This document shows, one piece after another, positions 1 to 64,000 of a DNA stretch of 64,000 nt. Within the stretch, counting starts at the first letter, position 1, and every line of letters begins with the position of its first letter. A program made the position numbers and the translations under genes. The notes beneath the pieces were generated by a model. That model was not told where the DNA came from. It worked only from the letters and a program-made list of their open reading frames with translations, and made no database searches. This DNA is from Diplolepis rosae (lineage: Eukaryota > Arthropoda > Insecta > Hymenoptera > Diplolepididae): assembly GCA_030998225.1 (NCBI GenBank), contig JAPYXD010000679.1, positions 2,170,001 through 2,234,000 of the forward strand, in the 5' to 3' direction.

Positions 1-1149
1 CTGTAATCTTTAATCACAATTTTCCACTGTTATACTCACTGTTTATAATTTTCATATATTGACACTCGATATTGTTAATACGATTGAACTCCAATTGATA
101 CTCTGTAACTATTCTATTTTGATATACAAATTATTTTCATGCTATTTACCTGGCATTGCTGCAAAAACTTTACTCCATTAGTTCGTCTGTTTACAGTCAC
201 CAGATAGCGTGACATGCTTTTCTCGGTCCCTGTACGAAGAAGAAGAAGATTGTGCTGCACTGTATGGCTATATGCACATGCGCAGTTCAATTTTTACATT
301 TGATTCCTCTGTAGCGCAATACACAACATTGCGCTACTCTTAACTGTAGCGAAAAAAGGAGTTTACGCGCCGGAGGCACATAAAATATAATGTTTCATAA
401 ATAGTAATTGATATTACACAATTTTTTACTTACCGTATTTACAAAACACTGTTTTATGTAAAAGCGTAACTGAACGGCGCGCATGCGTAGCATGACGCGG
501 ACTCCAATTTTCAACTTACGCTTCTTTCCATTTGCATAGTCTATTCTTTTCGCAGATACGGTAAACTATTTTTCAAAAATTAAGTACTTAGCGCTATCAA
601 TTTTTATTTTTCTCATACATATTTAAGTAAAGGGAAGTATCATAAACATACTGACGACTTTATCTCAATTTTGACAAAAATTGCAGATACGTTCATTTTT
701 ATTTGCACGGCAGTAGAGGATGCTTAGCGTAAAATCAACTGCTCCCCAAAACAGAAGCAGTTACATTCCCACAGAAGGAACGCAGCATACCCAAATGTAT
801 AGTCGCTCAACTCTCCTCCGATAAACGCAACAGCTCTATCGCTAGGGGTAGCATCTGTACCAAATTTTTTTCCATGTGGACGAAAAAATATTGATTACTC
901 GGTCACGTGGCCCACCTAGGACATGGCCTTAGTTGAGATATCGAACTGAGACTTAATATTTACATCCATCGACTTTCTAGAACGAGCTAGTGTACTTATT
1001 TTCCACAATTTAGTATATTAATGCACAGAAAATTATGGACAAATTTAGAAAATACTACAGTTTGGAGTTTGCAATAATTTTTCAGGTGAAGAAAGGTTAG
1101 AAAACTAATTTGGATATGCTTAATTATTTTATACATCTAAATGTTGATA
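1..1149. other. Leading stretch without a recognised gene
   Basis: No open frame of convincing length or composition is seen on either strand. There is one GTAAGT-type donor on the minus strand near 430, but no exon I can recognise. The stretch is AT-rich with a short GC-rich part around 460-500. A perfect 10-bp hairpin lies at 311-337 and is listed separately. Confidence 0.5.
311..337. repeat. Perfect short hairpin
   Basis: GTAGCGCAAT at 311-320 is followed by a 7-base loop and its exact reverse complement at 328-337. The stem has 10 bp in an otherwise unstructured stretch. The function is unknown. Confidence 0.6.
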
Positions 1150-2562
1150 CTTTCATACGTTCAAACCAGCCCTATCCAACTGCCTAAAAGATGTCCGTAA
1201 ATATGTGACCCTCACATGGTAGTTCCTTAATATCTCGACTGAGGGCGCAGTTGCGCTTCAGCCTGACTTTAAAATTGTTTCTTATGGGATAATGTTACGA
1301 ATAATTTAAAAAATTATATTTATCAATAAAAAATACTTATGGAACTATCACAATAAATTAACAAACATATAATTCAAATTTTCAGCAAAAAAAAATGTAA
1401 AATATAATGATAGGAATGGAGAAAATAAATTTTAAACGCAGTCGCGCTTCAGCCTGACTTTTTACATTTCCGGTAAGAAAGTATTGATTAAATTGAATTA
1501 AAAGTAGTTTGAATATGGGCGATTTTCCAACACTTTTAATCCAAAGCAATACCGTTTTTGAGCGTAATGGTGCATTTATACCTCTGTCTGCCCGACCGGT
1601 GCGGAGAGCCAAATATCCAAGGCTGTTCACACGACCAATTTTCCGAGGATTTTTGTCTTCCGAAAATGTGAAAATGGCGCGGGACTTTTGAATAAGGTTA
1701 AATATTTAAATTAAATAAAACAAGTTTTTCATAGTTTAAATTGACAATTATGATGATGAATTTAATTTTTGTAATATAATGTAAAAATATAAGATAAAAT
1801 GAACAACACCAAAGTAAGTATTTCAAATATTGTAGAGTATTTTTAGAGATAAGTACAGACTGTGCGAATGAGTTGTAGCAAGTCGATGTCTGTTGTGGTC
1901 TCTTGCAAAGACTCATGTAGCAAGAGAGGAAAAATTTGTAAGTAGATATTATGTTTTTTTAACAAAATACAGTCATGTTCATACATTTTTCAAGAAATCA
2001 CATACTTCGAAGTTGTAAATTTCAAACGATTACAACAAAACTTTTCAATTGTTCTGCATTACTCTTCTGTAATATCCAATTATTTATCTAATCTAGCATT
2101 TCCTTGTAACATTTGAATGATTAGATGCCACGAAAAAGTAGTACATCAAAGCTGAACAACATAATAAATCACAGAACGTCGTAACAATCTATTAAGGTAG
2201 TACGATCACGAAAATTAGACCTCAGACAAAAATAGATAATTTTGCTTTCAAGAATAGCAATATTATTATTGAAGGGCTAATTTGAAAGTGAAAAGATTAT
2301 TTTTTATGCAAAAAATTTGAAACACAAAAAAATAATGTTATTAATAAATTATATTTTTGCCCAAACTTATTTTCTTATCGCTTCGAGCCAAATTTTTAAA
2401 AATTATGCGATTCTAATAAATCGTGGTTCATTTTTTTGGGAAAAAGATTCTCTACAACTTGACCGTTTCCTATTTTTTAAATTGAATTAATTATTATCAA
2501 ATACAACAATTTGTTTATAAAAATTTTGTTTTAAAAAATTGTTTTTTATAATTTCAGCCATT
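1150..2562. repeat. Left arm of a kilobase-scale inverted repeat
   Basis: This stretch reappears in inverted orientation between about 22510 and 27230. The outer part (1150-1280) pairs with 27070-27220. The part at 1565-1700 pairs with 25510-25650, and 1700-1960 pairs with 25240-25520. The inner part (2180-2480) pairs with 22510-22790. The same peptide-like frame, starting MSLCKRPQQTSTCY, is readable on the minus strand here and on the plus strand at 25273, which makes the mirror relation easy to see. The arm continues past the LTR element at 20708, where GAATTGGGAATTTGCA again mirrors 22490-22510. The right arm is longer because of later insertions. It is either the terminal inverted repeat of a large DNA transposon or two opposed copies of one repeat. 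Confidence 0.75.
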
Positions 2563-2749
2563 TGTCACGTCCCGCGACGTATTTGAATGTATATAATACA
2601 CACAGGCTGGTTTGAGTTAGAAATCTATGAGAGAATCGATAAAGGGGAATAGGGAGTAGGGGAAGTAGGGAGCAGTATAGGGCCCCTTCTCCTCTAAGAA
2701 GATATGACTACGTCACGATTTTCGCTGACCGTCAATTTGTATAGAAAAA

Positions 2750-2785
2750 TATAAAAGAGGCCCACACCAAGAGAAAGCAGTCAGT
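2750..2785 (+). promoter_or_regulatory. LTR promoter: TATA box plus arthropod initiator
   Basis: TATAAAAG at 2750-2757 is followed by the arthropod initiator TCAGT at 2781-2785. The distance from TATA to the A of the initiator is 33 bases, the expected spacing for RNA polymerase II. Genomic transcription most likely begins at 2783. The same pair is in the 3' LTR. Confidence 0.75.
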
Positions 2786-3387
2786 AAATTCTTCGTCTAG
2801 TTCGACACTTAAATTTTCCTTCGGATTTATAACCGGTCTCGCGACAATAGTCCAGTGCGGTATTTCAATTTAACTTCGGAAATCTCTGAGTTTGAGATTA
2901 ATAAAATTCGATTGGGACAATTTAAAATCCAAGTTCGGGAGTCGTAAAAGTCATCGTAGACTTGAATAGATCTTGTAAAGATCTTCGAAAAGTGTCGTAA
3001 ATTTGAATCGCCGCCCCTTACGGAATATACCTGTGCGGCCTATAACTCCGTCTCTCTCACACACTTGGAATACACCTGTGGGGATCCAGTACTTACAACT
3101 CACCGCCGTGTGGATTAAACCTCAACACAACTTACGAATCATAAAGGTACCGAACCTCTCTCTCTCTCTCTATCTTTATTCTTTGTCTCTTTCTCACCTA
3201 CGTACCAACCAGCCTGTGCCTACATTATATAAGAATTGTCTTAACGAATGTATATCCGGAAATTTTAACCAGTAAAATAAATTCAATTTGTATTATATTC
3301 ATAATCATTGTGTCTTTCATTGACTTATCCTCATCCCTAAGCGAGGATCATTCGATCCTAACTTAAAACGAGGAATCTTCGATCAAA

Positions 3388-3393
3388 GTAAGT
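3388..3393 (+). promoter_or_regulatory. Strong 5' splice site in U5
   Basis: AAA|GTAAGT is a near-consensus donor 28 bases before the LTR end and upstream of the primer-binding site. Several downstream ORFs of the element have a good 3' splice site just upstream of the ATG. This donor is therefore the natural common leader exon (about 2783-3387) for subgenomic mRNAs. It is inferred from sequence only. A second strong donor, AAG|GTAAGA, lies in pol at 8733/8734. Confidence 0.55.
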
Positions 3394-3430
3394 ATTTACG
3401 TATTTGTGACGTAACATACTTCCTTTTTTC

Positions 3431-3448
3431 TGGTGCATCGGCCGGGAA
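3431..3448 (+). promoter_or_regulatory. Primer-binding site, tRNA-Gly
   Basis: TGGTGCATCGGCCGGGAA is complementary to the 3' end of eukaryotic tRNA-Gly (acceptor stem GCATCGG...CCGATGC plus CCA) over 18 bases. It primes minus-strand DNA synthesis. It is separated from the LTR end by 14 bases, more than the few bases usual in this group. Confidence 0.85.
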
Positions 3449-4498
3449 ACACAAGTCAATTGAAAATTAACACTGATTATTTCTAGTGAATAAATAAATG
3501 ATTATAAAATATTATTTCAACTTGTAACTTGAAATTTCAATAAAATAGATTTGTTAGATCATAAAGGGATTTGACCTTGAGGCTAACCTTAATGATTTAA
3601 TAATCAAATCATTTCTTTGAAATTTTATAATTTATATAAATTGTATAAAATAAAATAAGTTTGAAAAATCACGCAGGGATCTGACCTTGAGGCTAACCTA
3701 AGTGATTAAGTAACTTATCTTATTTAAAAAATTATTCTAATTTGTTAACTAAGTTTTGATTTAAGTTAAAACAAACAAAAAAAACAGCACACGAGAGTAT
3801 AAGTCCCTTTTGGGTACGTTGAACGGTCACCATTGATTACGATCATTGGGTAGGGCAAAGTTCGAAGTGCTTGTGATTGTATTGTTTATGACTTTAATTT
3901 TAACTCTGTTAAGGAACATAATAATTTTATTTGCAAAGATTGTCCAAGGATCTGAGCTTGAGCCTAACTTGTCCAGTCTAGAGAAAAATAAATTGTGCAT
4001 AACTCGAATCTTATCTGATTATTGTTATAAACAATTTTATTTATTTAAAAAACAATTTATAATTCAATAAATTAATAAAATAGATCATTATAATTTATAA
4101 GACACACGTGGTTGGTACAAAATATATATATATATATTGTTATAATTTTAAGAAATGTATTATTTAACATTATAATTTTACGAAAATTGAGCGATTATTT
4201 ATTTATTTGAATATTTTATAGAATTATATTTTTATTTTATTATCTTATTTCCTAATGAAAGAGTAAAAATATTAATTATTGTTATAAACAAATAAAAATA
4301 ATTAAATTATATTTTGAAATTATTATTATAAATTTTTTGAATTTTTATAAATTAAAATTATATTTTTACTAATTTCACTTTATTTACAAACAAAATTTTA
4401 CATGTAGTTTTTTAAATTGTTATAAACAATCGATAATTAACAATAAATAATCTAAGATAACGCTCAACAAAAAGAAACTGTAAATTTATAATGACTCA
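3449..4498 (+). other. Untranslated leader with a triplicated motif
   Basis: About 1.05 kb of AT-rich leader separates the primer-binding site from gag. Three related blocks lie at about 3565-3598, 3675-3708 and 3945-3972. They share a core of the form GGATYTGACCTTGAGGCTAAC; the third copy is more diverged. A repeated leader motif could be a packaging or dimerisation signal. A 74-codon frame at 3846-4070 overlaps the third copy and has no recognisable similarity. Confidence 0.6.
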
Positions 4499-6370
4499 AT
4501 GTCAAATTCAAATACCCCTGTAGAATCCGTCCAAAAAGTTATTACGCGTAGTAAAGCAAAACAAGACAATCAACTCGCAAAAATTGTCGATCAGAATCAA
4601 ATAGATTCCTTGAAACTAAAAAGATCAGGTAAAATCAAAGAAAATTTAGTCGATTATAATAAATACAAGGATATTTCAAACACCTTTTCTGCTGAACAAG
4701 AATTAGATAACACTCTTCAGCTAGACGATTCACGTTTCGACAAGACTTTAATTAATGATCAAACCATATCAAGTGAAAATTCTAGTAAAACTAGCGGATT
4801 TCATTCAAGTTTCTATCCAGATTTGAGCATTGTGACAGGATCTAGTAATCAAGATCAAACATTAACGAACGAGTTATCTTATTTTGACGGATCTAATTTG
4901 CTAAGCTCAACGGTAATAACAATAGAAAATAGAAATTTGAAAGAAAAATTGAAAAACTCATTGGCACGCGACTCTCTAATTAGTAACAACGATAGCAACG
5001 ACGACAAAAGCGATACAGAAGTCATAAATCAGGATAATCCCGTAATAGTAAACAACGAAGAGATGGCCGCAGCCATACCTAACAGCCAGCAGGTATCCTT
5101 ACGCGACGCGCTAGAGGTGGTCCCTTTGTTCGACGGAAGTAACCTCCCATTGTCCCATTTTATTGAGGGTTGCATGGAAGCAAAGGCAATGCTGCCGACA
5201 CCTGCTGCCCAAGAAAATCTTGCACGTCTATTGAGAGGTAAATTGTCTGGTGAGGCACGAAAATGTATTTTTGGGTCAACGTATGCAACAATAGAGGAAT
5301 TAATAGAAAAATTGAAAAGAGTATATGCCCCTGCGAAAAGCGTATATCAATTGCAGGGAGAATTAGGTAATACATTTATGTGGGAAAGAGAAAATGTCCT
5401 TTCCTATGCTGCTAGAATTAAGGAAATTGCTGATAGAATAGAAGATACTCACAGACTTAATAATGTCGGTCAGGTAGATAATGCTTTCAAACAAAATTTA
5501 GAAAGAGATGTAATTCAATGTTTTATTCGAGTTTTGCGTCCTGAGTTAGAAATTCGTGTAGAAGAAAAGGACACATTTAAGGAAGTAGTTAATGATACAA
5601 TATACATAGAACGAAGACTGGCTGCATCTTCTGCACTGCGAAGAAATAGAAATACGGATTATTTAAAAACCGAAGAATCAATTAATAATAATAAAAGTAA
5701 TAAAACCACTCGATTCAACGTAGCACTTGAAAATAAAACTATTTGTTTAATTTGTAAAAAATCAGGTCACACAACTGAAAAATGTTTTCATTTAAGTAAA
5801 GCTCAAGATGCAGTTCTTAAGAATAAACAACAAAATTTGTTGAATCCTAACCAACAAAGATATATTAATTTCAATGGTGAAAGAGGTAATAATAATAATA
5901 ATTTTGCAAGAAACAATTACAATAATTTTCCAAATAACAATTTTTTAAGAAATAAAAATTATAATTTTAATAATAACAACAATCATTTTTTACAAAATAG
6001 AAATAACAATTATAGAAACAATAATAATAATTTTTTACAACAAAGATACAACAATAATAATAATTTGCCTAGAAATTTTTACAATAATAACAATAATGTT
6101 AATAATACTAATAGACAATTGAATCCAGGACAGTATAAAAACTTTAACTGAGGACAGTTTCAAAATCGAAATAAACCATATGAAAATAGATTTTTACAAA
6201 ATAATAACACTCAACAAAATTCAAATTATACTGAAATAATTTGCAATTACTGTAAACAACCCGGTCATTTAGTACGAGACTGCAAGATACGACCAAATAA
6301 CCAATCACAAACAGCTAATCAGGAAAACTCCAAAGCTCTGCCCAGCACGGGTGCACTGAGGAAAGCATAA
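4499..6370 (+). CDS. gag: Gag, with an in-frame TGA before the second zinc knuckle
   Basis: Gag forms the particle and binds the RNA genome. The first frame (4499-6151) has 550 codons. It has a charged, low-complexity N-terminal third, then a retrotransposon capsid-like region at about 206-375 (starting EVVPLFDGSN and ending with an IERRLA helix). A CCHC knuckle follows at about 415-428 (CLICKKSGHTTEKC), then an Asn-rich tail. It stops at TGA (6149-6151). The same frame then stays open to TAA at 6368-6370 and encodes a second CCHC knuckle (CNYCKQPGHLVRDC). Either the TGA is read through or it is a mutation of this copy. The pol frame opens at 6319 in the minus-one frame, so a -1 shift within 6319-6370 would make Gag-Pol. 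The start is the first ATG of the open frame. Confidence 0.88.
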
Positions 6371-8799
6371 ATCGAGAACCACTGGCATCCACTTCTAACG
6401 ATCATACAACAACAACAATAAATATTTCAAAGTCCACTTCAATTCCATCAATTATAATATCAACGGAAGGTCTAAAAAATCCAACACACATGATGATTGA
6501 TACTGGTGCTGCTCGAAATTTAATTAAACAAAAGGTTCTCAACCCTGAACTACCCATAAATAGCCAAAACGTATTGAAACTTACAGGAATTAATGATTTA
6601 CCACTTTACACGTTAGGACAGGTAAAAATAAACATTTTTGGTTATCCAACGATATTTAACATTATTCCCAATGAAGTCCCAGTAGAAGAAGATGGAGTAT
6701 TAGGATCAGAATTTTTTCAAGATAATAGTGTGAATATAAACTATACTTCAAAATGCTTAGAAATTGAGAACCACTGTTACCCTTTTAAATCTGCCAATAC
6801 ATTTACTATTCCAGCTCGAACAGTTACAACATTTTATGTTAATATAAAAAATACAGAAAAGAGTGAAGGGTATGTACCTCGATTACATATCCAAGATGGC
6901 GTCTACGTAGGTGACGCAGTTGTAAAAAATCACAGAGGAAAAGCTTATTTAAAATTTGCAAACACAAATGAAATCCCAATTACATTATCCGTCCCATTAG
7001 TTAATTTAGAAGACTTTGAAGAACAAGAATGTTATAAACAAATTGAAAAATTAATTAATTTCAAACAAACAAATAACGAAGATTTATCAAGTAAAATATT
7101 AAATAACTTTTTAAAAACTGACAATTCTCTAATTAACTCATGCAAATTTTATAATGTAACAGACGAAGACAGAGTAGAATGTATTAAAAAACTTCTTCGA
7201 TTAGACCACTTAAATCAAGATGAATATGAACATGTAGAAAAATTAATTAAAAATAATGCAGACAGATTTCAAATCCCCGGAGAACCACTTGAAGCTACTA
7301 ATGTATTACAACATTCAATCCCTACTGTAGATGACGCTCCAATTTTTTCAAGACAATATAGATTTCCCCCAGTTCACAAGGAAGAAATAACAAGACAAGT
7401 CGATGAATTATTAAAAAATAAAATAATAAAGCCCTCACAATCACCATATAACACTCCAGTGTGGATAGTTCCTAAAAAACCTGATTCTCAAGGAAAAATA
7501 AAATGGAGAATGGTTCTTGATTTTCGTAAATTAAATGAAAAAACAATTGGCGATTCGTATCCTCTACCTAATATAAACGATATACTTGATTCTCTAGGGT
7601 CAGCAAAATATTTTTCAGTGTTTGATTTAGCTACCGGTTTTCACCATATAAAAATGGACCCAAAAGACTCACATAAAACCGCATTTTCTACACCTCACGG
7701 TCATTACGAATTCGATAGAATGCCTTTCGGTTTGAAAACTGCACCAGCCACATTTCAAAGATTAATGGATTTAACATTAACTGGATTAATCGGAACGGAA
7801 CTTTTTGTATATCTTGATGACATAGTTATATATGCAAATACTCTAGAAGAGCACGAAATTAAATTCAACAATTTAGCAGAAAGACTTAGAAAAGCAAATC
7901 TTCACTTACAACCAGACAAATGCGAATTTTTACGACCTGAAGTAGGATATTTAGGTCATATAATTGATAAAAATGGAGTACGTCCAGATCCAAAAAAGAT
8001 AATAGCTGTAAAAAACTTTCCAGTCCCAAAAACACAGAAAAATGTTAAACAATTTTTAGGCTTAGCAGGATATTATAGACGATTTATTGATGGATTTTCA
8101 AAAATTGCAAGTCCTTTAAATCAACTTCTAAAAAAAGATATACCTTTTAATTGGACAGAAAAACAACAAGCAGCTTTCGATATTTTAAAAGTAAAGTTAT
8201 GTGAAGAACCACTTTTACAACGACCTGATTTTTCTCAACCCTTTATACTCACAACAGATGCCTCAGGATTTGCAATAGGAGGTATTTTATCACAAGGTAA
8301 AATAGGTAAAGATAAACCAATAGCATATGCTCCACGTAGTCTAAGTGATACTGAGAAAAAATATGATACATATGAAAAAGAAGCCCTTGCTATAATATTT
8401 TGTGTAACTCATTTTCGTCCTTATTTGTATGGAAGAAAATTTACCTTAGTGACTGATCACAAACCTCTAGTTTGGTTTCAAAATTCTAAAAACCCTTGTT
8501 CACGAGTTTCACGTTGGAGATTAAAACTCGCAGAATATGATTTTGATGTAATTTACAAAGCAGGAAAAATGAATGTAAATGCAGATGCTCTCTCAAGAAA
8601 CCCTATTGATGATAGCCAGGAAAAATCAAAATATTTACAAGTTGATGACAATGATACTTTCATGACTTCTCAAGAAAAAACGTTTTCCAAGAAAACTTTT
8701 ACAAGAAATAAACAAGAAAACTCTAAAAATAAGGTAAGACCTTTAAAACGAAAAAAACTTGAATCCGGGAATGGTACCAGACGACGTAGATCATTTTAG
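6319..8799 (+). CDS. pol: Pol part 1: protease, reverse transcriptase, RNase H
   Basis: The frame is open from 6319; the first ATG is at 6490 (residue 1 below). An aspartic protease has its DTG at residues 4-6 and the GVLGSEFF block near 70. Reverse transcriptase follows, with catalytic D379 in the VFDLATGF block and YLDD at 441-444. RNase H has DASGFAIG from 590 and TDHKPL from 655, and ends with NADALSR near 698. All catalytic residues visible to me are intact. Motifs and order fit insect Ty3/gypsy errantiviruses. The frame ends at 8799, where the next pol frame (+1) is already open from 8747. A single polyprotein would need a +1 shift in 8747-8799; separate expression by splicing is the alternative. 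A consensus splice donor lies at 8733/8734. Confidence 0.95.
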   Translation, partial: SGKLQSSAQHGCTEESINREPLASTSNDHTTTTINISKSTSIPSIIISTEGLKNPTHMMIDTGAARNLIKQKVLNPELPINSQNVLKLTGINDLPLYTLGQVKINIFGYPTIFNIIPNEVPVEEDGVLGSEFFQDNSVNINYTSKCLEIENHCYPFKSANTFTIPARTVTTFYVNIKNTEKSEGYVPRLHIQDGVYVGDAVVKNHRGKAYLKFANTNEIPITLSVPLVNLEDFEEQECYKQIEKLINFKQTNNEDLSSKILNNFLKTDNSLINSCKFYNVTDEDRVECIKKLLRLDHLNQDEYEHVEKLIKNNADRFQIPGEPLEATNVLQHSIPTVDDAPIFSRQYRFPPVHKEEITRQVDELLKNKIIKPSQSPYNTPVWIVPKKPDSQGKIKWRMVLDFRKLNEKTIGDSYPLPNINDILDSLGSAKYFSVFDLATGFHHIKMDPKDSHKTAFSTPHGHYEFDRMPFGLKTAPATFQRLMDLTLTGLIGTELFVYLDDIVIYANTLEEHEIKFNNLAERLRKANLHLQPDKCEFLRPEVGYLGHIIDKNGVRPDPKKIIAVKNFPVPKTQKNVKQFLGLAGYYRRFIDGFSKIASPLNQLLKKDIPFNWTEKQQAAFDILKVKLCEEPLLQRPDFSQPFILTTDASGFAIGGILSQGKIGKDKPIAYAPRSLSDTEKKYDTYEKEALAIIFCVTHFRPYLYGRKFTLVTDHKPLVWFQNSKNPCSRVSRWRLKLAEYDFDVIYKAGKMNVNADALSRNPIDDSQEKSKYLQVDDNDTFMTSQEKTFSKKTFTRNKQENSKNKVRPLKRKKLESGNGTRRRRSF

Positions 8800-11260
8800 C
8801 GAAATTCCAGAAGCCCCAATATTAAATATTGACACAAAAATTCCAGAATTTTTACAAGAATTCCTTAGTGAAGCATCATTTAGTGAGATTGGTAAGAATA
8901 TTTTAAAATACACAAATTTATTCAAAAATATGGCTTCAAGACTTATTTTTATGACAATATGTTTATTAAGTCCAATGTTTTCCAAAAAATACGAAAATTT
9001 ATCATGGAAAACTATTACCACAAGAGCTCAAAAGAGAATACAACAAGAAAAAGCAAAAAATTTGAATCAAAATGAAATCCAAGAAAAATTAGACAAAAAT
9101 TTTTCTTCTAAACCTCTTGTGAAAAAACCTCGAGGTAGGCCAAGGAAGAATCTACTTACAAATTTGAAAAATATTCCCTCTCAAACAAAAAGAAAGAGAG
9201 GTAGACCAAGAAAACAAATATATGAAGATGATTTACCAGAAATAAATATGCAAAAAGGAAACCGAACACAAGTAGAATCAGATTCCGACTCTGATCCTGA
9301 TTATTTAGATTATTTGAAACAAGCTCAAGCAAAAAACAAAATGAAGAAGAATGCCAAGAAGCGAAAAAATATTAATGAATTTGAAAGCGAAGAAAGTGAG
9401 AATTATTTTTCAACCTCAGAAGATGAAATCAACGACATTGAAACCTCACACGAAGAAAATGATGGAGAAAATTATGAAGAAAATTTGGAAGATAATTTTG
9501 AAGATGATCTTGAAGACAATTTCGAAAACAATTTCGAACAGAATTTTGAAGAAAATTTTGAAGACAATCTTGAGGAAAATTTTGAAGAGAAGTTTGAAGA
9601 AAACCAAGAAGAAAAATTGGAAGAAGAATTTGAAGAGCCTTATTTTGAAGAAAATTTGAGATTAAACCGAAGATCTCAAATAAATTGTGAAAAAATCGAT
9701 AAAGATCATGATAATTATAATCGCCCACCCCCAGAACCTCCTCCTATAAACTCTCAAACAGAAAAAATTATAACAAGGAAAAATTTAGTTGAATGTCGCG
9801 ATCAATTAACTATGCGAAAAGATAATTATGCATATTTTGTTACAACAAATGGAACTCCTCGCGACAACGGATCAAAAACTTTAGAAAAACGTGAAATTTT
9901 ACCAAAATTTAAAAATTTACAAAAAGGGATAGCAAAAGAGATTAAAAAAGGAAACTACTACCATTTTGCACTTCCAATTGAAGAAGAAACTAAAGACAAT
10001 TTATCCGAAACATTAAATAATATAAAATTATCAATATACTCATTACATGAATTATCTCAAAATCTGAAGTTACGGTCAATTAGTATTTCTAAAACTTCCA
10101 GAATTAATCATATACTTTGGGAAGAAGTGAAATCAATTTTTGACTCAATTTTTTCAAATTCTACTACAAAAATTATAGTTTGCAATGGAATAACGCAATA
10201 TCCATCAAAAGAACAACAAACTCATTTAATCAAAGAAGCTCATTCTTCAGCATTAGGAGGCAATAAAGGCGTCACAAAAACTTATAGTCGAATTCGCCAA
10301 ATATTTTTTTGGGAAAATATGAAAGTAGACATTCAAAAATATATTCAAGGCTGTTTACAATGTCAACTGAAAAAATTAATCAGAGTCAAAAAAAAAAATC
10401 CTATGGTAATCACAGACACACCCACTACTGCTTTTGAAAAAATATCAATGGACATTGTTGGTCCACTACCTGAAACAAAATCTGGTAACTTATATATTCT
10501 AACGATACAAGACAATTTTACCAAATATTCTTTAGCAATACCTCTTCCTAATCACCAAGCTAGTACAATAGCAGATACTTTCATGAAAAAATTTATTTGC
10601 ATATTTGGATCACCAAAAGGAGTACTTACTGACCAAGGCAGAGATTTTTTAAGTAATTTATTAAAAAGATTGGCAAAACGTTTTAGAATTAAACAATTTC
10701 GTACCACAGCTTTTCATCCTCAATCAAACGGATCATTAGAACGTTCACATCATGTTTTAGGAGAATATCTCAAACAATTTGTTGCAAAAAATTCAGAATG
10801 GGATGATTGGCTTGAACTAGCAATGTTCTCGTATAATACTAGTGTACATGAAGGCACAAAATGCACACCCTATGAATTGGTTTTTGGTAAATTAGCTCGT
10901 GAACCTTCCAGCGAACCTTTATCACAACAAGAAAAATTACAAACGTATGATGATTATTTAATTAATTTCGTAACTCAACTACACGAAATGCGAACACAAG
11001 CAAGAGAGAATCTTATTTCAGCAAAAGAAAAATCGAAAATATATTATGATAAAAAAATAAATCCCTTGGAAATAAAAATTGGGGATAATGTATTTTTATT
11101 AAAGGGAGGAAAAATAAAAAAACTAGAGAACCATTATACAGGGCCTTATGAAATATTGGAAGTGTTAGGAAAAGGGAATGTCAAAATAAGCTATAAAGGC
11201 AAACCTACTGTAGTTCACATTAATAGACTAAAACGCTCACACGTACAAGTACAAAAGTAG
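8747..11260 (+). CDS. pol: Pol part 2: AT-hook/acidic extension plus integrase
   Basis: Residues are counted from 8759; the first ATG is at 8771. The N-terminal region of about 480 residues is not part of normal Pol. It has two AT-hooks (RGRPRK at about 125-130 and 147-152), a basic patch, an acidic repeat built on variants of EENFEDN at about 205-300, and a proline run near 323-329. Integrase follows. In its zinc domain H495, C532 and C535 are present, but the second His position is N502. The DDE core is D565, D625, E661 (35 residues between the last two). A GPY motif lies in the C-terminal domain (HYTGPYEILEV). Integrase inserts the cDNA into host DNA; AT-hooks could steer it to AT-rich DNA, but that is inferred. 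An insertion this large between RNase H and integrase is unusual. Confidence 0.9.
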   Translation, partial: NEKNLNPGMVPDDVDHFSEIPEAPILNIDTKIPEFLQEFLSEASFSEIGKNILKYTNLFKNMASRLIFMTICLLSPMFSKKYENLSWKTITTRAQKRIQQEKAKNLNQNEIQEKLDKNFSSKPLVKKPRGRPRKNLLTNLKNIPSQTKRKRGRPRKQIYEDDLPEINMQKGNRTQVESDSDSDPDYLDYLKQAQAKNKMKKNAKKRKNINEFESEESENYFSTSEDEINDIETSHEENDGENYEENLEDNFEDDLEDNFENNFEQNFEENFEDNLEENFEEKFEENQEEKLEEEFEEPYFEENLRLNRRSQINCEKIDKDHDNYNRPPPEPPPINSQTEKIITRKNLVECRDQLTMRKDNYAYFVTTNGTPRDNGSKTLEKREILPKFKNLQKGIAKEIKKGNYYHFALPIEEETKDNLSETLNNIKLSIYSLHELSQNLKLRSISISKTSRINHILWEEVKSIFDSIFSNSTTKIIVCNGITQYPSKEQQTHLIKEAHSSALGGNKGVTKTYSRIRQIFFWENMKVDIQKYIQGCLQCQLKKLIRVKKKNPMVITDTPTTAFEKISMDIVGPLPETKSGNLYILTIQDNFTKYSLAIPLPNHQASTIADTFMKKFICIFGSPKGVLTDQGRDFLSNLLKRLAKRFRIKQFRTTAFHPQSNGSLERSHHVLGEYLKQFVAKNSEWDDWLELAMFSYNTSVHEGTKCTPYELVFGKLAREPSSEPLSQQEKLQTYDDYLINFVTQLHEMRTQARENLISAKEKSKIYYDKKINPLEIKIGDNVFLLKGGKIKKLENHYTGPYEILEVLGKGNVKISYKGKPTVVHINRLKRSHVQVQK

Positions 11261-11474
11261 ATAAATAAAAAAATAACAAACAAAATATCTTTACTTTAAT
11301 TATAAAAAATATGTATACATATACAGTTTAAACAAAATATAGAAATTTTATTTTGTCGATAAATGGTAAAAATAAAAAAAAAATATACATATATAAAATT
11401 TATATAAAAATATATATATTTTATATAAAAAATATATACAACAAATTTAGACATAACACATTATTCCAGATATA
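11261..11474 (+). other. AT-rich spacer between pol and the CARD ORF
   Basis: About 215 bases of almost pure A/T with runs of TATATA. No gene is seen. It ends with the 3' splice site at 11469. Confidence 0.6.
11456..11469 (+). promoter_or_regulatory. 3' splice site before the CARD ORF
   Basis: CACATTATTCCAG ends at 11469, five bases before the ATG at 11475. The pyrimidine tract is short but the position fits subgenomic mRNA splicing. Confidence 0.45.
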
Positions 11475-11756
11475 ATGGATCAAATTCATCGCAAACGCAT
11501 AGATGATCTCATTGAAATAGTTCCCTGTTTTATCGACATGGTAGCTCTCTGGCCATACTTAATTCAAACTGGAATTTTTAACCAAGACGACTGTAATATT
11601 CCCACATGGAGCAAAAACCTAAACAATCCAGATACAATAAAAGACATTTTTTCAACAATCAAAACAAGAGGACCAGACGCATACAAAAACTTGATTATCA
11701 GTTTACGCCTATCAGATCATATTGTCATAGCTGACATGTTGGATATTATAGACTAA
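11475..11756 (+). CDS. CARD-only protein
   Basis: This is a complete 93-residue ORF that amounts to a single death-fold domain of the CARD type. The pattern is an N-terminal amphipathic helix (HRKRIDDLIEIV), a second helix ending TGIFNQDD, and the diagnostic stretch IKTRGPDAYKNLIISLR followed by a final helix ending ADMLD. The arrangement resembles the prodomain of the arthropod initiator caspase Dronc and of its adaptor. No caspase or other domain is attached. CARD-only proteins usually act as decoys that block initiator-caspase assembly. An anti-apoptotic role in infected cells is therefore the simplest reading, but it is inferred. It lies just after pol and has its own 3' splice site. An origin by capture of a host gene is likely. 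Confidence 0.82.
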   Translation: MDQIHRKRIDDLIEIVPCFIDMVALWPYLIQTGIFNQDDCNIPTWSKNLNNPDTIKDIFSTIKTRGPDAYKNLIISLRLSDHIVIADMLDIID

Positions 11757-11906
11757 GTACATAAAATAAAAAACTTAATAAATATCATAAAAAAAAAAAT
11801 AAATATATATAACAGTAACAACAAAATTGTTTATTAAGTAATTTTATTCATTCTTTTTTTTTTCTTTACAAAGCAAGCTGCTAATTGGAACCTCCTTTTT
11901 CCAGAG
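11757..11906 (+). other. Spacer with polypyrimidine tract
   Basis: Short A/T-rich spacer between the CARD ORF and the first envelope gene. It contains a T-rich run near 11850-11870 and the acceptor at 11904. Confidence 0.5.
11891..11904 (+). promoter_or_regulatory. 3' splice site before envelope 1
   Basis: CCTCCTTTTTCCAG ends at 11904, two bases before the envelope ATG at 11907. It has a strong pyrimidine tract and is among the best acceptors in the element. Confidence 0.6.
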
Positions 11907-14383
11907 ATGGGATTACGAGGCTTCCTTTTGGCACTGCTCATTTGAAAATTCAACTATATAACAACAGTCTACGCCATCATAGGATTCGATTGCGGTTCAA
12001 ATCAATCAAATATTACGACATTATCTTTACTAGAGGTAGGAGAATGTGATGTACCTCGATCTCAAGTACATGTTGAAAGGGTTTATATACAACTTTTACA
12101 ATTAACTGGATTTTCAAATACAAAAGTAATACAATGCAAAATAGAAATTCGACGCGCCATCTCTCATTGTGGTATGCATTCTCACAGTTCCATAGTTGCA
12201 AATGGCCACAGTGAATATATACATGATGTTACACGAGATCAATGTAATCAAATGCACACAATTGGCAAAACAAACGTCCACCGCGGGCTTAGGGGCGCTG
12301 CTGCATGAAAACAATCATGGCTGCCGCAGGGCTTCGGCGTTCACGTATTTACTGTTGATCTGAATAGGACTTTTCAAATTACGTTTATCTGTAAGTGCTA
12401 ATAATGCTTTTGTGGTCGTTAAATACGTTATGCGAGTACGTACAAGCACTGCCTTTACGAGTAAAGTCCTTTCCTTTCCTGTGCTTCGGTGAGAGTTCCA
12501 TTTTCGCGCTTATATTTATTTATGCATTTGTAACTTAATTTTTATGTTAACTCTATATTTATTTGTCAAACAATTGATCAATTACTGCGTTACACTGTGA
12601 GCATCTGGCTTTAGTATAGTATACACAATGCTGCGCGAAGCCCAACGCTAGCCATATTGATTAGTTCGCTTGTCGACAACCAGGTCTCGCATTGCAAGTT
12701 TGAATTGCCAATAGGAACATTTTTAGCAACCCCTTCTCTTCAGATATCAAAGTTAAAAGTAAATGAAACTTCATTTCATAGCGTTACTTTAGCAGGTTCT
12801 GTAAAACCTAATGGAGACTGTACTGGTACACAACTTTCTGACCCATATGGAACATGGAATAATGTCGTAGTCCAAGCAATATTCAAAATAACTTTACAAG
12901 TACATTACGCGACTATTCATTTAAATTCAAATAAAATTCAATTAGGATCTGGAATAATATGCACACTTTCAGACACATTCTGTACAGACGTAGAATATGG
13001 ACAAACATTCTGGGATACATTACCTAATGACGTATGTAATTTTAACAAATATGAAATTATTTATGAAGGACCAGCAAATAAAACATATGACAACACGACA
13101 GACATTTCTGAAACCTTGTATTCTTTAACGACTGAAGATATAACCTTTGTAATGGGTGAAAAAACAAGAAAACCAGTTTGCAGTTACGTTTTAATACAAA
13201 CTGAACATCCAAAATTATTAATTTTTGAAACCAGACCTGGGAATTCATTTTTAGAAAATAAACATTTAGAAGTTCAAAATATGGACATTTTCACATACGT
13301 CAACTCTAAATTTATATATGTAGAACGACACATACGCACTGAAGTAAATAGACTTTATCACGATGTTCTTACTCAACGATGCATACTTGAACAGCAAGTT
13401 TTTAGAAATACATTAACCTTAGCAACCCAATCACCAGACGAATTTGCATATCATCTAATGAAAGGCCCAGGATATATGTCAGTAATTGCAGGAGAAGTAG
13501 CACATATCGTAAAATGTATACCGGTTGAAGTAAAATATCGCAAAACTGAAGAATGTTATCTACAACTACCAATATTTAGAGGAAATCAATCCTTTTTCCT
13601 TTCTCCACGAACTCATATATTAACAAAATCAGGTATCCAAACAAATTGCAATTCTTTCCTTCCACCAATGTACCTTTTTGGAGAAACCTGGTACAAATTA
13701 CTTCCAAATCCTGTCGAATCCATAGCACCAACTATAGTTAAACTTCTCACAAAAGCAACCTGGAAATACACAAATCCTTCATCCTTAGCAACAAGTGGCA
13801 TTCTCAATCTGACCTTGATAAGCTACGAGATCATATAATGTTCCCAGCAGAAAAACCAATGATTTTAAATTCTTTAGCTAGAGAAATAACAGGACATCCG
13901 ACTATTAATCAAGGAATATCATTGACAAATTTATTTAACCAAGAAGTAATTGATAAAATTGCTGAATCAGCTTGGGATAGATTTTGGACAGTTTTTACAA
14001 ATTTCGGTACTACTAGTGCAGGTCTAATTGGATTAATTATAATAATTAGAGGGATCAAATTAATAGCAGATACCATTATTCATGGTTATGCATTACATAG
14101 ATTATTTGGATGGTCTCTCCATTTACTAGGCGCCTTCTGGGATTCGGTCACTAACCTTTTGTTACACTTAGGTACCAACCGACCTGCTGGACCTCCCGCT
14201 GAGAGCCATCAACCACTGCTTACAGCTTCAGCACCACAAAACTCTATAGAGGAAACTAAAAGTTCATCTCCTAACGAAAATACCAATTCAGGTAAAGATC
14301 ATAATAGTACGAAGACTACTCTTTATCCTCACTCTGAACTAAAAGAAGAACTTAGTAGATCACATTATTCAATCCGAATCTAA
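11907..14383 (+). pseudogene. env: Envelope 1: chuvirus-type glycoprotein, broken in this copy
   Basis: A class of glycoprotein known from chuviruses (negative-strand RNA viruses of arthropods) that insect LTR elements have captured before. The start at 11907 sits just after a splice acceptor and opens a signal-peptide-like stretch (MGLRGFLLALLI), followed at once by TGA (11943-11945) in frame. A Cys-rich ectodomain frame then runs to about 12275. A roughly 0.4-kb insertion interrupts it, and the ectodomain resumes near 12670. A one-base frame change lies near 13800. The last part (from 13838) carries a hydrophobic membrane segment near 14009-14075, a second hydrophobic stretch and a Ser/Asn-rich cytoplasmic tail. 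The conserved block LPNPVES and the segment FGTTSAGLIGL support the family call. Three defects mean that this copy is probably not functional. Confidence 0.75.
12275..12670. mobile_element. Small insertion inside envelope 1
   Basis: Base composition turns GC-richer and coding potential stops. Near both ends lie imperfect inverted blocks: AATCATGGCTGCCGCAGGGC at 12313-12332 and its diverged complement at about 12636-12662. This looks like a MITE or fold-back element. I could not identify a target duplication, so the edges are approximate. Confidence 0.5.
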
Positions 14384-14394
14384 CATCTTAAAGA

Positions 14395-15009
14395 ATGTCG
14401 CATGTTCCTTTCACAACCTTACTAAACAAAATTATTCAACAAAGAGGAGATCCACCCCTCATTTATGAGATACTCATTGAACAAACTAATAATAATGAAT
14501 GTCTATTTCACGTTAATTTACAATATAACAATTATATAATAATGAATAGTGGCAAAGATAAAGAAAACGTAAAGCAAAAGGTAGCACAAAATTTATATAA
14601 TGCCTTAATTAATGAATCAAAGGAAACAAATCAAAACGTCCAACCGAATTCTATTGGTAAAAATTTCAAAAAATTAAACGAAATTTGCACTCAAAATAAA
14701 ATCGAGTATCCAAAATATACAGTATTACGAGTAAAAACTTCATCAAAAAACTCAACATACATAGCAATTTGTTTTATTAATGATATCAAACGAATAGGAA
14801 TTGGAAACACAATAAAAACAGCAATGGATTTCGCAGCTATAAAAACGATAAATTCTCTTTTGCAAAAAGATAAAAAATGTGAAGTAAATTTAATAAACTC
14901 ACTAGAACATTTGCATGTTACAATCCAAGAATCACTTATAAATGATCCAAAACCTTCAACGAGTGGTCAGATACAAAACCTAATATTAACAGTCGTTTTA
15001 AAAATATAA
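14395..15009 (+). CDS. dsRNA-binding protein 1, two dsRBDs
   Basis: A 204-residue ORF. Residues about 4-73 and 86-157 each fit the dsRBD fold: helix 1 with a P-x-x-x-L-x-K start, three strands, then a basic loop before helix 2 with conserved alanines (KVAQNLYNAL and IKTAMDFAAIKTI). Such proteins bind double-stranded RNA without sequence preference. Viral examples shield dsRNA from Dicer or act on small RNAs, so an RNA-silencing suppressor is a reasonable inference. Beyond the stop, another frame continues to 15125 and holds a half zinc knuckle (CFKC) followed by Pro-rich residues. An ancestral dsRBD-knuckle architecture, as in the two paralogues, has therefore probably decayed or shifted frame. 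The AG just before the ATG (14393) is only a weak acceptor. Confidence 0.78.
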   Translation: MSHVPFTTLLNKIIQQRGDPPLIYEILIEQTNNNECLFHVNLQYNNYIIMNSGKDKENVKQKVAQNLYNALINESKETNQNVQPNSIGKNFKKLNEICTQNKIEYPKYTVLRVKTSSKNSTYIAICFINDIKRIGIGNTIKTAMDFAAIKTINSLLQKDKKCEVNLINSLEHLHVTIQESLINDPKPSTSGQIQNLILTVVLKI

Positions 15010-15131
15010 ATCCTTATAAAATAAAAAGAAATAATATTTCTACTACATCGCCTTTTTCTGGAAAAAGCTTTAAGAAATGTTTTAAATGCGGATATAGACC
15101 CCCCAACCAGTACAATAAATTCTAATATAAA

Positions 15132-15149
15132 TATTCCATACTGATTCAG
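15132..15149 (+). promoter_or_regulatory. 3' splice site before dsRBD protein 2
   Basis: ATTCCATACTGATTCAG ends at 15149, 13 bases before the ATG at 15163. TACTGAT is a good branch-point candidate but is very close to the AG. Confidence 0.4.
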
Positions 15150-15162
15150 GAAATCATCTATA

Positions 15163-15748
15163 ATGGAGCATTACTATGATGAGCCTACCCACGTGCGAAG
15201 TTACAAAAAAGAGATATGTAGAACAGACTCTCTGGGACTTTTAAACCACGTGGAAATTTTGAGAAATTTTACGATAAAATATGGATTACCGTTACCACAA
15301 TACATCGTTTATCCTGATCCAAATTCAAAAACCAAATCATTTTTTCTTGCTCAAGTTAATACAAACGATCATTTTGCTGTACAAGCGGGTCCTACAAGCG
15401 AGTTAGCCGAAAATAGAGCTGCTTTAAAAATTACTACAAATATTAATAAGATCTTATGATCTTTGCGATGAGGATTTTTATAATAATAAATGTAAAGAAA
15501 CAAAAAAAACGAAGAATCAAAGTGTTCAAACTGATCCAAGACCAAAATTAGTATCATGGAAAAATTCATGTAGATATTGTAACACTCAAATGCATGCTAC
15601 AAAAGAGTGCCGTAGACGGAATGTTTTTAAAGCTGATAAATCAACACAAGTTCCCCCTCCACTTCCACCACGAAACTCCTCAACATTTAGTAATCTATTT
15701 TCCCCTTTTTTCCAAAAAACTTCTAGACCTAAATCCAACCATATGTAA
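15163..15748 (+). CDS. dsRNA-binding protein 2 with CCHC knuckle, frame break at a TGA
   Basis: The first frame (15163-15459, 98 codons) has a charged lead and one dsRBD at about 24-97, ending in an Ala-containing helix 2 (ELAENRAALKITT). It stops at TTA TGA (15454-15459). The +1 frame continues without a stop to TAA at 15746-15748. That frame encodes a CCHC knuckle (CRYCNTQMHATKEC), a PPPLPPR proline motif and a basic tail. The order dsRBD then CCHC matches protein 3 (18931-19449), so the two parts belong together. Either a +1 ribosomal shift at the TGA or a one-base indel in this copy explains the break. Its acceptor at 15149 suggests its own spliced mRNA. Confidence 0.72.
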
Positions 15749-15777
15749 ACATCCAATTTTATCCAATACTAATCCTT

Positions 15778-15792
15778 TTTTTTCTTTTTCAG
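15778..15792 (+). promoter_or_regulatory. 3' splice site before envelope 2
   Basis: A long pyrimidine tract (TTTTTTCTTTTTCAG) ends at 15792, 16 bases before the ATG at 15809. It is the strongest acceptor in the element and matches the spliced env mRNA known for errantiviruses. Confidence 0.7.
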
Positions 15793-15808
15793 CCATTCGA
15801 GAAGCATA

Positions 15809-17590
15809 ATGAAATTCCTATACCAACCACCTTATGGCGTATACTTGATGCTAATTCTGTTTTTCACTTCTAAAGCAGATAACTTGTATATCAATTCACA
15901 ATTTTATCACTCATCTGGTATTTATTTTGAACCAATTTCAAAAATACGTCTATTTTCCGAAAATTATAATTTTATCTCTTATTTTGACATTTTGCAACCA
16001 GAAAACTTAAAATATAAAATAGTAGATATATCTCACAAACTTTATGAACATTGTATACTCACAAATATTGCAAACAACTGTAATATATATAATCACCACA
16101 TTCAGCTTGAATTTATGAAAGATCGTATTAATTATTTTCTCGGAGAAATTTCATTTATATCCAGACAAGCTCATAACATCACTAAAATTCACAAAAATAG
16201 TGATCCATTTTTACATCAAATTCAAAAAGTTCTTCTACAATCAAAAATAAGACAAAAAACTTCTCTTTATTGGCCTAAAGAAAATTTGTTCCTACTCCTA
16301 AATCCATTTTCTGAACAAATTAAAAATCTTTCATCCAATCTCAATAACGTTAAGATGTACAAAGACTGGCATAAATCACAAATTTACCCAAATTTGCACA
16401 TTTATAGAATTCTTGCAGCAAATTGGCTGATGGACTTGCATGAAATATCCCGATCCTTTCTATCACTCCTAACACAGCTTACGGAAGCTATGACCCATGC
16501 CGCCACAAATTTATGGCACCCCATGCTGCTTCCAGATACCTTTCTAGACTTCAAATCCAACAAAGAAGATCCTCACCTTCCAACGTCTCTTTTTTCTATG
16601 GTCATTCCATTTTCTAAAATAAGATACTTTACTTTCAATAACTACTTAATTTTTACTATGACCATACCAATTCCATCTTCTGAAGAATTTCAAGTATTTA
16701 AAACACATTCAACCCCTATACATTTTGACTTCAACACTGATTATATTATACCTATATTCATAAAACCTCAATTTTCTTATATCGCGTTTTCTCCAAATAA
16801 CGAATCTTACTTCACAACAAATGAAAATTTCCTCGCTTCATGCCACCAAAATGGACTTCAAAATTTTTGTCACCCTCCTCATTCCATATACAGTACTCAA
16901 AATATTCCTATTTGCGAAACATCAATGTTTATAAAATCCCAACCGTATAAATGTAAAACATTCATAAGTTTCAATGAATATCCTTTTTTAACACCACTGT
17001 TGTCACACCGTGGATGGCTTTATTCAACTATTCTTCCTAAGCAAATCTTTTTATCTTGCTCCAAAAATTCCAAAACCGTTATTACTCTTCAAGGAATAGG
17101 AATTTTACAAATAGAATCTGACTGTAATTTGGACTCATCAATTCCATACTATAATATTAAAAATTACCCAAAAATAATGGATAACTCAATTCCACTTAGT
17201 AAATCGACCACTTCTCTTGAAATAATTTCTCCCTTCTTATATAATATGTCGATCACAGAACCTCACTTGTTAAAAAACGTGTTACATCTTTTTCATAAAA
17301 AAGATGACATGCTTATATCGACTTTTGAAAGTCATGTTTTTCTACTCACAAAATATGCTAATATTCAGAAAATTATCCCATCTATTTTTAATTCTAGTGC
17401 ACATAAAATATATATAGCACATACTATAGTTACTTTTCTTATAATAATTATTCTATTAATAATACTAATTAAAATTCAAAAAATTTCAAAAAAAACTAAT
17501 AAAAATATAAATGAAATTAAACTAGATCAGAAAACTCCTCTTAGCCTATCAACAAAACCTCTTCTAAGTGACCTATCATTCAAATTTTAA
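15809..17590 (+). CDS. env: Envelope 2: errantivirus/baculovirus F-like fusion protein
   Basis: An intact 593-residue ORF. Residues 1-23 form a signal peptide. The stretch beginning SGIYFEPISKIRLFS is the typical start of insect errantivirus Env and the related baculovirus fusion protein F. There are regularly spaced Cys and N-glycosylation sites in the ectodomain. A single membrane anchor of about 24 residues lies near 533-556 (TIVTFLIIIILLIILIKI), followed by a short Lys-rich tail. I do not see a clear furin site. It would mediate membrane fusion. It is unrelated to the first glycoprotein in this element, so the element codes two envelope types. The frame is open throughout, in contrast to envelope 1. 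Confidence 0.8.
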   Translation: MKFLYQPPYGVYLMLILFFTSKADNLYINSQFYHSSGIYFEPISKIRLFSENYNFISYFDILQPENLKYKIVDISHKLYEHCILTNIANNCNIYNHHIQLEFMKDRINYFLGEISFISRQAHNITKIHKNSDPFLHQIQKVLLQSKIRQKTSLYWPKENLFLLLNPFSEQIKNLSSNLNNVKMYKDWHKSQIYPNLHIYRILAANWLMDLHEISRSFLSLLTQLTEAMTHAATNLWHPMLLPDTFLDFKSNKEDPHLPTSLFSMVIPFSKIRYFTFNNYLIFTMTIPIPSSEEFQVFKTHSTPIHFDFNTDYIIPIFIKPQFSYIAFSPNNESYFTTNENFLASCHQNGLQNFCHPPHSIYSTQNIPICETSMFIKSQPYKCKTFISFNEYPFLTPLLSHRGWLYSTILPKQIFLSCSKNSKTVITLQGIGILQIESDCNLDSSIPYYNIKNYPKIMDNSIPLSKSTTSLEIISPFLYNMSITEPHLLKNVLHLFHKKDDMLISTFESHVFLLTKYANIQKIIPSIFNSSAHKIYIAHTIVTFLIIIILLIILIKIQKISKKTNKNINEIKLDQKTPLSLSTKPLLSDLSFKF

Positions 17591-17930
17591 CTACTTCTTT
17601 TCAAACCCATTTCAAACCCCTTTTCAGGACCCATATGTTCCATCCTTTCAACCTTCCTGGTACAAGTACAATCCATCCCTCTCTTTCTATACTGTAAAAC
17701 CACAGCATGATCATTGGGAATGTACCTTTAGAAGAACAGTTTTTGTAAGGGTATTGTAATATAAGAATTGTTTTTCTAATGGAGAAGTAGAATACCTTTC
17801 AATAATGTATAACTTCTGTTAGAATCAAATTTCGGTACTTTTGCACGAATTAAATAGATAAAGTATAAAAATTATATAATCAAGGGTATAGTTAAGTAAA
17901 TTTAGATCCCTTTCTTTTTAAATTTATAGA
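17591..17930 (+). other. Spacer after envelope 2 with a spare splice acceptor
   Basis: No convincing gene. A 63-codon frame at 17568-17759 overlaps the env tail and has no recognised similarity. CCCCTTTTCAG ends at 17627, an acceptor not followed by a long ORF. The acceptor for the next gene is at 17929. Confidence 0.45.
17908..17929 (+). promoter_or_regulatory. 3' splice site before Cys-rich protein 1
   Basis: A pyrimidine-rich tract and AATTTATAG end at 17929, one base before the ATG at 17931. Good acceptor. Confidence 0.55.
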
Positions 17931-18338
17931 ATGATTCCGACTGCGGCAGAACCGATCGTGTTCCACTCAGGACCTGTGGACGGTGTATGTCCACAGGATT
18001 ATCCAATCACATATGGACATTTAATAAATAGTTTTTGTTTCGACTTAGAAGAGTCAACCTTATTCATTTATTACAGTCAGCAAACAACAAAGAAATTTTG
18101 CCAATTTTGCTTCGAAAAATTACCAATTCCAGAACAAAATGAATACGAATTCTGTACCTCATGGCACTCAGTTTGTAAAATACAATGCGTTAATATGAAT
18201 TGTAACGGTTGTAGGGAAGCATTAATAACGCCACGCTGTAGGGCAATCGACTGTAAAGGTTGTACTGAGCAATTCTTAAAAAATAAAATGCAACTTCAAT
18301 TAGGAAACGAAGTTATAGTTGAAAATGTTTTTCGATAA
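17931..18338 (+). CDS. Cys-rich zinc-binding protein 1, family unknown
   Basis: A 135-residue ORF with 12 cysteines. The core spacing is C57-x2-C60-x30-C91-x2-C94-x13-C108-x2-C111. The next gene has exactly the same x30 and x13 spacings, so the two are paralogues. Three CxxC pairs imply at least one structural zinc site. There is no signal peptide or membrane segment, so it is probably intracellular. I recognise no known family; RING and BIR patterns do not fit. Its position among dsRNA-binding and CARD genes suggests a role in countering host defence, but that is only guilt by association. Confidence 0.7.
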   Translation: MIPTAAEPIVFHSGPVDGVCPQDYPITYGHLINSFCFDLEESTLFIYYSQQTTKKFCQFCFEKLPIPEQNEYEFCTSWHSVCKIQCVNMNCNGCREALITPRCRAIDCKGCTEQFLKNKMQLQLGNEVIVENVFR

Positions 18339-18437
18339 AATATTATAAATTGTAGTCATAAATAAAATTTCAAATATGTCTAGAAAATTCTCTTTAAGCA
18401 AAACACTGTTAGGATCTAGTTAGTATTTTAAAGCTCA

Positions 18438-18455
18438 ATAACGAATTTGTTATAG
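18438..18455 (+). promoter_or_regulatory. 3' splice site before Cys-rich protein 2
   Basis: AATAACGAATTTGTTATAG ends at 18455, four bases before the ATG at 18460. The tract is moderately rich in T; AATAAC is a branch-point candidate. Confidence 0.45.
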
Positions 18456-18459
18456 AAAA

Positions 18460-18822
18460 ATGCTGCCGCAAGATTTTGAATCCATTCAAGCCGAAAATCC
18501 AGAAAACGACGAACAGTACTACCAACCGTATATCGATCAAATAATTATGAAACATTTTTGTTGTTACTCTCCAGAAAACGAAATATATCAGAATACTTTA
18601 GATCAAAAATTCATATGTAAAGAATGTTACAGATTTAAAATTACCTTTTTTGAATCAGAAATATCTGTACCTTTCCTTAACCGCCACATTGTAACCACGG
18701 ATCTTAACGGATTAAAATGTTCTGTCTGCGAAGAGCAAATTTTTTTCATACGTTTCAGAGCAGACCAATGTTTTCTTTGCACTGAATATCTCTTTGAGTT
18801 AGCAAACGCGGAAAACGAATAA
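18460..18822 (+). CDS. Cys-rich zinc-binding protein 2, paralogue of protein 1
   Basis: A 120-residue ORF with 8 cysteines. The core is C53-x2-C56-x30-C87-x2-C90-x13-C104-x2-C107, the same spacing as the preceding gene although overall identity is low. The N-terminal third is acidic (many Glu/Asp/Gln), unlike protein 1. No signal peptide or membrane segment is seen. The pair probably arose by duplication inside the element and then diverged. Function and family are unknown to me. Confidence 0.7.
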   Translation: MLPQDFESIQAENPENDEQYYQPYIDQIIMKHFCCYSPENEIYQNTLDQKFICKECYRFKITFFESEISVPFLNRHIVTTDLNGLKCSVCEEQIFFIRFRADQCFLCTEYLFELANAENE

Positions 18823-18908
18823 TTTATAATCCATATACATAATTATTAACAATAATAATAACTAATTTCCATTTATATCAAATTAAATCACAAACAACTC
18901 AAATAGAT

Positions 18909-18921
18909 AATTCTTTTGCAG
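18909..18921 (+). promoter_or_regulatory. 3' splice site before dsRBD protein 3
   Basis: AATTCTTTTGCAG ends at 18921, nine bases before the ATG at 18931. Good acceptor. It supports using 18931 rather than an upstream non-ATG codon as start. Confidence 0.6.
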
Positions 18922-18930
18922 ATAAGGACA

Positions 18931-19449
18931 ATGGCAATGCAACAAAGAGATTTGACAAAGGGTAGCGCAGTACAAATACTTAATGAAATAAGTATTGAAT
19001 ATGATTTTTCAATACCAGAATACACAGTAAAATCTCTTGGAATACATCAAGAACTACCGCCATTCGAGGCAACTTGTGAAATTTTAAAAAATAATGTAAC
19101 CTATGCTTGTGTTGGAGAACCTGCGTTCCAAAAGAAAGTAGCAAAACAAAATGCAGCAGCTAGAGTCTTGGAAACACTTTCCACGAAATATATATTTTTA
19201 GAAGAAAAGTTAGAAAAATGCTTAATAACAGAATCTAAATTTTATAATATAAGCGATAAAAACAATAAAGAAGCTTTACAAAAATGGACTAATTCATGTG
19301 AAAGGTGTTTTCAAAGAGGACATTTAGCTCGTAACTGCCGCAACCCTCTACGTAATAAAAAATATAAAAATAACCCTTTAAAGAATATTTTCACTAATCT
19401 ACTACATTATAAAAATTATATTTTATATATTACAGCATGTTATTTATAA
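18931..19449 (+). CDS. dsRNA-binding protein 3 with CCHC knuckle
   Basis: An intact ORF of 172 residues from the first ATG after the splice acceptor. One dsRBD spans about residues 9-87, with helix 2 carrying the basic/alanine signature KKVAKQNAAARVLETL. After a linker comes a CCHC knuckle, C123-x2-C126-x4-H131-x4-C136 (CERCFQRGHLARNC). The tail is Lys/Asn-rich, then hydrophobic. A dsRBD fused to a Gag-type zinc knuckle is an unusual combination; it could bind dsRNA and viral RNA together. It is the only undamaged member of the three-gene dsRBD set here. Silencing suppression is inferred from the domain, not shown. Confidence 0.82.
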   Translation: MAMQQRDLTKGSAVQILNEISIEYDFSIPEYTVKSLGIHQELPPFEATCEILKNNVTYACVGEPAFQKKVAKQNAAARVLETLSTKYIFLEEKLEKCLITESKFYNISDKNNKEALQKWTNSCERCFQRGHLARNCRNPLRNKKYKNNPLKNIFTNLLHYKNYILYITACYL

Positions 19450-19840
19450 TTTACAAATATAAAATACCCCATTCACGTATAAAAAATATTAATGTATTCA
19501 GTTATATAACAAAATAAATCATTGTAACCTTATATTAATACTAAGTTCAAACTATTTTGAAAAAAAAAAAAAAAAAAAACTATGTAATAATTTATAACAA
19601 AAACTTTTAATATTAAGACAATATAAATTTGTATCCAAAAAATATGTTAATATTTGAATTTATCAAATTGTGAAAATGCAAAAAAAATACAAATTGTAGA
19701 ACAAACGTCGAAATGAATGTTATATTTATCATTCAGATATTGTTATCAGAAAAAGAGTTGAATGTATTTCTTCAAAACAAAAAAATGTATTCTTCTACCG
19801 AAGTTTCGATCGCGGATCGTTAACTCCCCGCGCTCGAACT
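19450..19840 (+). other. 3' non-coding region of the giant element
   Basis: AT-rich, with an A-run at 19560-19580 and no gene. It becomes GC-richer just before the polypurine tract. Confidence 0.6.
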
Positions 19841-19851
19841 GAGGGGGGAGG
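19841..19851 (+). promoter_or_regulatory. Polypurine tract
   Basis: GAGGGGGGAGG directly abuts the 3' LTR. It is the RNase H-resistant primer for plus-strand DNA synthesis. Confidence 0.9.
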
Positions 19852-20703
19852 TGTCACGTCCCGCGACGTATTTGAATGTATATAATACACACAGGCTGGT
19901 TTGAGTTAGAAATCTATGAGAGAATCGATAAAGGGGAATAGGGAGTAGGGGAAGTAGGGAGCAGTATAGGGCCCCTTCTCCTCTAAGAAGATATGACTAC
20001 GTCACGATTTTCGCTGACCGTCAATTTGTATAGAAAAATATAAAAGAGGCCCACACCAAGAGAAAGCAGTCAGTAAATTCTTCGTCTAGTTCGACACTTA
20101 AATTTTCCTTCGGATTTATAACCGGTCTCGCGACAATAGTCCAGTGCGGTATTTCAATTTAACTTCGGAAATCTCTGAGTTTGAGATTAATAAAATTCGA
20201 TTGGGACAATTTAAAATCCAAGTTCGGGAGTCGTAAAAGTCATCGTAGACTTGAATAGATCTTGTAAAGATCTTCGAAAGGTGTCGTAAATTTGAATCGC
20301 CGCCCCTTACGGAATATACCTGTGCGGCCTATAACTCCGTCTCTCTCACACACTTGGAATACACCTGTGGGGATCCAGTACTTACAACTCACCGCCGTGT
20401 GGATTAAACCTCAACACAACTTACGAATCATAAAGGTACCGAACCTCTCTCTCTCTCTATCTTTATTCTTTGTCTCTTTCTCACCTACGTACCAACCAGC
20501 CTGTGCCTACATTATATAAGAATTGTCTTAACGAATGTATATCCGGAAATTTTAACCAGTAAAATAAATTCAATGTGTATTATATTCATAATCATTGTGT
20601 CTTTCATTGACTTATCCTCATCCCTAAGCGAGGATCATTCGATCCTAACTTAAAACGAGGAATCTTCCATCAAAGTAAGTATTTACGTATTTGTGACGTA
20701 ACA
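19852..20703 (+). repeat. 3' LTR of the giant element
   Basis: 852 bp, matching the 5' LTR apart from three substitutions and a two-base shorter CT run. AATAAA at 20563-20568 is the polyadenylation signal. It is followed by the target duplication CATT at 20704-20707. The sequence then resumes the interrupted left arm. Confidence 0.96.
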
Positions 20704-20979
20704 CATTAAAGAATTGGGAATTTGCATGCAAAAAAATTATGCAATTTTATAAATGCAATCTAAAGTTTATATTAAATAAAAAATAATTACAATAGCGTTT
20801 TCTTTTTACTCATTAATTGTGGATTTGCGAAGGATTCAATGATAATGAGCGTTTGAAACGGACCGCTTTGGCGGTCAAGCGTCTCTGACGTCAGACCGTT
20901 GTATTTTCGTATCGGCAACATGCAAACCAAGTGCACGTGAAGCTCTCAACAATAAATAAACTGGTTTATTTAGTTAAAA

Positions 20980-21119
20980 ATGCCTCCTAAGATGGATAGT
21001 GGCTTCGTAAAAGCAGACTCGGGAAGTCTTCAAAAAATTTCTATGTTTATGGTGTTGGAATATTTTACATCTAACCCTAAATATGCCGCACCAGAAATCC
21101 GTGGTGTCAAAGCCACTTT
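20980..21119 (+). pseudogene. First exon of a YqaJ/SWIM-type transposon-associated protein
   Basis: ATG at 20980 opens a 46-codon exon that ends at a consensus donor (ACTTT|GTAAGT). The peptide has the blocks SGFVKADSG and EIRGVKAT. From memory, multi-copy insect proteins with a SWIM finger and a YqaJ-type nuclease begin this way. Only this exon is present; the nuclease exons are absent before the opposing THAP gene begins. I therefore read it as a fragment of a mobile element gene lying at the centre of the inverted-repeat structure. The family call rests on recognition of a short peptide and needs a search. Confidence 0.45.
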
Positions 21120-21494
21120 GTAAGTAAAAGTTACAAATTATAATTATTCTACTCTGTCAATTCAAATAAAAGAAAAAACTACTAATTGATGATAATGAAA
21201 AATCACTCATGTATAAGTTAATGTATTTAGTACATAGTTGAATTATTATTACGTTATTAAAGAATATGAGAATATTATTGGTAAAATGTATGATATAAAT
21301 ATAAATTAATTCGTTTGAATGATTTATAAATAATTAATTATTCGTCATTATAAATATTAGTTCATTTGTTTCTTAATTTAATTAGTTCTAATGACATGAA
21401 TTATTTGTTAACTGCTTGAATTTTTAATATTTAAATAGTATAATATCCAATAAAGTTTCATTGAGAGAGTGATAGTCGTTAAGTTTACCATTAT
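21120..21494. other. AT-rich gap between two convergent gene relics
   Basis: No exon is recognised. The minus-strand frames here are continuations of the THAP relic past its last recognisable residues. Confidence 0.4.
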
Positions 21495-22252
21495 AATGAT
21501 AAAATTTCCAAAATTGCTCTTTTCCGGTTGAGTTTAACAAAAGCAGGTCGAGGAGTTGGAGTTTCCTTATTACTACGATGTTTTTGGCAATCGAAAAAAT
21601 GCGGAAAAACACCTTTTTTAATCTGTATTGGTTTCCCAGTTAAAGAGTACTTTACGTAATTTTCCATATCCTCTTTTAACTGAAATAATTCACTCACGTA
21701 ATTATTATTTCATAATTTATAAATTAATTTAACCGCATTATTATTGTAAATTTTTTTCGAAGCTACAACGTGAAAACTCTTTATTGAAAAATTTGAAAAC
21801 AGTAATAACAGCAAGTTCTATGTTTAACATTCTTAATTTGTATCACATAAATTTATGATCATGATTTTCTCTATAAAACCTGCTCCTTAGATGTAAAGTA
21901 ATAACTTTTTAAATCATATTATTATTTACACATCGACAAATTGAGGTTAGATTTTTTTTACTGCTATAATTATAAATATAAATAAATCTATATCTCTTAA
22001 TTTTCAATTACAGTTTATTTACAGATAACATAATATTATGAACAAAAGAAGAAAGTATACTTACGTCAAAATGATCTTGACAACAAAACATGTTACTATT
22101 TCCTGGCATATCTCGCCGTTGTGCACTTTCAAACCATTTATTTCGCACAATCGGATTTACCGGAACCGGAAAAAAAGTTTTATCGGATGTGTTGATTGTC
22201 GAATTATGACACTCATCGACAAAACACCATTTATAAGCCGTTTTTTCGACAT
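21495..22252 (-). pseudogene. THAP-domain gene relic, two exons
   Basis: Exon 1 (about 22252-22065) encodes the zinc-binding part of a THAP domain: the WCFVDEC pair of cysteines, a conserved Pro and Trp (KWFESAQRRD), and CCQDHF with the final Cys-x2-His. It ends at a GTAAGT donor. Exon 2 (about 21679-21495) starts after a TTTCAG acceptor. It encodes the DMENYVKY helix and the KKGVFPHFFDCQ block that commonly follow THAP domains in transposases. An apparent one-base indel separates the ATG from the THAP frame, so this copy is probably dead. THAP domains bind DNA, often transposon ends. No DDE catalytic exon is seen in the window. Confidence 0.65.
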
Positions 22253-22795
22253 TTTATACAATTTTCAATTGGTCTTCTATACAAAGATGTGACACAGAGC
22301 AATCGTATACCACGATGTGACGTCACCGTATCATCGGAAGCATTCGGCTGTTTCCGGAACGTTTTCGGAAAATTTTAAATTTACACTTTTCAAACGCTCA
22401 TTAATAAATTATTATTAACTAAAAAATTCAGAAAAAAGTTTTGTATGCAAAAGTGACCCCCAAATTTCATTTTTTTATCACAAAAAAAATGTGCAAATTC
22501 CCAATTCATTTTCAAAAATCGGAAACAGTCAAGTCGTAGAGAATCTTTTTCCTAACAAAATGAACCACGATTTATTAGAATCGCATTATTTTTAAAAATT
22601 TGGCTCGAAGCGATAAGAAAATAAGTTTGGGCAAAAATGTAATTTATTAATAACATTATTTTTTTGTGTTTCAAATTTTTTTCATAAAAAATAATCTTTT
22701 CTCTTTCAAATTAGCCCTTCAATAATAATATTGCTATTCTTGAAATTCTTATCTATTTTTGTCTGAGGTCTAATTTTCGTGATCGTACTAACTTA

Positions 22796-23134
22796 AGGGT
22801 ATGTGATACTTTGGGAATTAACAAATTTTATTGACTTTTTGGTTCTGTCTAAAATATATATAATTTTCTGTTCATAATTTGGGAAATGGTAGAGAATATA
22901 AAAACGGACGTAAATAAACTACTCTTGGTTTCAAAATTTTAAAAAAGTTCAATTTTAGAAATATATATCAGAAACTTCTTTTCATTGTCCAAACCAAAAG
23001 TAGTCTATCTACGTCCGTTTCTATCTTCTCTACTATTTCCCAAATTTTAGGTTTTTTGGACGAAAACATGTAGAAACTGGAACAAAATGTTCACAAGAAC
23101 TTGCTACTTTTCTCAAGTATCACATGCTCTTGAC
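22796..23134. mobile_element. MITE with TTAAGGGTATGTGATACTT ends
   Basis: About 335 bp with imperfect terminal inverted repeats: GGGTATGTGATACTT at the left, and AGTATCACATGCTC reading out at the right. An internal inverted pair includes ACGGACGTA near 22907 and TACGTCCGT near 23010. It lies exactly where the right arm stops matching the left arm. Confidence 0.55.
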
Positions 23135-23559
23135 TATTAACTGTATCAACTATGAAATATAGCATTTTAAAGAATATTCAATATTCATTTTAAATATGTA
23201 ATAAGACGATTGCTATCACATTTTAACGACGACTTATCACTGATCGTCGTAGTTCTGTAAAATATAATAGTCAATAAAATTATTAATGTCAAAAAAAAAC
23301 TCGAAAGCGTGAACTTTTAAAACTCCCCCTTTTGTATCACTAAACTTAATCTCGTTTAGGTCTAGGTTTAAGAATGAATATTCATTGTGTATAAATTATA
23401 CATAATTATTCATATTTGTCATTTTTATATCAGCAACTTGGATGTATACTCATGATTAATGAAAGTAATTATTTTCAGGAAATTTCTTTGAGGTTAGCAT
23501 TGAATTAAATATAAATATAATACAATTCACAAGAACTTTGAACTGTACATAAATTTTAG

Positions 23560-25070
23560 CACATACTTGCTACGGCTGATTCTGCGGATGTTATATCGAC
23601 ATCGAAGCCCATTTCCTTTATTTCATTACTGTGTATACTGTCTTCCTTTTAAACACAGTTTGTGGTATTTGAAAATGAAGGCACATTTGAAATTGTCCTG
23701 AAATTATAAAAAATACGTGTTCAATTTAGATTACACAATACAATTTTCTTAGTTTCAAGCAAAACATTCGAAGAGAAAAGTTTTTTCAGGTTTATTTATC
23801 TAAAACTTGGGAAATTTTTAATTTACTATGAACTTTGTTTAAAAATAAATAAATAAATGCACTTACGATCCTGGTACCAATGTGTCATTTAAAAATGTGA
23901 AATACGGTTCCAAAATCCACGGCTTTTTTCGAATAGCAGATGAACCACTCGGTGGGATTTGTCTCCTTCGGTTATAAGTTTTCTTCAATGTCGAAAATTT
24001 GTTTCGAACCATTGCCTCATTCCAACATTAAACATTATTTACACATAAATTAGACGTCATTGATAAGTAAAGTATAAAACAGTTAAATGTATCTCTTCAA
24101 ATATAAATACTGAACCTGGAAAATGTGATGCCACTTTATTCCATGCTGCAGCTACTAAGTAGGCACTTCTTTCTGCCACAGGAATTTTCAAGTTCCACAA
24201 GCAAGGAGCAAGCAAGAATAAGTTCTAAAAGCCTTATGGCATTTTTTTCTGAATTATATGCCACCCCATTTTCATCAACAGAGACAGAATCGTCAAAGTA
24301 ATCCTTTGAACCTCCTTGATCTACTTTAATTTTCGAAATCTTAGGCGCTTCCGTTCCTTTGTGAATTGCATTTATCACACAACTCGACTTATTGGATGTG
24401 AGCTGCAGTGCTCCCAGATCGTGGATGGAATTCACCCCCTCCATTTTGACATTTAATTGAAAAAAAGCAGTTTTTCAAGTATAATTTGGGCAAACTTTCA
24501 AATATAATTAAAAAACAACTTGAAAAAGTAATATACTTCAAAACTTTCCCCAAATTATATTTGGAAAATTATTTTTTTTGCAATAAACTGGTAGAGTGGA
24601 GGGGGTAAATTCCATCCACGATCTGGGAGCACTGGTGAGCTGACACTTTTCTCTGCTAGTGACGAGATGCGTTTCCATACTTCTTACAATTTCCTAAAGA
24701 ATGAAATAAAACTAATATTGCAAAAAAATATCAAGCTATACGATAGTGTAAAAAACAAAAGATTTTTAATGAACCTACGTCTCGGAATTCATCCAAATAT
24801 TCCACCTCATCTTTCTCTCCATTTTCAAATTCATGACAACTAGAATTCTTTTCCAAAACGTTACCCACGATTTGCAGTTGATCCATTGGTATTCCATTAA
24901 AGCACTCGTGCTTGTATCCATCTCTGTAGTCAAACTCTGCCTCACACAATTCGCAGAAGAGCGTTTTTAAAGTCTAAAATTAAAAAAAAAAAATTTAATT
25001 TCGTTATTTTATACAACGTTAATAACGAAAGAATGATAAAAAATCTTACCCCATCATATGAAAAATCCAT
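23560..25070 (-). pseudogene. MADF/Myb-SANT-like gene relic, about five exons
   Basis: Exons read on the minus strand: a short ATG exon (25070-25050) with a GTAAGA donor, and a zinc-finger-like exon (24973-24779; C-x2-C then HEC in FCELCEAEFDYRD). Next comes a long exon (24693 to about 24117) whose second half starts a trihelix/Myb-SANT domain. An exon at about 24018-23867 completes it (KFSTLKKTYNRRR and KPWILEPYFTFL) and ends at GTAAGT. The last exon (about 23700-23560) is broken by a stop. The long exon is interrupted by a 229-bp hAT MITE and by a frame slip near 24200. Such DNA-binding proteins occur in transposons (for example Harbinger partners) and as host factors. This one lies within the inverted-repeat structure, so a transposon gene is likelier. 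Confidence 0.6.
24406..24634. mobile_element. hAT-type MITE, 229 bp, inside an exon
   Basis: Terminal inverted repeats CAGTGCTCCCAGATCGTGG are flanked by a perfect 8-bp duplication, GTGAGCTG (24398-24405 and 24635-24642), which is the hAT signature. It has no coding capacity. It splits an exon of the MADF-like relic, and the reading frame on the two sides agrees once it is ignored. Confidence 0.92.
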
Positions 25071-25651
25071 CTCGACCTATTAAATAAAATATAAGTATTG
25101 TCAAAAAATTTTGTAGAGGTTATATATTATTACGACTTGTAAAATATTTTTAAAATGTCTGACAAAAATATAAATTCAATAACAGACACTGAAAAAATAC
25201 TAAATTTTTGGACAATAGTAAAAAATTAAAAATAAGATAATATCTACTTACAAATTTTCCCTCTCTTGCTACATGAGTCTTTGCAAGAGACCACAACAGA
25301 CATCGACTTGCTACAACTCATTCGCACAGTCTGTACTCATCTCTAAAAACACTCTACAATATTTGAAATACTTACTTTGGGGTTGTTCATTTTATCTTAT
25401 ATTTTTACATTATATTACAAAAATTAAACTCATCATCATAATCGTCAATTTAAACTATGAAAAACTTGTTTTTTATTTTAAATATTTATTTATAATTTTA
25501 TTTAATTTAAATATTTAATCTTATTCAAAAGTCCCGCGCCATTTTCACATTTTCCGAAGACAAAAATCCTCGGAAAATTGGTCGTGTGAACAGCCTTGGA
25601 CATTTGGCTGTCCGCACCGGTCGGGCAGACAGAGGTATAAATGCACCATAA

Positions 25652-26425
25652 ACACTTCAATTCATTTTAGCGTGCTACGTTTGTGCTCGTTTCAATACCG
25701 TTGAATCCTGCGACGAAGAATGAACACGTTTTAATTCTGTCAAGGGTGAAAGATTTGAAGTCAAGTTGATTCTGTTTAATCTCGCAAAGATACTTATAAT
25801 ATTAAAGACATCTTAATTCGTTTTTATGAGTCAAAGTGTAAAAGAAAATAATTCAATTTAATTACGTAGGATAACCTAAGAATTTGAAGTCATTTTAATT
25901 TTATTCTGTGAGTGGATATGTGGAACAAACTAATTTTGTTGTTTCTCGTCTAAAATTGAAGTCAATTTAATTCGGTTTGACCACTGTAATGGCAGGAGTT
26001 TGAATTCTAATTAATTATTTTGCAAATTTTTTCTAAATAATTTAGATAAATTCCCTTAAAAAATGCAATTGAGAAATAATAAATATGCAATTAATATATC
26101 TTGAATAAATTTATCAAATAATACAATGATCGTTATGTTTACTAAATATGACAAAAAATGAAAGTGAGAAACTCTTGTAAAAATTAAATGTACATTGATT
26201 GAATCAATCCAAAATTATACATAATTGAGAATAAATTAAATTTATAAATTAAAATGACGTATAAACTTAACATGAATAAATAAACTTTTTTCTTTCTTTT
26301 TTGAGGGTAATTATGTTCAATTCCGTTCCACTAAAGCGGTACTTTTTACTCCGTTTTAATCCCGATTAGGTTGGTGGATTCATTTCAATCCATTTCTTTT
26401 ACGTCTTTAATACTCTTCTGGATTG
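25652..26425. other. Extra segment in the right arm
   Basis: The left arm reads straight through at about 1555-1565 where this segment lies in the right arm. It contains no gene. Three short blocks of the form GAAGTCAAKTTRATTCTG recur near 25757, 25890 and 25965. No terminal repeats are seen. Confidence 0.45.
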
Positions 26426-26504
26426 AAACGTAATTTTCAAAAACGGTATTGAATTGAATAGAAACGTTTCTATCTAATTTAATCCATACTTTCTTACCGG
26501 GTTG

Positions 26505-27065
26505 TTTCGTATGGAATAATTTTACAAACAATTTAAAAAATTATATTCTTTAATAAAAAAATATTTATGAAATTATCATAATAAATTAACAGACATATCC
26601 TATTAAAAATTTACTGCAAAAAAATGTTTAATAGATACTGATAGCAATGGAGAAAACAATTTTGAATATATATATATAGCTTTCCATAGTATATCAAAGT
26701 GTTATAATAATTTGAATTGATAATAATTTCCAATTAATTAACAAAGCAATTCACTTCAAAATGAAGTTTAGAAATAAATTTACATACAAAATAATAGATA
26801 GCTGACCATAATAATAATTGCTTTGTTAATTAATTGGAAATTATTATCAATTTAATTATTATAACACTTTAATACACTATGGAAAGCTATATATATATTC
26901 AAAATTATTTTCTCCATTGCTATCAGTATCTATTAAAATTTTTTTTTTGTTGTAAATTTTAATGTTTTAATGTTAATTTATTATAAGATTTTCATAAATA
27001 TTTTTTTATTGATAAATATGATTTTTTAAATTCTTTGTAACATTATCCCATATGAAACAATGTTA
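26505..27065. repeat. Long near-perfect palindrome
   Basis: Two arms of about 260 bp (26505-26770 and 26815-27065) fold on each other around a loop of about 45 bp. Matching blocks include GATAGCAATGGAGAAAAC with TTTTCTCCATTGCTATC, and GAATATATATATAGCTTTCC with its complement. The outer part also matches 1270-1420 in direct orientation, so the unit is a recurrent fold-back repeat. Confidence 0.8.
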
Positions 27066-27483
27066 AAGTCAGGCTGAAGCGCAACTGCGCCCTCAGTCGG
27101 GATTTTAAGGAACTATCATCTGGGGGTCATATATTTACAGACGCGTTCCATGCAAAAATGGAGGAGTTGGATAGGGCTGGTTCAAACGTTCATAAACCTA
27201 AAATTATTTTAAAAAGCATAAATTCTCCTAATTTTGGTAAGTTATGGTAATGTTATCGGTAACGTTACATGATTTTAAATTACCGAGAATTTAAGAACTC
27301 TAAAGCAGCCGTATGCATCAGAAAAGAAAATGGCACCCCGTTAGTGTCCTAAGTTGAATTCCTAAGTTAGTTTGCCGAATCGCCACACGCGGCGCTAACT
27401 GTACCATCACTCCCTGAAAATTCACAGTACCATTCAAAGACCGAGCGCAGCGATTTCCTAAGTTCCTACTCATGTTCATCGGC

Positions 27484-28339
27484 CCACAGTGGGTCCACTC
27501 ATATAGGAGAAAAGGGGAACGAATTAAAATGTTTGCTATCAACAAGTGTTGGCGCTATTGTCGCTACCGATGTTATGTTTAAACTGTTGTAACCATAGTA
27601 ACCATATCATTGCCAGTTGAAATAATACAGCCGCTACCATGTATTTTAGGAGGGTACTTAAAAAAGTGAAAATGAGCATCAGCGCTGCCAAGTTTTGATA
27701 GCAACAACTAATATCAATGCAAACGAAACCCCCGTCCCCCCAACCCGATGTATTCTAAAGAGCGGAAAATTTTGAAATATATTGTATGAAATCCATTTCA
27801 TAAATTTAAATGATTTAAAGTTGAAAATAATTTGTGAAAGAATAAAAATACAACAAGAATTTTTAAATATGAATCACAATGAACAGTTAAATACTGTACT
27901 ATTACACGGAGAAAAATAGTTGAAGTAATTTTACTCAATTCTGTCGATTAAACTTGGGACTTAAGGACATTTGAACATTTATTAAATCCTAGACGGGTAA
28001 AATGAATTTGATAAATACCTAATTCACCCAAAGTGAATATCAATAAGCGTTACATAGGAAATAGTAAGGAGTTGAGTAAAATGTTGTCGACGACAGGGCA
28101 TCACAATGCGTCAGTGGGTTAACCTGAAATGCATAAATATATCACCGACGCTTGAGGTGCTTCGAACGGTAGTTGAGTAAAATGAGCATCGGCTGTATTA
28201 TTTCCACTGGCAATGATATGGTTGCTATGGTTACAACAGTTTAAAAATAACATCGGTAGCGACAATAGCGCCACCACCTGTTGATAGCAAACATTATAAT
28301 TCATTCCCCTTTTCTCATATATGAGTGGACCCACTGTGG
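27484..28339. mobile_element. Terminal-inverted-repeat element, about 855 bp
   Basis: Ends CCACAGTGGGTCCACTCATAT are inverted at 27484 and 28339. The inverted similarity extends about 150 bp inward (27488-27635 against 28188-28339) and includes the block around TGGTTACTATGGTTACAACAG. The middle has no gene. No target duplication could be recognised. Confidence 0.65.
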
Positions 28340-30430
28340 TAGTTGATGACCAGCACGTGAGGAAACTGGTGCCTTGAATAAAGATTTCTATTAATCTACA
28401 AAGTACAGGTATTTTCTAAATGAAATTTTCTATAGAACTACTAGGAAAAATCATCTTTTTCATTTATTTTTTGGGAAATTATCCAATTATTCAGTGCTAT
28501 TGTCCTAATTTTTTATTTTACCCAGCCAAGCTTGGTATAATGAACAGCCATTTCCATCTTAGTATAACGGATTATTGCACAAAGATTCTTTCAATTCTTT
28601 GTCAAACAACAGAAATATTTTATCCTAATTATGTAACTTTCGTTAGTCACCGATAGTAACTTAATCAAGATATTTCTTGGACTCAATCATCTATAATTGT
28701 AGGTTGTTTCTTTTTTGCAAATTCACGTTCTAGAGTATTCCAGGAATCGAAGGTCATTTTCAAAATTAATGTCTTTCCCGTTTCGCACACGATTATTTTT
28801 CTACCAGGGGCTCAAAAAATGAATTTTTTATTGAATATTAATATTGAATATTAATAAATAAAATCCACTTTATGACCCGCTAGTAGAAAAATTAAGATAC
28901 AACATTATTTTACAAATAAATATCTGGTTTTTTTGGTAGATCTTGGTGAAAACAAGGTCACTGGAGTCGAAACAATTTGATTTTTGTTTTGAAAAATTTT
29001 TTTATCTTGTGAAATTCACTATTATTTTCTGAAAATCATTTGAATTCAAATCATTTATTTTTTTTTGCTAAAAAATAATTTATTAATCAATTAATTTCTA
29101 GATTTGAGAAATTCAGTCGGCCGGTCTAGTTCAGAAAGGGATATTGCGACTAACGGTTAACACTAACATTAACGGTTAATTTATTTATGTAATTTTTTTT
29201 GTATTTACATACAGATATATTTTTTATGTGGTCGGGATTGTTGAAATAAACTGAAAATTTCTACCATTAGTTGAAACTTTTTTTGAAGCAGAATAAAAAT
29301 ATGAATTTAATGAATTTAAAATCTTTCAATTTGAATTTAATTTGCATTATTGCGATATAAGAGTTTGAAATTGTCTACAGGGACACCTGTCAGCAACGTA
29401 TCATATTCAATACGCGAGTAATGATCCTCCGATAATGTAGGCAGTGGCAAAAATTTCATACTCAACCACCTAATTTAATAAAAATACATTTCCTGAATTT
29501 TATATTTTTGATTTATCTATATAATAGATAATTCAATCACTAACATTTCTTTGTGGTTTAAAATGTATTAATTACAAAAATTTGTTTTATCAATAATAAT
29601 AGTAAATTATTCATTTTGGAATATTTCAAGACTTCAATGGTTTTATTCGTAAAAGTAGGCAGCCATCTTTTCCAATTTTCAGCTCTTTTCTATACGGCTT
29701 TCTACTATAGAAAATTCATTTATTATGATTTTACGAAAAAATTATGTAATTGGTTGTGTGACCGTAATAGTATATACATTTTTCTACTAACGGGTCAAAC
29801 AAATCCATTTTTTGACCCCCCAGTTTCTTGAAAAATTTTCCAAAATAAAGTTTCTAAAAAATTGTATTATAGAATACACAAATATCCATTCTCGAAATTT
29901 GTAGAATATTAACTACGCAGCCGTAACGGTAATTAATTGATTATCCTGCTGAATTTTCAATCATGATTCAGAATTAGCACGTCATGCATCAGGGTGTTCT
30001 ACTTGAAACACGCGGATTTGAAAACGATAACAAAAGTAGGACAATTCAAATTTATACATTTTTAATAGAAAAAAAATTAGAATCATTTTAAATTTCATGA
30101 AAACAATTTTTTTTTTAGGAAAATTAATATTTCAAAATAGTTCTAAGTAGCTTTTTAGAAAACTCTACGAGTTACCTTCATGCCTTTTTTAGTAAACAAA
30201 TATTAACAAAGTTAGAGCATGTAGAAACCTTAAGAGAATCGAAAAACCAATAGTAAAGGCAATATAAAAACCCGCTCACTACACACAGAAAAAAATCTAA
30301 CTATTACAGTAAGCTGTGCTCTCCCTATTAAAGCACCGAACTTAATACCATATACGAAATTGGTATGCACTTCTACCAATATTGGCATCAACTCATGCAT
30401 TTTCAGCATGGAATGTCTCATACTATAACT
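28340..30430. other. Stretch without a gene; dispersed repeat copy inside
   Basis: Only short low-complexity frames. Around 29370-29480 lies a copy of a dispersed repeat (core CCGATAATGTAGGCAGTG) found again at 39430-39560 and 51050-51280. A loose inverted pair occurs at 28860-28900 and 29765-29810. Confidence 0.5.
29370..29480 (+). repeat. Dispersed repeat, copy 1
   Basis: It shares GTCAGCAACGTATC, CCGATAATGTAGGCAGTG and ACTCAACYACYTAATT with copies at 39430-39560 and 51050-51280. Same strand in all three. Confidence 0.7.
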
Positions 30431-30432
30431 AT

Positions 30433-30985
30433 ACTATGTTGTTGGATAAATATTGCACATGTGAGGTCTATTTTGGAATAAACTTTGGTAATGTGAAAAC
30501 AGAAAACATCGATAAATTACCTAAAAACTTCCTTAGGAATAACAATAAAATTCTAGCACATAAATCTAAGATACATCCACTAAACAAATAGTATATATTT
30601 GTGCTTAAATGTCACTGAGGATATAGATGCAAGTACTCATATAGTATAAAATTACAGAGGATTATTTATGAGAATTATCTTAGAATTGCTAATATGAATT
30701 CTACACTGTTAGAAATTTCTACCGCAATTTCCCAGAACATGTGACTGAAGTTTTATTCAGCTACCGCCTCAAAAAATTAAGACAGAATTTCAGAAAATTC
30801 TGTTGCTTTTTAGTAAATTTATGATAAGAAATGTTTTTTTTTTAAATCCAGTTACAAAGTGTTGAATATTCTGTATATGTCCTTCTTGAAATACTGAAAC
30901 TTGTAACTGGAATAATTTTACGTTTTTGTAACCGAAGTACATTTTTCCCAAAACTTCAAGATACCTTTACTCAAAAACAGCGTAA
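30433..30985. repeat. Inverted repeat A, left copy
   Basis: It is the reverse complement, with a few percent divergence, of 46280-46945. Markers: AACAATAAAATTCTAGCACATAAATC near 30541 and GTAACTGGAATAATTTTACG near 30902. The pair encloses about 16 kb, including the CACTA-like element. Confidence 0.8.
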
Positions 30986-30999
30986 ACTCTCTAAACCGG

Positions 31000-31165
31000 A
31001 ATCAGTCAAATTTCCACCGACTGAATCAGTGCCTTGCCTGTTCACTGATTCATCAGTGAAAAACCCTTCCACCGCTAAATTAGTCAGCTTCCACCGACTT
31101 AATCAGCGAAAATTATTTTACACCGTTAAATCAGCCAATTTTCATTGAAGTAATCAGTGAAAGTT
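31000..31165. repeat. Degenerate minisatellite
   Basis: About six imperfect units of roughly 26-30 bp, of the type CCACCGACTNAATCAGTGAAA, with variable spacing. The units contain the self-complementary core CACTGATT/AATCAGTG. Confidence 0.55.
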
Positions 31166-32769
31166 GACCTATCGATACTAACATCATTTTTAGATATTGA
31201 CTGACTCCGACTCAGACAGTATCGTCAAATTTTTGCGCCACCACATAATATGCATAAATAGATATTAGATATAATAATACATAAAAGATATTTTTTGTAA
31301 ATTTCCGAACATTTCTAACAGTGTAGTGTTCAAATATTTTAACAATAATAACAATTTTTGATAAAAACGCGTAAAAAACTTTTAGGGTAAAAAATTGAAA
31401 TGTAGAGGATAAACTTTCAGTATAAACGTAAAATTATGAATAAATTGCTCATAATAATGCAAGTTTTCAAATATTAGTTTTCTGAAAAAAAAACATGTGT
31501 TCTGACAAAGGGATATCTAAATTTTTCAGACTCATCAATGTTTGGGATTTGAAAATAAATTGAACTAACCTTATATAATATAATATAATATACATATTTT
31601 AACTTAACTCACTGGTCACTATGAAGTTATTTGTCTATATAACCACTTTCATCCCACACTTTCGGATTCAAATCATAGCCAACCTTTAGTTGCATTGGGT
31701 TTTGTAGACAGATAAGAAAAGTTTTTTCAAGAAAATAAGAAATGATTTTGGGCAAAATGTTCTCTCGCATATGAAAAACTTCTTACATACCACAGTACAG
31801 TTAGCAACAAAATCCAACCAGAGGATTCTTCTACTTCGTTGCAGGAAAGTAAGAATACTCCTACAACACCTACAATCAACAGCATTCAACTCAGTATCTT
31901 TTGACAATGATAATGTGATACGTATGCAGTTATCAGCGAAAAGAGATTTCTTTTTTCGAAACTAAATTTAGAAATTAAAGACATTTGTATTTCAATATAT
32001 AGATTGAAAAATGACATCTGACTTCCCTTCTAGAAAAGAATTATTAACTCCGATTCCGAACGATTGAACAACATTTTTAATCGTTCCCAATCGTGTTTCT
32101 TAATCGGGTCTGACCAATTCAGATCGATTGGATCCGGCTATCGTTGTCTGTCGTTCTCAATCGGGACAAGTGATGAGGTTAAATCGGCCGTTATGTTGAT
32201 GGCAGCACTTTGATAACGCGGGAATTATTTGAAAATGCTTATTTACTTTTTTTTTAATTGTATCCCTATAAAAGATAATTTATTTTAAAGATTTCAAATA
32301 ATTTCCACGTGATAAAAGAGTTATCACTAATATATTTGCCAATAATTTTTGTAGCAATTTTTATCAGTCTTGCATATAGAACCAGCTATTTATTTAAGTA
32401 GTGAACATATATTATTAGATATATAATATATAATATTAGAAATCACAGTGTAATGTGTATAGTAATCAGTCTCTTCAAAGAATACTATATAGATATAATA
32501 TACCGTTATTTTCGAAAAGCCGTATTATACAGTCTAAGTAACTTAAAATAGAGGAACATACAATACTTGTAGAAAAAAATATAAAATCACAGAAGTGTTT
32601 TATAAAAAGCAAATTTTCAAGAAATAAAAGCAGTAAATTTTAAACTTTTAATGACGATAACCGTAAGGCACGAATAAATATATTCTGCATCAATTATAAT
32701 CTGGTAAAATAATCTGATATATACTGTGTAACAATCTAAAAACGTTTGATAATCTGCACCAATCTATGT

Positions 32770-33060
32770 TAATCTTTAAAGTCATTAGTTTTTGTCACCG
32801 TTTTCATTAAGAAGTTCTTCGTCCTCTCCATCATATTCATACATTTCTGTGTCCCCCTCTTCTCGACACTTTTCCGATTGAAAATTTTTTTTCATCTGAA
32901 CGATTTCTCTATTTAATATTTACGCCTCTTCCTCAGGCGTTAATTCATCTAGTCATGAATTATCCAACTCGCTTGCATTTCCGTCCTCATTGATGCTTTT
33001 AACCGCGATCACCCTTCGTTCTGTAAATATAAAGAGGTGATTATAAAAGTATTTTAAAAA
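32770..33060 (-). other. 3' end region of the BEN gene
   Basis: Contains the acidic last exon (MYEYDGEDEELL block) and the intron before it, which ends TTTACAG on the minus strand near 33021. No separate gene is seen. Confidence 0.4.
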
Positions 33061-33282
33061 TTAAGTTCATAATAATGACGTATACTTGTAATTTGTAAAA
33101 ACATTACTTTTTTTCTTTGGATCATTCTGCAATTCTGCAATCTTGTTTGAAATGTGTGTTACAACTTTACTGACTTCTTCATCCACAACCTCTTCTGAAT
33201 AGTGACATTGTTCCACCAACCAGTGTCTAGTAATATCTAATAAAAATGCAGCGAATTTTCTTCCATTATTAAATAGAAATCC

Positions 33283-33434
33283 TGTAGGAAAGTTGTAGTT
33301 TTTACAAAGATAATTTATTAAAAAAGAGTAAAATACATTAGCTCGCGTCTCGCTCGATTTACCGCTCGCTCGGCCCTCCCTCTGCCGTCCTCCTAACCAC
33401 ATAGTGGCGCCAAATTTAAAAAATTTCTCCCACA
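33283..33434 (-). repeat. 3' LTR of the small gypsy element
   Basis: 152 bp, TGTGGGAG...CCTACA on the minus strand. At the sequence level it is nearly the same as 38203-38354. It is unusually short for Ty3/gypsy. Confidence 0.92.
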
Positions 33435-33448
33435 ACCGGGCGTCCTGA

Positions 33449-36400
33449 CTAATCATCCGCCTCGGATAGATCCTTTTCTAAATATGGTTTCATATATTCG
33501 GCGCAAGAACTGGTAACTTGTGGTCCCTCATGTAAACCTACAGACTTTACATCATAAGTGTCGTTACTCTTAACCTTTTCAATTACATAGGGTCCATAAA
33601 ATTTAGCCTTAAGCTTACGGCCCGGTCCTAACTGAGTACGCTTTATTGCTACCAGGTCGCCTAGCTTATACTTAGTGGGCGTATGACGTCTGAGATTATA
33701 TGTTCGACGATTTTCTTCTAGAACCTTCGTGATTTGCTCTTTAGCCCTTTCGCATACTTTGTCGCGCTCGTCTTGGAAACAAGATTGAAATTCGGCTTCA
33801 ATAACCTCTTTTAGTTGAGCGTCAACTCCAAAACGCATTTTTATCCCAAACAATAGTTCGAAGGGCGTCATGTTAATAGTTCGTTGGTAGGTAGAATTCA
33901 GGACTTGTTGTAGTCAGTCGACGTGTTGATACCATTTTGAAGGATCATTCGTCGATAGTTTAGTGAGAACAGAGATAATGGTCCGATTTAACCTCTCGAC
34001 TTGACCATTAGCCCTAGGTAGTCCTGTAGTCACAGCGTGGTGTTTGATTCCGTTGTCTCGGCAGTACTTTTGAAATTCCTCGGAAGTGAACGCTCTTCCC
34101 TGATCAGAGATAATTCTTGAAGGGCTTCCAAAAATATTCTTTTGTTTCTCAAGTCGGTCTAATACTTCCTGAACGCCAGTGGACTTGGTGGGATATAACC
34201 AAACAAATTTGGTAAATCCATCAATTACTGCCAAAATATAGTGTTACCGCTTACTTGTCGTTTCCAGAGGTCCTAAATGGTCAACGTGGTACGTGTATAA
34301 GGGCTGGTCATCTTTGGTAATCGGGTGTAAAAAACCTTCTTGTTTTCCTTGTTTTCTATTTCCCAAAATACAGGGCACGCAATTCGTGATGTATTTTTCT
34401 ACTTTTCGACGTAAATCTGGAATGAAATAATCCTGTTTGATCAGCTCTTCAGTCCTCAAAACGGCAAAATGTCCTCGATCGTGGGCATTTCGGATGATGT
34501 CGGTCTGCATGGCTTTAGGAACGACCAGAACGTCTCGGCCGTCCTTCTCAACATATAAAAGATCACCTCGTACAAAGTAATCCTTAAAGGACTTTTCTTT
34601 TAGGATTTCCAGGATAACGTTCGTCTCGCTGTCCTCCTGTTGAGCCCTTTTGACACGCGGAATGACATCATCGATTTTGAAGGTCAGTACAGGGTACCTA
34701 CTTAGGGCGTCGACATGTTTCATTCTAACCCCGGGTCGGTGCTCAACAGTGTAATCGAATTCTTCCAGGAGCAGGAACCATCTTGCTACCCTGGTCGCCA
34801 AGTCTTTCTTGTTTATAGTTTCCTGGAACGGAATACAATCAGTGATTATTTTGAATTTAATACCTAACAGATAAATTCTAAACTTTTTTAATGCCATTAT
34901 CACGGCTAGAACTTCCAATTCGTAACTGGAGTAATTTTTCTCGGCTGATGTAGTTTTTCTACTCATATAATGGACTGGGTGGAACTGTTGGTCCTCGATA
35001 GACTTCTGCATCAGAATTGCTCCATATCCTTCTCGACTGGCATCAGTGTGCAGTTCGGTTTCCAGTTTTGGGTTGTAAATCAGCAATACAAGATCCTTCA
35101 TCATCGAAACCTTTAACTCCAAGAACGATCTCTGCTCGGGTCCATCAAATTGGAATTTTTTGTCTTTCTGCAAAAGATCCGATAAAGGCTTAGCAATCAA
35201 AGCATGGTTAGGAATAAACTTGCGGAAATTACTGGTTAATCCAAGAAAACTTTGAATGTCTTTTACGCAAGTTGGGGCGGGATAGTCCAGAATAGCTTTA
35301 ATCTTATCGGGCGATGGGTAAACTTTACCGTCTTCAATCATATGTCCAAGGAATTCAATGCGACGTTTCATCAGCTGAACTTTCCTTTTATTTATTTCCA
35401 GACCATACTCAGGCGCCGTCTCGAAGACCCTTTTTAACCTACTTACATTTTCGTCGTAATTGGGAGCGGGAATTATTATATCGTCGATATAAATAAAACA
35501 AATTCCTTCTTTAATCAGAGATTTGAACACCGCATTTATAAATCTTTGAAAGACGGAGGGAGCATTGTACAGACCAAAAGGCATATTTAAAAAGTCAAAT
35601 TGACCGTTTTGTGTCACAAACGCCGTATACTTGCGACTTTCCTCACTCACCGATACGTGAAGAAAACCATTTTTCAAATCAATTGTCGAGAACACCCGGG
35701 CTTCCTGGAGTTTGTCGATCAAATCTTCAATTACGGGAAGTGGGTATCGATCTCTAACAATGACGCGATTTAGTTTACGATAATCAATACATACTCGCGA
35801 AGATCCGTTCATCCTTTTAGTGACGACTACGGGACTAGCATAATCTGACGAACTAGGTCGAATTTTGCCCTCCTCGATCCATTGCTCCGTCTGTCTTTCT
35901 ATAACTTCGGCTGGGGGGAAACGTCGAGGTGCTTGATGAATGGGTTTCTCATCATTGAGAACAATTTTCATTTCGAGATTCGTCGTTTTTGTTTTACAAG
36001 GTACATAATTATTGATCAGTTCCCTTACTTCTTCACGAATCTTAATATCCGAAATATAATTCAAATCAAGTGACGGTTCGTCAGAGACTTCAATACGAGA
36101 CAGAAATACCGTAGGCATTATTTTTTTAAATTTACCGCAATCAATTCCGCCTTCTAGATTGGCCTGATGAATAATTTCATTACCGATAATTAAGTCATAG
36201 TCTAACGCGTCATCTGGAACTAGATAAATAGTTGTCGGAAACTTATCCTGATCTACTTCTATAACCGTCTGAAAAAATCCTAAAGATTCAGTTCCTAACT
36301 GACCAACTCCAATTACGCAACAACTTTCTCGTTTGTAATCGGTAGACAATTTTAATTTTACGTAAACGGATTTACGGAGTAAACAAACTTGTGCGCCAGT

Positions 36401-36838
36401 ATCTATAAGAGAATCTATTTTTACGCCATTAATCTCTACCTCTTTTTCATGTCTATTGTACGGCTTGACCTTACAAAAAGTCATCGATTTTTTCGACTTG
36501 CCGGAATCATCGTTGGTTACCTTAGTCGTACAATTTTTAGATTCGTGTCCGAATTGGTTGCAATTGAAACACCTTCTGCTCTTATCCTTGAACGGACAGT
36601 TTTTTGATTCGTGGCCCCTGCCCCCGCAGTTGTAGCATCGTTGCAGTTTGCCGTCCTTGGATTCCGTCTTCACTCCGGCTTCTTTTTTCTTTCCCGATTT
36701 TTCTTGATGTGTAGACTTCCCTTGACTTCGCTTTCTAATATCTTCATAAGCTTTCATCTTTTCTTTGAAGGCTTTTAGGTTTTTCGCTCCAAAAAGGATG
36801 GTTTTATTTGCTATCTCATCGTTGATTCCATCTATCAC
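33449..36838 (-). pseudogene. pol: Pol of the small gypsy element, two nonsense codons
   Basis: Residues are counted from 36838. CCHC knuckles at 68-81 and 90-103, protease DTGA at 146-149, RT with D387 and YIDD at 450-453, RNase H DAS at 599-601 and HVDALSR near 708. Integrase zinc domain has H786, H790, C820, C823. The first frame ends at a stop at 34244-34246. The same frame continues through 34234-33914 (integrase core with VIDGFTKFVW, the SDQGRAF aspartate and the GQVERLNR glutamate), stops again (TGA at 33916-33914), and continues to 33449 with a GPY motif (FYGPYVIEKV). With only two in-frame stops it is a recent pseudogene or relies on readthrough. No envelope follows. Confidence 0.9.
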
Positions 36839-37653
36839 GTACTGGATTCTTGAGCTTCTATCTCGATTTGACCCCTGTTAGCCAGTTCCTTCATGATTAA
36901 AAAGTATTCCTGTACCGTTTCGTCTTTCTTCATTTTACGCTTAGACAACATATCGTGGAGTTCAGCACTGTTTATTTTTGAGGAGAATTCTTCCTCCAGC
37001 GCTCCCTTCAACTTTTTCCACGTTCTGATTGCGCTTTCGCCTTGAATAAATAATTTAGCGGTACCTTTCAGGGATTTCTTTGCGAAGACGACTTTCTGGA
37101 GGTCATTCCATCTAACCAGCATTGCAGCGTCCTCAAAATCTTGGATCCATCGTTCAATCGGATAAGAGTCACTTCCGTCGAAAGCTCTAATTGAATCTTC
37201 CACGTCCTTAAAATTCAAAGCAAAATGAACAGGCCTCCGTTCATTTGCGACATTATTTTGAGCGTTTAAATCATCGTCGTGTTCACGTTCTTCATCGCTT
37301 AACCCCTCGTCAGCGTCTTCTTCGTCTGAGTCTTCTTTCAGGGTGTTTAAATCCATTAACCCACTGCAAATTCGGCCAACCACTTCGTTTTTGCTTCCGT
37401 CGTACTCCAGTCCGAAAAGATTACAAACAGACGTCAGGTCCCCTTCGGAAAGAGAATCGTTTGCATAGTTTATTTTTGCTGTGTGTTGAACAGATCCGTC
37501 TTCAAATTCAAAACCAGGAAAAGTGTGTAATCTCTGACGATTTCCACGATCACCGTCTTCTTGAAAAATAAATCTGTGTAAAGCGCGAATTTCCATTTTC
37601 GACGCCGTTTTTATCTTTTCAGAAATCGTGGCAATCTGACCGAGATTCTCCAT
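36835..37653 (-). CDS. gag: Gag of the small gypsy element
   Basis: The frame is open from 37743 but its first codon there is GTG; the first ATG is at 37653 (MENLGQIATISEK), giving 272 codons. An acidic linker precedes a retrotransposon Gag capsid domain (YPIERWIQDFEDAAMLVRW ... VQEYFLIMKELANRG). The frame ends at TGA (36837-36835). The last capsid residues, the linker and both CCHC knuckles lie in the overlapping minus-one frame of the next ORF. Gag is therefore extended by a -1 shift just before 36838, either programmed or by mutation. Confidence 0.8.
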   Translation of the reverse strand: MENLGQIATISEKIKTASKMEIRALHRFIFQEDGDRGNRQRLHTFPGFEFEDGSVQHTAKINYANDSLSEGDLTSVCNLFGLEYDGSKNEVVGRICSGLMDLNTLKEDSDEEDADEGLSDEEREHDDDLNAQNNVANERRPVHFALNFKDVEDSIRAFDGSDSYPIERWIQDFEDAAMLVRWNDLQKVVFAKKSLKGTAKLFIQGESAIRTWKKLKGALEEEFSSKINSAELHDMLSKRKMKKDETVQEYFLIMKELANRGQIEIEAQESST

Positions 37654-38186
37654 TTCGAAGTTTAAGGTTAACACGTCTGTAAACTGGTTTATTGGTAAGC
37701 AGTGTCCTGTATTACCAGCAATGCGTCGTTTTCCAAATTTCACTAAATTTCGTCACCACAATATCACAATCACAGGAAAACGTCGTTCGTTTTCTTTTTT
37801 CTCTTGAGTTCACGTCGTCGATTTGCGTTTTATTTGTACCCGTCGATGCGTACTTCGCGTCGTCCGATCCTCATGCACGTCGTGTTTCGCACTCGGATCC
37901 TTTACGTCGGCTTTTCGTCGTTGCACGTTTCAAAACAAATTCACCCGTCTTTTCGTGATTCGGTACCCACGTTTTTCCCGCTTCGCGTATTCCCGAAATA
38001 CAAAATTTCGTCAGTCTTTTCGAATCTCTTATTAATGGTGAATTGAATCACTTGCGTTTTCTAACAGCGTCGTTTCTTGTACCAAGCGTTTTCACTCGCG
38101 GCGGCGTTCTTTGCTTTATTTCGTCGTAAAAATCCAACCTTTTCGGATTTTTTTTTCACTCTGCGAGTTTCACGGTCTAGGATCAT

Positions 38187-38199
38187 GGACGAGCCCCCA
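38187..38199 (-). promoter_or_regulatory. Primer-binding site resembling tRNA-Pro
   Basis: On the minus strand TGGGGGCTCGTCC lies three bases inside the 5' LTR. It matches the complement of the tRNA-Pro 3' end over 13 bases, the primer also used by murine leukaemia virus. Confidence 0.75.
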
Positions 38200-38202
38200 A
38201 TT

Positions 38203-38354
38203 TGTAGGAAAGTTGTAGTTTTTACAAAGATAATTTATTAAAAAAGAGTAGAATACATTAGCTCGCGTCTCGCTCGATTCACCGCTCGCTCGGCCCTCCC
38301 TCTGCCGTCCTCCTAACCACATAGTGGCGCCAAATTTCAAAAATTTCTCCCACA
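38203..38354 (-). repeat. 5' LTR of the small gypsy element
   Basis: Partner of 33283-33434. Three or four base differences between the two suggest a fairly young insertion, although its pol has acquired stops. Confidence 0.92.
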
Positions 38355-39429
38355 ATCCATATTACATAAATTTATTCTAAAAAAACTGTAATCAGTACCT
38401 TTTATTGCCAACACTCAGGTTGGATCTAATTTATCAGGGTTCCTAGAATGACCTCGTTTTCTATTGCTATCTTTACCCGAAATTGTGGAATTTTTTAATT
38501 CCTGTGCTGTAAAAAGCATGTCACAAAGCATTTTAACGAAGAGAGAAGGCGAGTTTTGATAGCAAGCATCGTGATACTTTAAGCGTGCTAGATAAATTCC
38601 TCGGCCGATATGGATCTGTAACAAATTTGATTCATTTTCTTCAATAGAAATTGAGTTAAAGGTAAAATTAAGTTTATATGAAGAATATCTATATACTGAG
38701 TTGGAAAAAAATCAAGTTTATCGAAATACATGATCGTCACTTCTGCGAATAAATCCTGAGGCAGGGTATTCTGGCACCTTCACATCTCCATTGCGAGTAA
38801 CGCAGATTTTCGCTGCAGAAAAATTATCGAAGTTACTTGAAATGGATTTCTATTTTTGTAATTCCCTCGAGTGTAAAAGTAATTGAAATCTTTTTAAAAT
38901 ATCTCTCTTAGAAGAGAATAAATAAAATGCATTATACATTTTGATTTAGTATAAACATTTATACATATATACCTTGAAACTCATCAATATTATGCAGAAA
39001 AGAATCCCGAAAATCGGTATATTTCTGTCGGATTTCATTTGAATCCAAATTTGCCTCTTCAACTGCATTGCATTGTTGTTGCAGCAACTTTGTTAAATCA
39101 GCAATATTTTCCTCCTGTTTAGATAATTGTTGATGACAAAAAGAATTCTGTTTCGTTAACTCAGCAATGGTTTCTTCTTGTTTAAAAATTCGTTGCAGGC
39201 AAAAAGAATTCTGGCAAACCAAACTTCCTTCCTGAAAATGAGTACATCAATTTTAGAGAAAATACAATATGTATATACTTTAAATATATATTAGATATAT
39301 TAATATCAGTATGAGGCATTTAATAATTTCATGTCAAGACAGTTTATTGAAATGAATTTAATCAATTTGAGCAAAGTAAACAACAATGCAAATTTCGTTA
39401 AACAGATTAGTATTGGCAAAAATGTAAAG

Positions 39430-39560
39430 CGTTTGAAATCTTTCTGTGGAAAAAAGACGTTTTCGACTGCGCGTGTCGGCAACGTATTCTATCTGATACG
39501 CGGCTGGTGATCATCCGATAATGTAGTCAGTGACAAAAATTTCAAACTCAACTAACTAAT
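39430..39560 (+). repeat. Dispersed repeat, copy 2
   Basis: Same family as 29370-29480 and 51050-51280. The upstream part (TTTCTGTGGAAAAAAGACG) also matches 51050-51110 loosely. It sits in an intron of the BEN gene. Confidence 0.7.
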
Positions 39561-40142
39561 TGGTAATAGTCTTAAAATTTTTCCAACAATTACGATGACC
39601 GCAGGTATTAAAACTTTTTTAAGAAAAGTGACACATTTTACCTCGGAGGAGAAATGAATTGAACCATTTGATTCCTTATTGTTTAGGGAATTCACTTCCA
39701 AAGGTTCCGTTGATAGTGAGCCGATTTTCAACTGAATTTGAGATCCACTTTGATGTTCATTTTGAAACGAACTTCGCTCAGGATCAAAATGCAGAGATTT
39801 ATCTGATCCTTTATATGTCAAGTTCTTTTTGAGAGAGATTTTCTTTCTGGATGGTAAAGACGTTGAGAGTTTTTTATCTTTCCAGCTTTTTGACGAAGCT
39901 TTCTGTTGATCATCTCTGTTATTAAAGTCGCTTTTATTAGTAAATCCAAGTTTTAAAGCTTCTTGTTTACGAAGGATGTCATTTTGAATTTCGACAGCTC
40001 TGCTCTTTTTTTGAGAATCCTGTAAAATATAAAAATTTGTCTAATAAAACAACTTTATTCTAACTTTATTGTCATTAATATTTCACCAATGTGTTTAATG
40101 CAAATGAAAAAAGACAATAGCTGTGTTCATTATTATTATGTA

Positions 40143-40568
40143 CCCTAGCAGACCCGGTTGAGAGAACGGTCAGAGTATTCTCTGACCGTCCTCTGACTGT
40201 TCTCTGACCGTTCTCTAACCTCGCACTATTATGGCTAAGAACGGTAAAAAACATTTAAATCATTGCAATTATGATTCTGTGGCGAAATTTGAATTAAAAT
40301 GTTTAGGAATAAATAAAATAATTTTAACTCTAACCAATGGTCAACTCTAACAGTGGAGACGTTCTGCACAGGTATTATGTTTTTTAGTTATAAAAAAACG
40401 CTAAAAAATAAAATTATTGTATTTAGTCCAACACCTTCTAATTCAAATTTCGCCATAGAATCATAATTGCTATGCTTTAAATGTTTTCTACCGTTCTTAG
40501 CCATAATAATGCGAGGTCAGAAAACGGTCAGTGTACTCTGACCGTTCTCTCAACCGGATCCGCTAGGG
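40143..40568. mobile_element. MITE, 426 bp, with CCCTAGC ends
   Basis: Terminal inverted repeats run CCCTAGCRGAYCCGGTTGAG then AGAACGGTCAG. Beneath them are clustered subterminal CTGACCGTTCTCT motifs, and both sides carry the inverted block CTAAGAACGGTA. The flanks suggest a TA duplication with one odd base. It lies in an intron of the BEN gene. No coding capacity. Confidence 0.85.
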
Positions 40569-41407
40569 ATACCAGAACGTATTTTTAAAAATTCTCCTCT
40601 TTTGGCAGTTTCTGTATCAGAAGATGATGTGGCTGATTCGAGGAATTTCAAGTTAACAGAACGGATCCGATCTTCTTTAATTTTCGTTTGAAGTTCACCG
40701 ACAGTCGCTAACAATCAAATTATGACATAAAATAAGCGCACTATAGTGTGTAAGATATGAGCCGAAAGAAGCAGAAAATTAAGGATTGAAAATTACAATA
40801 TAACAAAATTCACTAAATATTAACTACTCAATAATAAATAGTTGGAAAAAGAATGGAGAGCAGTATCGACTGTAAATTATTGGTTTTGGAAATTAAATTA
40901 ACTGAAATAACATTAAATAGTTTTTAATCTTGATTTATTGAAGCAAAAACAATTTTTCGCTGTGCTTGAAAAAGAAGATTCTAAGATTTTGTTTAAAATA
41001 AAATTGGTATAATTTATGCCTCGAAAATATATTTATCTACTGCACTTTTTGAAAAGTTTCATAACTTTGCGTCAGGAAATCTGCTGTTTTTGAAAGAAAT
41101 CCCAAGATAAGGTAGAAGAAAGTTTAAACTGTTTATGGTTAATGTTGTTCATAATCAATTATATTCAATTCATTTGAAATTTACGTATCGATTAAAAAAT
41201 TACCGGCGTAGCTAGAGGCTGTACATTTTATAATATTACAATAGATATAAATTGTTACACATACCTGCGTCAAGCAATATCGCTGCCTTATGAAATTGTT
41301 CGTCATTTCCAATGACATTATATTTCACATTCCTTTTAACTTCATCAGATTTTGAAACATTCGGAAAATTTTTGAACTCCATTCTTCCTGCCAAACTGAA
41401 CTTTAGT

Positions 41408-41527
41408 ACTTACTATATTGCAATATCTCGAATATCGAACTGTGTCAAAGTTTTGTTGCGAAGCTGTACTTACTATATTGCAATATCTCGAGTATCGAAC
41501 TGTGTCAAAGTTTTGTTGCGAAGCTGT
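41408..41527. repeat. Tandem duplication of a 60-bp unit
   Basis: Two 60-bp units (41408-41467 and 41468-41527) differ at one base. Each contains the palindromic ATATTGCAATAT and TATCGAACTGTGTC. The duplication lies between the divergent starts of the BEN gene and the transposase gene. Confidence 0.92.
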
Positions 41528-43242
41528 CTCCAGGAAGAAGCTATAAATGATACAAGAATTTATCTAAATTGGAAATATTGAATAATAAATATAATTTATA
41601 TACAAATTAAGTGCATAGACATATTCATTCCATTGTTACAGTTCAAGAATTGAACGATAAACTTTCAAATTCCTCTGATGCATGGGAAGAAATTTAAGTA
41701 GGTGCTTCATCTACAACAGATAGAACTGTATCAGAAAACATTTCGGATTATTCAGCAAATAGCGAAAATGAAGGACGACTTTCTGAGAACAGCGAGTTAA
41801 ACGACAGTAACTTTTCTCGAAGATCCACCGACAATGATTCCAGTTTTGTAAGAACAATAAGTGGAGAACATTCTGAAGATCAAGAACGCTTGGAAAGTGA
41901 AGAAAGTTCTGAACATGAAGAACTGAAGGATTTCAGTAACGATTCAGACAATGACCGCAGAAAACAATATCCTTGGAAAAATAAGATTCTCTTTGATAAG
42001 TCTGGGTTTTCCGTTAAAGATGTGTTGGCAATGATTAGAGGTTTATGTTTAAGATTTGGTTTGTCACTGGAAGCTTGTATTGCCATTGTGAACTTTCTTA
42101 AATTGTGCGCAGGGCCAGAATTTGAAAGCCTTAATTTAATAAATTACCTGATCTGAAGATAAAATCACATTCTGCATTTTATTGTGCTGCTTGCAAGGCA
42201 ACTATCGAATGTCGCAATCGAACGAAAGGAAATTCTAATCCCAGTGCTTTATGTGAAAAATGTAGTTCCCTATGTAATTTGTCCACTAAAAGAGAGGGAA
42301 GATATTACTTAATGGTTGATTCGAAATATCAGATAGAAGGCTTATTTCAACATCCAGACGTTAAAACGGCGTTATTAGCATTTGACAGAAGATAAGATCA
42401 AAACAATTTCTTCAGAAACAACATTGAAGATGTTCAAGATGGACTTTTATATCGAAAGGTTAATCCCACGATGAGCAACAGAATTTTGACTTTCCTATTC
42501 TTCCTCGATGGTGCTGCTCTTCGACGAAGTAGTAGTGAAGGTTTTTGGTCAATCCTTGTACTCTTAAATGAATTGTCGATCAAATTGAGGTTCAAGTATA
42601 TTATGTTAGCAGGGCTCATGTTGACGGAAAAAGAACCACACGCGGTCTTGATGAATTCACTGTTAGAAAAGTTCAATGAACAAATTCTAGCACTTAATTT
42701 TGAAGGTATGAAATTGAAAATTGGAAACCTTACTATCTTATTTAAATTCAAGCCACTGTGTCTAGTTGCTGATTCCGCTGCACAGCCTATTTTGCAGAAT
42801 AGACTACAATATAATGCATACGATTCTTGTAGCTGGTGTTATCAGCATGGATACCACAGTGGATGCATCAGATTTCCTTTCGATCCATATTTTTAGTACA
42901 GATCACACGTATCTCTCTTAAATGATGTTTATGATGCACAAGAAAAACAGAGTCGCAATGTTAATATGGTATACCTCTGAGAAACCTTCGTGAGAGGAGT
43001 TAAAGGTTCTTCATCTCTGATTGATCTCAATGATCACGGTATATTCTTCGACATGGTTTGGAGTTTTTCTTTAGGATATATGCATTGTCTTCTTCTGGGA
43101 GTAGTTGAACAAATGTGGAATACGTGGGTTAAAATAGGCCTTTTATCTAAGCTTAACATACAAAAAATTAACGATCTTCTAAAATTAATTAAACCGCCTC
43201 TTAAAAATCACAGACTGCCGTGAAAGCTATTTGAAAAAGCTA

Positions 43243-44390
43243 CACGGAAAAAATAAGTACTGGAAAATTTACATGACAGAGTGCTCGACTTTCAGATACG
43301 TTCAAAAGTTACTTAAAACTAGAAGTACCGTTCTTGTACAATTAGATCAATAATCCTGGAAAAAGTATAAAACTTTCCAAAAGTATATTCAGTAGAAAGT
43401 CCGTGAAAATTCTGAGTACGCAAAATGTATAATTTCTATGAATCATTTGAGAAAATAAAGTTCAAAGATTGGATATTCTTACGAATTAATATGAAATTCT
43501 GAATATAGGCAGATAGAGCTCGCACAGCACTCGGGCATGAAAACTTCAAAGCCAGTCAATGAAATTTTTATTGACTATCAAAGGCAATAAGAAACAAACA
43601 TTATTTTCGCAAGCTGTCTTTTTTTTATATACTATTTTATTGATTTTTATTAAAAATTATATTACTGCTGTTGAAATTAATATTACGCTGATAGGATTCG
43701 AACCTTAACTTTTACCTAACCTACATGTATAACGCAGTCTAACCTTATAAATTAAACCGCACGGCTACCGAAGCACTTGCGATACTTCTCAAAAAATGTT
43801 GGGTAGATTTTATCCTTTGAAAATGCAGGGCCGTGTAAGAAATTGCTGCGCCTTGCTTCGCCATCACTTTTATATAAGGCTAACAAAAGTTTTTAGATAA
43901 AGAGACTTTTAATAAATTAATTACTGAATTCTAAAATATTATATATAAGAATTTCATAATTTCTAAAGTTTATGTCAATTTACAAAGTAATAACAATTTT
44001 GCGTATCTAAAAAACTGACATTGACAACTGCGCATCGTACCACTAAAAATTTCACAAGACTCAAGCGCAGTCCAAGAATTTTTCTTTGATTTGTATAGCA
44101 GGTATTCATCTCTTCCTAATCAAATTATTCTATCCAAACTCTTTTAAAACGTGAAGCACTCTGTAGAAGAAGTATTATTTGTCTTCCTATAATTTTTTCA
44201 AAAACTATACAATAAAATTTGAAAGACTTTCATTCATTGACTGTGCTTGAATTAATCTAGGACATTCTTTCTTTTTTTCGATGAAGTTCTAAGCTTCTTT
44301 ATAAAAAGTATATAGGATCTTCGGAAAAATTTGTCCTGTCCAGAAGTCGAGGACTGTCAAGTAAATTTCCCAGTACTTATTTTTTCCGTG
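43243..44390. mobile_element. TA-flanked element, 1148 bp, inside the transposase
   Basis: Inverted ends CACGGAAAAAATAAGTACTGG are flanked by TA on both sides (43241-43242, 44391-44392), as in Tc1/mariner elements. No transposase frame is visible, so it is non-autonomous. It contains a tRNA-like segment on the minus strand (43690-43790). Confidence 0.88.
43690..43790 (-). repeat. tRNA-like segment (polymerase III A and B boxes)
   Basis: On the minus strand GGTAGCCGTGCGG resembles an A box, and GGTTCGAATCC is a perfect B box. The segment between them does not fold into a clear cloverleaf. It is probably tRNA-derived SINE-like sequence rather than a working tRNA. Confidence 0.45.
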
Positions 44391-45856
44391 TAAGTGGAAA
44401 GCTTCTGAGTGGAGAGCATGGCTTCTGTTTTTCGGTGTCCCATGCTTGAAAGATTATTTGCCCGCAGAAAATTTGGAACACTTCAGCTTACTTGTAAATA
44501 GTATTTTTATTTTACCAAAGACAAAAATTACACAAGATGAGTTACGTGCTTGCGAATACAATTTAATAAAATTTGTTGGGGAATTTGAAATTCTGTATGG
44601 ACTCGAAGGAATGATTTTCAATGTCCATATCTTGTTACACATCGTAGAATCAGTTAACCATTCCAGTCCTCTTTGGGCTATTTCAGCCTTTCCTTTTGAA
44701 AGTTTTTTGTTTGTCTTAAAACAGTATGCTAATGGCCCCAAAAATGCTGAGAATCAAATCGCAAAAAAAGCGTTAACCATTCTCGACTATAAATTTGTTG
44801 TCGATAAAAGTATTTTCCATTCGGAAAGTGCCAAGCAATTTTGAAAAAGCGTGTTTTCGCACAAATTGTTAACAACGCATGTCGCAATCAGTCCCTACGG
44901 TGTTATATTTTGCGGAAGGAGTGATAGTATAGAATTCACTAATCTCGAAAACAACGAAATACTTTTCGGTGACTCATTTAAAAAATGCATTTACAAAGAC
45001 TGTGTGTACAAAAGTACAGAATATACTCAGTCTCCAAGAAGAAATGACACTATTGTCAAATTAACATCAGGTCAAGTTGTTCAAATTAAAAATATAAAAA
45101 CTGAGCTAACATGCGACTTTTTTGTTCCTTGTACTCATTGGCTATAATATATCGATAAGGTAATAAAAATATACTTTTTTTAAACAAAATGTTTTTAATT
45201 GAGAAAATCATATAGATACCATATATTTGAAAGAGACTGAATTACAAAAATAGGATATTTTTGCTAGAAACGTATTATATATTCAAAAAGTTACTTAATA
45301 TGTTCAATATTTTATGAATCCCTTTGCAAAAATTAAATTTATTTCCATTATGGTTTATAATATATTATATGCTTTATTTAGACAAAGGATTACGTTTAAA
45401 TGCGAAATAATATATATTACAATCCTTTTTCAAAACCTTAACAACATTATTTTCCAGTAAAAATCGCCTTAGAATGATATACTATCTTTCCAGGTCTCAT
45501 AATTATTTATCTATGCTGCAAATGTGCGCATTTACAAAAATCGAGAAGTTCGAATTTAGTTTGACTGCGCAAGCGCGTTTACCCGATTGTGAACAATTAA
45601 AACGCTTGTCCCGATTGACAACCTATAAGAACGATTTACAATTTTTGTCATGATTAATACCAATTCAAAACAATTGAACTATCAATCGGTCCTAATCGGG
45701 TCCAATCATTTTTTTCTAGAAGGGTTAGTAAACAAAAAATCATGCAAATATTGCCAAAATATATTTACGAACAATTTTTTCTTTTGGAATCAAACAAAGC
45801 TCATCGGGTTTTCTTATCGCACAAATGTAGTTGTAAATCTAAATTTGAACGTCTCA

Positions 45857-46290
45857 CAAAGAGAATGAAGATTTTTCTAAAAATAACGATAACGTTCCTG
45901 ATTACAACCTGACGGATTCATGGTTCACTAACCTGACTGACATACACATCCCAACTGAAGTTGTTAAGACAGTCAGCCTCGGTAAAAACTTTAGCATCCC
46001 TTTTTCACCAAAAAACATACCAACAAAACAAATGATATCAGATTTTGAATCAAATATCCATAAAATTAATGAAAAAGACCGAAATGAGGCAAAATTAAAG
46101 TTTGTAAATTGCTTTAAAAATTTCTCAAATCAAAAACCAAACTCTTTGAATTGATTTCAAAAACAGGTTATCCAGATCTCCAAAATTAGATACTTCCTGA
46201 AAAACAACCCGGATATATACTTCACAAAAGCAGACAAAAGTAACGCAACTGTGGCCATTAAGAGAGTTTACGATGTTTTTGAGTAAAGGT
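45857..46290 (+). pseudogene. Penelope-like element ORF fragment
   Basis: One frame, open except for a stop near 46151, runs about 140 codons. It contains SWFTNLTDIHIPTEVV, SLGKNFSIPFSP and, near the end, KNNPDIYFTKADKSNATVA. The latter fits the TKADKGN block preceding the reverse transcriptase palm in Penelope-like elements. It is cut off at about 46290 by the right copy of inverted repeat A. A hammerhead-like core lies downstream at 46966 on the same strand, a feature of Penelope-like elements. Confidence 0.6.
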
Positions 46291-46945
46291 ATCTTGAAGT
46301 TTTGGGAAAAATGTACTGAATTTTCAAACAAAATTTTCTTGATATTATGGATCTCAACTGAATTTCCATAAAATGTACTTAAAACTACCAAACTGTAACA
46401 GAACTGTTATAAAATTTATCACAAAATTACGTAACTGAAACTGAGTTTCGATTGTATGTGGCGGAATTTCGAGCTGCATGTAAATGCATTAAACTTAGGT
46501 TACAAAAACGTAAAATTATTCCTAATTCAAGTTTCAGTATTTCCAGAGGGACATATACAGAATATTCAACACTTTGTAACTGGATTTAGAAAAAACATTT
46601 CTTATCATAAATTTACTAAAAAGTAACAGAATTTTCTGAAATTCTGTCTTAATTTTGTGAGGCGGTAGCTGAATAAAACTTCAGTCACATGTTCTGGGAA
46701 ATTGCGGTAGAAATTTCTTACAGTGTAGAATTCATATTAGCAGTTGTTTGGTGAATGTATCTTAGATTTATGTGCTAGAATTTTATTGTTATTCCTAAGG
46801 AAGTTTTTAGGTAATTTATCGATGTTTTCTGTACAATTTTTTGTAAATTTTCTCACGACATTTTACATTTTTTTTACATATTTCACATTACCAAAGTTTA
46901 TTCCAAAATAGAGCTCACATGTGCAATATTTATCCAATGTTTTGA
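46280..46945. repeat. Inverted repeat A, right copy
   Basis: Partner of 30433-30985. It carries about 80 bp more (near 46390-46490 and 46830-46890) than the left copy. Confidence 0.8.
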
Positions 46946-46965
46946 TATTTTAGAAATAAATATCA

Positions 46966-46994
46966 CTGATGAGGACTCCGATCAGAGTCGAAAC
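46966..46994 (+). ncRNA. Hammerhead-ribozyme-like core
   Basis: CTGATGAG is followed by GACTC, a 6-base loop, GAGTC and GAAAC. This is the conserved hammerhead core with a perfect 5-bp stem II. Stems I and III cannot be closed convincingly, so self-cleavage is doubtful in this copy. Hammerheads are known in the terminal repeats of Penelope-like elements, and the strand matches the nearby fragment. Confidence 0.55.
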
Positions 46995-47554
46995 GTTTGA
47001 AAGTATGTAACTTCCTGACTTATCATTTGTGAACCCTAAAGCCAATTATTAACAAGAACATCGTCTCAAATAAATTATATAAACTATTAGACTAAAACAG
47101 GATTTGTCATAAAAGTGTTACATGAGAAAAATTACTTTTTTTTCACTAAATTGACTACAGTTCTTATACCTTATAAGTAACGAAAGATTCAGATGGAATA
47201 GGAATGAAAATTCTTATTGTACTCACTTGTCATCAACTTTTGGATAGGACAGAAATTGTAAAAAAATATTCATTGACGATTTTAATAACTCCGTGCACCT
47301 TTCAATGAAAACCTCTAAAAAAAGTTGTCGAAATTCTCATTGACTAGTGATAGCCAACAGTCGATGGCAATTGAAGAAAGTTTCGGCAGCTAATCATTTC
47401 GTGATTGTATGAAAGATCGATTTTTTATAATTATATTACGAGTTATAATGTACGTGAAGTGATCTGAGAAAAGGAACTTTAGCGTCCAAGAATTATTTTC
47501 GAAAATTGGGTGACAGGCGCTACTATAGATAGACTCTACAGTTTTGTGTTGTAA

Positions 47555-47745
47555 TCACAATGTCCCGACGGTCAAGCGGATTAAGCTCCCACCTGGAACT
47601 CTCGAGGTTCTGGGTTCAATTCTTGCATCCGGATTGTCTTTCATTATTGTGTATTTACTCATTTTTTGCATATCTTTCGAAACTGTTATAAACTTATAAA
47701 ATAACATAAAAGTTTTTACACTGAAAATAGTGATGTTAAATACTG
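47555..47745 (+). repeat. tRNA-related SINE-like repeat, plus copy
   Basis: GGTCAAGCGGATTAAG and GGGTTCAATTCTTGCATCC resemble A and B boxes. A tail follows with TTTACTCATTTTTTGCATAT. The inverted copy is at 48735-48900. Confidence 0.55.
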
Positions 47746-48734
47746 TTGTTTGTTAGTTGTCTATTTGGGAGGTTAATGAAATTTAATAGAGTCTGTATGT
47801 CCAATAATAATTGATGATATATTTCACAACACACACACATACATAGATTTTGTTAAAGTTGCCGGTTCTAACTTATTGAAATAGGAACAAATTCTATTTA
47901 CTATAAAATTGACAGTTTGAAATTGAGACTGTGACGTGTAAATAAGCGGTCACTGACAGCGAGTTCTGTTCACCTTGAATTTGAAAATGGTTCTGTTCTG
48001 TTATGTGTACAGAGTTCTTGGAGTCTGTCGAAGTACAAATTACAAAGGTGGAAGGGATGTCTTGTACTGTCGAGTGGTTATTTGCAAGCATTCGAAATTG
48101 AAGAAAAAGACCCCCCTCGAGGCTATGTCGGCCGTGGCCAAGACGGTCGAGCCCCAGCCGTAAAAGGACCCGGATTACAGTAAACAACATCTGCTTAGCA
48201 GAAGTGAAGACAAATTTGAGTTTTACAGGATGGGTTTTTACGGCAATAACCATTTAGGAGATTAGAACCTAGATGTAAACTCTCCACGTAGATTTCCTAT
48301 TTTTTTCGAGAATTACATGCTTGAATATTCTAAACGAAGATTTATAACAGACACTTAACGTAAGGATTCAACAACTGTAATACACGACGCATTTAAAAAT
48401 CTTGTTCGCCATGGAAAAACATCGCTCATTATTCGTTTTTATGTTCATTATTTCTGAACTCCAATAAACAAAGCATGAAAAAAAATTTTTTAAGTCAAAT
48501 AAAACGTTTTTTATTCCTTGATGCCAGTAAATGACTCATTGCATACAATACAGTTATATATTAATCAAAACGTCAATTATTTCTTTATCGGTAACGAACG
48601 GCCCAGCACGTTCTATTTTCCAATATCAATTATCAAGTTTATCAATTTATAATGCAAAAAATGACTCATCTCATGTTGTTTCTTAACATTTATTTAAACG
48701 TTCATTTTTCCATGCTAATGAATAGCTCATTGCA

Positions 48735-48900
48735 GTATTTAAAATCACTATTTTCAGTGTAAAAAATCTTATGTTGTTTTATAAGTGAATAACTGTTTCG
48801 AAAAATATGCAAAAAATGAGTAAATACAAAAAAATCCGGATGCAAGAATTGAACCCAGAATTTCCGAAAATTAATCAACTGAAAACAAAGGCCCACTCGA
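48735..48900 (-). repeat. tRNA-related SINE-like repeat, minus copy
   Basis: Reverse complement of 47555-47745 over about 165 bp with scattered differences. It includes GGATGCAAGAATTGAACCC near 48837. Confidence 0.55.
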
Positions 48901-49204
48901 GAAAAAGCCGTGACACATGTCAAATATTTTTTGCTTATCCATCTCAGAAAAATTTCTGAGCTCAAAGTCGAGGTAACACTTGCCGGGGTCCCCTTGTTAG
49001 ATAGATTTAATTTACAAAGTGCCACACTTCGGGAAGTTCGTGATATTGTCGATGTACTTCCATCGAAATGTGCACTATGAAAAATGTCTTCGTAATTTTG
49101 CATAGCATGTCGTCGTAAAATTATACTGAAACGTTAATAGACAAAAGTAGTGTACGTAATTTTACAATGGTTATGTACAATTACATCGATCGTTGAGGAT
49201 AATA

Positions 49205-50262
49205 CCAGGGGTTTTAGTTAAAGTTTGCCGGTTTTTTCAATAAAGAAAACACTTAATTCTCAAGGGAATCTCAACAAATTTTTATTCAAAGTATTGACCA
49301 TTGGATTCTGCACATTTTGCCCATTTTTCAGGCAAATCACGGATACCATTTCAAAAAAACTTTTTCTCTTTCAAGGCAAACCATTCGACGAGCCATTTTT
49401 CGGCTTCTTCAAAATTGGCGAAGCGCTGCTCTGCGAGTGAGTGTCCCATCGATGCGAAAAAGTGATAGTCGGACGGGGCGAGGTCTGGAGAGTACGGCGG
49501 GTGCGATAATATTTCCCAATTCAATGCTTTTAATGTGTTCTTCACCAATTTAGCGGTATGAGACGGTGCGTTGTCATGTTGTCGGATAATTTTGCCATGT
49601 CTTCGGGCCCATTCCGGCCGTTTTTCGATCAACGCATGATTCAAATTGATAATTTGTTGTCGGTGCGATCCGTATTCACCGTCTCACCAGGTTTTAATAA
49701 CTCGAAGTACACCACACCACACTGGTCCCACCAAACACAGAGCATTGTCTTACTGTCAAAGCGATTTGGCCTTGGAGTCGATGGGCCGACCTCACTCACC
49801 TCACCTCAAAAGCCATGATTTTTTCTGCTTCGGGTTCTCGAAATAAATCCATTTTTCGTCCCCCGTGACAATTCGATGCAGAAAAGATTTCCTTTCAAAC
49901 CGTTAAAGCAGCGTTTCACAAATGGTTTTTCGATTTTCCATTTCTCTATCGTTCAGTTGGTGTGGTACCCATTTTCCATACTTTTGGATTTTTCCCATGG
50001 CTTTTAAACGTTGGCAAATTGCTCTTCGGGTCACATTTAGTGTTTGTGCCAATTGTTGTTGCGATTGGGTTGGGTCTTCATCCAATAACGCCTGCAATTC
50101 CTCGTCTTCGAACTTTTTCGCTGCACCAGGATGTTCATTGTCTGTTAAGTCGAAATCTCTACTTTTAAATTGACGAAAACATGTCTCATATGTTCTAATC
50201 ACTGGATCATGTTCACCATAAGTTTCTACCAGCAATCGATGAGCTTCAACTAACACCCCTGG
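49205..50262 (-). mobile_element. mariner element with broken transposase, 1058 bp
   Basis: The ends CCAGGGGT and ACCCCTGG are flanked by TA (49203-49204, 50263-50264). The minus-strand transposase has lost its first residues, because the first coding block (VEAHRLLVETYGEHDP) abuts the terminal bases. A helix-turn-helix region (SQQQLAQTLNVTRRAICQRL), the TGDEKWIYFEN aspartate block, HDNAPSHTA and the SPDLAPSDYHFF block are recognisable, giving the D,D34D catalytic pattern. Several frame breaks separate them (about 49650-49900). The element is dead. Full-length relatives are about 1.3 kb. Confidence 0.85.
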
Positions 50263-50264
50263 TA

Positions 50265-51049
50265 AAAGGACCCTGCACGACCGTTGCGATTTTTCAACGA
50301 CTGTCGTAACTCTACAAACTGAAAAATGAATGTTTTTCCGACAGCTAATGTAATATTATGATGCATTAGTAATTTTACATACACAGTACCAACTTAAATA
50401 CTGCCTGATCAAAAAATTTGATAAAATATGCAGGGAGAAGGTTCAAATTCTAAACTAATTTAGAAGAACATGTTTTCAACTCAAGGGAAAATTTTTTGTT
50501 CTTTGAATACGTTAAAACAATATTGAAGAATCGATAGTACATTCTTTAACAAGTAAGGAAACCATGCAATTCGCCGCAGGCAAGTGCTGTAAACTTGAGG
50601 TTTGTTAAGTTGACGTAACCACATCGTTCAATCGAGTATCAGAATTTAAGGCTAATTTAATGCTCCTTTATTTAAAAAAAAGATGTTACGCTGGCTTAAC
50701 GTCAGGCTGACATAACCATACACTAAAATAACATTAAATCGAGTAATCACCTATATCAGAATTTAGGGTCCATTTAGGGCTTTCTAAATAACCCATCCAA
50801 ATTTTCAATTTTATTTGTTTAAAAAACTTTTTTTTAACAACTTAGGTTAAAAACGGCTCCTTGACAAATTAACCGTTTAAATCGATTTTGTAAAGACAAT
50901 CATACATATTCCGTATGTCCGTTTTATTTTTTCATCTTATTTGTTGTAATGAAACCAATAACAATATACTCTCAAACAAATAGAAACACGTTAATATATA
51001 TGGTCATACAAACAGTACTTTTACAGAAATATAGGATTAAAGAATTTGA
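50265..51049. other. AT-rich stretch without a gene
   Basis: Nothing recognised apart from two short blocks near 50640 and 50745 that resemble each other (CGAGTATCAGAATTTAAGG and ATATCAGAATTTAGGG). Confidence 0.45.
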
Positions 51050-51280
51050 AAATATTTTTGTGGAAAAAAAGACATCCTAGCGCAGTCAAAATCGTCTTAT
51101 TTTCCACAGAAAGATGTTAAAATTCTTTAATATTTGAATTCATTTGCATTTATTTACAATATAAGAGTTTGAAATTGTCTACGAGGACAGCTGTCGACAA
51201 CGTATCCTATCTGATACGCGACTAGTGGTCCTCCGATAATGTAGGCAGTGACAAAAATTTCAAACTCAACTAATTAATTT
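51050..51280 (+). repeat. Dispersed repeat, copy 3
   Basis: The longest of the three copies. It shares AACGTATCCTATCTGATACGCG and CCGATAATGTAGGCAGTGAC with the others. Confidence 0.7.
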
Positions 51281-52097
51281 GAAAATATAGTATTATATTA
51301 AGTAATCATCTATAGCAGAATCTCTGAATATACCATCCAAATTTTCAACTTTATTGGTTTAAACAACTTTTGTTTGAATAACTTATGTACAATAACTATC
51401 TTCATTATGTCACGAAATTGAAAAAAACATTTCTTTCCAATGAAATACCGTGAAATAATTTTGGAATACGTAACATATGTTACAGGACAATTTGAATATA
51501 TGGAGTCAAGTTTTCCTAACTGGGCCACCTAAAATCGACTTCGATTTTTATATAGATTTTGGCTTATTGCTCGGAAAACATTATAAAATTATATTATTTC
51601 TCTGGCGGAACGGGATCTTAGTATAAGAACAGATTTCATTTAGCGAATTTGTTGAATCATGAAGGAGATTTCGCATTTGAAGCTGAATGGAATTTTTTCG
51701 CAACGTCTCATAGGAAGGGAGTTTCGTTTGAATAAATGAAATATATGTTCTACTAACTGTTATAGAACCTACGAGAATTTGAAATTCACTATATCAAAGT
51801 TGCGAAGCGAAACAAAGAATATGTTAATCTGAAAACCGCTATATGAAAAATCACTCCACCAAAAAAATGTTTGACCTTCAGAATAGACGTGTGCATTCTG
51901 TCGGATCGAATGTCGCAAATTCGATTCGATTCGCCTTATTTGTCGGATCGGATTTTTTCGATTCGATCGGCCGTCCGTCGAATGTCGAATATTCGACACC
52001 CGAAGTGCCTCAATTCTGATATTGAACATTCGATGAGCGCAGGATGCAGTTTGCAACTTTTAACCAGACATCACACAATATACATACATTGTATAAT

Positions 52098-54332
52098 TTT
52101 ATTACATTCTCATCATGGATGAGAAGGTATTGGTTTTATGTGAAAAATGACTTTCGAAATTTTCATCAAATCTTTACGTTTTGAGACCCCCTGAGTCAGA
52201 AAAAACGGTTTTTACGAAAGTGTCTGTCTGTCTGTCAAATTATAAGAAATAAACTTAAATGTATGCGAAGAGCACAAGACCGAGCGCGAAGCGCTAGGTG
52301 TAGAAAGAATGGAGCGCGCAGCGCGACGATCAAATCGCGCGCCCTAGGCGCGCTCAAGCTTCCGAGCGAAGCGAGCTGTGCGCGTTGAGAATGTGCCCGC
52401 GAAGCGGGCAGATTTTTTTGATTTTATATCGCCATAGTCGAAAGAATTTATTACATTCTCATCATGGATGAGAAGGTATTGGTTTTACGTGAAAAATGAC
52501 TTTCGAAATTTTCATCAAATCTTTACGTTTTGAGACCCCCTGAGTCAGAAAAAACGGTTTTTACGAAAGTGTCTGTCTGTCTGTCAAATTATAAGAAATA
52601 AACTTAAATGTATGCGAAGAGCACAAGACCGAGCGCGAAGCGCTAGGTGTAGAAAGAATGGAGCGCGCAGCGCGACGATCAAATCGCGCGCCCTAGGCGC
52701 GCTCAAGCTTCCGAGCGAAGCGAGCTGTGCGCGTTGAGAATGTGCCCGCGAAGCGGGCAGATTTTTTGATTTTATATCGCCATAGTCGAAAGAATTTATT
52801 ACATTCTCATCATGGATGAGAAGGTATTGGTTTTATATGAAAAATGACTTTCGAAATTTTCATCAAATCTTTACGTTTTCAGACCCCCTGAGTCAGAAAA
52901 AACGGATTTTACGAAAGTGTCTGTCTGTCTGTCAAATTATAAGAAATAAACTTAAATGTATGCGAAGAGCACAAGACCGAGCGCGAAGCGCTAGGTGTAG
53001 AAAGAATGGAGCGCGCAGCGCGACGATCAAATCGCGCGCCCTAGGCGCGCTCAAGCTTCCGAGCGAAGCGAGCTGTGCGCGTTGAGAATGTGCCCGCGAA
53101 GCGGGCAGATTTTTTTGATTTTATATCGCCATAGTCGAAAGAATTTATTACATTCTCATCATGGATGAGAAGGTATTGGTTTTACGTGAAAAATGACTTT
53201 CGAAATTTTCATCAAATCTTTACGTTTTGAGACCCCCTGAGTCAGAAAAAACGGTTTTTACGAAAGTGTCTGTCTGTCTGTCAAATTATAAGAAATAAAC
53301 TTAAATGTATGCGAAGAGCACAAGACCGAGCGCGAAGCGCTAGGTGTAGAAAGAATGGAGCGCGCAGCGCGACGATCAAATCGCGCGCCCTAGGCGCGCT
53401 CAAGCTTCCGAGCGAAGCGAGCTGTGCGCGTTGAGAATGTGCCCGCGAAGCGGGCAGATTTTTTTGATTTTATATCGCCATAGTCGAAAGAATTTATTAC
53501 ATTCTCATCATGGATGAGAAGGTATTGGTTTTACGTGAAAAATGACTTTCGAAATTTTCATCAAATCTTTACGTTTTGAGACCCCCTGAGTCAGAAAAAA
53601 CGGTTTTTACGAAAGTGTCTGTCTGTCTGTCAAATTATAAGAAATAAACTTAAATGTATGCGAAGAGCACAAGACCGAGCGCGAAGCGCGAGGTGTAGAA
53701 AGAATGGAGCGCGCAGCGCGACAGTCAAATCGCGCGCCCTAGGCGCGCTCAAGCTTCCGAGCGAAGCGAGCTGTGCGCGTTGAGAATGTGCCCGCGAAGC
53801 GGGCAGATTTTTTGATTTTATATCGCCATAGTCAAAAGAATTTATTACATTCTCATCATGGATGAGAAGGTATTGGTTTTATGTGAAAAATGACTTTCGA
53901 AATTTTCATCAAATCTTTACGTTTTGAGACCCCCTGAGTCAGAAAAAACGGTTTTTACGAAAGTGTCTGTCTGTCTGTCAAATTATAAGAAATAAACTTA
54001 AATGTATGCGAAGAGCACAAGACCGAGCGCGAAGCGCTAGGTGTAGAAAGAATGGAGCGCGCAGCGCGACGATCAAATCGCGCGCCCTAGGCGCGCTCAA
54101 GCTTCCGAGCGAAGCGAGCTGTGCGCGTTGAGAATGTGCCCGCGAAGCGGGCAGATTTTTTTGATTTTATATCGCCATAGTCGAAAGAATTTATTACATT
54201 CTCATCATGGATGAGAAGGTATTGGTTTTACGTGAAAAATGACTTTCGAAATTTTCATCAAATCTTTACGTTTTGAGACCCCCTGAGTCAGAAAAAACGG
54301 TTTTTACGAAAGTGTCTGTCTGCCTGTCTGTC
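52098..54332. repeat. Satellite, 348/349-bp unit, about 6.4 copies
   Basis: The anchor CATCATGGATGAGAAGG recurs at about 52111, 52460, 52808, 53157, 53506, 53854 and 54203, so spacing alternates between 348 and 349. Units differ at only a few bases. The first half of each is AT-rich with GTCTGTCTGTCTGTC. The second half is very GC-rich and made of short palindromes, several with the core GCGAAGC; the best is a 7-bp stem TGCCCGC with loop GAA. Open frames through the array (for example 52816-53085) are by-products of its composition. Confidence 0.95.
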
Positions 54333-54880
54333 TGTAGTAGGTCGTGTGCGGCATAAATCTTGATAGAATTATCAGATTGAATTGAGCTTTGGTACACTTT
54401 ATCGGAGACGAAGAAGTAAGGACAAGTTCGTTAACCAGCCACATCCAATCAAAATTGAGGGATTGAGCACTACGTTTGTGTTTTTGAAAATAACTTTTTG
54501 AAAAAATCAAAAATTTCAATACTGGTTTTTGATAGTGCTCATAAATGTCTACAAATTATCCTGATAACATTTTTTGATTAAATCAAAATTAGAAATGTTA
54601 CAGCATATTAAAACTTGAAAAAAGTCAATATCAAAATTCCATTTTCCAGTTAAATTATACGAGATACGAAAAAACGTTAGGATACAATATTATTTTCTAC
54701 ATAAAGACCTACAAATTTGAATTGTAACATTTTTTCATAAGATGCATATTTTTCTTTTTAATTTAAAAAAAACTATTGAAAATCCAAAATTCAATTTTTT
54801 AACAATAATATGTGAAATGCGAAAAAAACGTAAGAATACAAAGTTGTTCGTTTCAGAAAGATCTGTTTTTAAATTCTAAT
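54190..54880. repeat. Inverted repeat B, left copy
   Basis: It is the last partial satellite unit plus about 500 bp of AT-rich sequence, mirrored at 60280-60870. Both copies can be read as a 60-residue frame (MKFLIFSK, then NFDWMWLVNELVLT), but they differ evenly at all codon positions, so this is probably not coding. Confidence 0.75.
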
Positions 54881-56214
54881 TTCTTTGAGACTGATTATTT
54901 GAGAAAGTGTTTGCAACATAGTTTGGAATTTGTATGCTGGTCTATTAATAATAGAAGTGTATAGGTATAAAATAAATACGAGTAATTTTATAAAGAAACT
55001 TTTAACTTTATTATGATTGCTTTAAGAACTCATGATTTTCATACAAATAAATATACTCTTTTACAATAGAGGGTGGCAGCAGATCTCTTTTCTCTTCAAA
55101 GATGGTTCGTTTACTCGTGATCAATCTGTCAGAACTTCTGGATGTTGCGGGAATTTGTACATAATGCTGAACAGCAGTGTATAGATATAACTTTTTTTTC
55201 GACTATCTTAAGATATCGAGATAAGATATCTTAAATAAGATATATTGAATGCTCTTGAATAAGAGTCACGAAGGGACTTTTTTTACTTCTAAATTTTTAG
55301 AATTCCAATAACAATTTAGATAAAAATTTTGGAAAAAAATTATTTTTTAATCATAAACATTTCTTTGTGCCTTTCATTTAAGTTCTCAAAAATTCAAATC
55401 GATATCTTATTTCGTGTGGCTGGAAGTTGGTTTAAAAAAGTAGGGTAGTAATCGGGTACGTGTGTCATGGCCTTGAAATTAAACTAATAAAAAAGTATTA
55501 TATTAATTTATATTATATTAATTATATTAATTAATTAATAAAGTGCATAATATTTTCTCGTAGATTCTAATAGAGTTCATTTAAATGTACAAAATTTAAT
55601 TTCTATAATTTAGTGTACAATTTCATTGTGCTTAAAAAATTATTAATAAACTTATGTTCAGTAGGGTTTTCTCTTTTATCATCCAGAGTTTTATTGTGTA
55701 AAGTTTATTTAAATTTCCAAAATTGAAATTACTATGTCTTGTTTCAGTTGTAGTGATTTATGGTATAGGATAAATTTTGATGAGTTGGTTGAAAATATTA
55801 ACATTGTTAAATATATATAACTGTGTATAGTCCCTGTGCGTATAATTATTTTTCTCGAGTTTTCAGGCGTACAGAATATTATTTTGTAGTTATTTTATTA
55901 AATACAAATCACGTTGCCTGATTCTTCAAACAATTTTAATACACATTCCTTCAAATGATATGAATAAATCGCATATGAAAAAAACGAATTCTTTCGACTC
56001 ACGATTCCAATATGATAAACTATTAATAATAACTTGAAAAATGTATTCACAAATTATTTTAAATTTAATATTATATTTACATTTAATAAAATGAATAATT
56101 ATATATTTTTAAAAAATTAGTTAAAATGATGTAACATTAATGTGTCAAGTTGAAATAATTAATATTTTTTTATTCTTTAAATATGACAATGTAAAATTAA
56201 AATACAACTATTCA
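54881..56214. other. AT-rich interior of the hAT element
   Basis: No gene or clear repeat is seen. A short AGATATCTTA palindromic cluster occurs near 55205-55245. Confidence 0.45.
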
Positions 56215-56692
56215 ATGTATATTGTGTAATGTCTGATTAAAAATTGCAAACTACATACTGCGCCGGTCGAAAGTTATAAATCCGTCATTCGATCGGACGT
56301 GCTTCGGACGGACGGCTAATCGAATGTCGAAAATCCGACATCCGAAGTGCGTCCGTCGAATGTGGAATAATCGACATTCGACGGAGGCCAATATCGGATC
56401 GACAATCGGATCGAATCTTTTTGCACAGCTCTACTTCAGAAGTGACGGCTCGGATTATGAATTCTTGTGTCTTTTTCTAACGCGTGCAAAACAAGAGGAG
56501 GATAGAAGGGGGCTTTGGCACTGAGAAGAGGGGAGGTTTCTGTGTGAAAACATACACAAATATTATTATCATACCTTATTTATGTTCACATATTTAAGTA
56601 CGCAATGATACACTATTTATAAGTGCATAACGCTTGAATTAAATTTCAGAATCGCTTTTGAGGTTCGAACCCTCTAATCCTACCTATATCTA

Positions 56693-57658
56693 TTGGGTTG
56701 GCAACAAAGTCATTTCGTTTTTTTTTTCATAATTTTCAAAGCAAGTTTATTAATGCAACTAGCAAACATTGATCAATTGTGTATCAACCATTTTGTTCGA
56801 TGACCTTTTGCCATATTTCAGTCATCTTCATAATTCCGGTTTCCGTGGTCTTGATGAAAGATGACGCCTTTACGAGTTATCAGTTCTGGCCGCTTTTCCT
56901 TGATTTCTTTGCCTAATTTCATTAGCTGGCGACAGTAGACATTCGAATTGATAGTTTGGTTTCTTGGGAGCAGCTCAAAATAAAAAATACCTTTGAAATC
57001 CCACCAAACACTCAGCATAACCTTCTTTTGATGAATATCGGTTTTTGGTGTTGTCATCTTGCTTGCTCCATGATCTTTTTCGCACTAAGTTATCGTAAAC
57101 AACACATTTTTCAATTTGTGAGGAACCCAAATATCGAGCTTATTAACCTAACTAAGTTGTTTTAAATGTCTTTCAACGTATGAATGTGATATGTTAAGCT
57201 TCTCTGCGAACTGTCTAGTCGTACTACGCTGGTTATTTTCTATCATTACTTTTATTTTGTCGTCGTCAACTTCAGTTGGGCAACCAGAGCGTAGTGCATC
57301 TTTGAGGTCAAAATATCCGGAACGAAAACGAACAAACCAATTCTGGCACTGGCGTTCTGTTAATGATTTTTCACCATAAACATCATACAACTTTTTCCGA
57401 GCTTGCACTGCGTTTTTACCTTTTCGGAAGTAATCAAGTGAAATGTGAGGAAAATGACCGCCTAGAATCTCCATTTCAAATCAATGCAAAACAATAAATA
57501 AACAACAAAACTTGAAACTTTTTTTTTTACTGAATAGTCTATGAAACGTCAGCTGTCAAATACCATATACGGTCTGAAGTTTGCAATGGAAAAGAACGAC
57601 TTCTAACAACTAAAGTCATCTAGCGGAAAAAAGCGAAATGACTTTGTTGCCAACCCAA
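56693..57658 (-). mobile_element. Second mariner, internally deleted, 966 bp
   Basis: Perfect ends TTGGGTTGGCAACAAAGTCA are flanked by TA (56691-56692 and 57659-57660). The minus strand encodes the intact N-terminal half of a transposase (57474-57151), with helix-turn-helix features (RQCQNWFVRFRSG, TRQFAEKLNISHSYVERHL). A shifted frame from 57057 encodes part of the catalytic domain (SVWWDFKGIFYFELLP). The middle, including the first catalytic Asp, is deleted. It is of a different subgroup from the first mariner. Confidence 0.88.
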
Positions 57659-58017
57659 TACATTGTGACGTCTAAGGTCACACAAGTTTATAAATTGTTT
57701 GAAGAACAATTTACAAAGATGGTTTTCGAGTCTAGAGTTTTTACTCTAATAACTCGGGAACAAAATTTTATTTATTTATAATTTTATTTACAGTCCGAAT
57801 AAATGAAAAATTTCTTTCTAAACCTAGGGGAGTTATTCAAAATTGGAAGAAGGGAGGTGAGAGTTTGAACAAAATTGCACATCACATAAAGGAGCACACC
57901 AGATTGTTTAAAAACTCAGGGATGATAGTTCAAGGAATGAGAGGTATGAATATCGATACCAGATTGGTTACTGGCACCCAGATATTTATATGGAGGAAAC
58001 AGAGATATATACAGAAA

Positions 58018-58125
58018 AATCTGCCCGCTTGGCGGGCGCATTCTCATCGCGCGCTTCGCGCTCCGTAATACTCGATCGTCGCGCTGCGCGCTCCGGAATT
58101 TTTGAACGTCGCGCTTCTGAAGCTC
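58018..58125. repeat. GC-rich mini-hairpin cluster outside the satellite
   Basis: Short palindromes such as GCGCGCTTCGCGCTC and CGTCGCGCTGCGCGCTC resemble the reverse complement of the hairpin part of the 348-bp satellite. It is an isolated degraded relative of a satellite unit. Confidence 0.65.
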
Positions 58126-60279
58126 AAACCAATTTTATAATATTTAAGATGATGTAAATTGCTCATTTTCTCAAATTCACTAAATTCCTTTTTCAGTTTA
58201 AGGAAAACAGGAAATTCAATGTACTTAAGGCTCTATCGGCCGTAACCCTTTGAGGGGCAGCGTATCATATATGATACACCAAAATTTTTTCAGTTTGTTA
58301 TCCATACCGCGACCGTTTTCAGCTCAATCGCTCTCGAATAAAACTCTGCGCCATCATTAGTACTTGGGCTTTGCCATGCTTTGATTGCGGACCCAATGTG
58401 GTGACTGTTTTAGGTTAGAATTGTAATTTTCCATGTAATTCACTTGGAATAAAGGTGTAAGGGTGTTTTCAGGATCGTTGAATACGGATCCAGTATCAAA
58501 TTTTTCAAATTCAAAAAAGTGGACCCTATATGCCGGCTTCATCAGATTTTTCGGGTCGCCGATCATACACCTGAGTTCCGAGTTCAGACATTCATAATTT
58601 TCTAAACGTTTTACACGTGATTCGTGTTTGAAAAACTGATAGAGAATAATCTATTAGACATACATCTATAAGCTGCTATTTTGGATTCACCATCGTGAGG
58701 TACGAAATCTTGATTTCAGAATCTTGATCAGTGACTCTAGTAAATTTGTCTTAAAAAGTATTCGATCTCTTACAGTGTATGCATCAATTGTTGCATTCTG
58801 AAAGATGCATTTAGGCTGCTTTTTTGCACCACGCCATTATAAGGCGACACAGCATATGATGCTCAAATAAATGTGTCACTACTCATGACTTTAAAATAAC
58901 ATGTGGGAATATTTGTTGGGTTTGTATAAAATATATTTGGCCAACAAGTTGATCACACCAATGCAAATTTATTTTCAGTCTACTTAGCGAAGTTGAAAAT
59001 TAACATTGAGTACTGCTTACACAAATTTCAAAAACTTGGTTTCTAGAAAAACGCGTTTAAAGTTTGAAAACACAACAGAACTTTGTATTGTAGACTCACA
59101 TTTAATCTGCAATCCCAGGACCATAAACTTACCCTTCCTGATCCTGTAGAAGCTCTCGTTGTGCACACAATCATGAAAAATCATCGAAAAGCTGAAAGCC
59201 AGTTGAAAAACTAGTTTTCACTCATTTTCACGACATTATTTCTAACCGCGCGGCCCTAGACGATAGGCGCCAGCAGCTTATCTGTTTCCTGTAACATTTG
59301 GCGCCCTGTCACACTTTAATTAGGTTGAATTCATGAAAATTGCTTAAGGACATCATTAGTCAAATCTTAAAGATGCAAAAATGTCAAAAAAAAATCGATT
59401 TTTCGAAAATTTTACACAGGTGAACCCCCTTAATGCAAAATCCTAAACTTTGTTTTTTTTTAGTAATAAGGAAACGAACCTCAAGTGCCTCACTAACATC
59501 ACGAACCAAACAAACAAAAATTCTCGGGTTATCGATTTTCTGATGAAAATGATCGGAACACAGAAAAATGTTGTAAAAACCAAAAGAAGTAGAATAATAT
59601 TACAAAATAAAAGCAATTTATCCGAATAACACTTGGCACGTGATACAATAAAACCTAACCTTCAACGAAATAGAGGTATTTTTTCTGTAATCCCAAAAAT
59701 GTATTCCGCAATTTTCAGCCATCGATAATATTTTCGAAGAGTTCATGCGTATAAATATTACGTAAACCCTAAAAATTCTTTTTACGAATTTCGAATTCTG
59801 TATTTTTAATGTGACGCGCAGCGATAAAATTTTCTATTCACAGTTATTAGGCAAATTTCGGAGAAACTTGCTGTCACAAAATACAATACAAAAGTCTCAA
59901 TGATGCATAAATATGAAAGTGAATCTCGAATCACTGTTAATTCTGTAATGATTGAAACATCCTATACGAGTTCACGCACTCCAACGCATGACACTGTGAT
60001 GTTGCCTCTATTGACAGAAGTCTGCGGCGTCTTTCATGACTGACTGAATGCTCATTCGTGGCAGAATCGTATTCAACACGTGATTGCGAAAAAAACACGA
60101 CAAGATGTGACCCCATATTTCTGTGTTATTCCGGCATGAAATTTTAACGCGTTAATCACACGTAAATGCACAATGAATAGTACACTGGAAATACTCAACA
60201 AATCTTTTTCGTGAATAAACACAAATAAGTATCAATCATTGATACATATAAGTCTCTCATTTCAATTGGCGAAATATTT
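58126..60279. other. Stretch without a recognised gene
   Basis: Only short frames. A palindrome, GTATCATATATGATAC, lies at 58261-58276. The 69-codon minus frame at 58357-58566 has no recognised similarity. Confidence 0.45.
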
Positions 60280-60870
60280 AGCTCAATCTTTTGCTATCGG
60301 GGTTGTTAAAAATTTAATTTTGGATTTTCAATAGTTTTTTTTTTAAATTTAAAAAAAAAATATGCATCTTATGAAAAAATGTTACAATTCAAATTTGTAG
60401 GTCTTTATGTAGAAAATAATATTGTATCCTAACGTTTTTTCGTATCTCGTATAATTTAACTGGAAAATGGAATTTTGATATTGACTTTTTAAAAGTTTTA
60501 ATATGCTGTAACATTTCTAATTTTGATTTAATTAAAAAATGTTATCAGGATAATTTATAGAGATTTATGAGCACTATTAAAAGCCAGTATTGAAATTTTT
60601 GATTTTTTCAAAAAATTATTTTCAAAAACACAAAAGTAGTGCTCAATCCCTCAATTTTGATTGGATGTGGCTGGTTAACGAACTTGTCCTTACTTTTTCG
60701 GCTCCGATAAAGTGTGCCAAAGCTCAATTCAATTTGATAATTCTATCGAGAGTTATGCCGCACACGACCTACTACAGACAGACAGACACTTTCGTAAAAA
60801 CCGTTTTTTCTGACCCAGGGGTCTCAAAACGTAAAGATTTGATGAAAATGTTAAAATATTCAGTCAAAAG
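60280..60870. repeat. Inverted repeat B, right copy
   Basis: Mirror of 54190-54880, ending with the satellite phrase that contains GTAAAAACCGTTTTTTCTG. It lies outside the hAT element, so the family exists independently of it. Confidence 0.75.
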
Positions 60871-61264
60871 AGCGAGAGAAAAGTTAGACAGCAATAGATT
60901 TTATTTAACTTACTTTGTTTTTATTTTTTAGTACAAAAGAAATATATTCCCAAATAATCCCTTGGAAAATCGATGTGGTCGTGGAAGCTTGTAGGTGCAA
61001 CTCGTAACTCCTTTCTTATTTTTTATTTAATTTTTAAATTGGTCTAAAATCTTATCCTTAATTTAAGCCAAGAAAACTTGAAAAATATTCATGGGTACCC
61101 GAGATACGATTAAAAATGTTCAATCGTATCTGAGTTGAATTTTAATCGACGATCACGGATCTCGGCCGGTTTGTTGCTCGCCTCCTTCGTTGAGGCAGGA
61201 CCGAATAGGCGACGCACAAAGGTGGCGCTCAATTATTAATTAATTAATAAATTAATTAATAAAT

Positions 61265-62110
61265 TAATTAATAATTGGATATTACACGGAATTTTATTGA
61301 TCAAACTGTCAAATTTTATTAATAAATTATGTACAGACCTCTTCTAGTATATGTAATGACCTGATTAATGGCAAATTCAATATGACGCTTGAAGAACTTG
61401 GGAAATACCCAGTTTTTTTCAAGAATATCGTTTATGACACATTCTCCAACGCTTGAGTTTCAGAGTAGCAAAGTTATAGGAGATATAAAAGTACGTACAA
61501 TTTGAAAAATTATAAAAAAAATAGACAAAAATATACAAAAAAAAAATATATAATTTTTAAAATTACAAAAAAATTATAAAATCCAAAAAATCTAGAAAAA
61601 AACTAAAAAAGAGACTCTTGACCGCCCACCTTCACGTGGTAAGTGTTGGGAAACGTTTATAAGAAACGGCGAAGGGGCGATATAATTCTGTATAATAATT
61701 TTGTTTGTATGTTTTTTCCACTGAATCAGCGATCTCAATCAAAAAATGGCTAGAGACAGTTTTGATCACAAATTTTTCATAAAATACGAAAATATTTTTT
61801 TCATTAGCATATTATTAAATCTTCAATATTTGGACCGCCATATTGGATCCGTCATTTTGAATTTTCTAACACTGTCATTGGATTTTCATATACTGTGCCA
61901 AGAAACATAGGAAAATTGAATTTAATAAATGTTCAGGAATTTTCATCAACGATAATCTTGTAAAAACTCGATATTTCCCAAGTTCTCTAAGCGCCATATT
62001 GAATCCGCCATTTGTCAGGTCATTACATATACTAGAAGAGGTCTGTACATAATTTACTAATCAAAATTTTACAGTTTGATCAGTAAAATTCCGTGTATTA
62101 TCCAATTATC
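61265..62110. mobile_element. Fold-back element, about 845 bp
   Basis: Inverted ends of about 150 bp: GGATATTACACGGAATTTTA near 61267 against its complement near 62085-62105. The similarity continues through ACAGACCTCTTCTAGTATAT and CCCAAGTTCT. The middle has no gene. An (AATTAATT) run precedes the left end. Confidence 0.75.
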
Positions 62111-62994
62111 TTAAAAATGTCATGAAAAAACGCCTATTTTCCAAATTTCCATAGTTTTACGCCATTTTGGAAAAGATATAATATAAGGAGCTGGACCAAA
62201 ATTTTTTTTTCATAAACTTCAACTATTTTGTCCACGTTTGTCCATGGTTTGAAATAGATCATTATGCTTTATCAATTTGAAAAAAAAGAATGAAAAAAAA
62301 GAATTACAAATTTTCGGTAATTTTTTGAATAAAATCCGCCATATTGGGTTTTCAGTGCACGGTAATGTAATTTTGACTTTGTAAATCGAAAGAGGAGACA
62401 CAAAAATATTAAGTATACAAGGTTTGGTCATGATATATTCCCTTTTTCGCTTTGGCAACAAGGGCCAAAAATGAGTTAAAAATTGTCCACCATTTTTGCT
62501 AAAGTAGCAAGTAGCAAGTAATATGGGATTCATGAACACTTGTGCAAAATTCGGTAACAGCGGAGGTTTTTTCATTGAACTAATAGCAATTGATGCTTGT
62601 ACATAAAATTATTGTAACTATCTTCTTAAAATCAACTCAAGTTCTTTTCAAAAAATGTAACGGCAAACAAAATTCCTGAGCGGAGGGTCATGTTTTGAAT
62701 TGAACAAGGAGCGTGATATTACGTACCTGGTGGCTTTTTCCCATTATAAGGTCCATTAAAGGAAAATTTTGATAAGATTTGTGGAGCAGTGACAATTAAT
62801 TTGACACCTAACATGAACAAAACAAAGGATGAACGCATTTTCACGTCAGCACTTTCGCAGCATTTTCACACAGTTCTCTTGGGCAGAAATGTCAAATTAG
62901 GTTTCTCAACTCTGGACACGTCTTTTTAAATTTTGTTAGGTACGTAAACCTGACAAGACAAAAATACGAAATCATGTAATAGTAAATGCCAAAA
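62111..62994. other. Stretch without a recognised gene
   Basis: A 118-codon minus frame at 62219-62575 is low-complexity and not supported by any recognisable motif. Confidence 0.4.
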
Positions 62995-63880
62995 CTTAGG
63001 GCTCCATTAGGGCTCAATTAATGCCCCAGTACCGAATTTTTCGGCTCCTTATTTTTTTTTAAATATGCATGGTCCTGCCAGGTTTACCGTAAAGCTAGCA
63101 GCGCCACTCTGGAAATCATTCAAAAACAGCTTTTACGAAATTTTCCTCTGGACAAAATAATTCGGGCTCAATTAGGGCTCAAAGTATCCACAACTTTCAA
63201 CCCCATACCTATCACCCTTTTCAAAGGGTTAAAGGGCTCCTATAGGCTAGATGTCAAAAAATAAACTTTTTAAATATTTTTTAGTCCTATAATTAAAGGC
63301 TCAATTAGGGTTCAATTAATGCCCCAGTACCGCATTTTTCGGCTCCTTATTTTTTTTAAAATATGCATGGTCCTGCCAGGTTTACCGTAAAGCTAGCAGC
63401 GCCACTCTGGAAATCATTCAAAAACAGCTTTTACGAAATTTTCCTCTGGACAAAATAATTCGGGCTCAATTAGGGCTCAAAGTATCCACAACTTTCAACC
63501 CCATACCTATCACCCTTTTCAAAGGGTTAAAGGGCTCCTATAGGCTAGATGTCAAAAAATAAACTTTTTAAATATTTTTTAGTCCTATAATTAAAGGCTC
63601 AATTAGGGTTCAATTAATGCCCCAGTACCGCATTTTTCGGCTCCTTATTTTTTTTAAAATATGCATGGTCCTGCCAGGTTTACCGTAAAGCTAGCAGCGC
63701 CACTCTGGAAATCATTCAAAAACAGCTTTTACGAAATTTTCCTTTTGACAAAATAATTCGGGCTCAATTAGGGCTCAAAGTATCCAAAACTTCCAACCCC
63801 GTACCTATCACCCTTTTCAAAGGGTTAAAGGGCTCCTATAGGCTAGATGTCAAAAAATAAACTTTTTGAATGTTTTTCCT
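62995..63880. repeat. Second satellite, 298-bp unit, three copies
   Basis: The anchor ATGCATGGTCCTGCC recurs at 63065, 63363 and 63661, giving a period of 298. Units two and three are nearly identical and unit one differs slightly. Each contains several GGGCTCAATTAGGGCTC half-repeats and the palindromic CCTTTTCAAAGGG. The sequence diverges after about 63870. Confidence 0.92.
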
Positions 63881-64000
63881 ACTGTTAAAGGTCAAATGGT
63901 TCATAAGGGGTATATAAGTTGGAAACTATTGCGTTGCAGGCACTCAGCTCTGTACAGTGCAACAATAGATATTCTATAATTTTAATTTTTTTTATGAGTT

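What the first reader, a model, noticed from the sequence alone, without database searches (positions are those of the whole stretch)
2563..20703. An 18-kb insect retroelement with a virus-like accessory gene set
Seen: complete LTRs with CATT duplication, primer-binding site, polypurine tract, gag, pol and eight further genes on the same strand (CARD, two unrelated envelopes, three dsRBD proteins, two paralogous Cys-rich proteins). Known: insect errantiviruses normally carry one env and no such genes. Inferred: this is an infectious-type retrovirus lineage that has acquired tools against RNA silencing and apoptosis. I know of no described LTR element with this combination.
Basis: partly seen in the sequence, partly recalled or inferred. 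Interest (0 to 1): 0.96.

Follow-up and report, generated by a model that had tools for sequence, protein, structure and literature searches.

The report
Insect-type retroelement with eight extra genes
An 18-kb retrovirus-like element, present in many copies in an animal genome (probably an insect), carries two unrelated envelope genes and six further genes that natural selection has kept, three of them for double-stranded-RNA-binding proteins and one for a protein that looks like a cell-death adaptor.

Summary
2563-20703 is a complete Ty3/gypsy provirus (LTRs 849/852 identical, CATT duplication, PBS, PPT) with eight genes after pol: CARD, chuvirus-type glycoprotein (GP), dsRBD1, dsRBD2, baculovirus-F-type env, Cys1, Cys2, dsRBD3. 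A strongly diverged second subfamily repeats it through Cys2 in 8 of 8, dsRBD3 placed in 5. 11 of 14 copies have their own 4-bp duplication; three LTR pairs have no mismatches. Between subfamilies all eight genes show purifying selection (pN/pS 0.21-0.48), both envelopes included. Acceptor-like AGs precede the start codons in both subfamilies. The window copy itself is damaged: gag, pol, GP, dsRBD1 and dsRBD2 frames are interrupted. Suppression of RNAi and apoptosis remains inference; CARD is the weakest domain call. The F-type env lacks the furin motif reported as conserved in fly ERVs. Ten paper searches returned no such gene set. It is a complex-retrovirus-like new variant of env-bearing Metaviridae.

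The parts
2559..2562 (.). 4-bp target site duplication CATT, 5' side
2563..3416 (+). 5' LTR (854 bp)
   Evidence: 849 of 852 aligned bases identical to the 3' LTR
3431..3448 (+). primer-binding site, tRNA-Gly type (tRNA recalled)
   Evidence: same 18-mer found by exact string in 7 of 14 copies with a 5' LTR
4499..6371 (+). gag with two CCHC motifs (5744, 6242); in-frame TGA at 6149-6151
   Evidence: whether other copies share the TGA was not seen
6319..8799 (+). pol part 1: protease, RT, RNase H
   Evidence: Ty3 Gag-Pol E 3.2e-97; pol is one frame of >=1600 aa in 17 of 58 scored matches
8747..11260 (+). pol part 2: long acidic spacer with AT-hook-like motifs, integrase; out of frame with part 1 in this copy
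11475..11756 (+). CARD-like protein, 93 aa
   Evidence: pN/pS 0.27 between subfamilies
11907..14383 (+). chuvirus-type fusion glycoprotein (GP), broken here by TGA 11943, insert 12266-12708, frame change 13838
   Evidence: pN/pS 0.21
12266..12708 (.). insertion in GP, private to this copy among those examined
   Evidence: absent from 24 of 24 other copies
14395..15125 (+). dsRBD1: two dsRBD stretches, CxxC end; frame change near 14970
   Evidence: pN/pS 0.33
15163..15748 (+). dsRBD2: dsRBD, CCHC knuckle at 15569; frame change near 15440
   Evidence: pN/pS 0.26
15809..17590 (+). baculovirus-F-type envelope, 593 aa, no RX[KR]R motif
   Evidence: pN/pS 0.25
17931..18338 (+). Cys1, Cys-rich protein, 135 aa
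   Evidence: pN/pS 0.32
18460..18822 (+). Cys2, Cys-rich protein, 120 aa
   Evidence: pN/pS 0.48, synonymous sites near saturation
18931..19449 (+). dsRBD3: dsRBD plus CCHC knuckle at 19297
   Evidence: pN/pS 0.23
19560..19579 (+). run of 20 A after dsRBD3
19841..19851 (+). polypurine tract
19852..20703 (+). 3' LTR (852 bp)
20704..20707 (.). 4-bp target site duplication CATT, 3' side

Best explanation
A Ty3/gypsy provirus family with a complex-retrovirus-like genome. Shown: two subfamilies in one genome keep the order integrase, CARD, GP, dsRBD1, dsRBD2, F-type env, Cys1, Cys2, with dsRBD3 next in all subfamily A copies examined and in the 5 of 8 B copies where it was placed. Copies inserted independently, some very recently. 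All eight genes show purifying selection between the subfamilies. Inferred from sequence: each gene is made from its own spliced mRNA through the AG just before its start codon. Inferred from protein kind: GP and/or the F-type protein coat particles and fuse them with cells; the dsRBD proteins (two of them with a retroviral-type CCHC knuckle) bind double-stranded element RNA and shield it from Dicer and RISC; the CARD-only protein is a decoy for a host CARD, probably of the apoptosome; the Cys-rich proteins are zinc-binding regulators with unknown target. The window copy is a damaged member.
For: Same gene order in 16 of 16 A copies (picked for GP plus dsRBD3; INT end in 15 of 16) and through Cys2 in 8 of 8 B copies. 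RT with GP downstream in 27 of 58 RT matches, 21 of them at 5,726-5,798 bp, none in wrong orientation; GP with dsRBD3 downstream in 43 of 102, 32 of them at 6,169-6,223 bp, 2 in wrong place. 4-bp duplications in 11 of 14, LTR pairs with 0-21 mismatches, three with none. pN/pS: GP 0.21 (12 of 16 A frames), dsRBD3 0.23, env 0.25, dsRBD2 0.26, CARD 0.27, Cys1 0.32, dsRBD1 0.33, Cys2 0.48. Acceptor-like AG at the same distance in A and B for CARD, dsRBD1, dsRBD2, env and within 2 nt for Cys1 and dsRBD3. CCHC in the dsRBD2 zone in 23 of 24 and in the dsRBD3 zone in 24 of 24 copies. Gene links also in relatives from other assemblies.
Against: No expression, small-RNA or functional data. CARD passes the Pfam cut-off in one relative only and scores 15.5 bits in subfamily B. 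The F-type env lacks a furin motif in 22 of 22 frames. Substitutions in relatives from other assemblies, measured against the window copy, look neutral. Acceptors other than those of env and GP are not outstanding singly, and that of Cys2 differs in place between subfamilies. Many copies are broken (env full-length in 5 of 16 A and 5 of 8 B).
Confidence: 0.6

Rival explanations
1. Same element, other jobs: the dsRBD proteins are packaging or replication factors (a second nucleocapsid) rather than silencing suppressors, and only one of the two envelopes serves entry while the other is a decoy, superinfection blocker or assembly protein.
For: dsRBD2 and dsRBD3 end in a Gag-like CCHC knuckle in nearly all copies, the F-type env lacks a furin motif.
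Against: dsRBD1 has two dsRBD stretches, the first weakly like Loquacious (E 0.0038-0.0068), and a dsRBD protein of an invertebrate virus is a proven suppressor (PMC4231766, abstract); both envelopes are under selection.
Confidence: 0.27
2. Passive cargo: the accessory block was picked up once and is carried without use.
For: Many copies are decayed; substitutions among relatives from other assemblies look neutral; the window copy has at least seven interruptions though its LTRs are young.
Against: All eight genes show ratios well below 1 between subfamilies; order is kept while env, Cys1 and Cys2 have diverged to about 71, 66 and 38% identity.
Confidence: 0.05
3. Separate nested insertions or an assembly chimera in this one copy.
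For: One private insertion does lie inside GP.
Against: Same block in 24 of 24 further copies fetched, inside LTRs with their own 4-bp duplications in 11 of 14.
Confidence: 0.01
4. Host co-option: the genes are mainly host-used (antiviral or cell-fusion roles) and selection acts through the host.
For: Envelope and dsRBD genes of retroelements have been co-opted in other animals (recalled).
Against: The genes sit together inside moving LTR copies with new duplications, not at one conserved locus.
Confidence: 0.05

Closest known systems
Insect endogenous retroviruses / errantiviruses (Metaviridae with F-type env)
   Same: Ty3/gypsy pol, LTRs with 4-bp duplication, baculovirus-F-type env behind pol.
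   Different: They carry one env (PMC12992720, two passages seen: third ORF encodes F-type Env, furin site among the most conserved motifs). Here no RX[KR]R motif, a second unrelated fusion protein and six more genes.
Anakin (Pao element with chuvirus glycoprotein, PMC7642597, abstract and outline seen)
   Same: Chuvirus-type glycoprotein inside LTRs.
   Different: Here the pol is Ty3/gypsy type and there are a second env and six more genes.
Jingchuvirales glycoproteins next to Gypsy fragments in Hymenoptera and Coleoptera (PMC10084718; abstract, results, discussion read)
   Same: Same glycoprotein kind near Gypsy sequence; possibly fragments of elements like this one (my inference).
   Different: That paper reports no clear evidence of capture by Gypsy; here it is inside complete LTR copies.
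Iridovirus accessory proteins: IIV-6 340R (PMC4231766) and grouper iridovirus CARD (PMC4457926), abstracts seen
   Same: A dsRBD protein that suppresses RNAi; a 91-aa CARD-only protein that inhibits apoptosis.
   Different: DNA-virus genes; only the domain type is shared, and no relationship was tested.
Complex retroviruses of vertebrates (recalled)
   Same: gag-pol followed by several small sense-strand genes, probably spliced.
   Different: Unrelated genes, two envelope kinds, Metaviridae pol.

Membership tests
Metaviridae (Ty3/gypsy) | Ty3-type RT-RNase H followed by integrase, within LTRs | tested here: met
Metaviridae (Ty3/gypsy) | 4-bp target duplication (4-6 bp in most LTR elements) | tested here: met
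   Window CATT; 11 of 14 other copies
Errantivirus / insect ERV | F-type (baculovirus F-like) Env | tested here: met
   Baculo_F E 5.8e-17 in the window, 6.1e-23 in a B copy
Errantivirus / insect ERV | Furin cleavage site in Env | tested here: not met
   No RX[KR]R in the window env nor in 22 of 22 env frames of >=380 aa in other copies
Errantivirus / insect ERV | Pol falls in the errantivirus clade | not tested
   No reference pol sequences were at hand
Anakin (Belpaoviridae) | Pao-type pol | tested here: not met
   RT matches Ty3 at E 3.2e-97 and Pfam lists no Pao family for it
Anakin (Belpaoviridae) | Chuvirus-type glycoprotein in the element | tested here: met
   PF24664 E 7.6e-141, 3.3e-39, 4.1e-43 for three pieces
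Viral CARD-only proteins | Small protein made of one CARD | tested here: inconclusive
   93 aa; PF00619 E 0.001 in the window (under cut-off), above cut-off in one relative, 15.5 bits in subfamily B; no structure could be predicted
Viral CARD-only proteins | Inhibits apoptosis | not testable with these tools
   Needs a cell assay
dsRBD suppressors of RNAi | dsRBD | tested here: met
   dsRBD1 17 of 17 relatives at E <= 0.1; dsRBD3 E 1.2e-6; dsRBD2 under cut-off: E 0.012 and 0.0014
dsRBD suppressors of RNAi | Blocks Dicer processing or RISC loading | not testable with these tools
   Needs biochemistry or a reporter assay

The most novel reading that the evidence does not exclude
An invertebrate 'complex retrovirus': a Ty3/gypsy lineage that has long kept two different membrane-fusion proteins, three RNA-silencing antagonists and a cell-death antagonist, and that still makes new copies, perhaps as particles, in its host.
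Probability: 0.5. Interest if true: 0.95.

Novelty: new variant of a known kind. Interest (0 to 1): 0.88.

Why it matters
In the papers seen, insect LTR retroviruses are gag-pol plus one envelope. A family with eight selected accessory genes would show that Metaviridae can reach the complexity known from vertebrate retroviruses. Two fusion proteins of unrelated kind in one provirus would be either envelope exchange caught midway or dual use. If the dsRBD proteins block silencing, a transposable element carries its own counter-defence against RNAi or piRNA, and each single gene makes that testable. It also shows a chuvirus-type glycoprotein inside complete Gypsy LTR copies, which PMC10084718 looked for and did not find.

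Tried and rejected
Scans of viral contigs with dsRBD1, env, RT, GP, integrase and the dsRBD1 and CARD alignments and one scan of prokaryote genomes with RT gave no relative. PHROGs (six proteins) and Rfam gave nothing. Solved structures by sequence: dsRBD1 hits Loquacious weakly, dsRBD3 TARBP2 and Staufen weakly (E 0.026 and more); the CARD profile hits only repeat designs and influenza PB2, which I take as chance; Cys1, GP and env gave nothing useful.

Comparison did not show the three dsRBD proteins to be close paralogs. Inverted repeats of the GP insert did not exceed shuffles (score 36, shuffle maximum 39). RAG2_PHD in Cys1 was dropped: 2 of 13 members, under cut-off. A conservative-substitution test on relatives from other assemblies gave no signal. 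Rows dropped: frames broken or over-long; for GP only 1 of 16 A copies passed the first length limit, none through a start-codon rule, so I repeated it with 12 of 16. In one search I used 129 of 150 dsRBD3 rows. A permutation on acceptors (p 0.0005) is helped by control ATGs that have no AG near. Ten paper searches returned no description of this gene set.
Full report
What is there. The window holds a complete LTR element at 2563-20703. Its LTRs are 854 and 852 bp with 849 identities among 852 aligned bases, three mismatches and a 2-bp indel in a CT repeat, and CATT lies on both sides. A PBS-like 18-mer begins 14 nt after the 5' LTR (that it fits tRNA-Gly is recalled); a polypurine tract lies directly before the 3' LTR. 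gag carries two CCHC motifs. RT matches Ty3 Gag-Pol at E 3.2e-97 and integrase follows. After integrase eight genes lie on the sense strand: CARD-like (93 aa), a chuvirus-type fusion glycoprotein GP (PF24664, E 7.6e-141 for the middle piece), dsRBD1, dsRBD2, a baculovirus-F-type envelope (E 5.8e-17), two Cys-rich proteins, and dsRBD3 with a CCHC knuckle. The stretch 11261-19851 has 11 sense and 1 antisense stop-free frames of 90 codons or more; random sequences of like composition gave mean 0.94 and maximum 5 in 200.

This copy is damaged. gag has a TGA at 6149; the pol frame breaks in 8747-8799; GP has a TGA at 11943 near its start, an insertion of about 443 bp (12266-12708) and a frame change at 13838; dsRBD1 and dsRBD2 change frame near 14970 and 15440. 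Relatives show the open state: pol is one frame of 1600 aa or more in 17 of 58 scored RT matches; GP has a frame of 670 codons or more in 12 of 16 A and 8 of 8 B copies, and 24 of 24 copies lack the insertion. Whether others share the gag TGA was not seen. Three LTR mismatches predict about 1.2 new stop codons by substitution since insertion, fewer than the lesions seen, so the copy was probably defective when it inserted, or the assembly has base errors; I cannot separate these. dsRBD2, like dsRBD3, ends in a CCHC knuckle.

Is the gene set shared? In other, unnamed assemblies dsRBD1 has 49 relatives, CARD 51, Cys1 20. Of these 120 proteins, 40 match more than one place of the window; 16 of the 40 do so only by domain likeness (dsRBD1 to dsRBD3, Cys1 to Cys2), 7 only reach into a neighbouring spacer, and 2 are other cases. 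The remaining 15 link genes: integrase to CARD 2, CARD to GP 3, GP to dsRBD1 2, dsRBD1 to dsRBD2 5 (one running on into env), Cys1 to the Cys2 stretch, to the spacer behind it and to the LTR one each.

The window's own genome has 757,744,533 bases in 428 contigs. GP had 102 scored matches of 2228 first-look candidates, dsRBD3 150 of 2314, RT 58 of 13179 (these lists are capped and RT candidates include other gypsy elements). 43 of 102 GP matches have dsRBD3 downstream on the same strand within 16 kb (129 of 150 dsRBD3 rows used), 32 of the 43 at 6,169-6,223 bp; two pairs lay in wrong orientation or upstream. 27 of 58 RT matches have GP downstream within 12 kb, 21 of the 27 at 5,726-5,798 bp, none in wrong orientation. 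A missing partner is not absence in capped lists. The window copy is counted in these numbers.

Sixteen copies picked for having GP and dsRBD3 near each other were fetched as 9.8-kb pieces. All 16 show CARD, GP, dsRBD1, dsRBD2, env, Cys1, Cys2, dsRBD3 and the LTR in that order, 15 of 16 also the integrase end. Eight more were picked for a long GP frame alone (774 aa, one 816). All eight show the same order through Cys2 and an LTR end; dsRBD3 was placed in 5 of 8, and in the other three my longest match fell on dsRBD2. These form subfamily B: to the window copy CARD 88%, GP middle 97%, GP end 88%, dsRBD1 89-92%, dsRBD2 82-83%, env 70-72%, Cys1 65-66%, Cys2 34-39%, dsRBD3 66-71% amino-acid identity over the matched parts (one partial CARD match 80%), and an LTR alike only over its last 142 bp.

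Independent and young. Pieces meant to hold the 5' LTR were fetched for 15 of the 16 A copies; 14 held it. 11 of 14 have a perfect 4-bp duplication, L010, L012 and L013 do not by this check. LTR pairs differ by 0 to 21 mismatches, three pairs (L013, L018, L019) by none; the exact PBS string was found in 7 of 14.

Selection. Open frames of subfamily A against subfamily B: pN/pS is 0.21 for GP (24 pairs, 12 of 16 A copies), and 0.27 CARD, 0.33 dsRBD1, 0.26 dsRBD2, 0.25 env, 0.32 Cys1, 0.48 Cys2, 0.23 dsRBD3. Fisher tests on one pair per gene give p from 2.5e-3 (CARD) to 5e-65 (env); pairs share ancestry, so the p-values are not independent. Corrected dN/dS for six genes was 0.14-0.28. Cys2, and partly Cys1 and env, are near saturation at synonymous sites. 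Against this, substitutions in relatives from other assemblies, measured against the window copy, are no more conservative than random mutation; I read that as decay of dead copies, with a damaged copy as reference. Synonymous divergence differs along the element (GP 0.13, CARD 0.21, dsRBD1 0.29, dsRBD2 0.87, env 1.24, Cys1 1.9), which suggests recombination between subfamilies in the part up to GP and dsRBD1.

Expression. Acceptor-like AGs lie just before the start codons. That of env scores best of 866 AGs in the element, that of GP sixth; the others are unremarkable singly. Their distance to the ATG is the same in both subfamilies for CARD, dsRBD1, dsRBD2 and env, within 2 nt for Cys1 and dsRBD3, and different for Cys2; GP was not part of that test. 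Separate spliced mRNAs are likely, not shown.

What the proteins may do. Shown are domains and conservation. GP is of the chuvirus fusion-protein family. The F-type protein has a strongly hydrophobic stretch near its C-terminus but no RX[KR]R motif in the window copy or in 22 of 22 env frames elsewhere. dsRBD1 has two dsRBD stretches, the first weakly like Loquacious; dsRBD3 is weakly like TARBP2 and Staufen. A dsRBD protein of an invertebrate iridovirus suppresses RNAi (PMC4231766, abstract) and a 91-aa viral CARD inhibits apoptosis (PMC4457926, abstract): precedents for mechanism, not relatives. CARD stays the weakest domain call: 25 of 31 relatives at E <= 1, one above cut-off, 15.5 bits in subfamily B.

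Known or new. F-type env in insect elements is known (PMC12992720, two passages), chuvirus GP in the Pao element Anakin is known (PMC7642597, abstract and outline), and Gypsy fragments near such glycoproteins were reported without clear capture (PMC10084718; abstract, results, discussion). PMC12440569 (abstract and five passages) names errantivirus and Anakin as envelope captures. Ten searches returned no element with two envelopes plus dsRBD and CARD genes; of most hits I saw the listing only, and most subscription papers are not held. I call it a new variant of env-bearing Metaviridae.

Noticed in passing
33067-37752 (-): A second, different gypsy-type element with gag, protease, RT, RNase H and integrase pieces; no env seen.
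   Followed up: partly
19560-19579: A run of 20 A behind dsRBD3, the longest A run of the window, 47 nt after an AATAAA. A run of 10-27 A lies near the same place in 14 of 16 A and 6 of 8 B copies. It could be the fossil tail of a captured mRNA.
   Followed up: partly
L009-L024 against L040-L047: Synonymous divergence between the subfamilies rises from GP and CARD (0.13, 0.21) to env and Cys1 (1.24, 1.9): a sign of recombination between proviruses.
   Followed up: partly
13838: The frame change in GP falls on an overlapping TAATG, and a relative from another assembly (P0046) is annotated as starting at the same ATG, although GP is continuous in most copies of this genome.
   Followed up: partly
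L016 (G000 contig C413, about 1654-1675 kb): Two GP matches lie only 12.6 kb apart on the same strand, closer than one element length: a tandem or nested pair.
   Followed up: no
62309-62482 (-): A relative from another assembly (P0040) has dsRBD1 followed by sequence like this stretch: a repeat that inserted into a dsRBD1 copy.
   Followed up: no
8771-10200: Before integrase lies a spacer of over 450 aa with two RGRPRK AT-hook-like motifs and an acidic repeat; unusual for a gypsy pol as far as I recall.
   Followed up: no
63022-63860: Three head-to-tail frames spaced 298 bases apart with nearly the same 80-aa translation: a tandem repeat.
   Followed up: no
49351-50355 (-) and 56818-57480 (-): Frames that look like mariner transposase pieces by eye (recalled, not tested).
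   Followed up: no
3539-3713: A 65-bp repeat in two copies 110 bases apart in the leader between PBS and gag.
   Followed up: no
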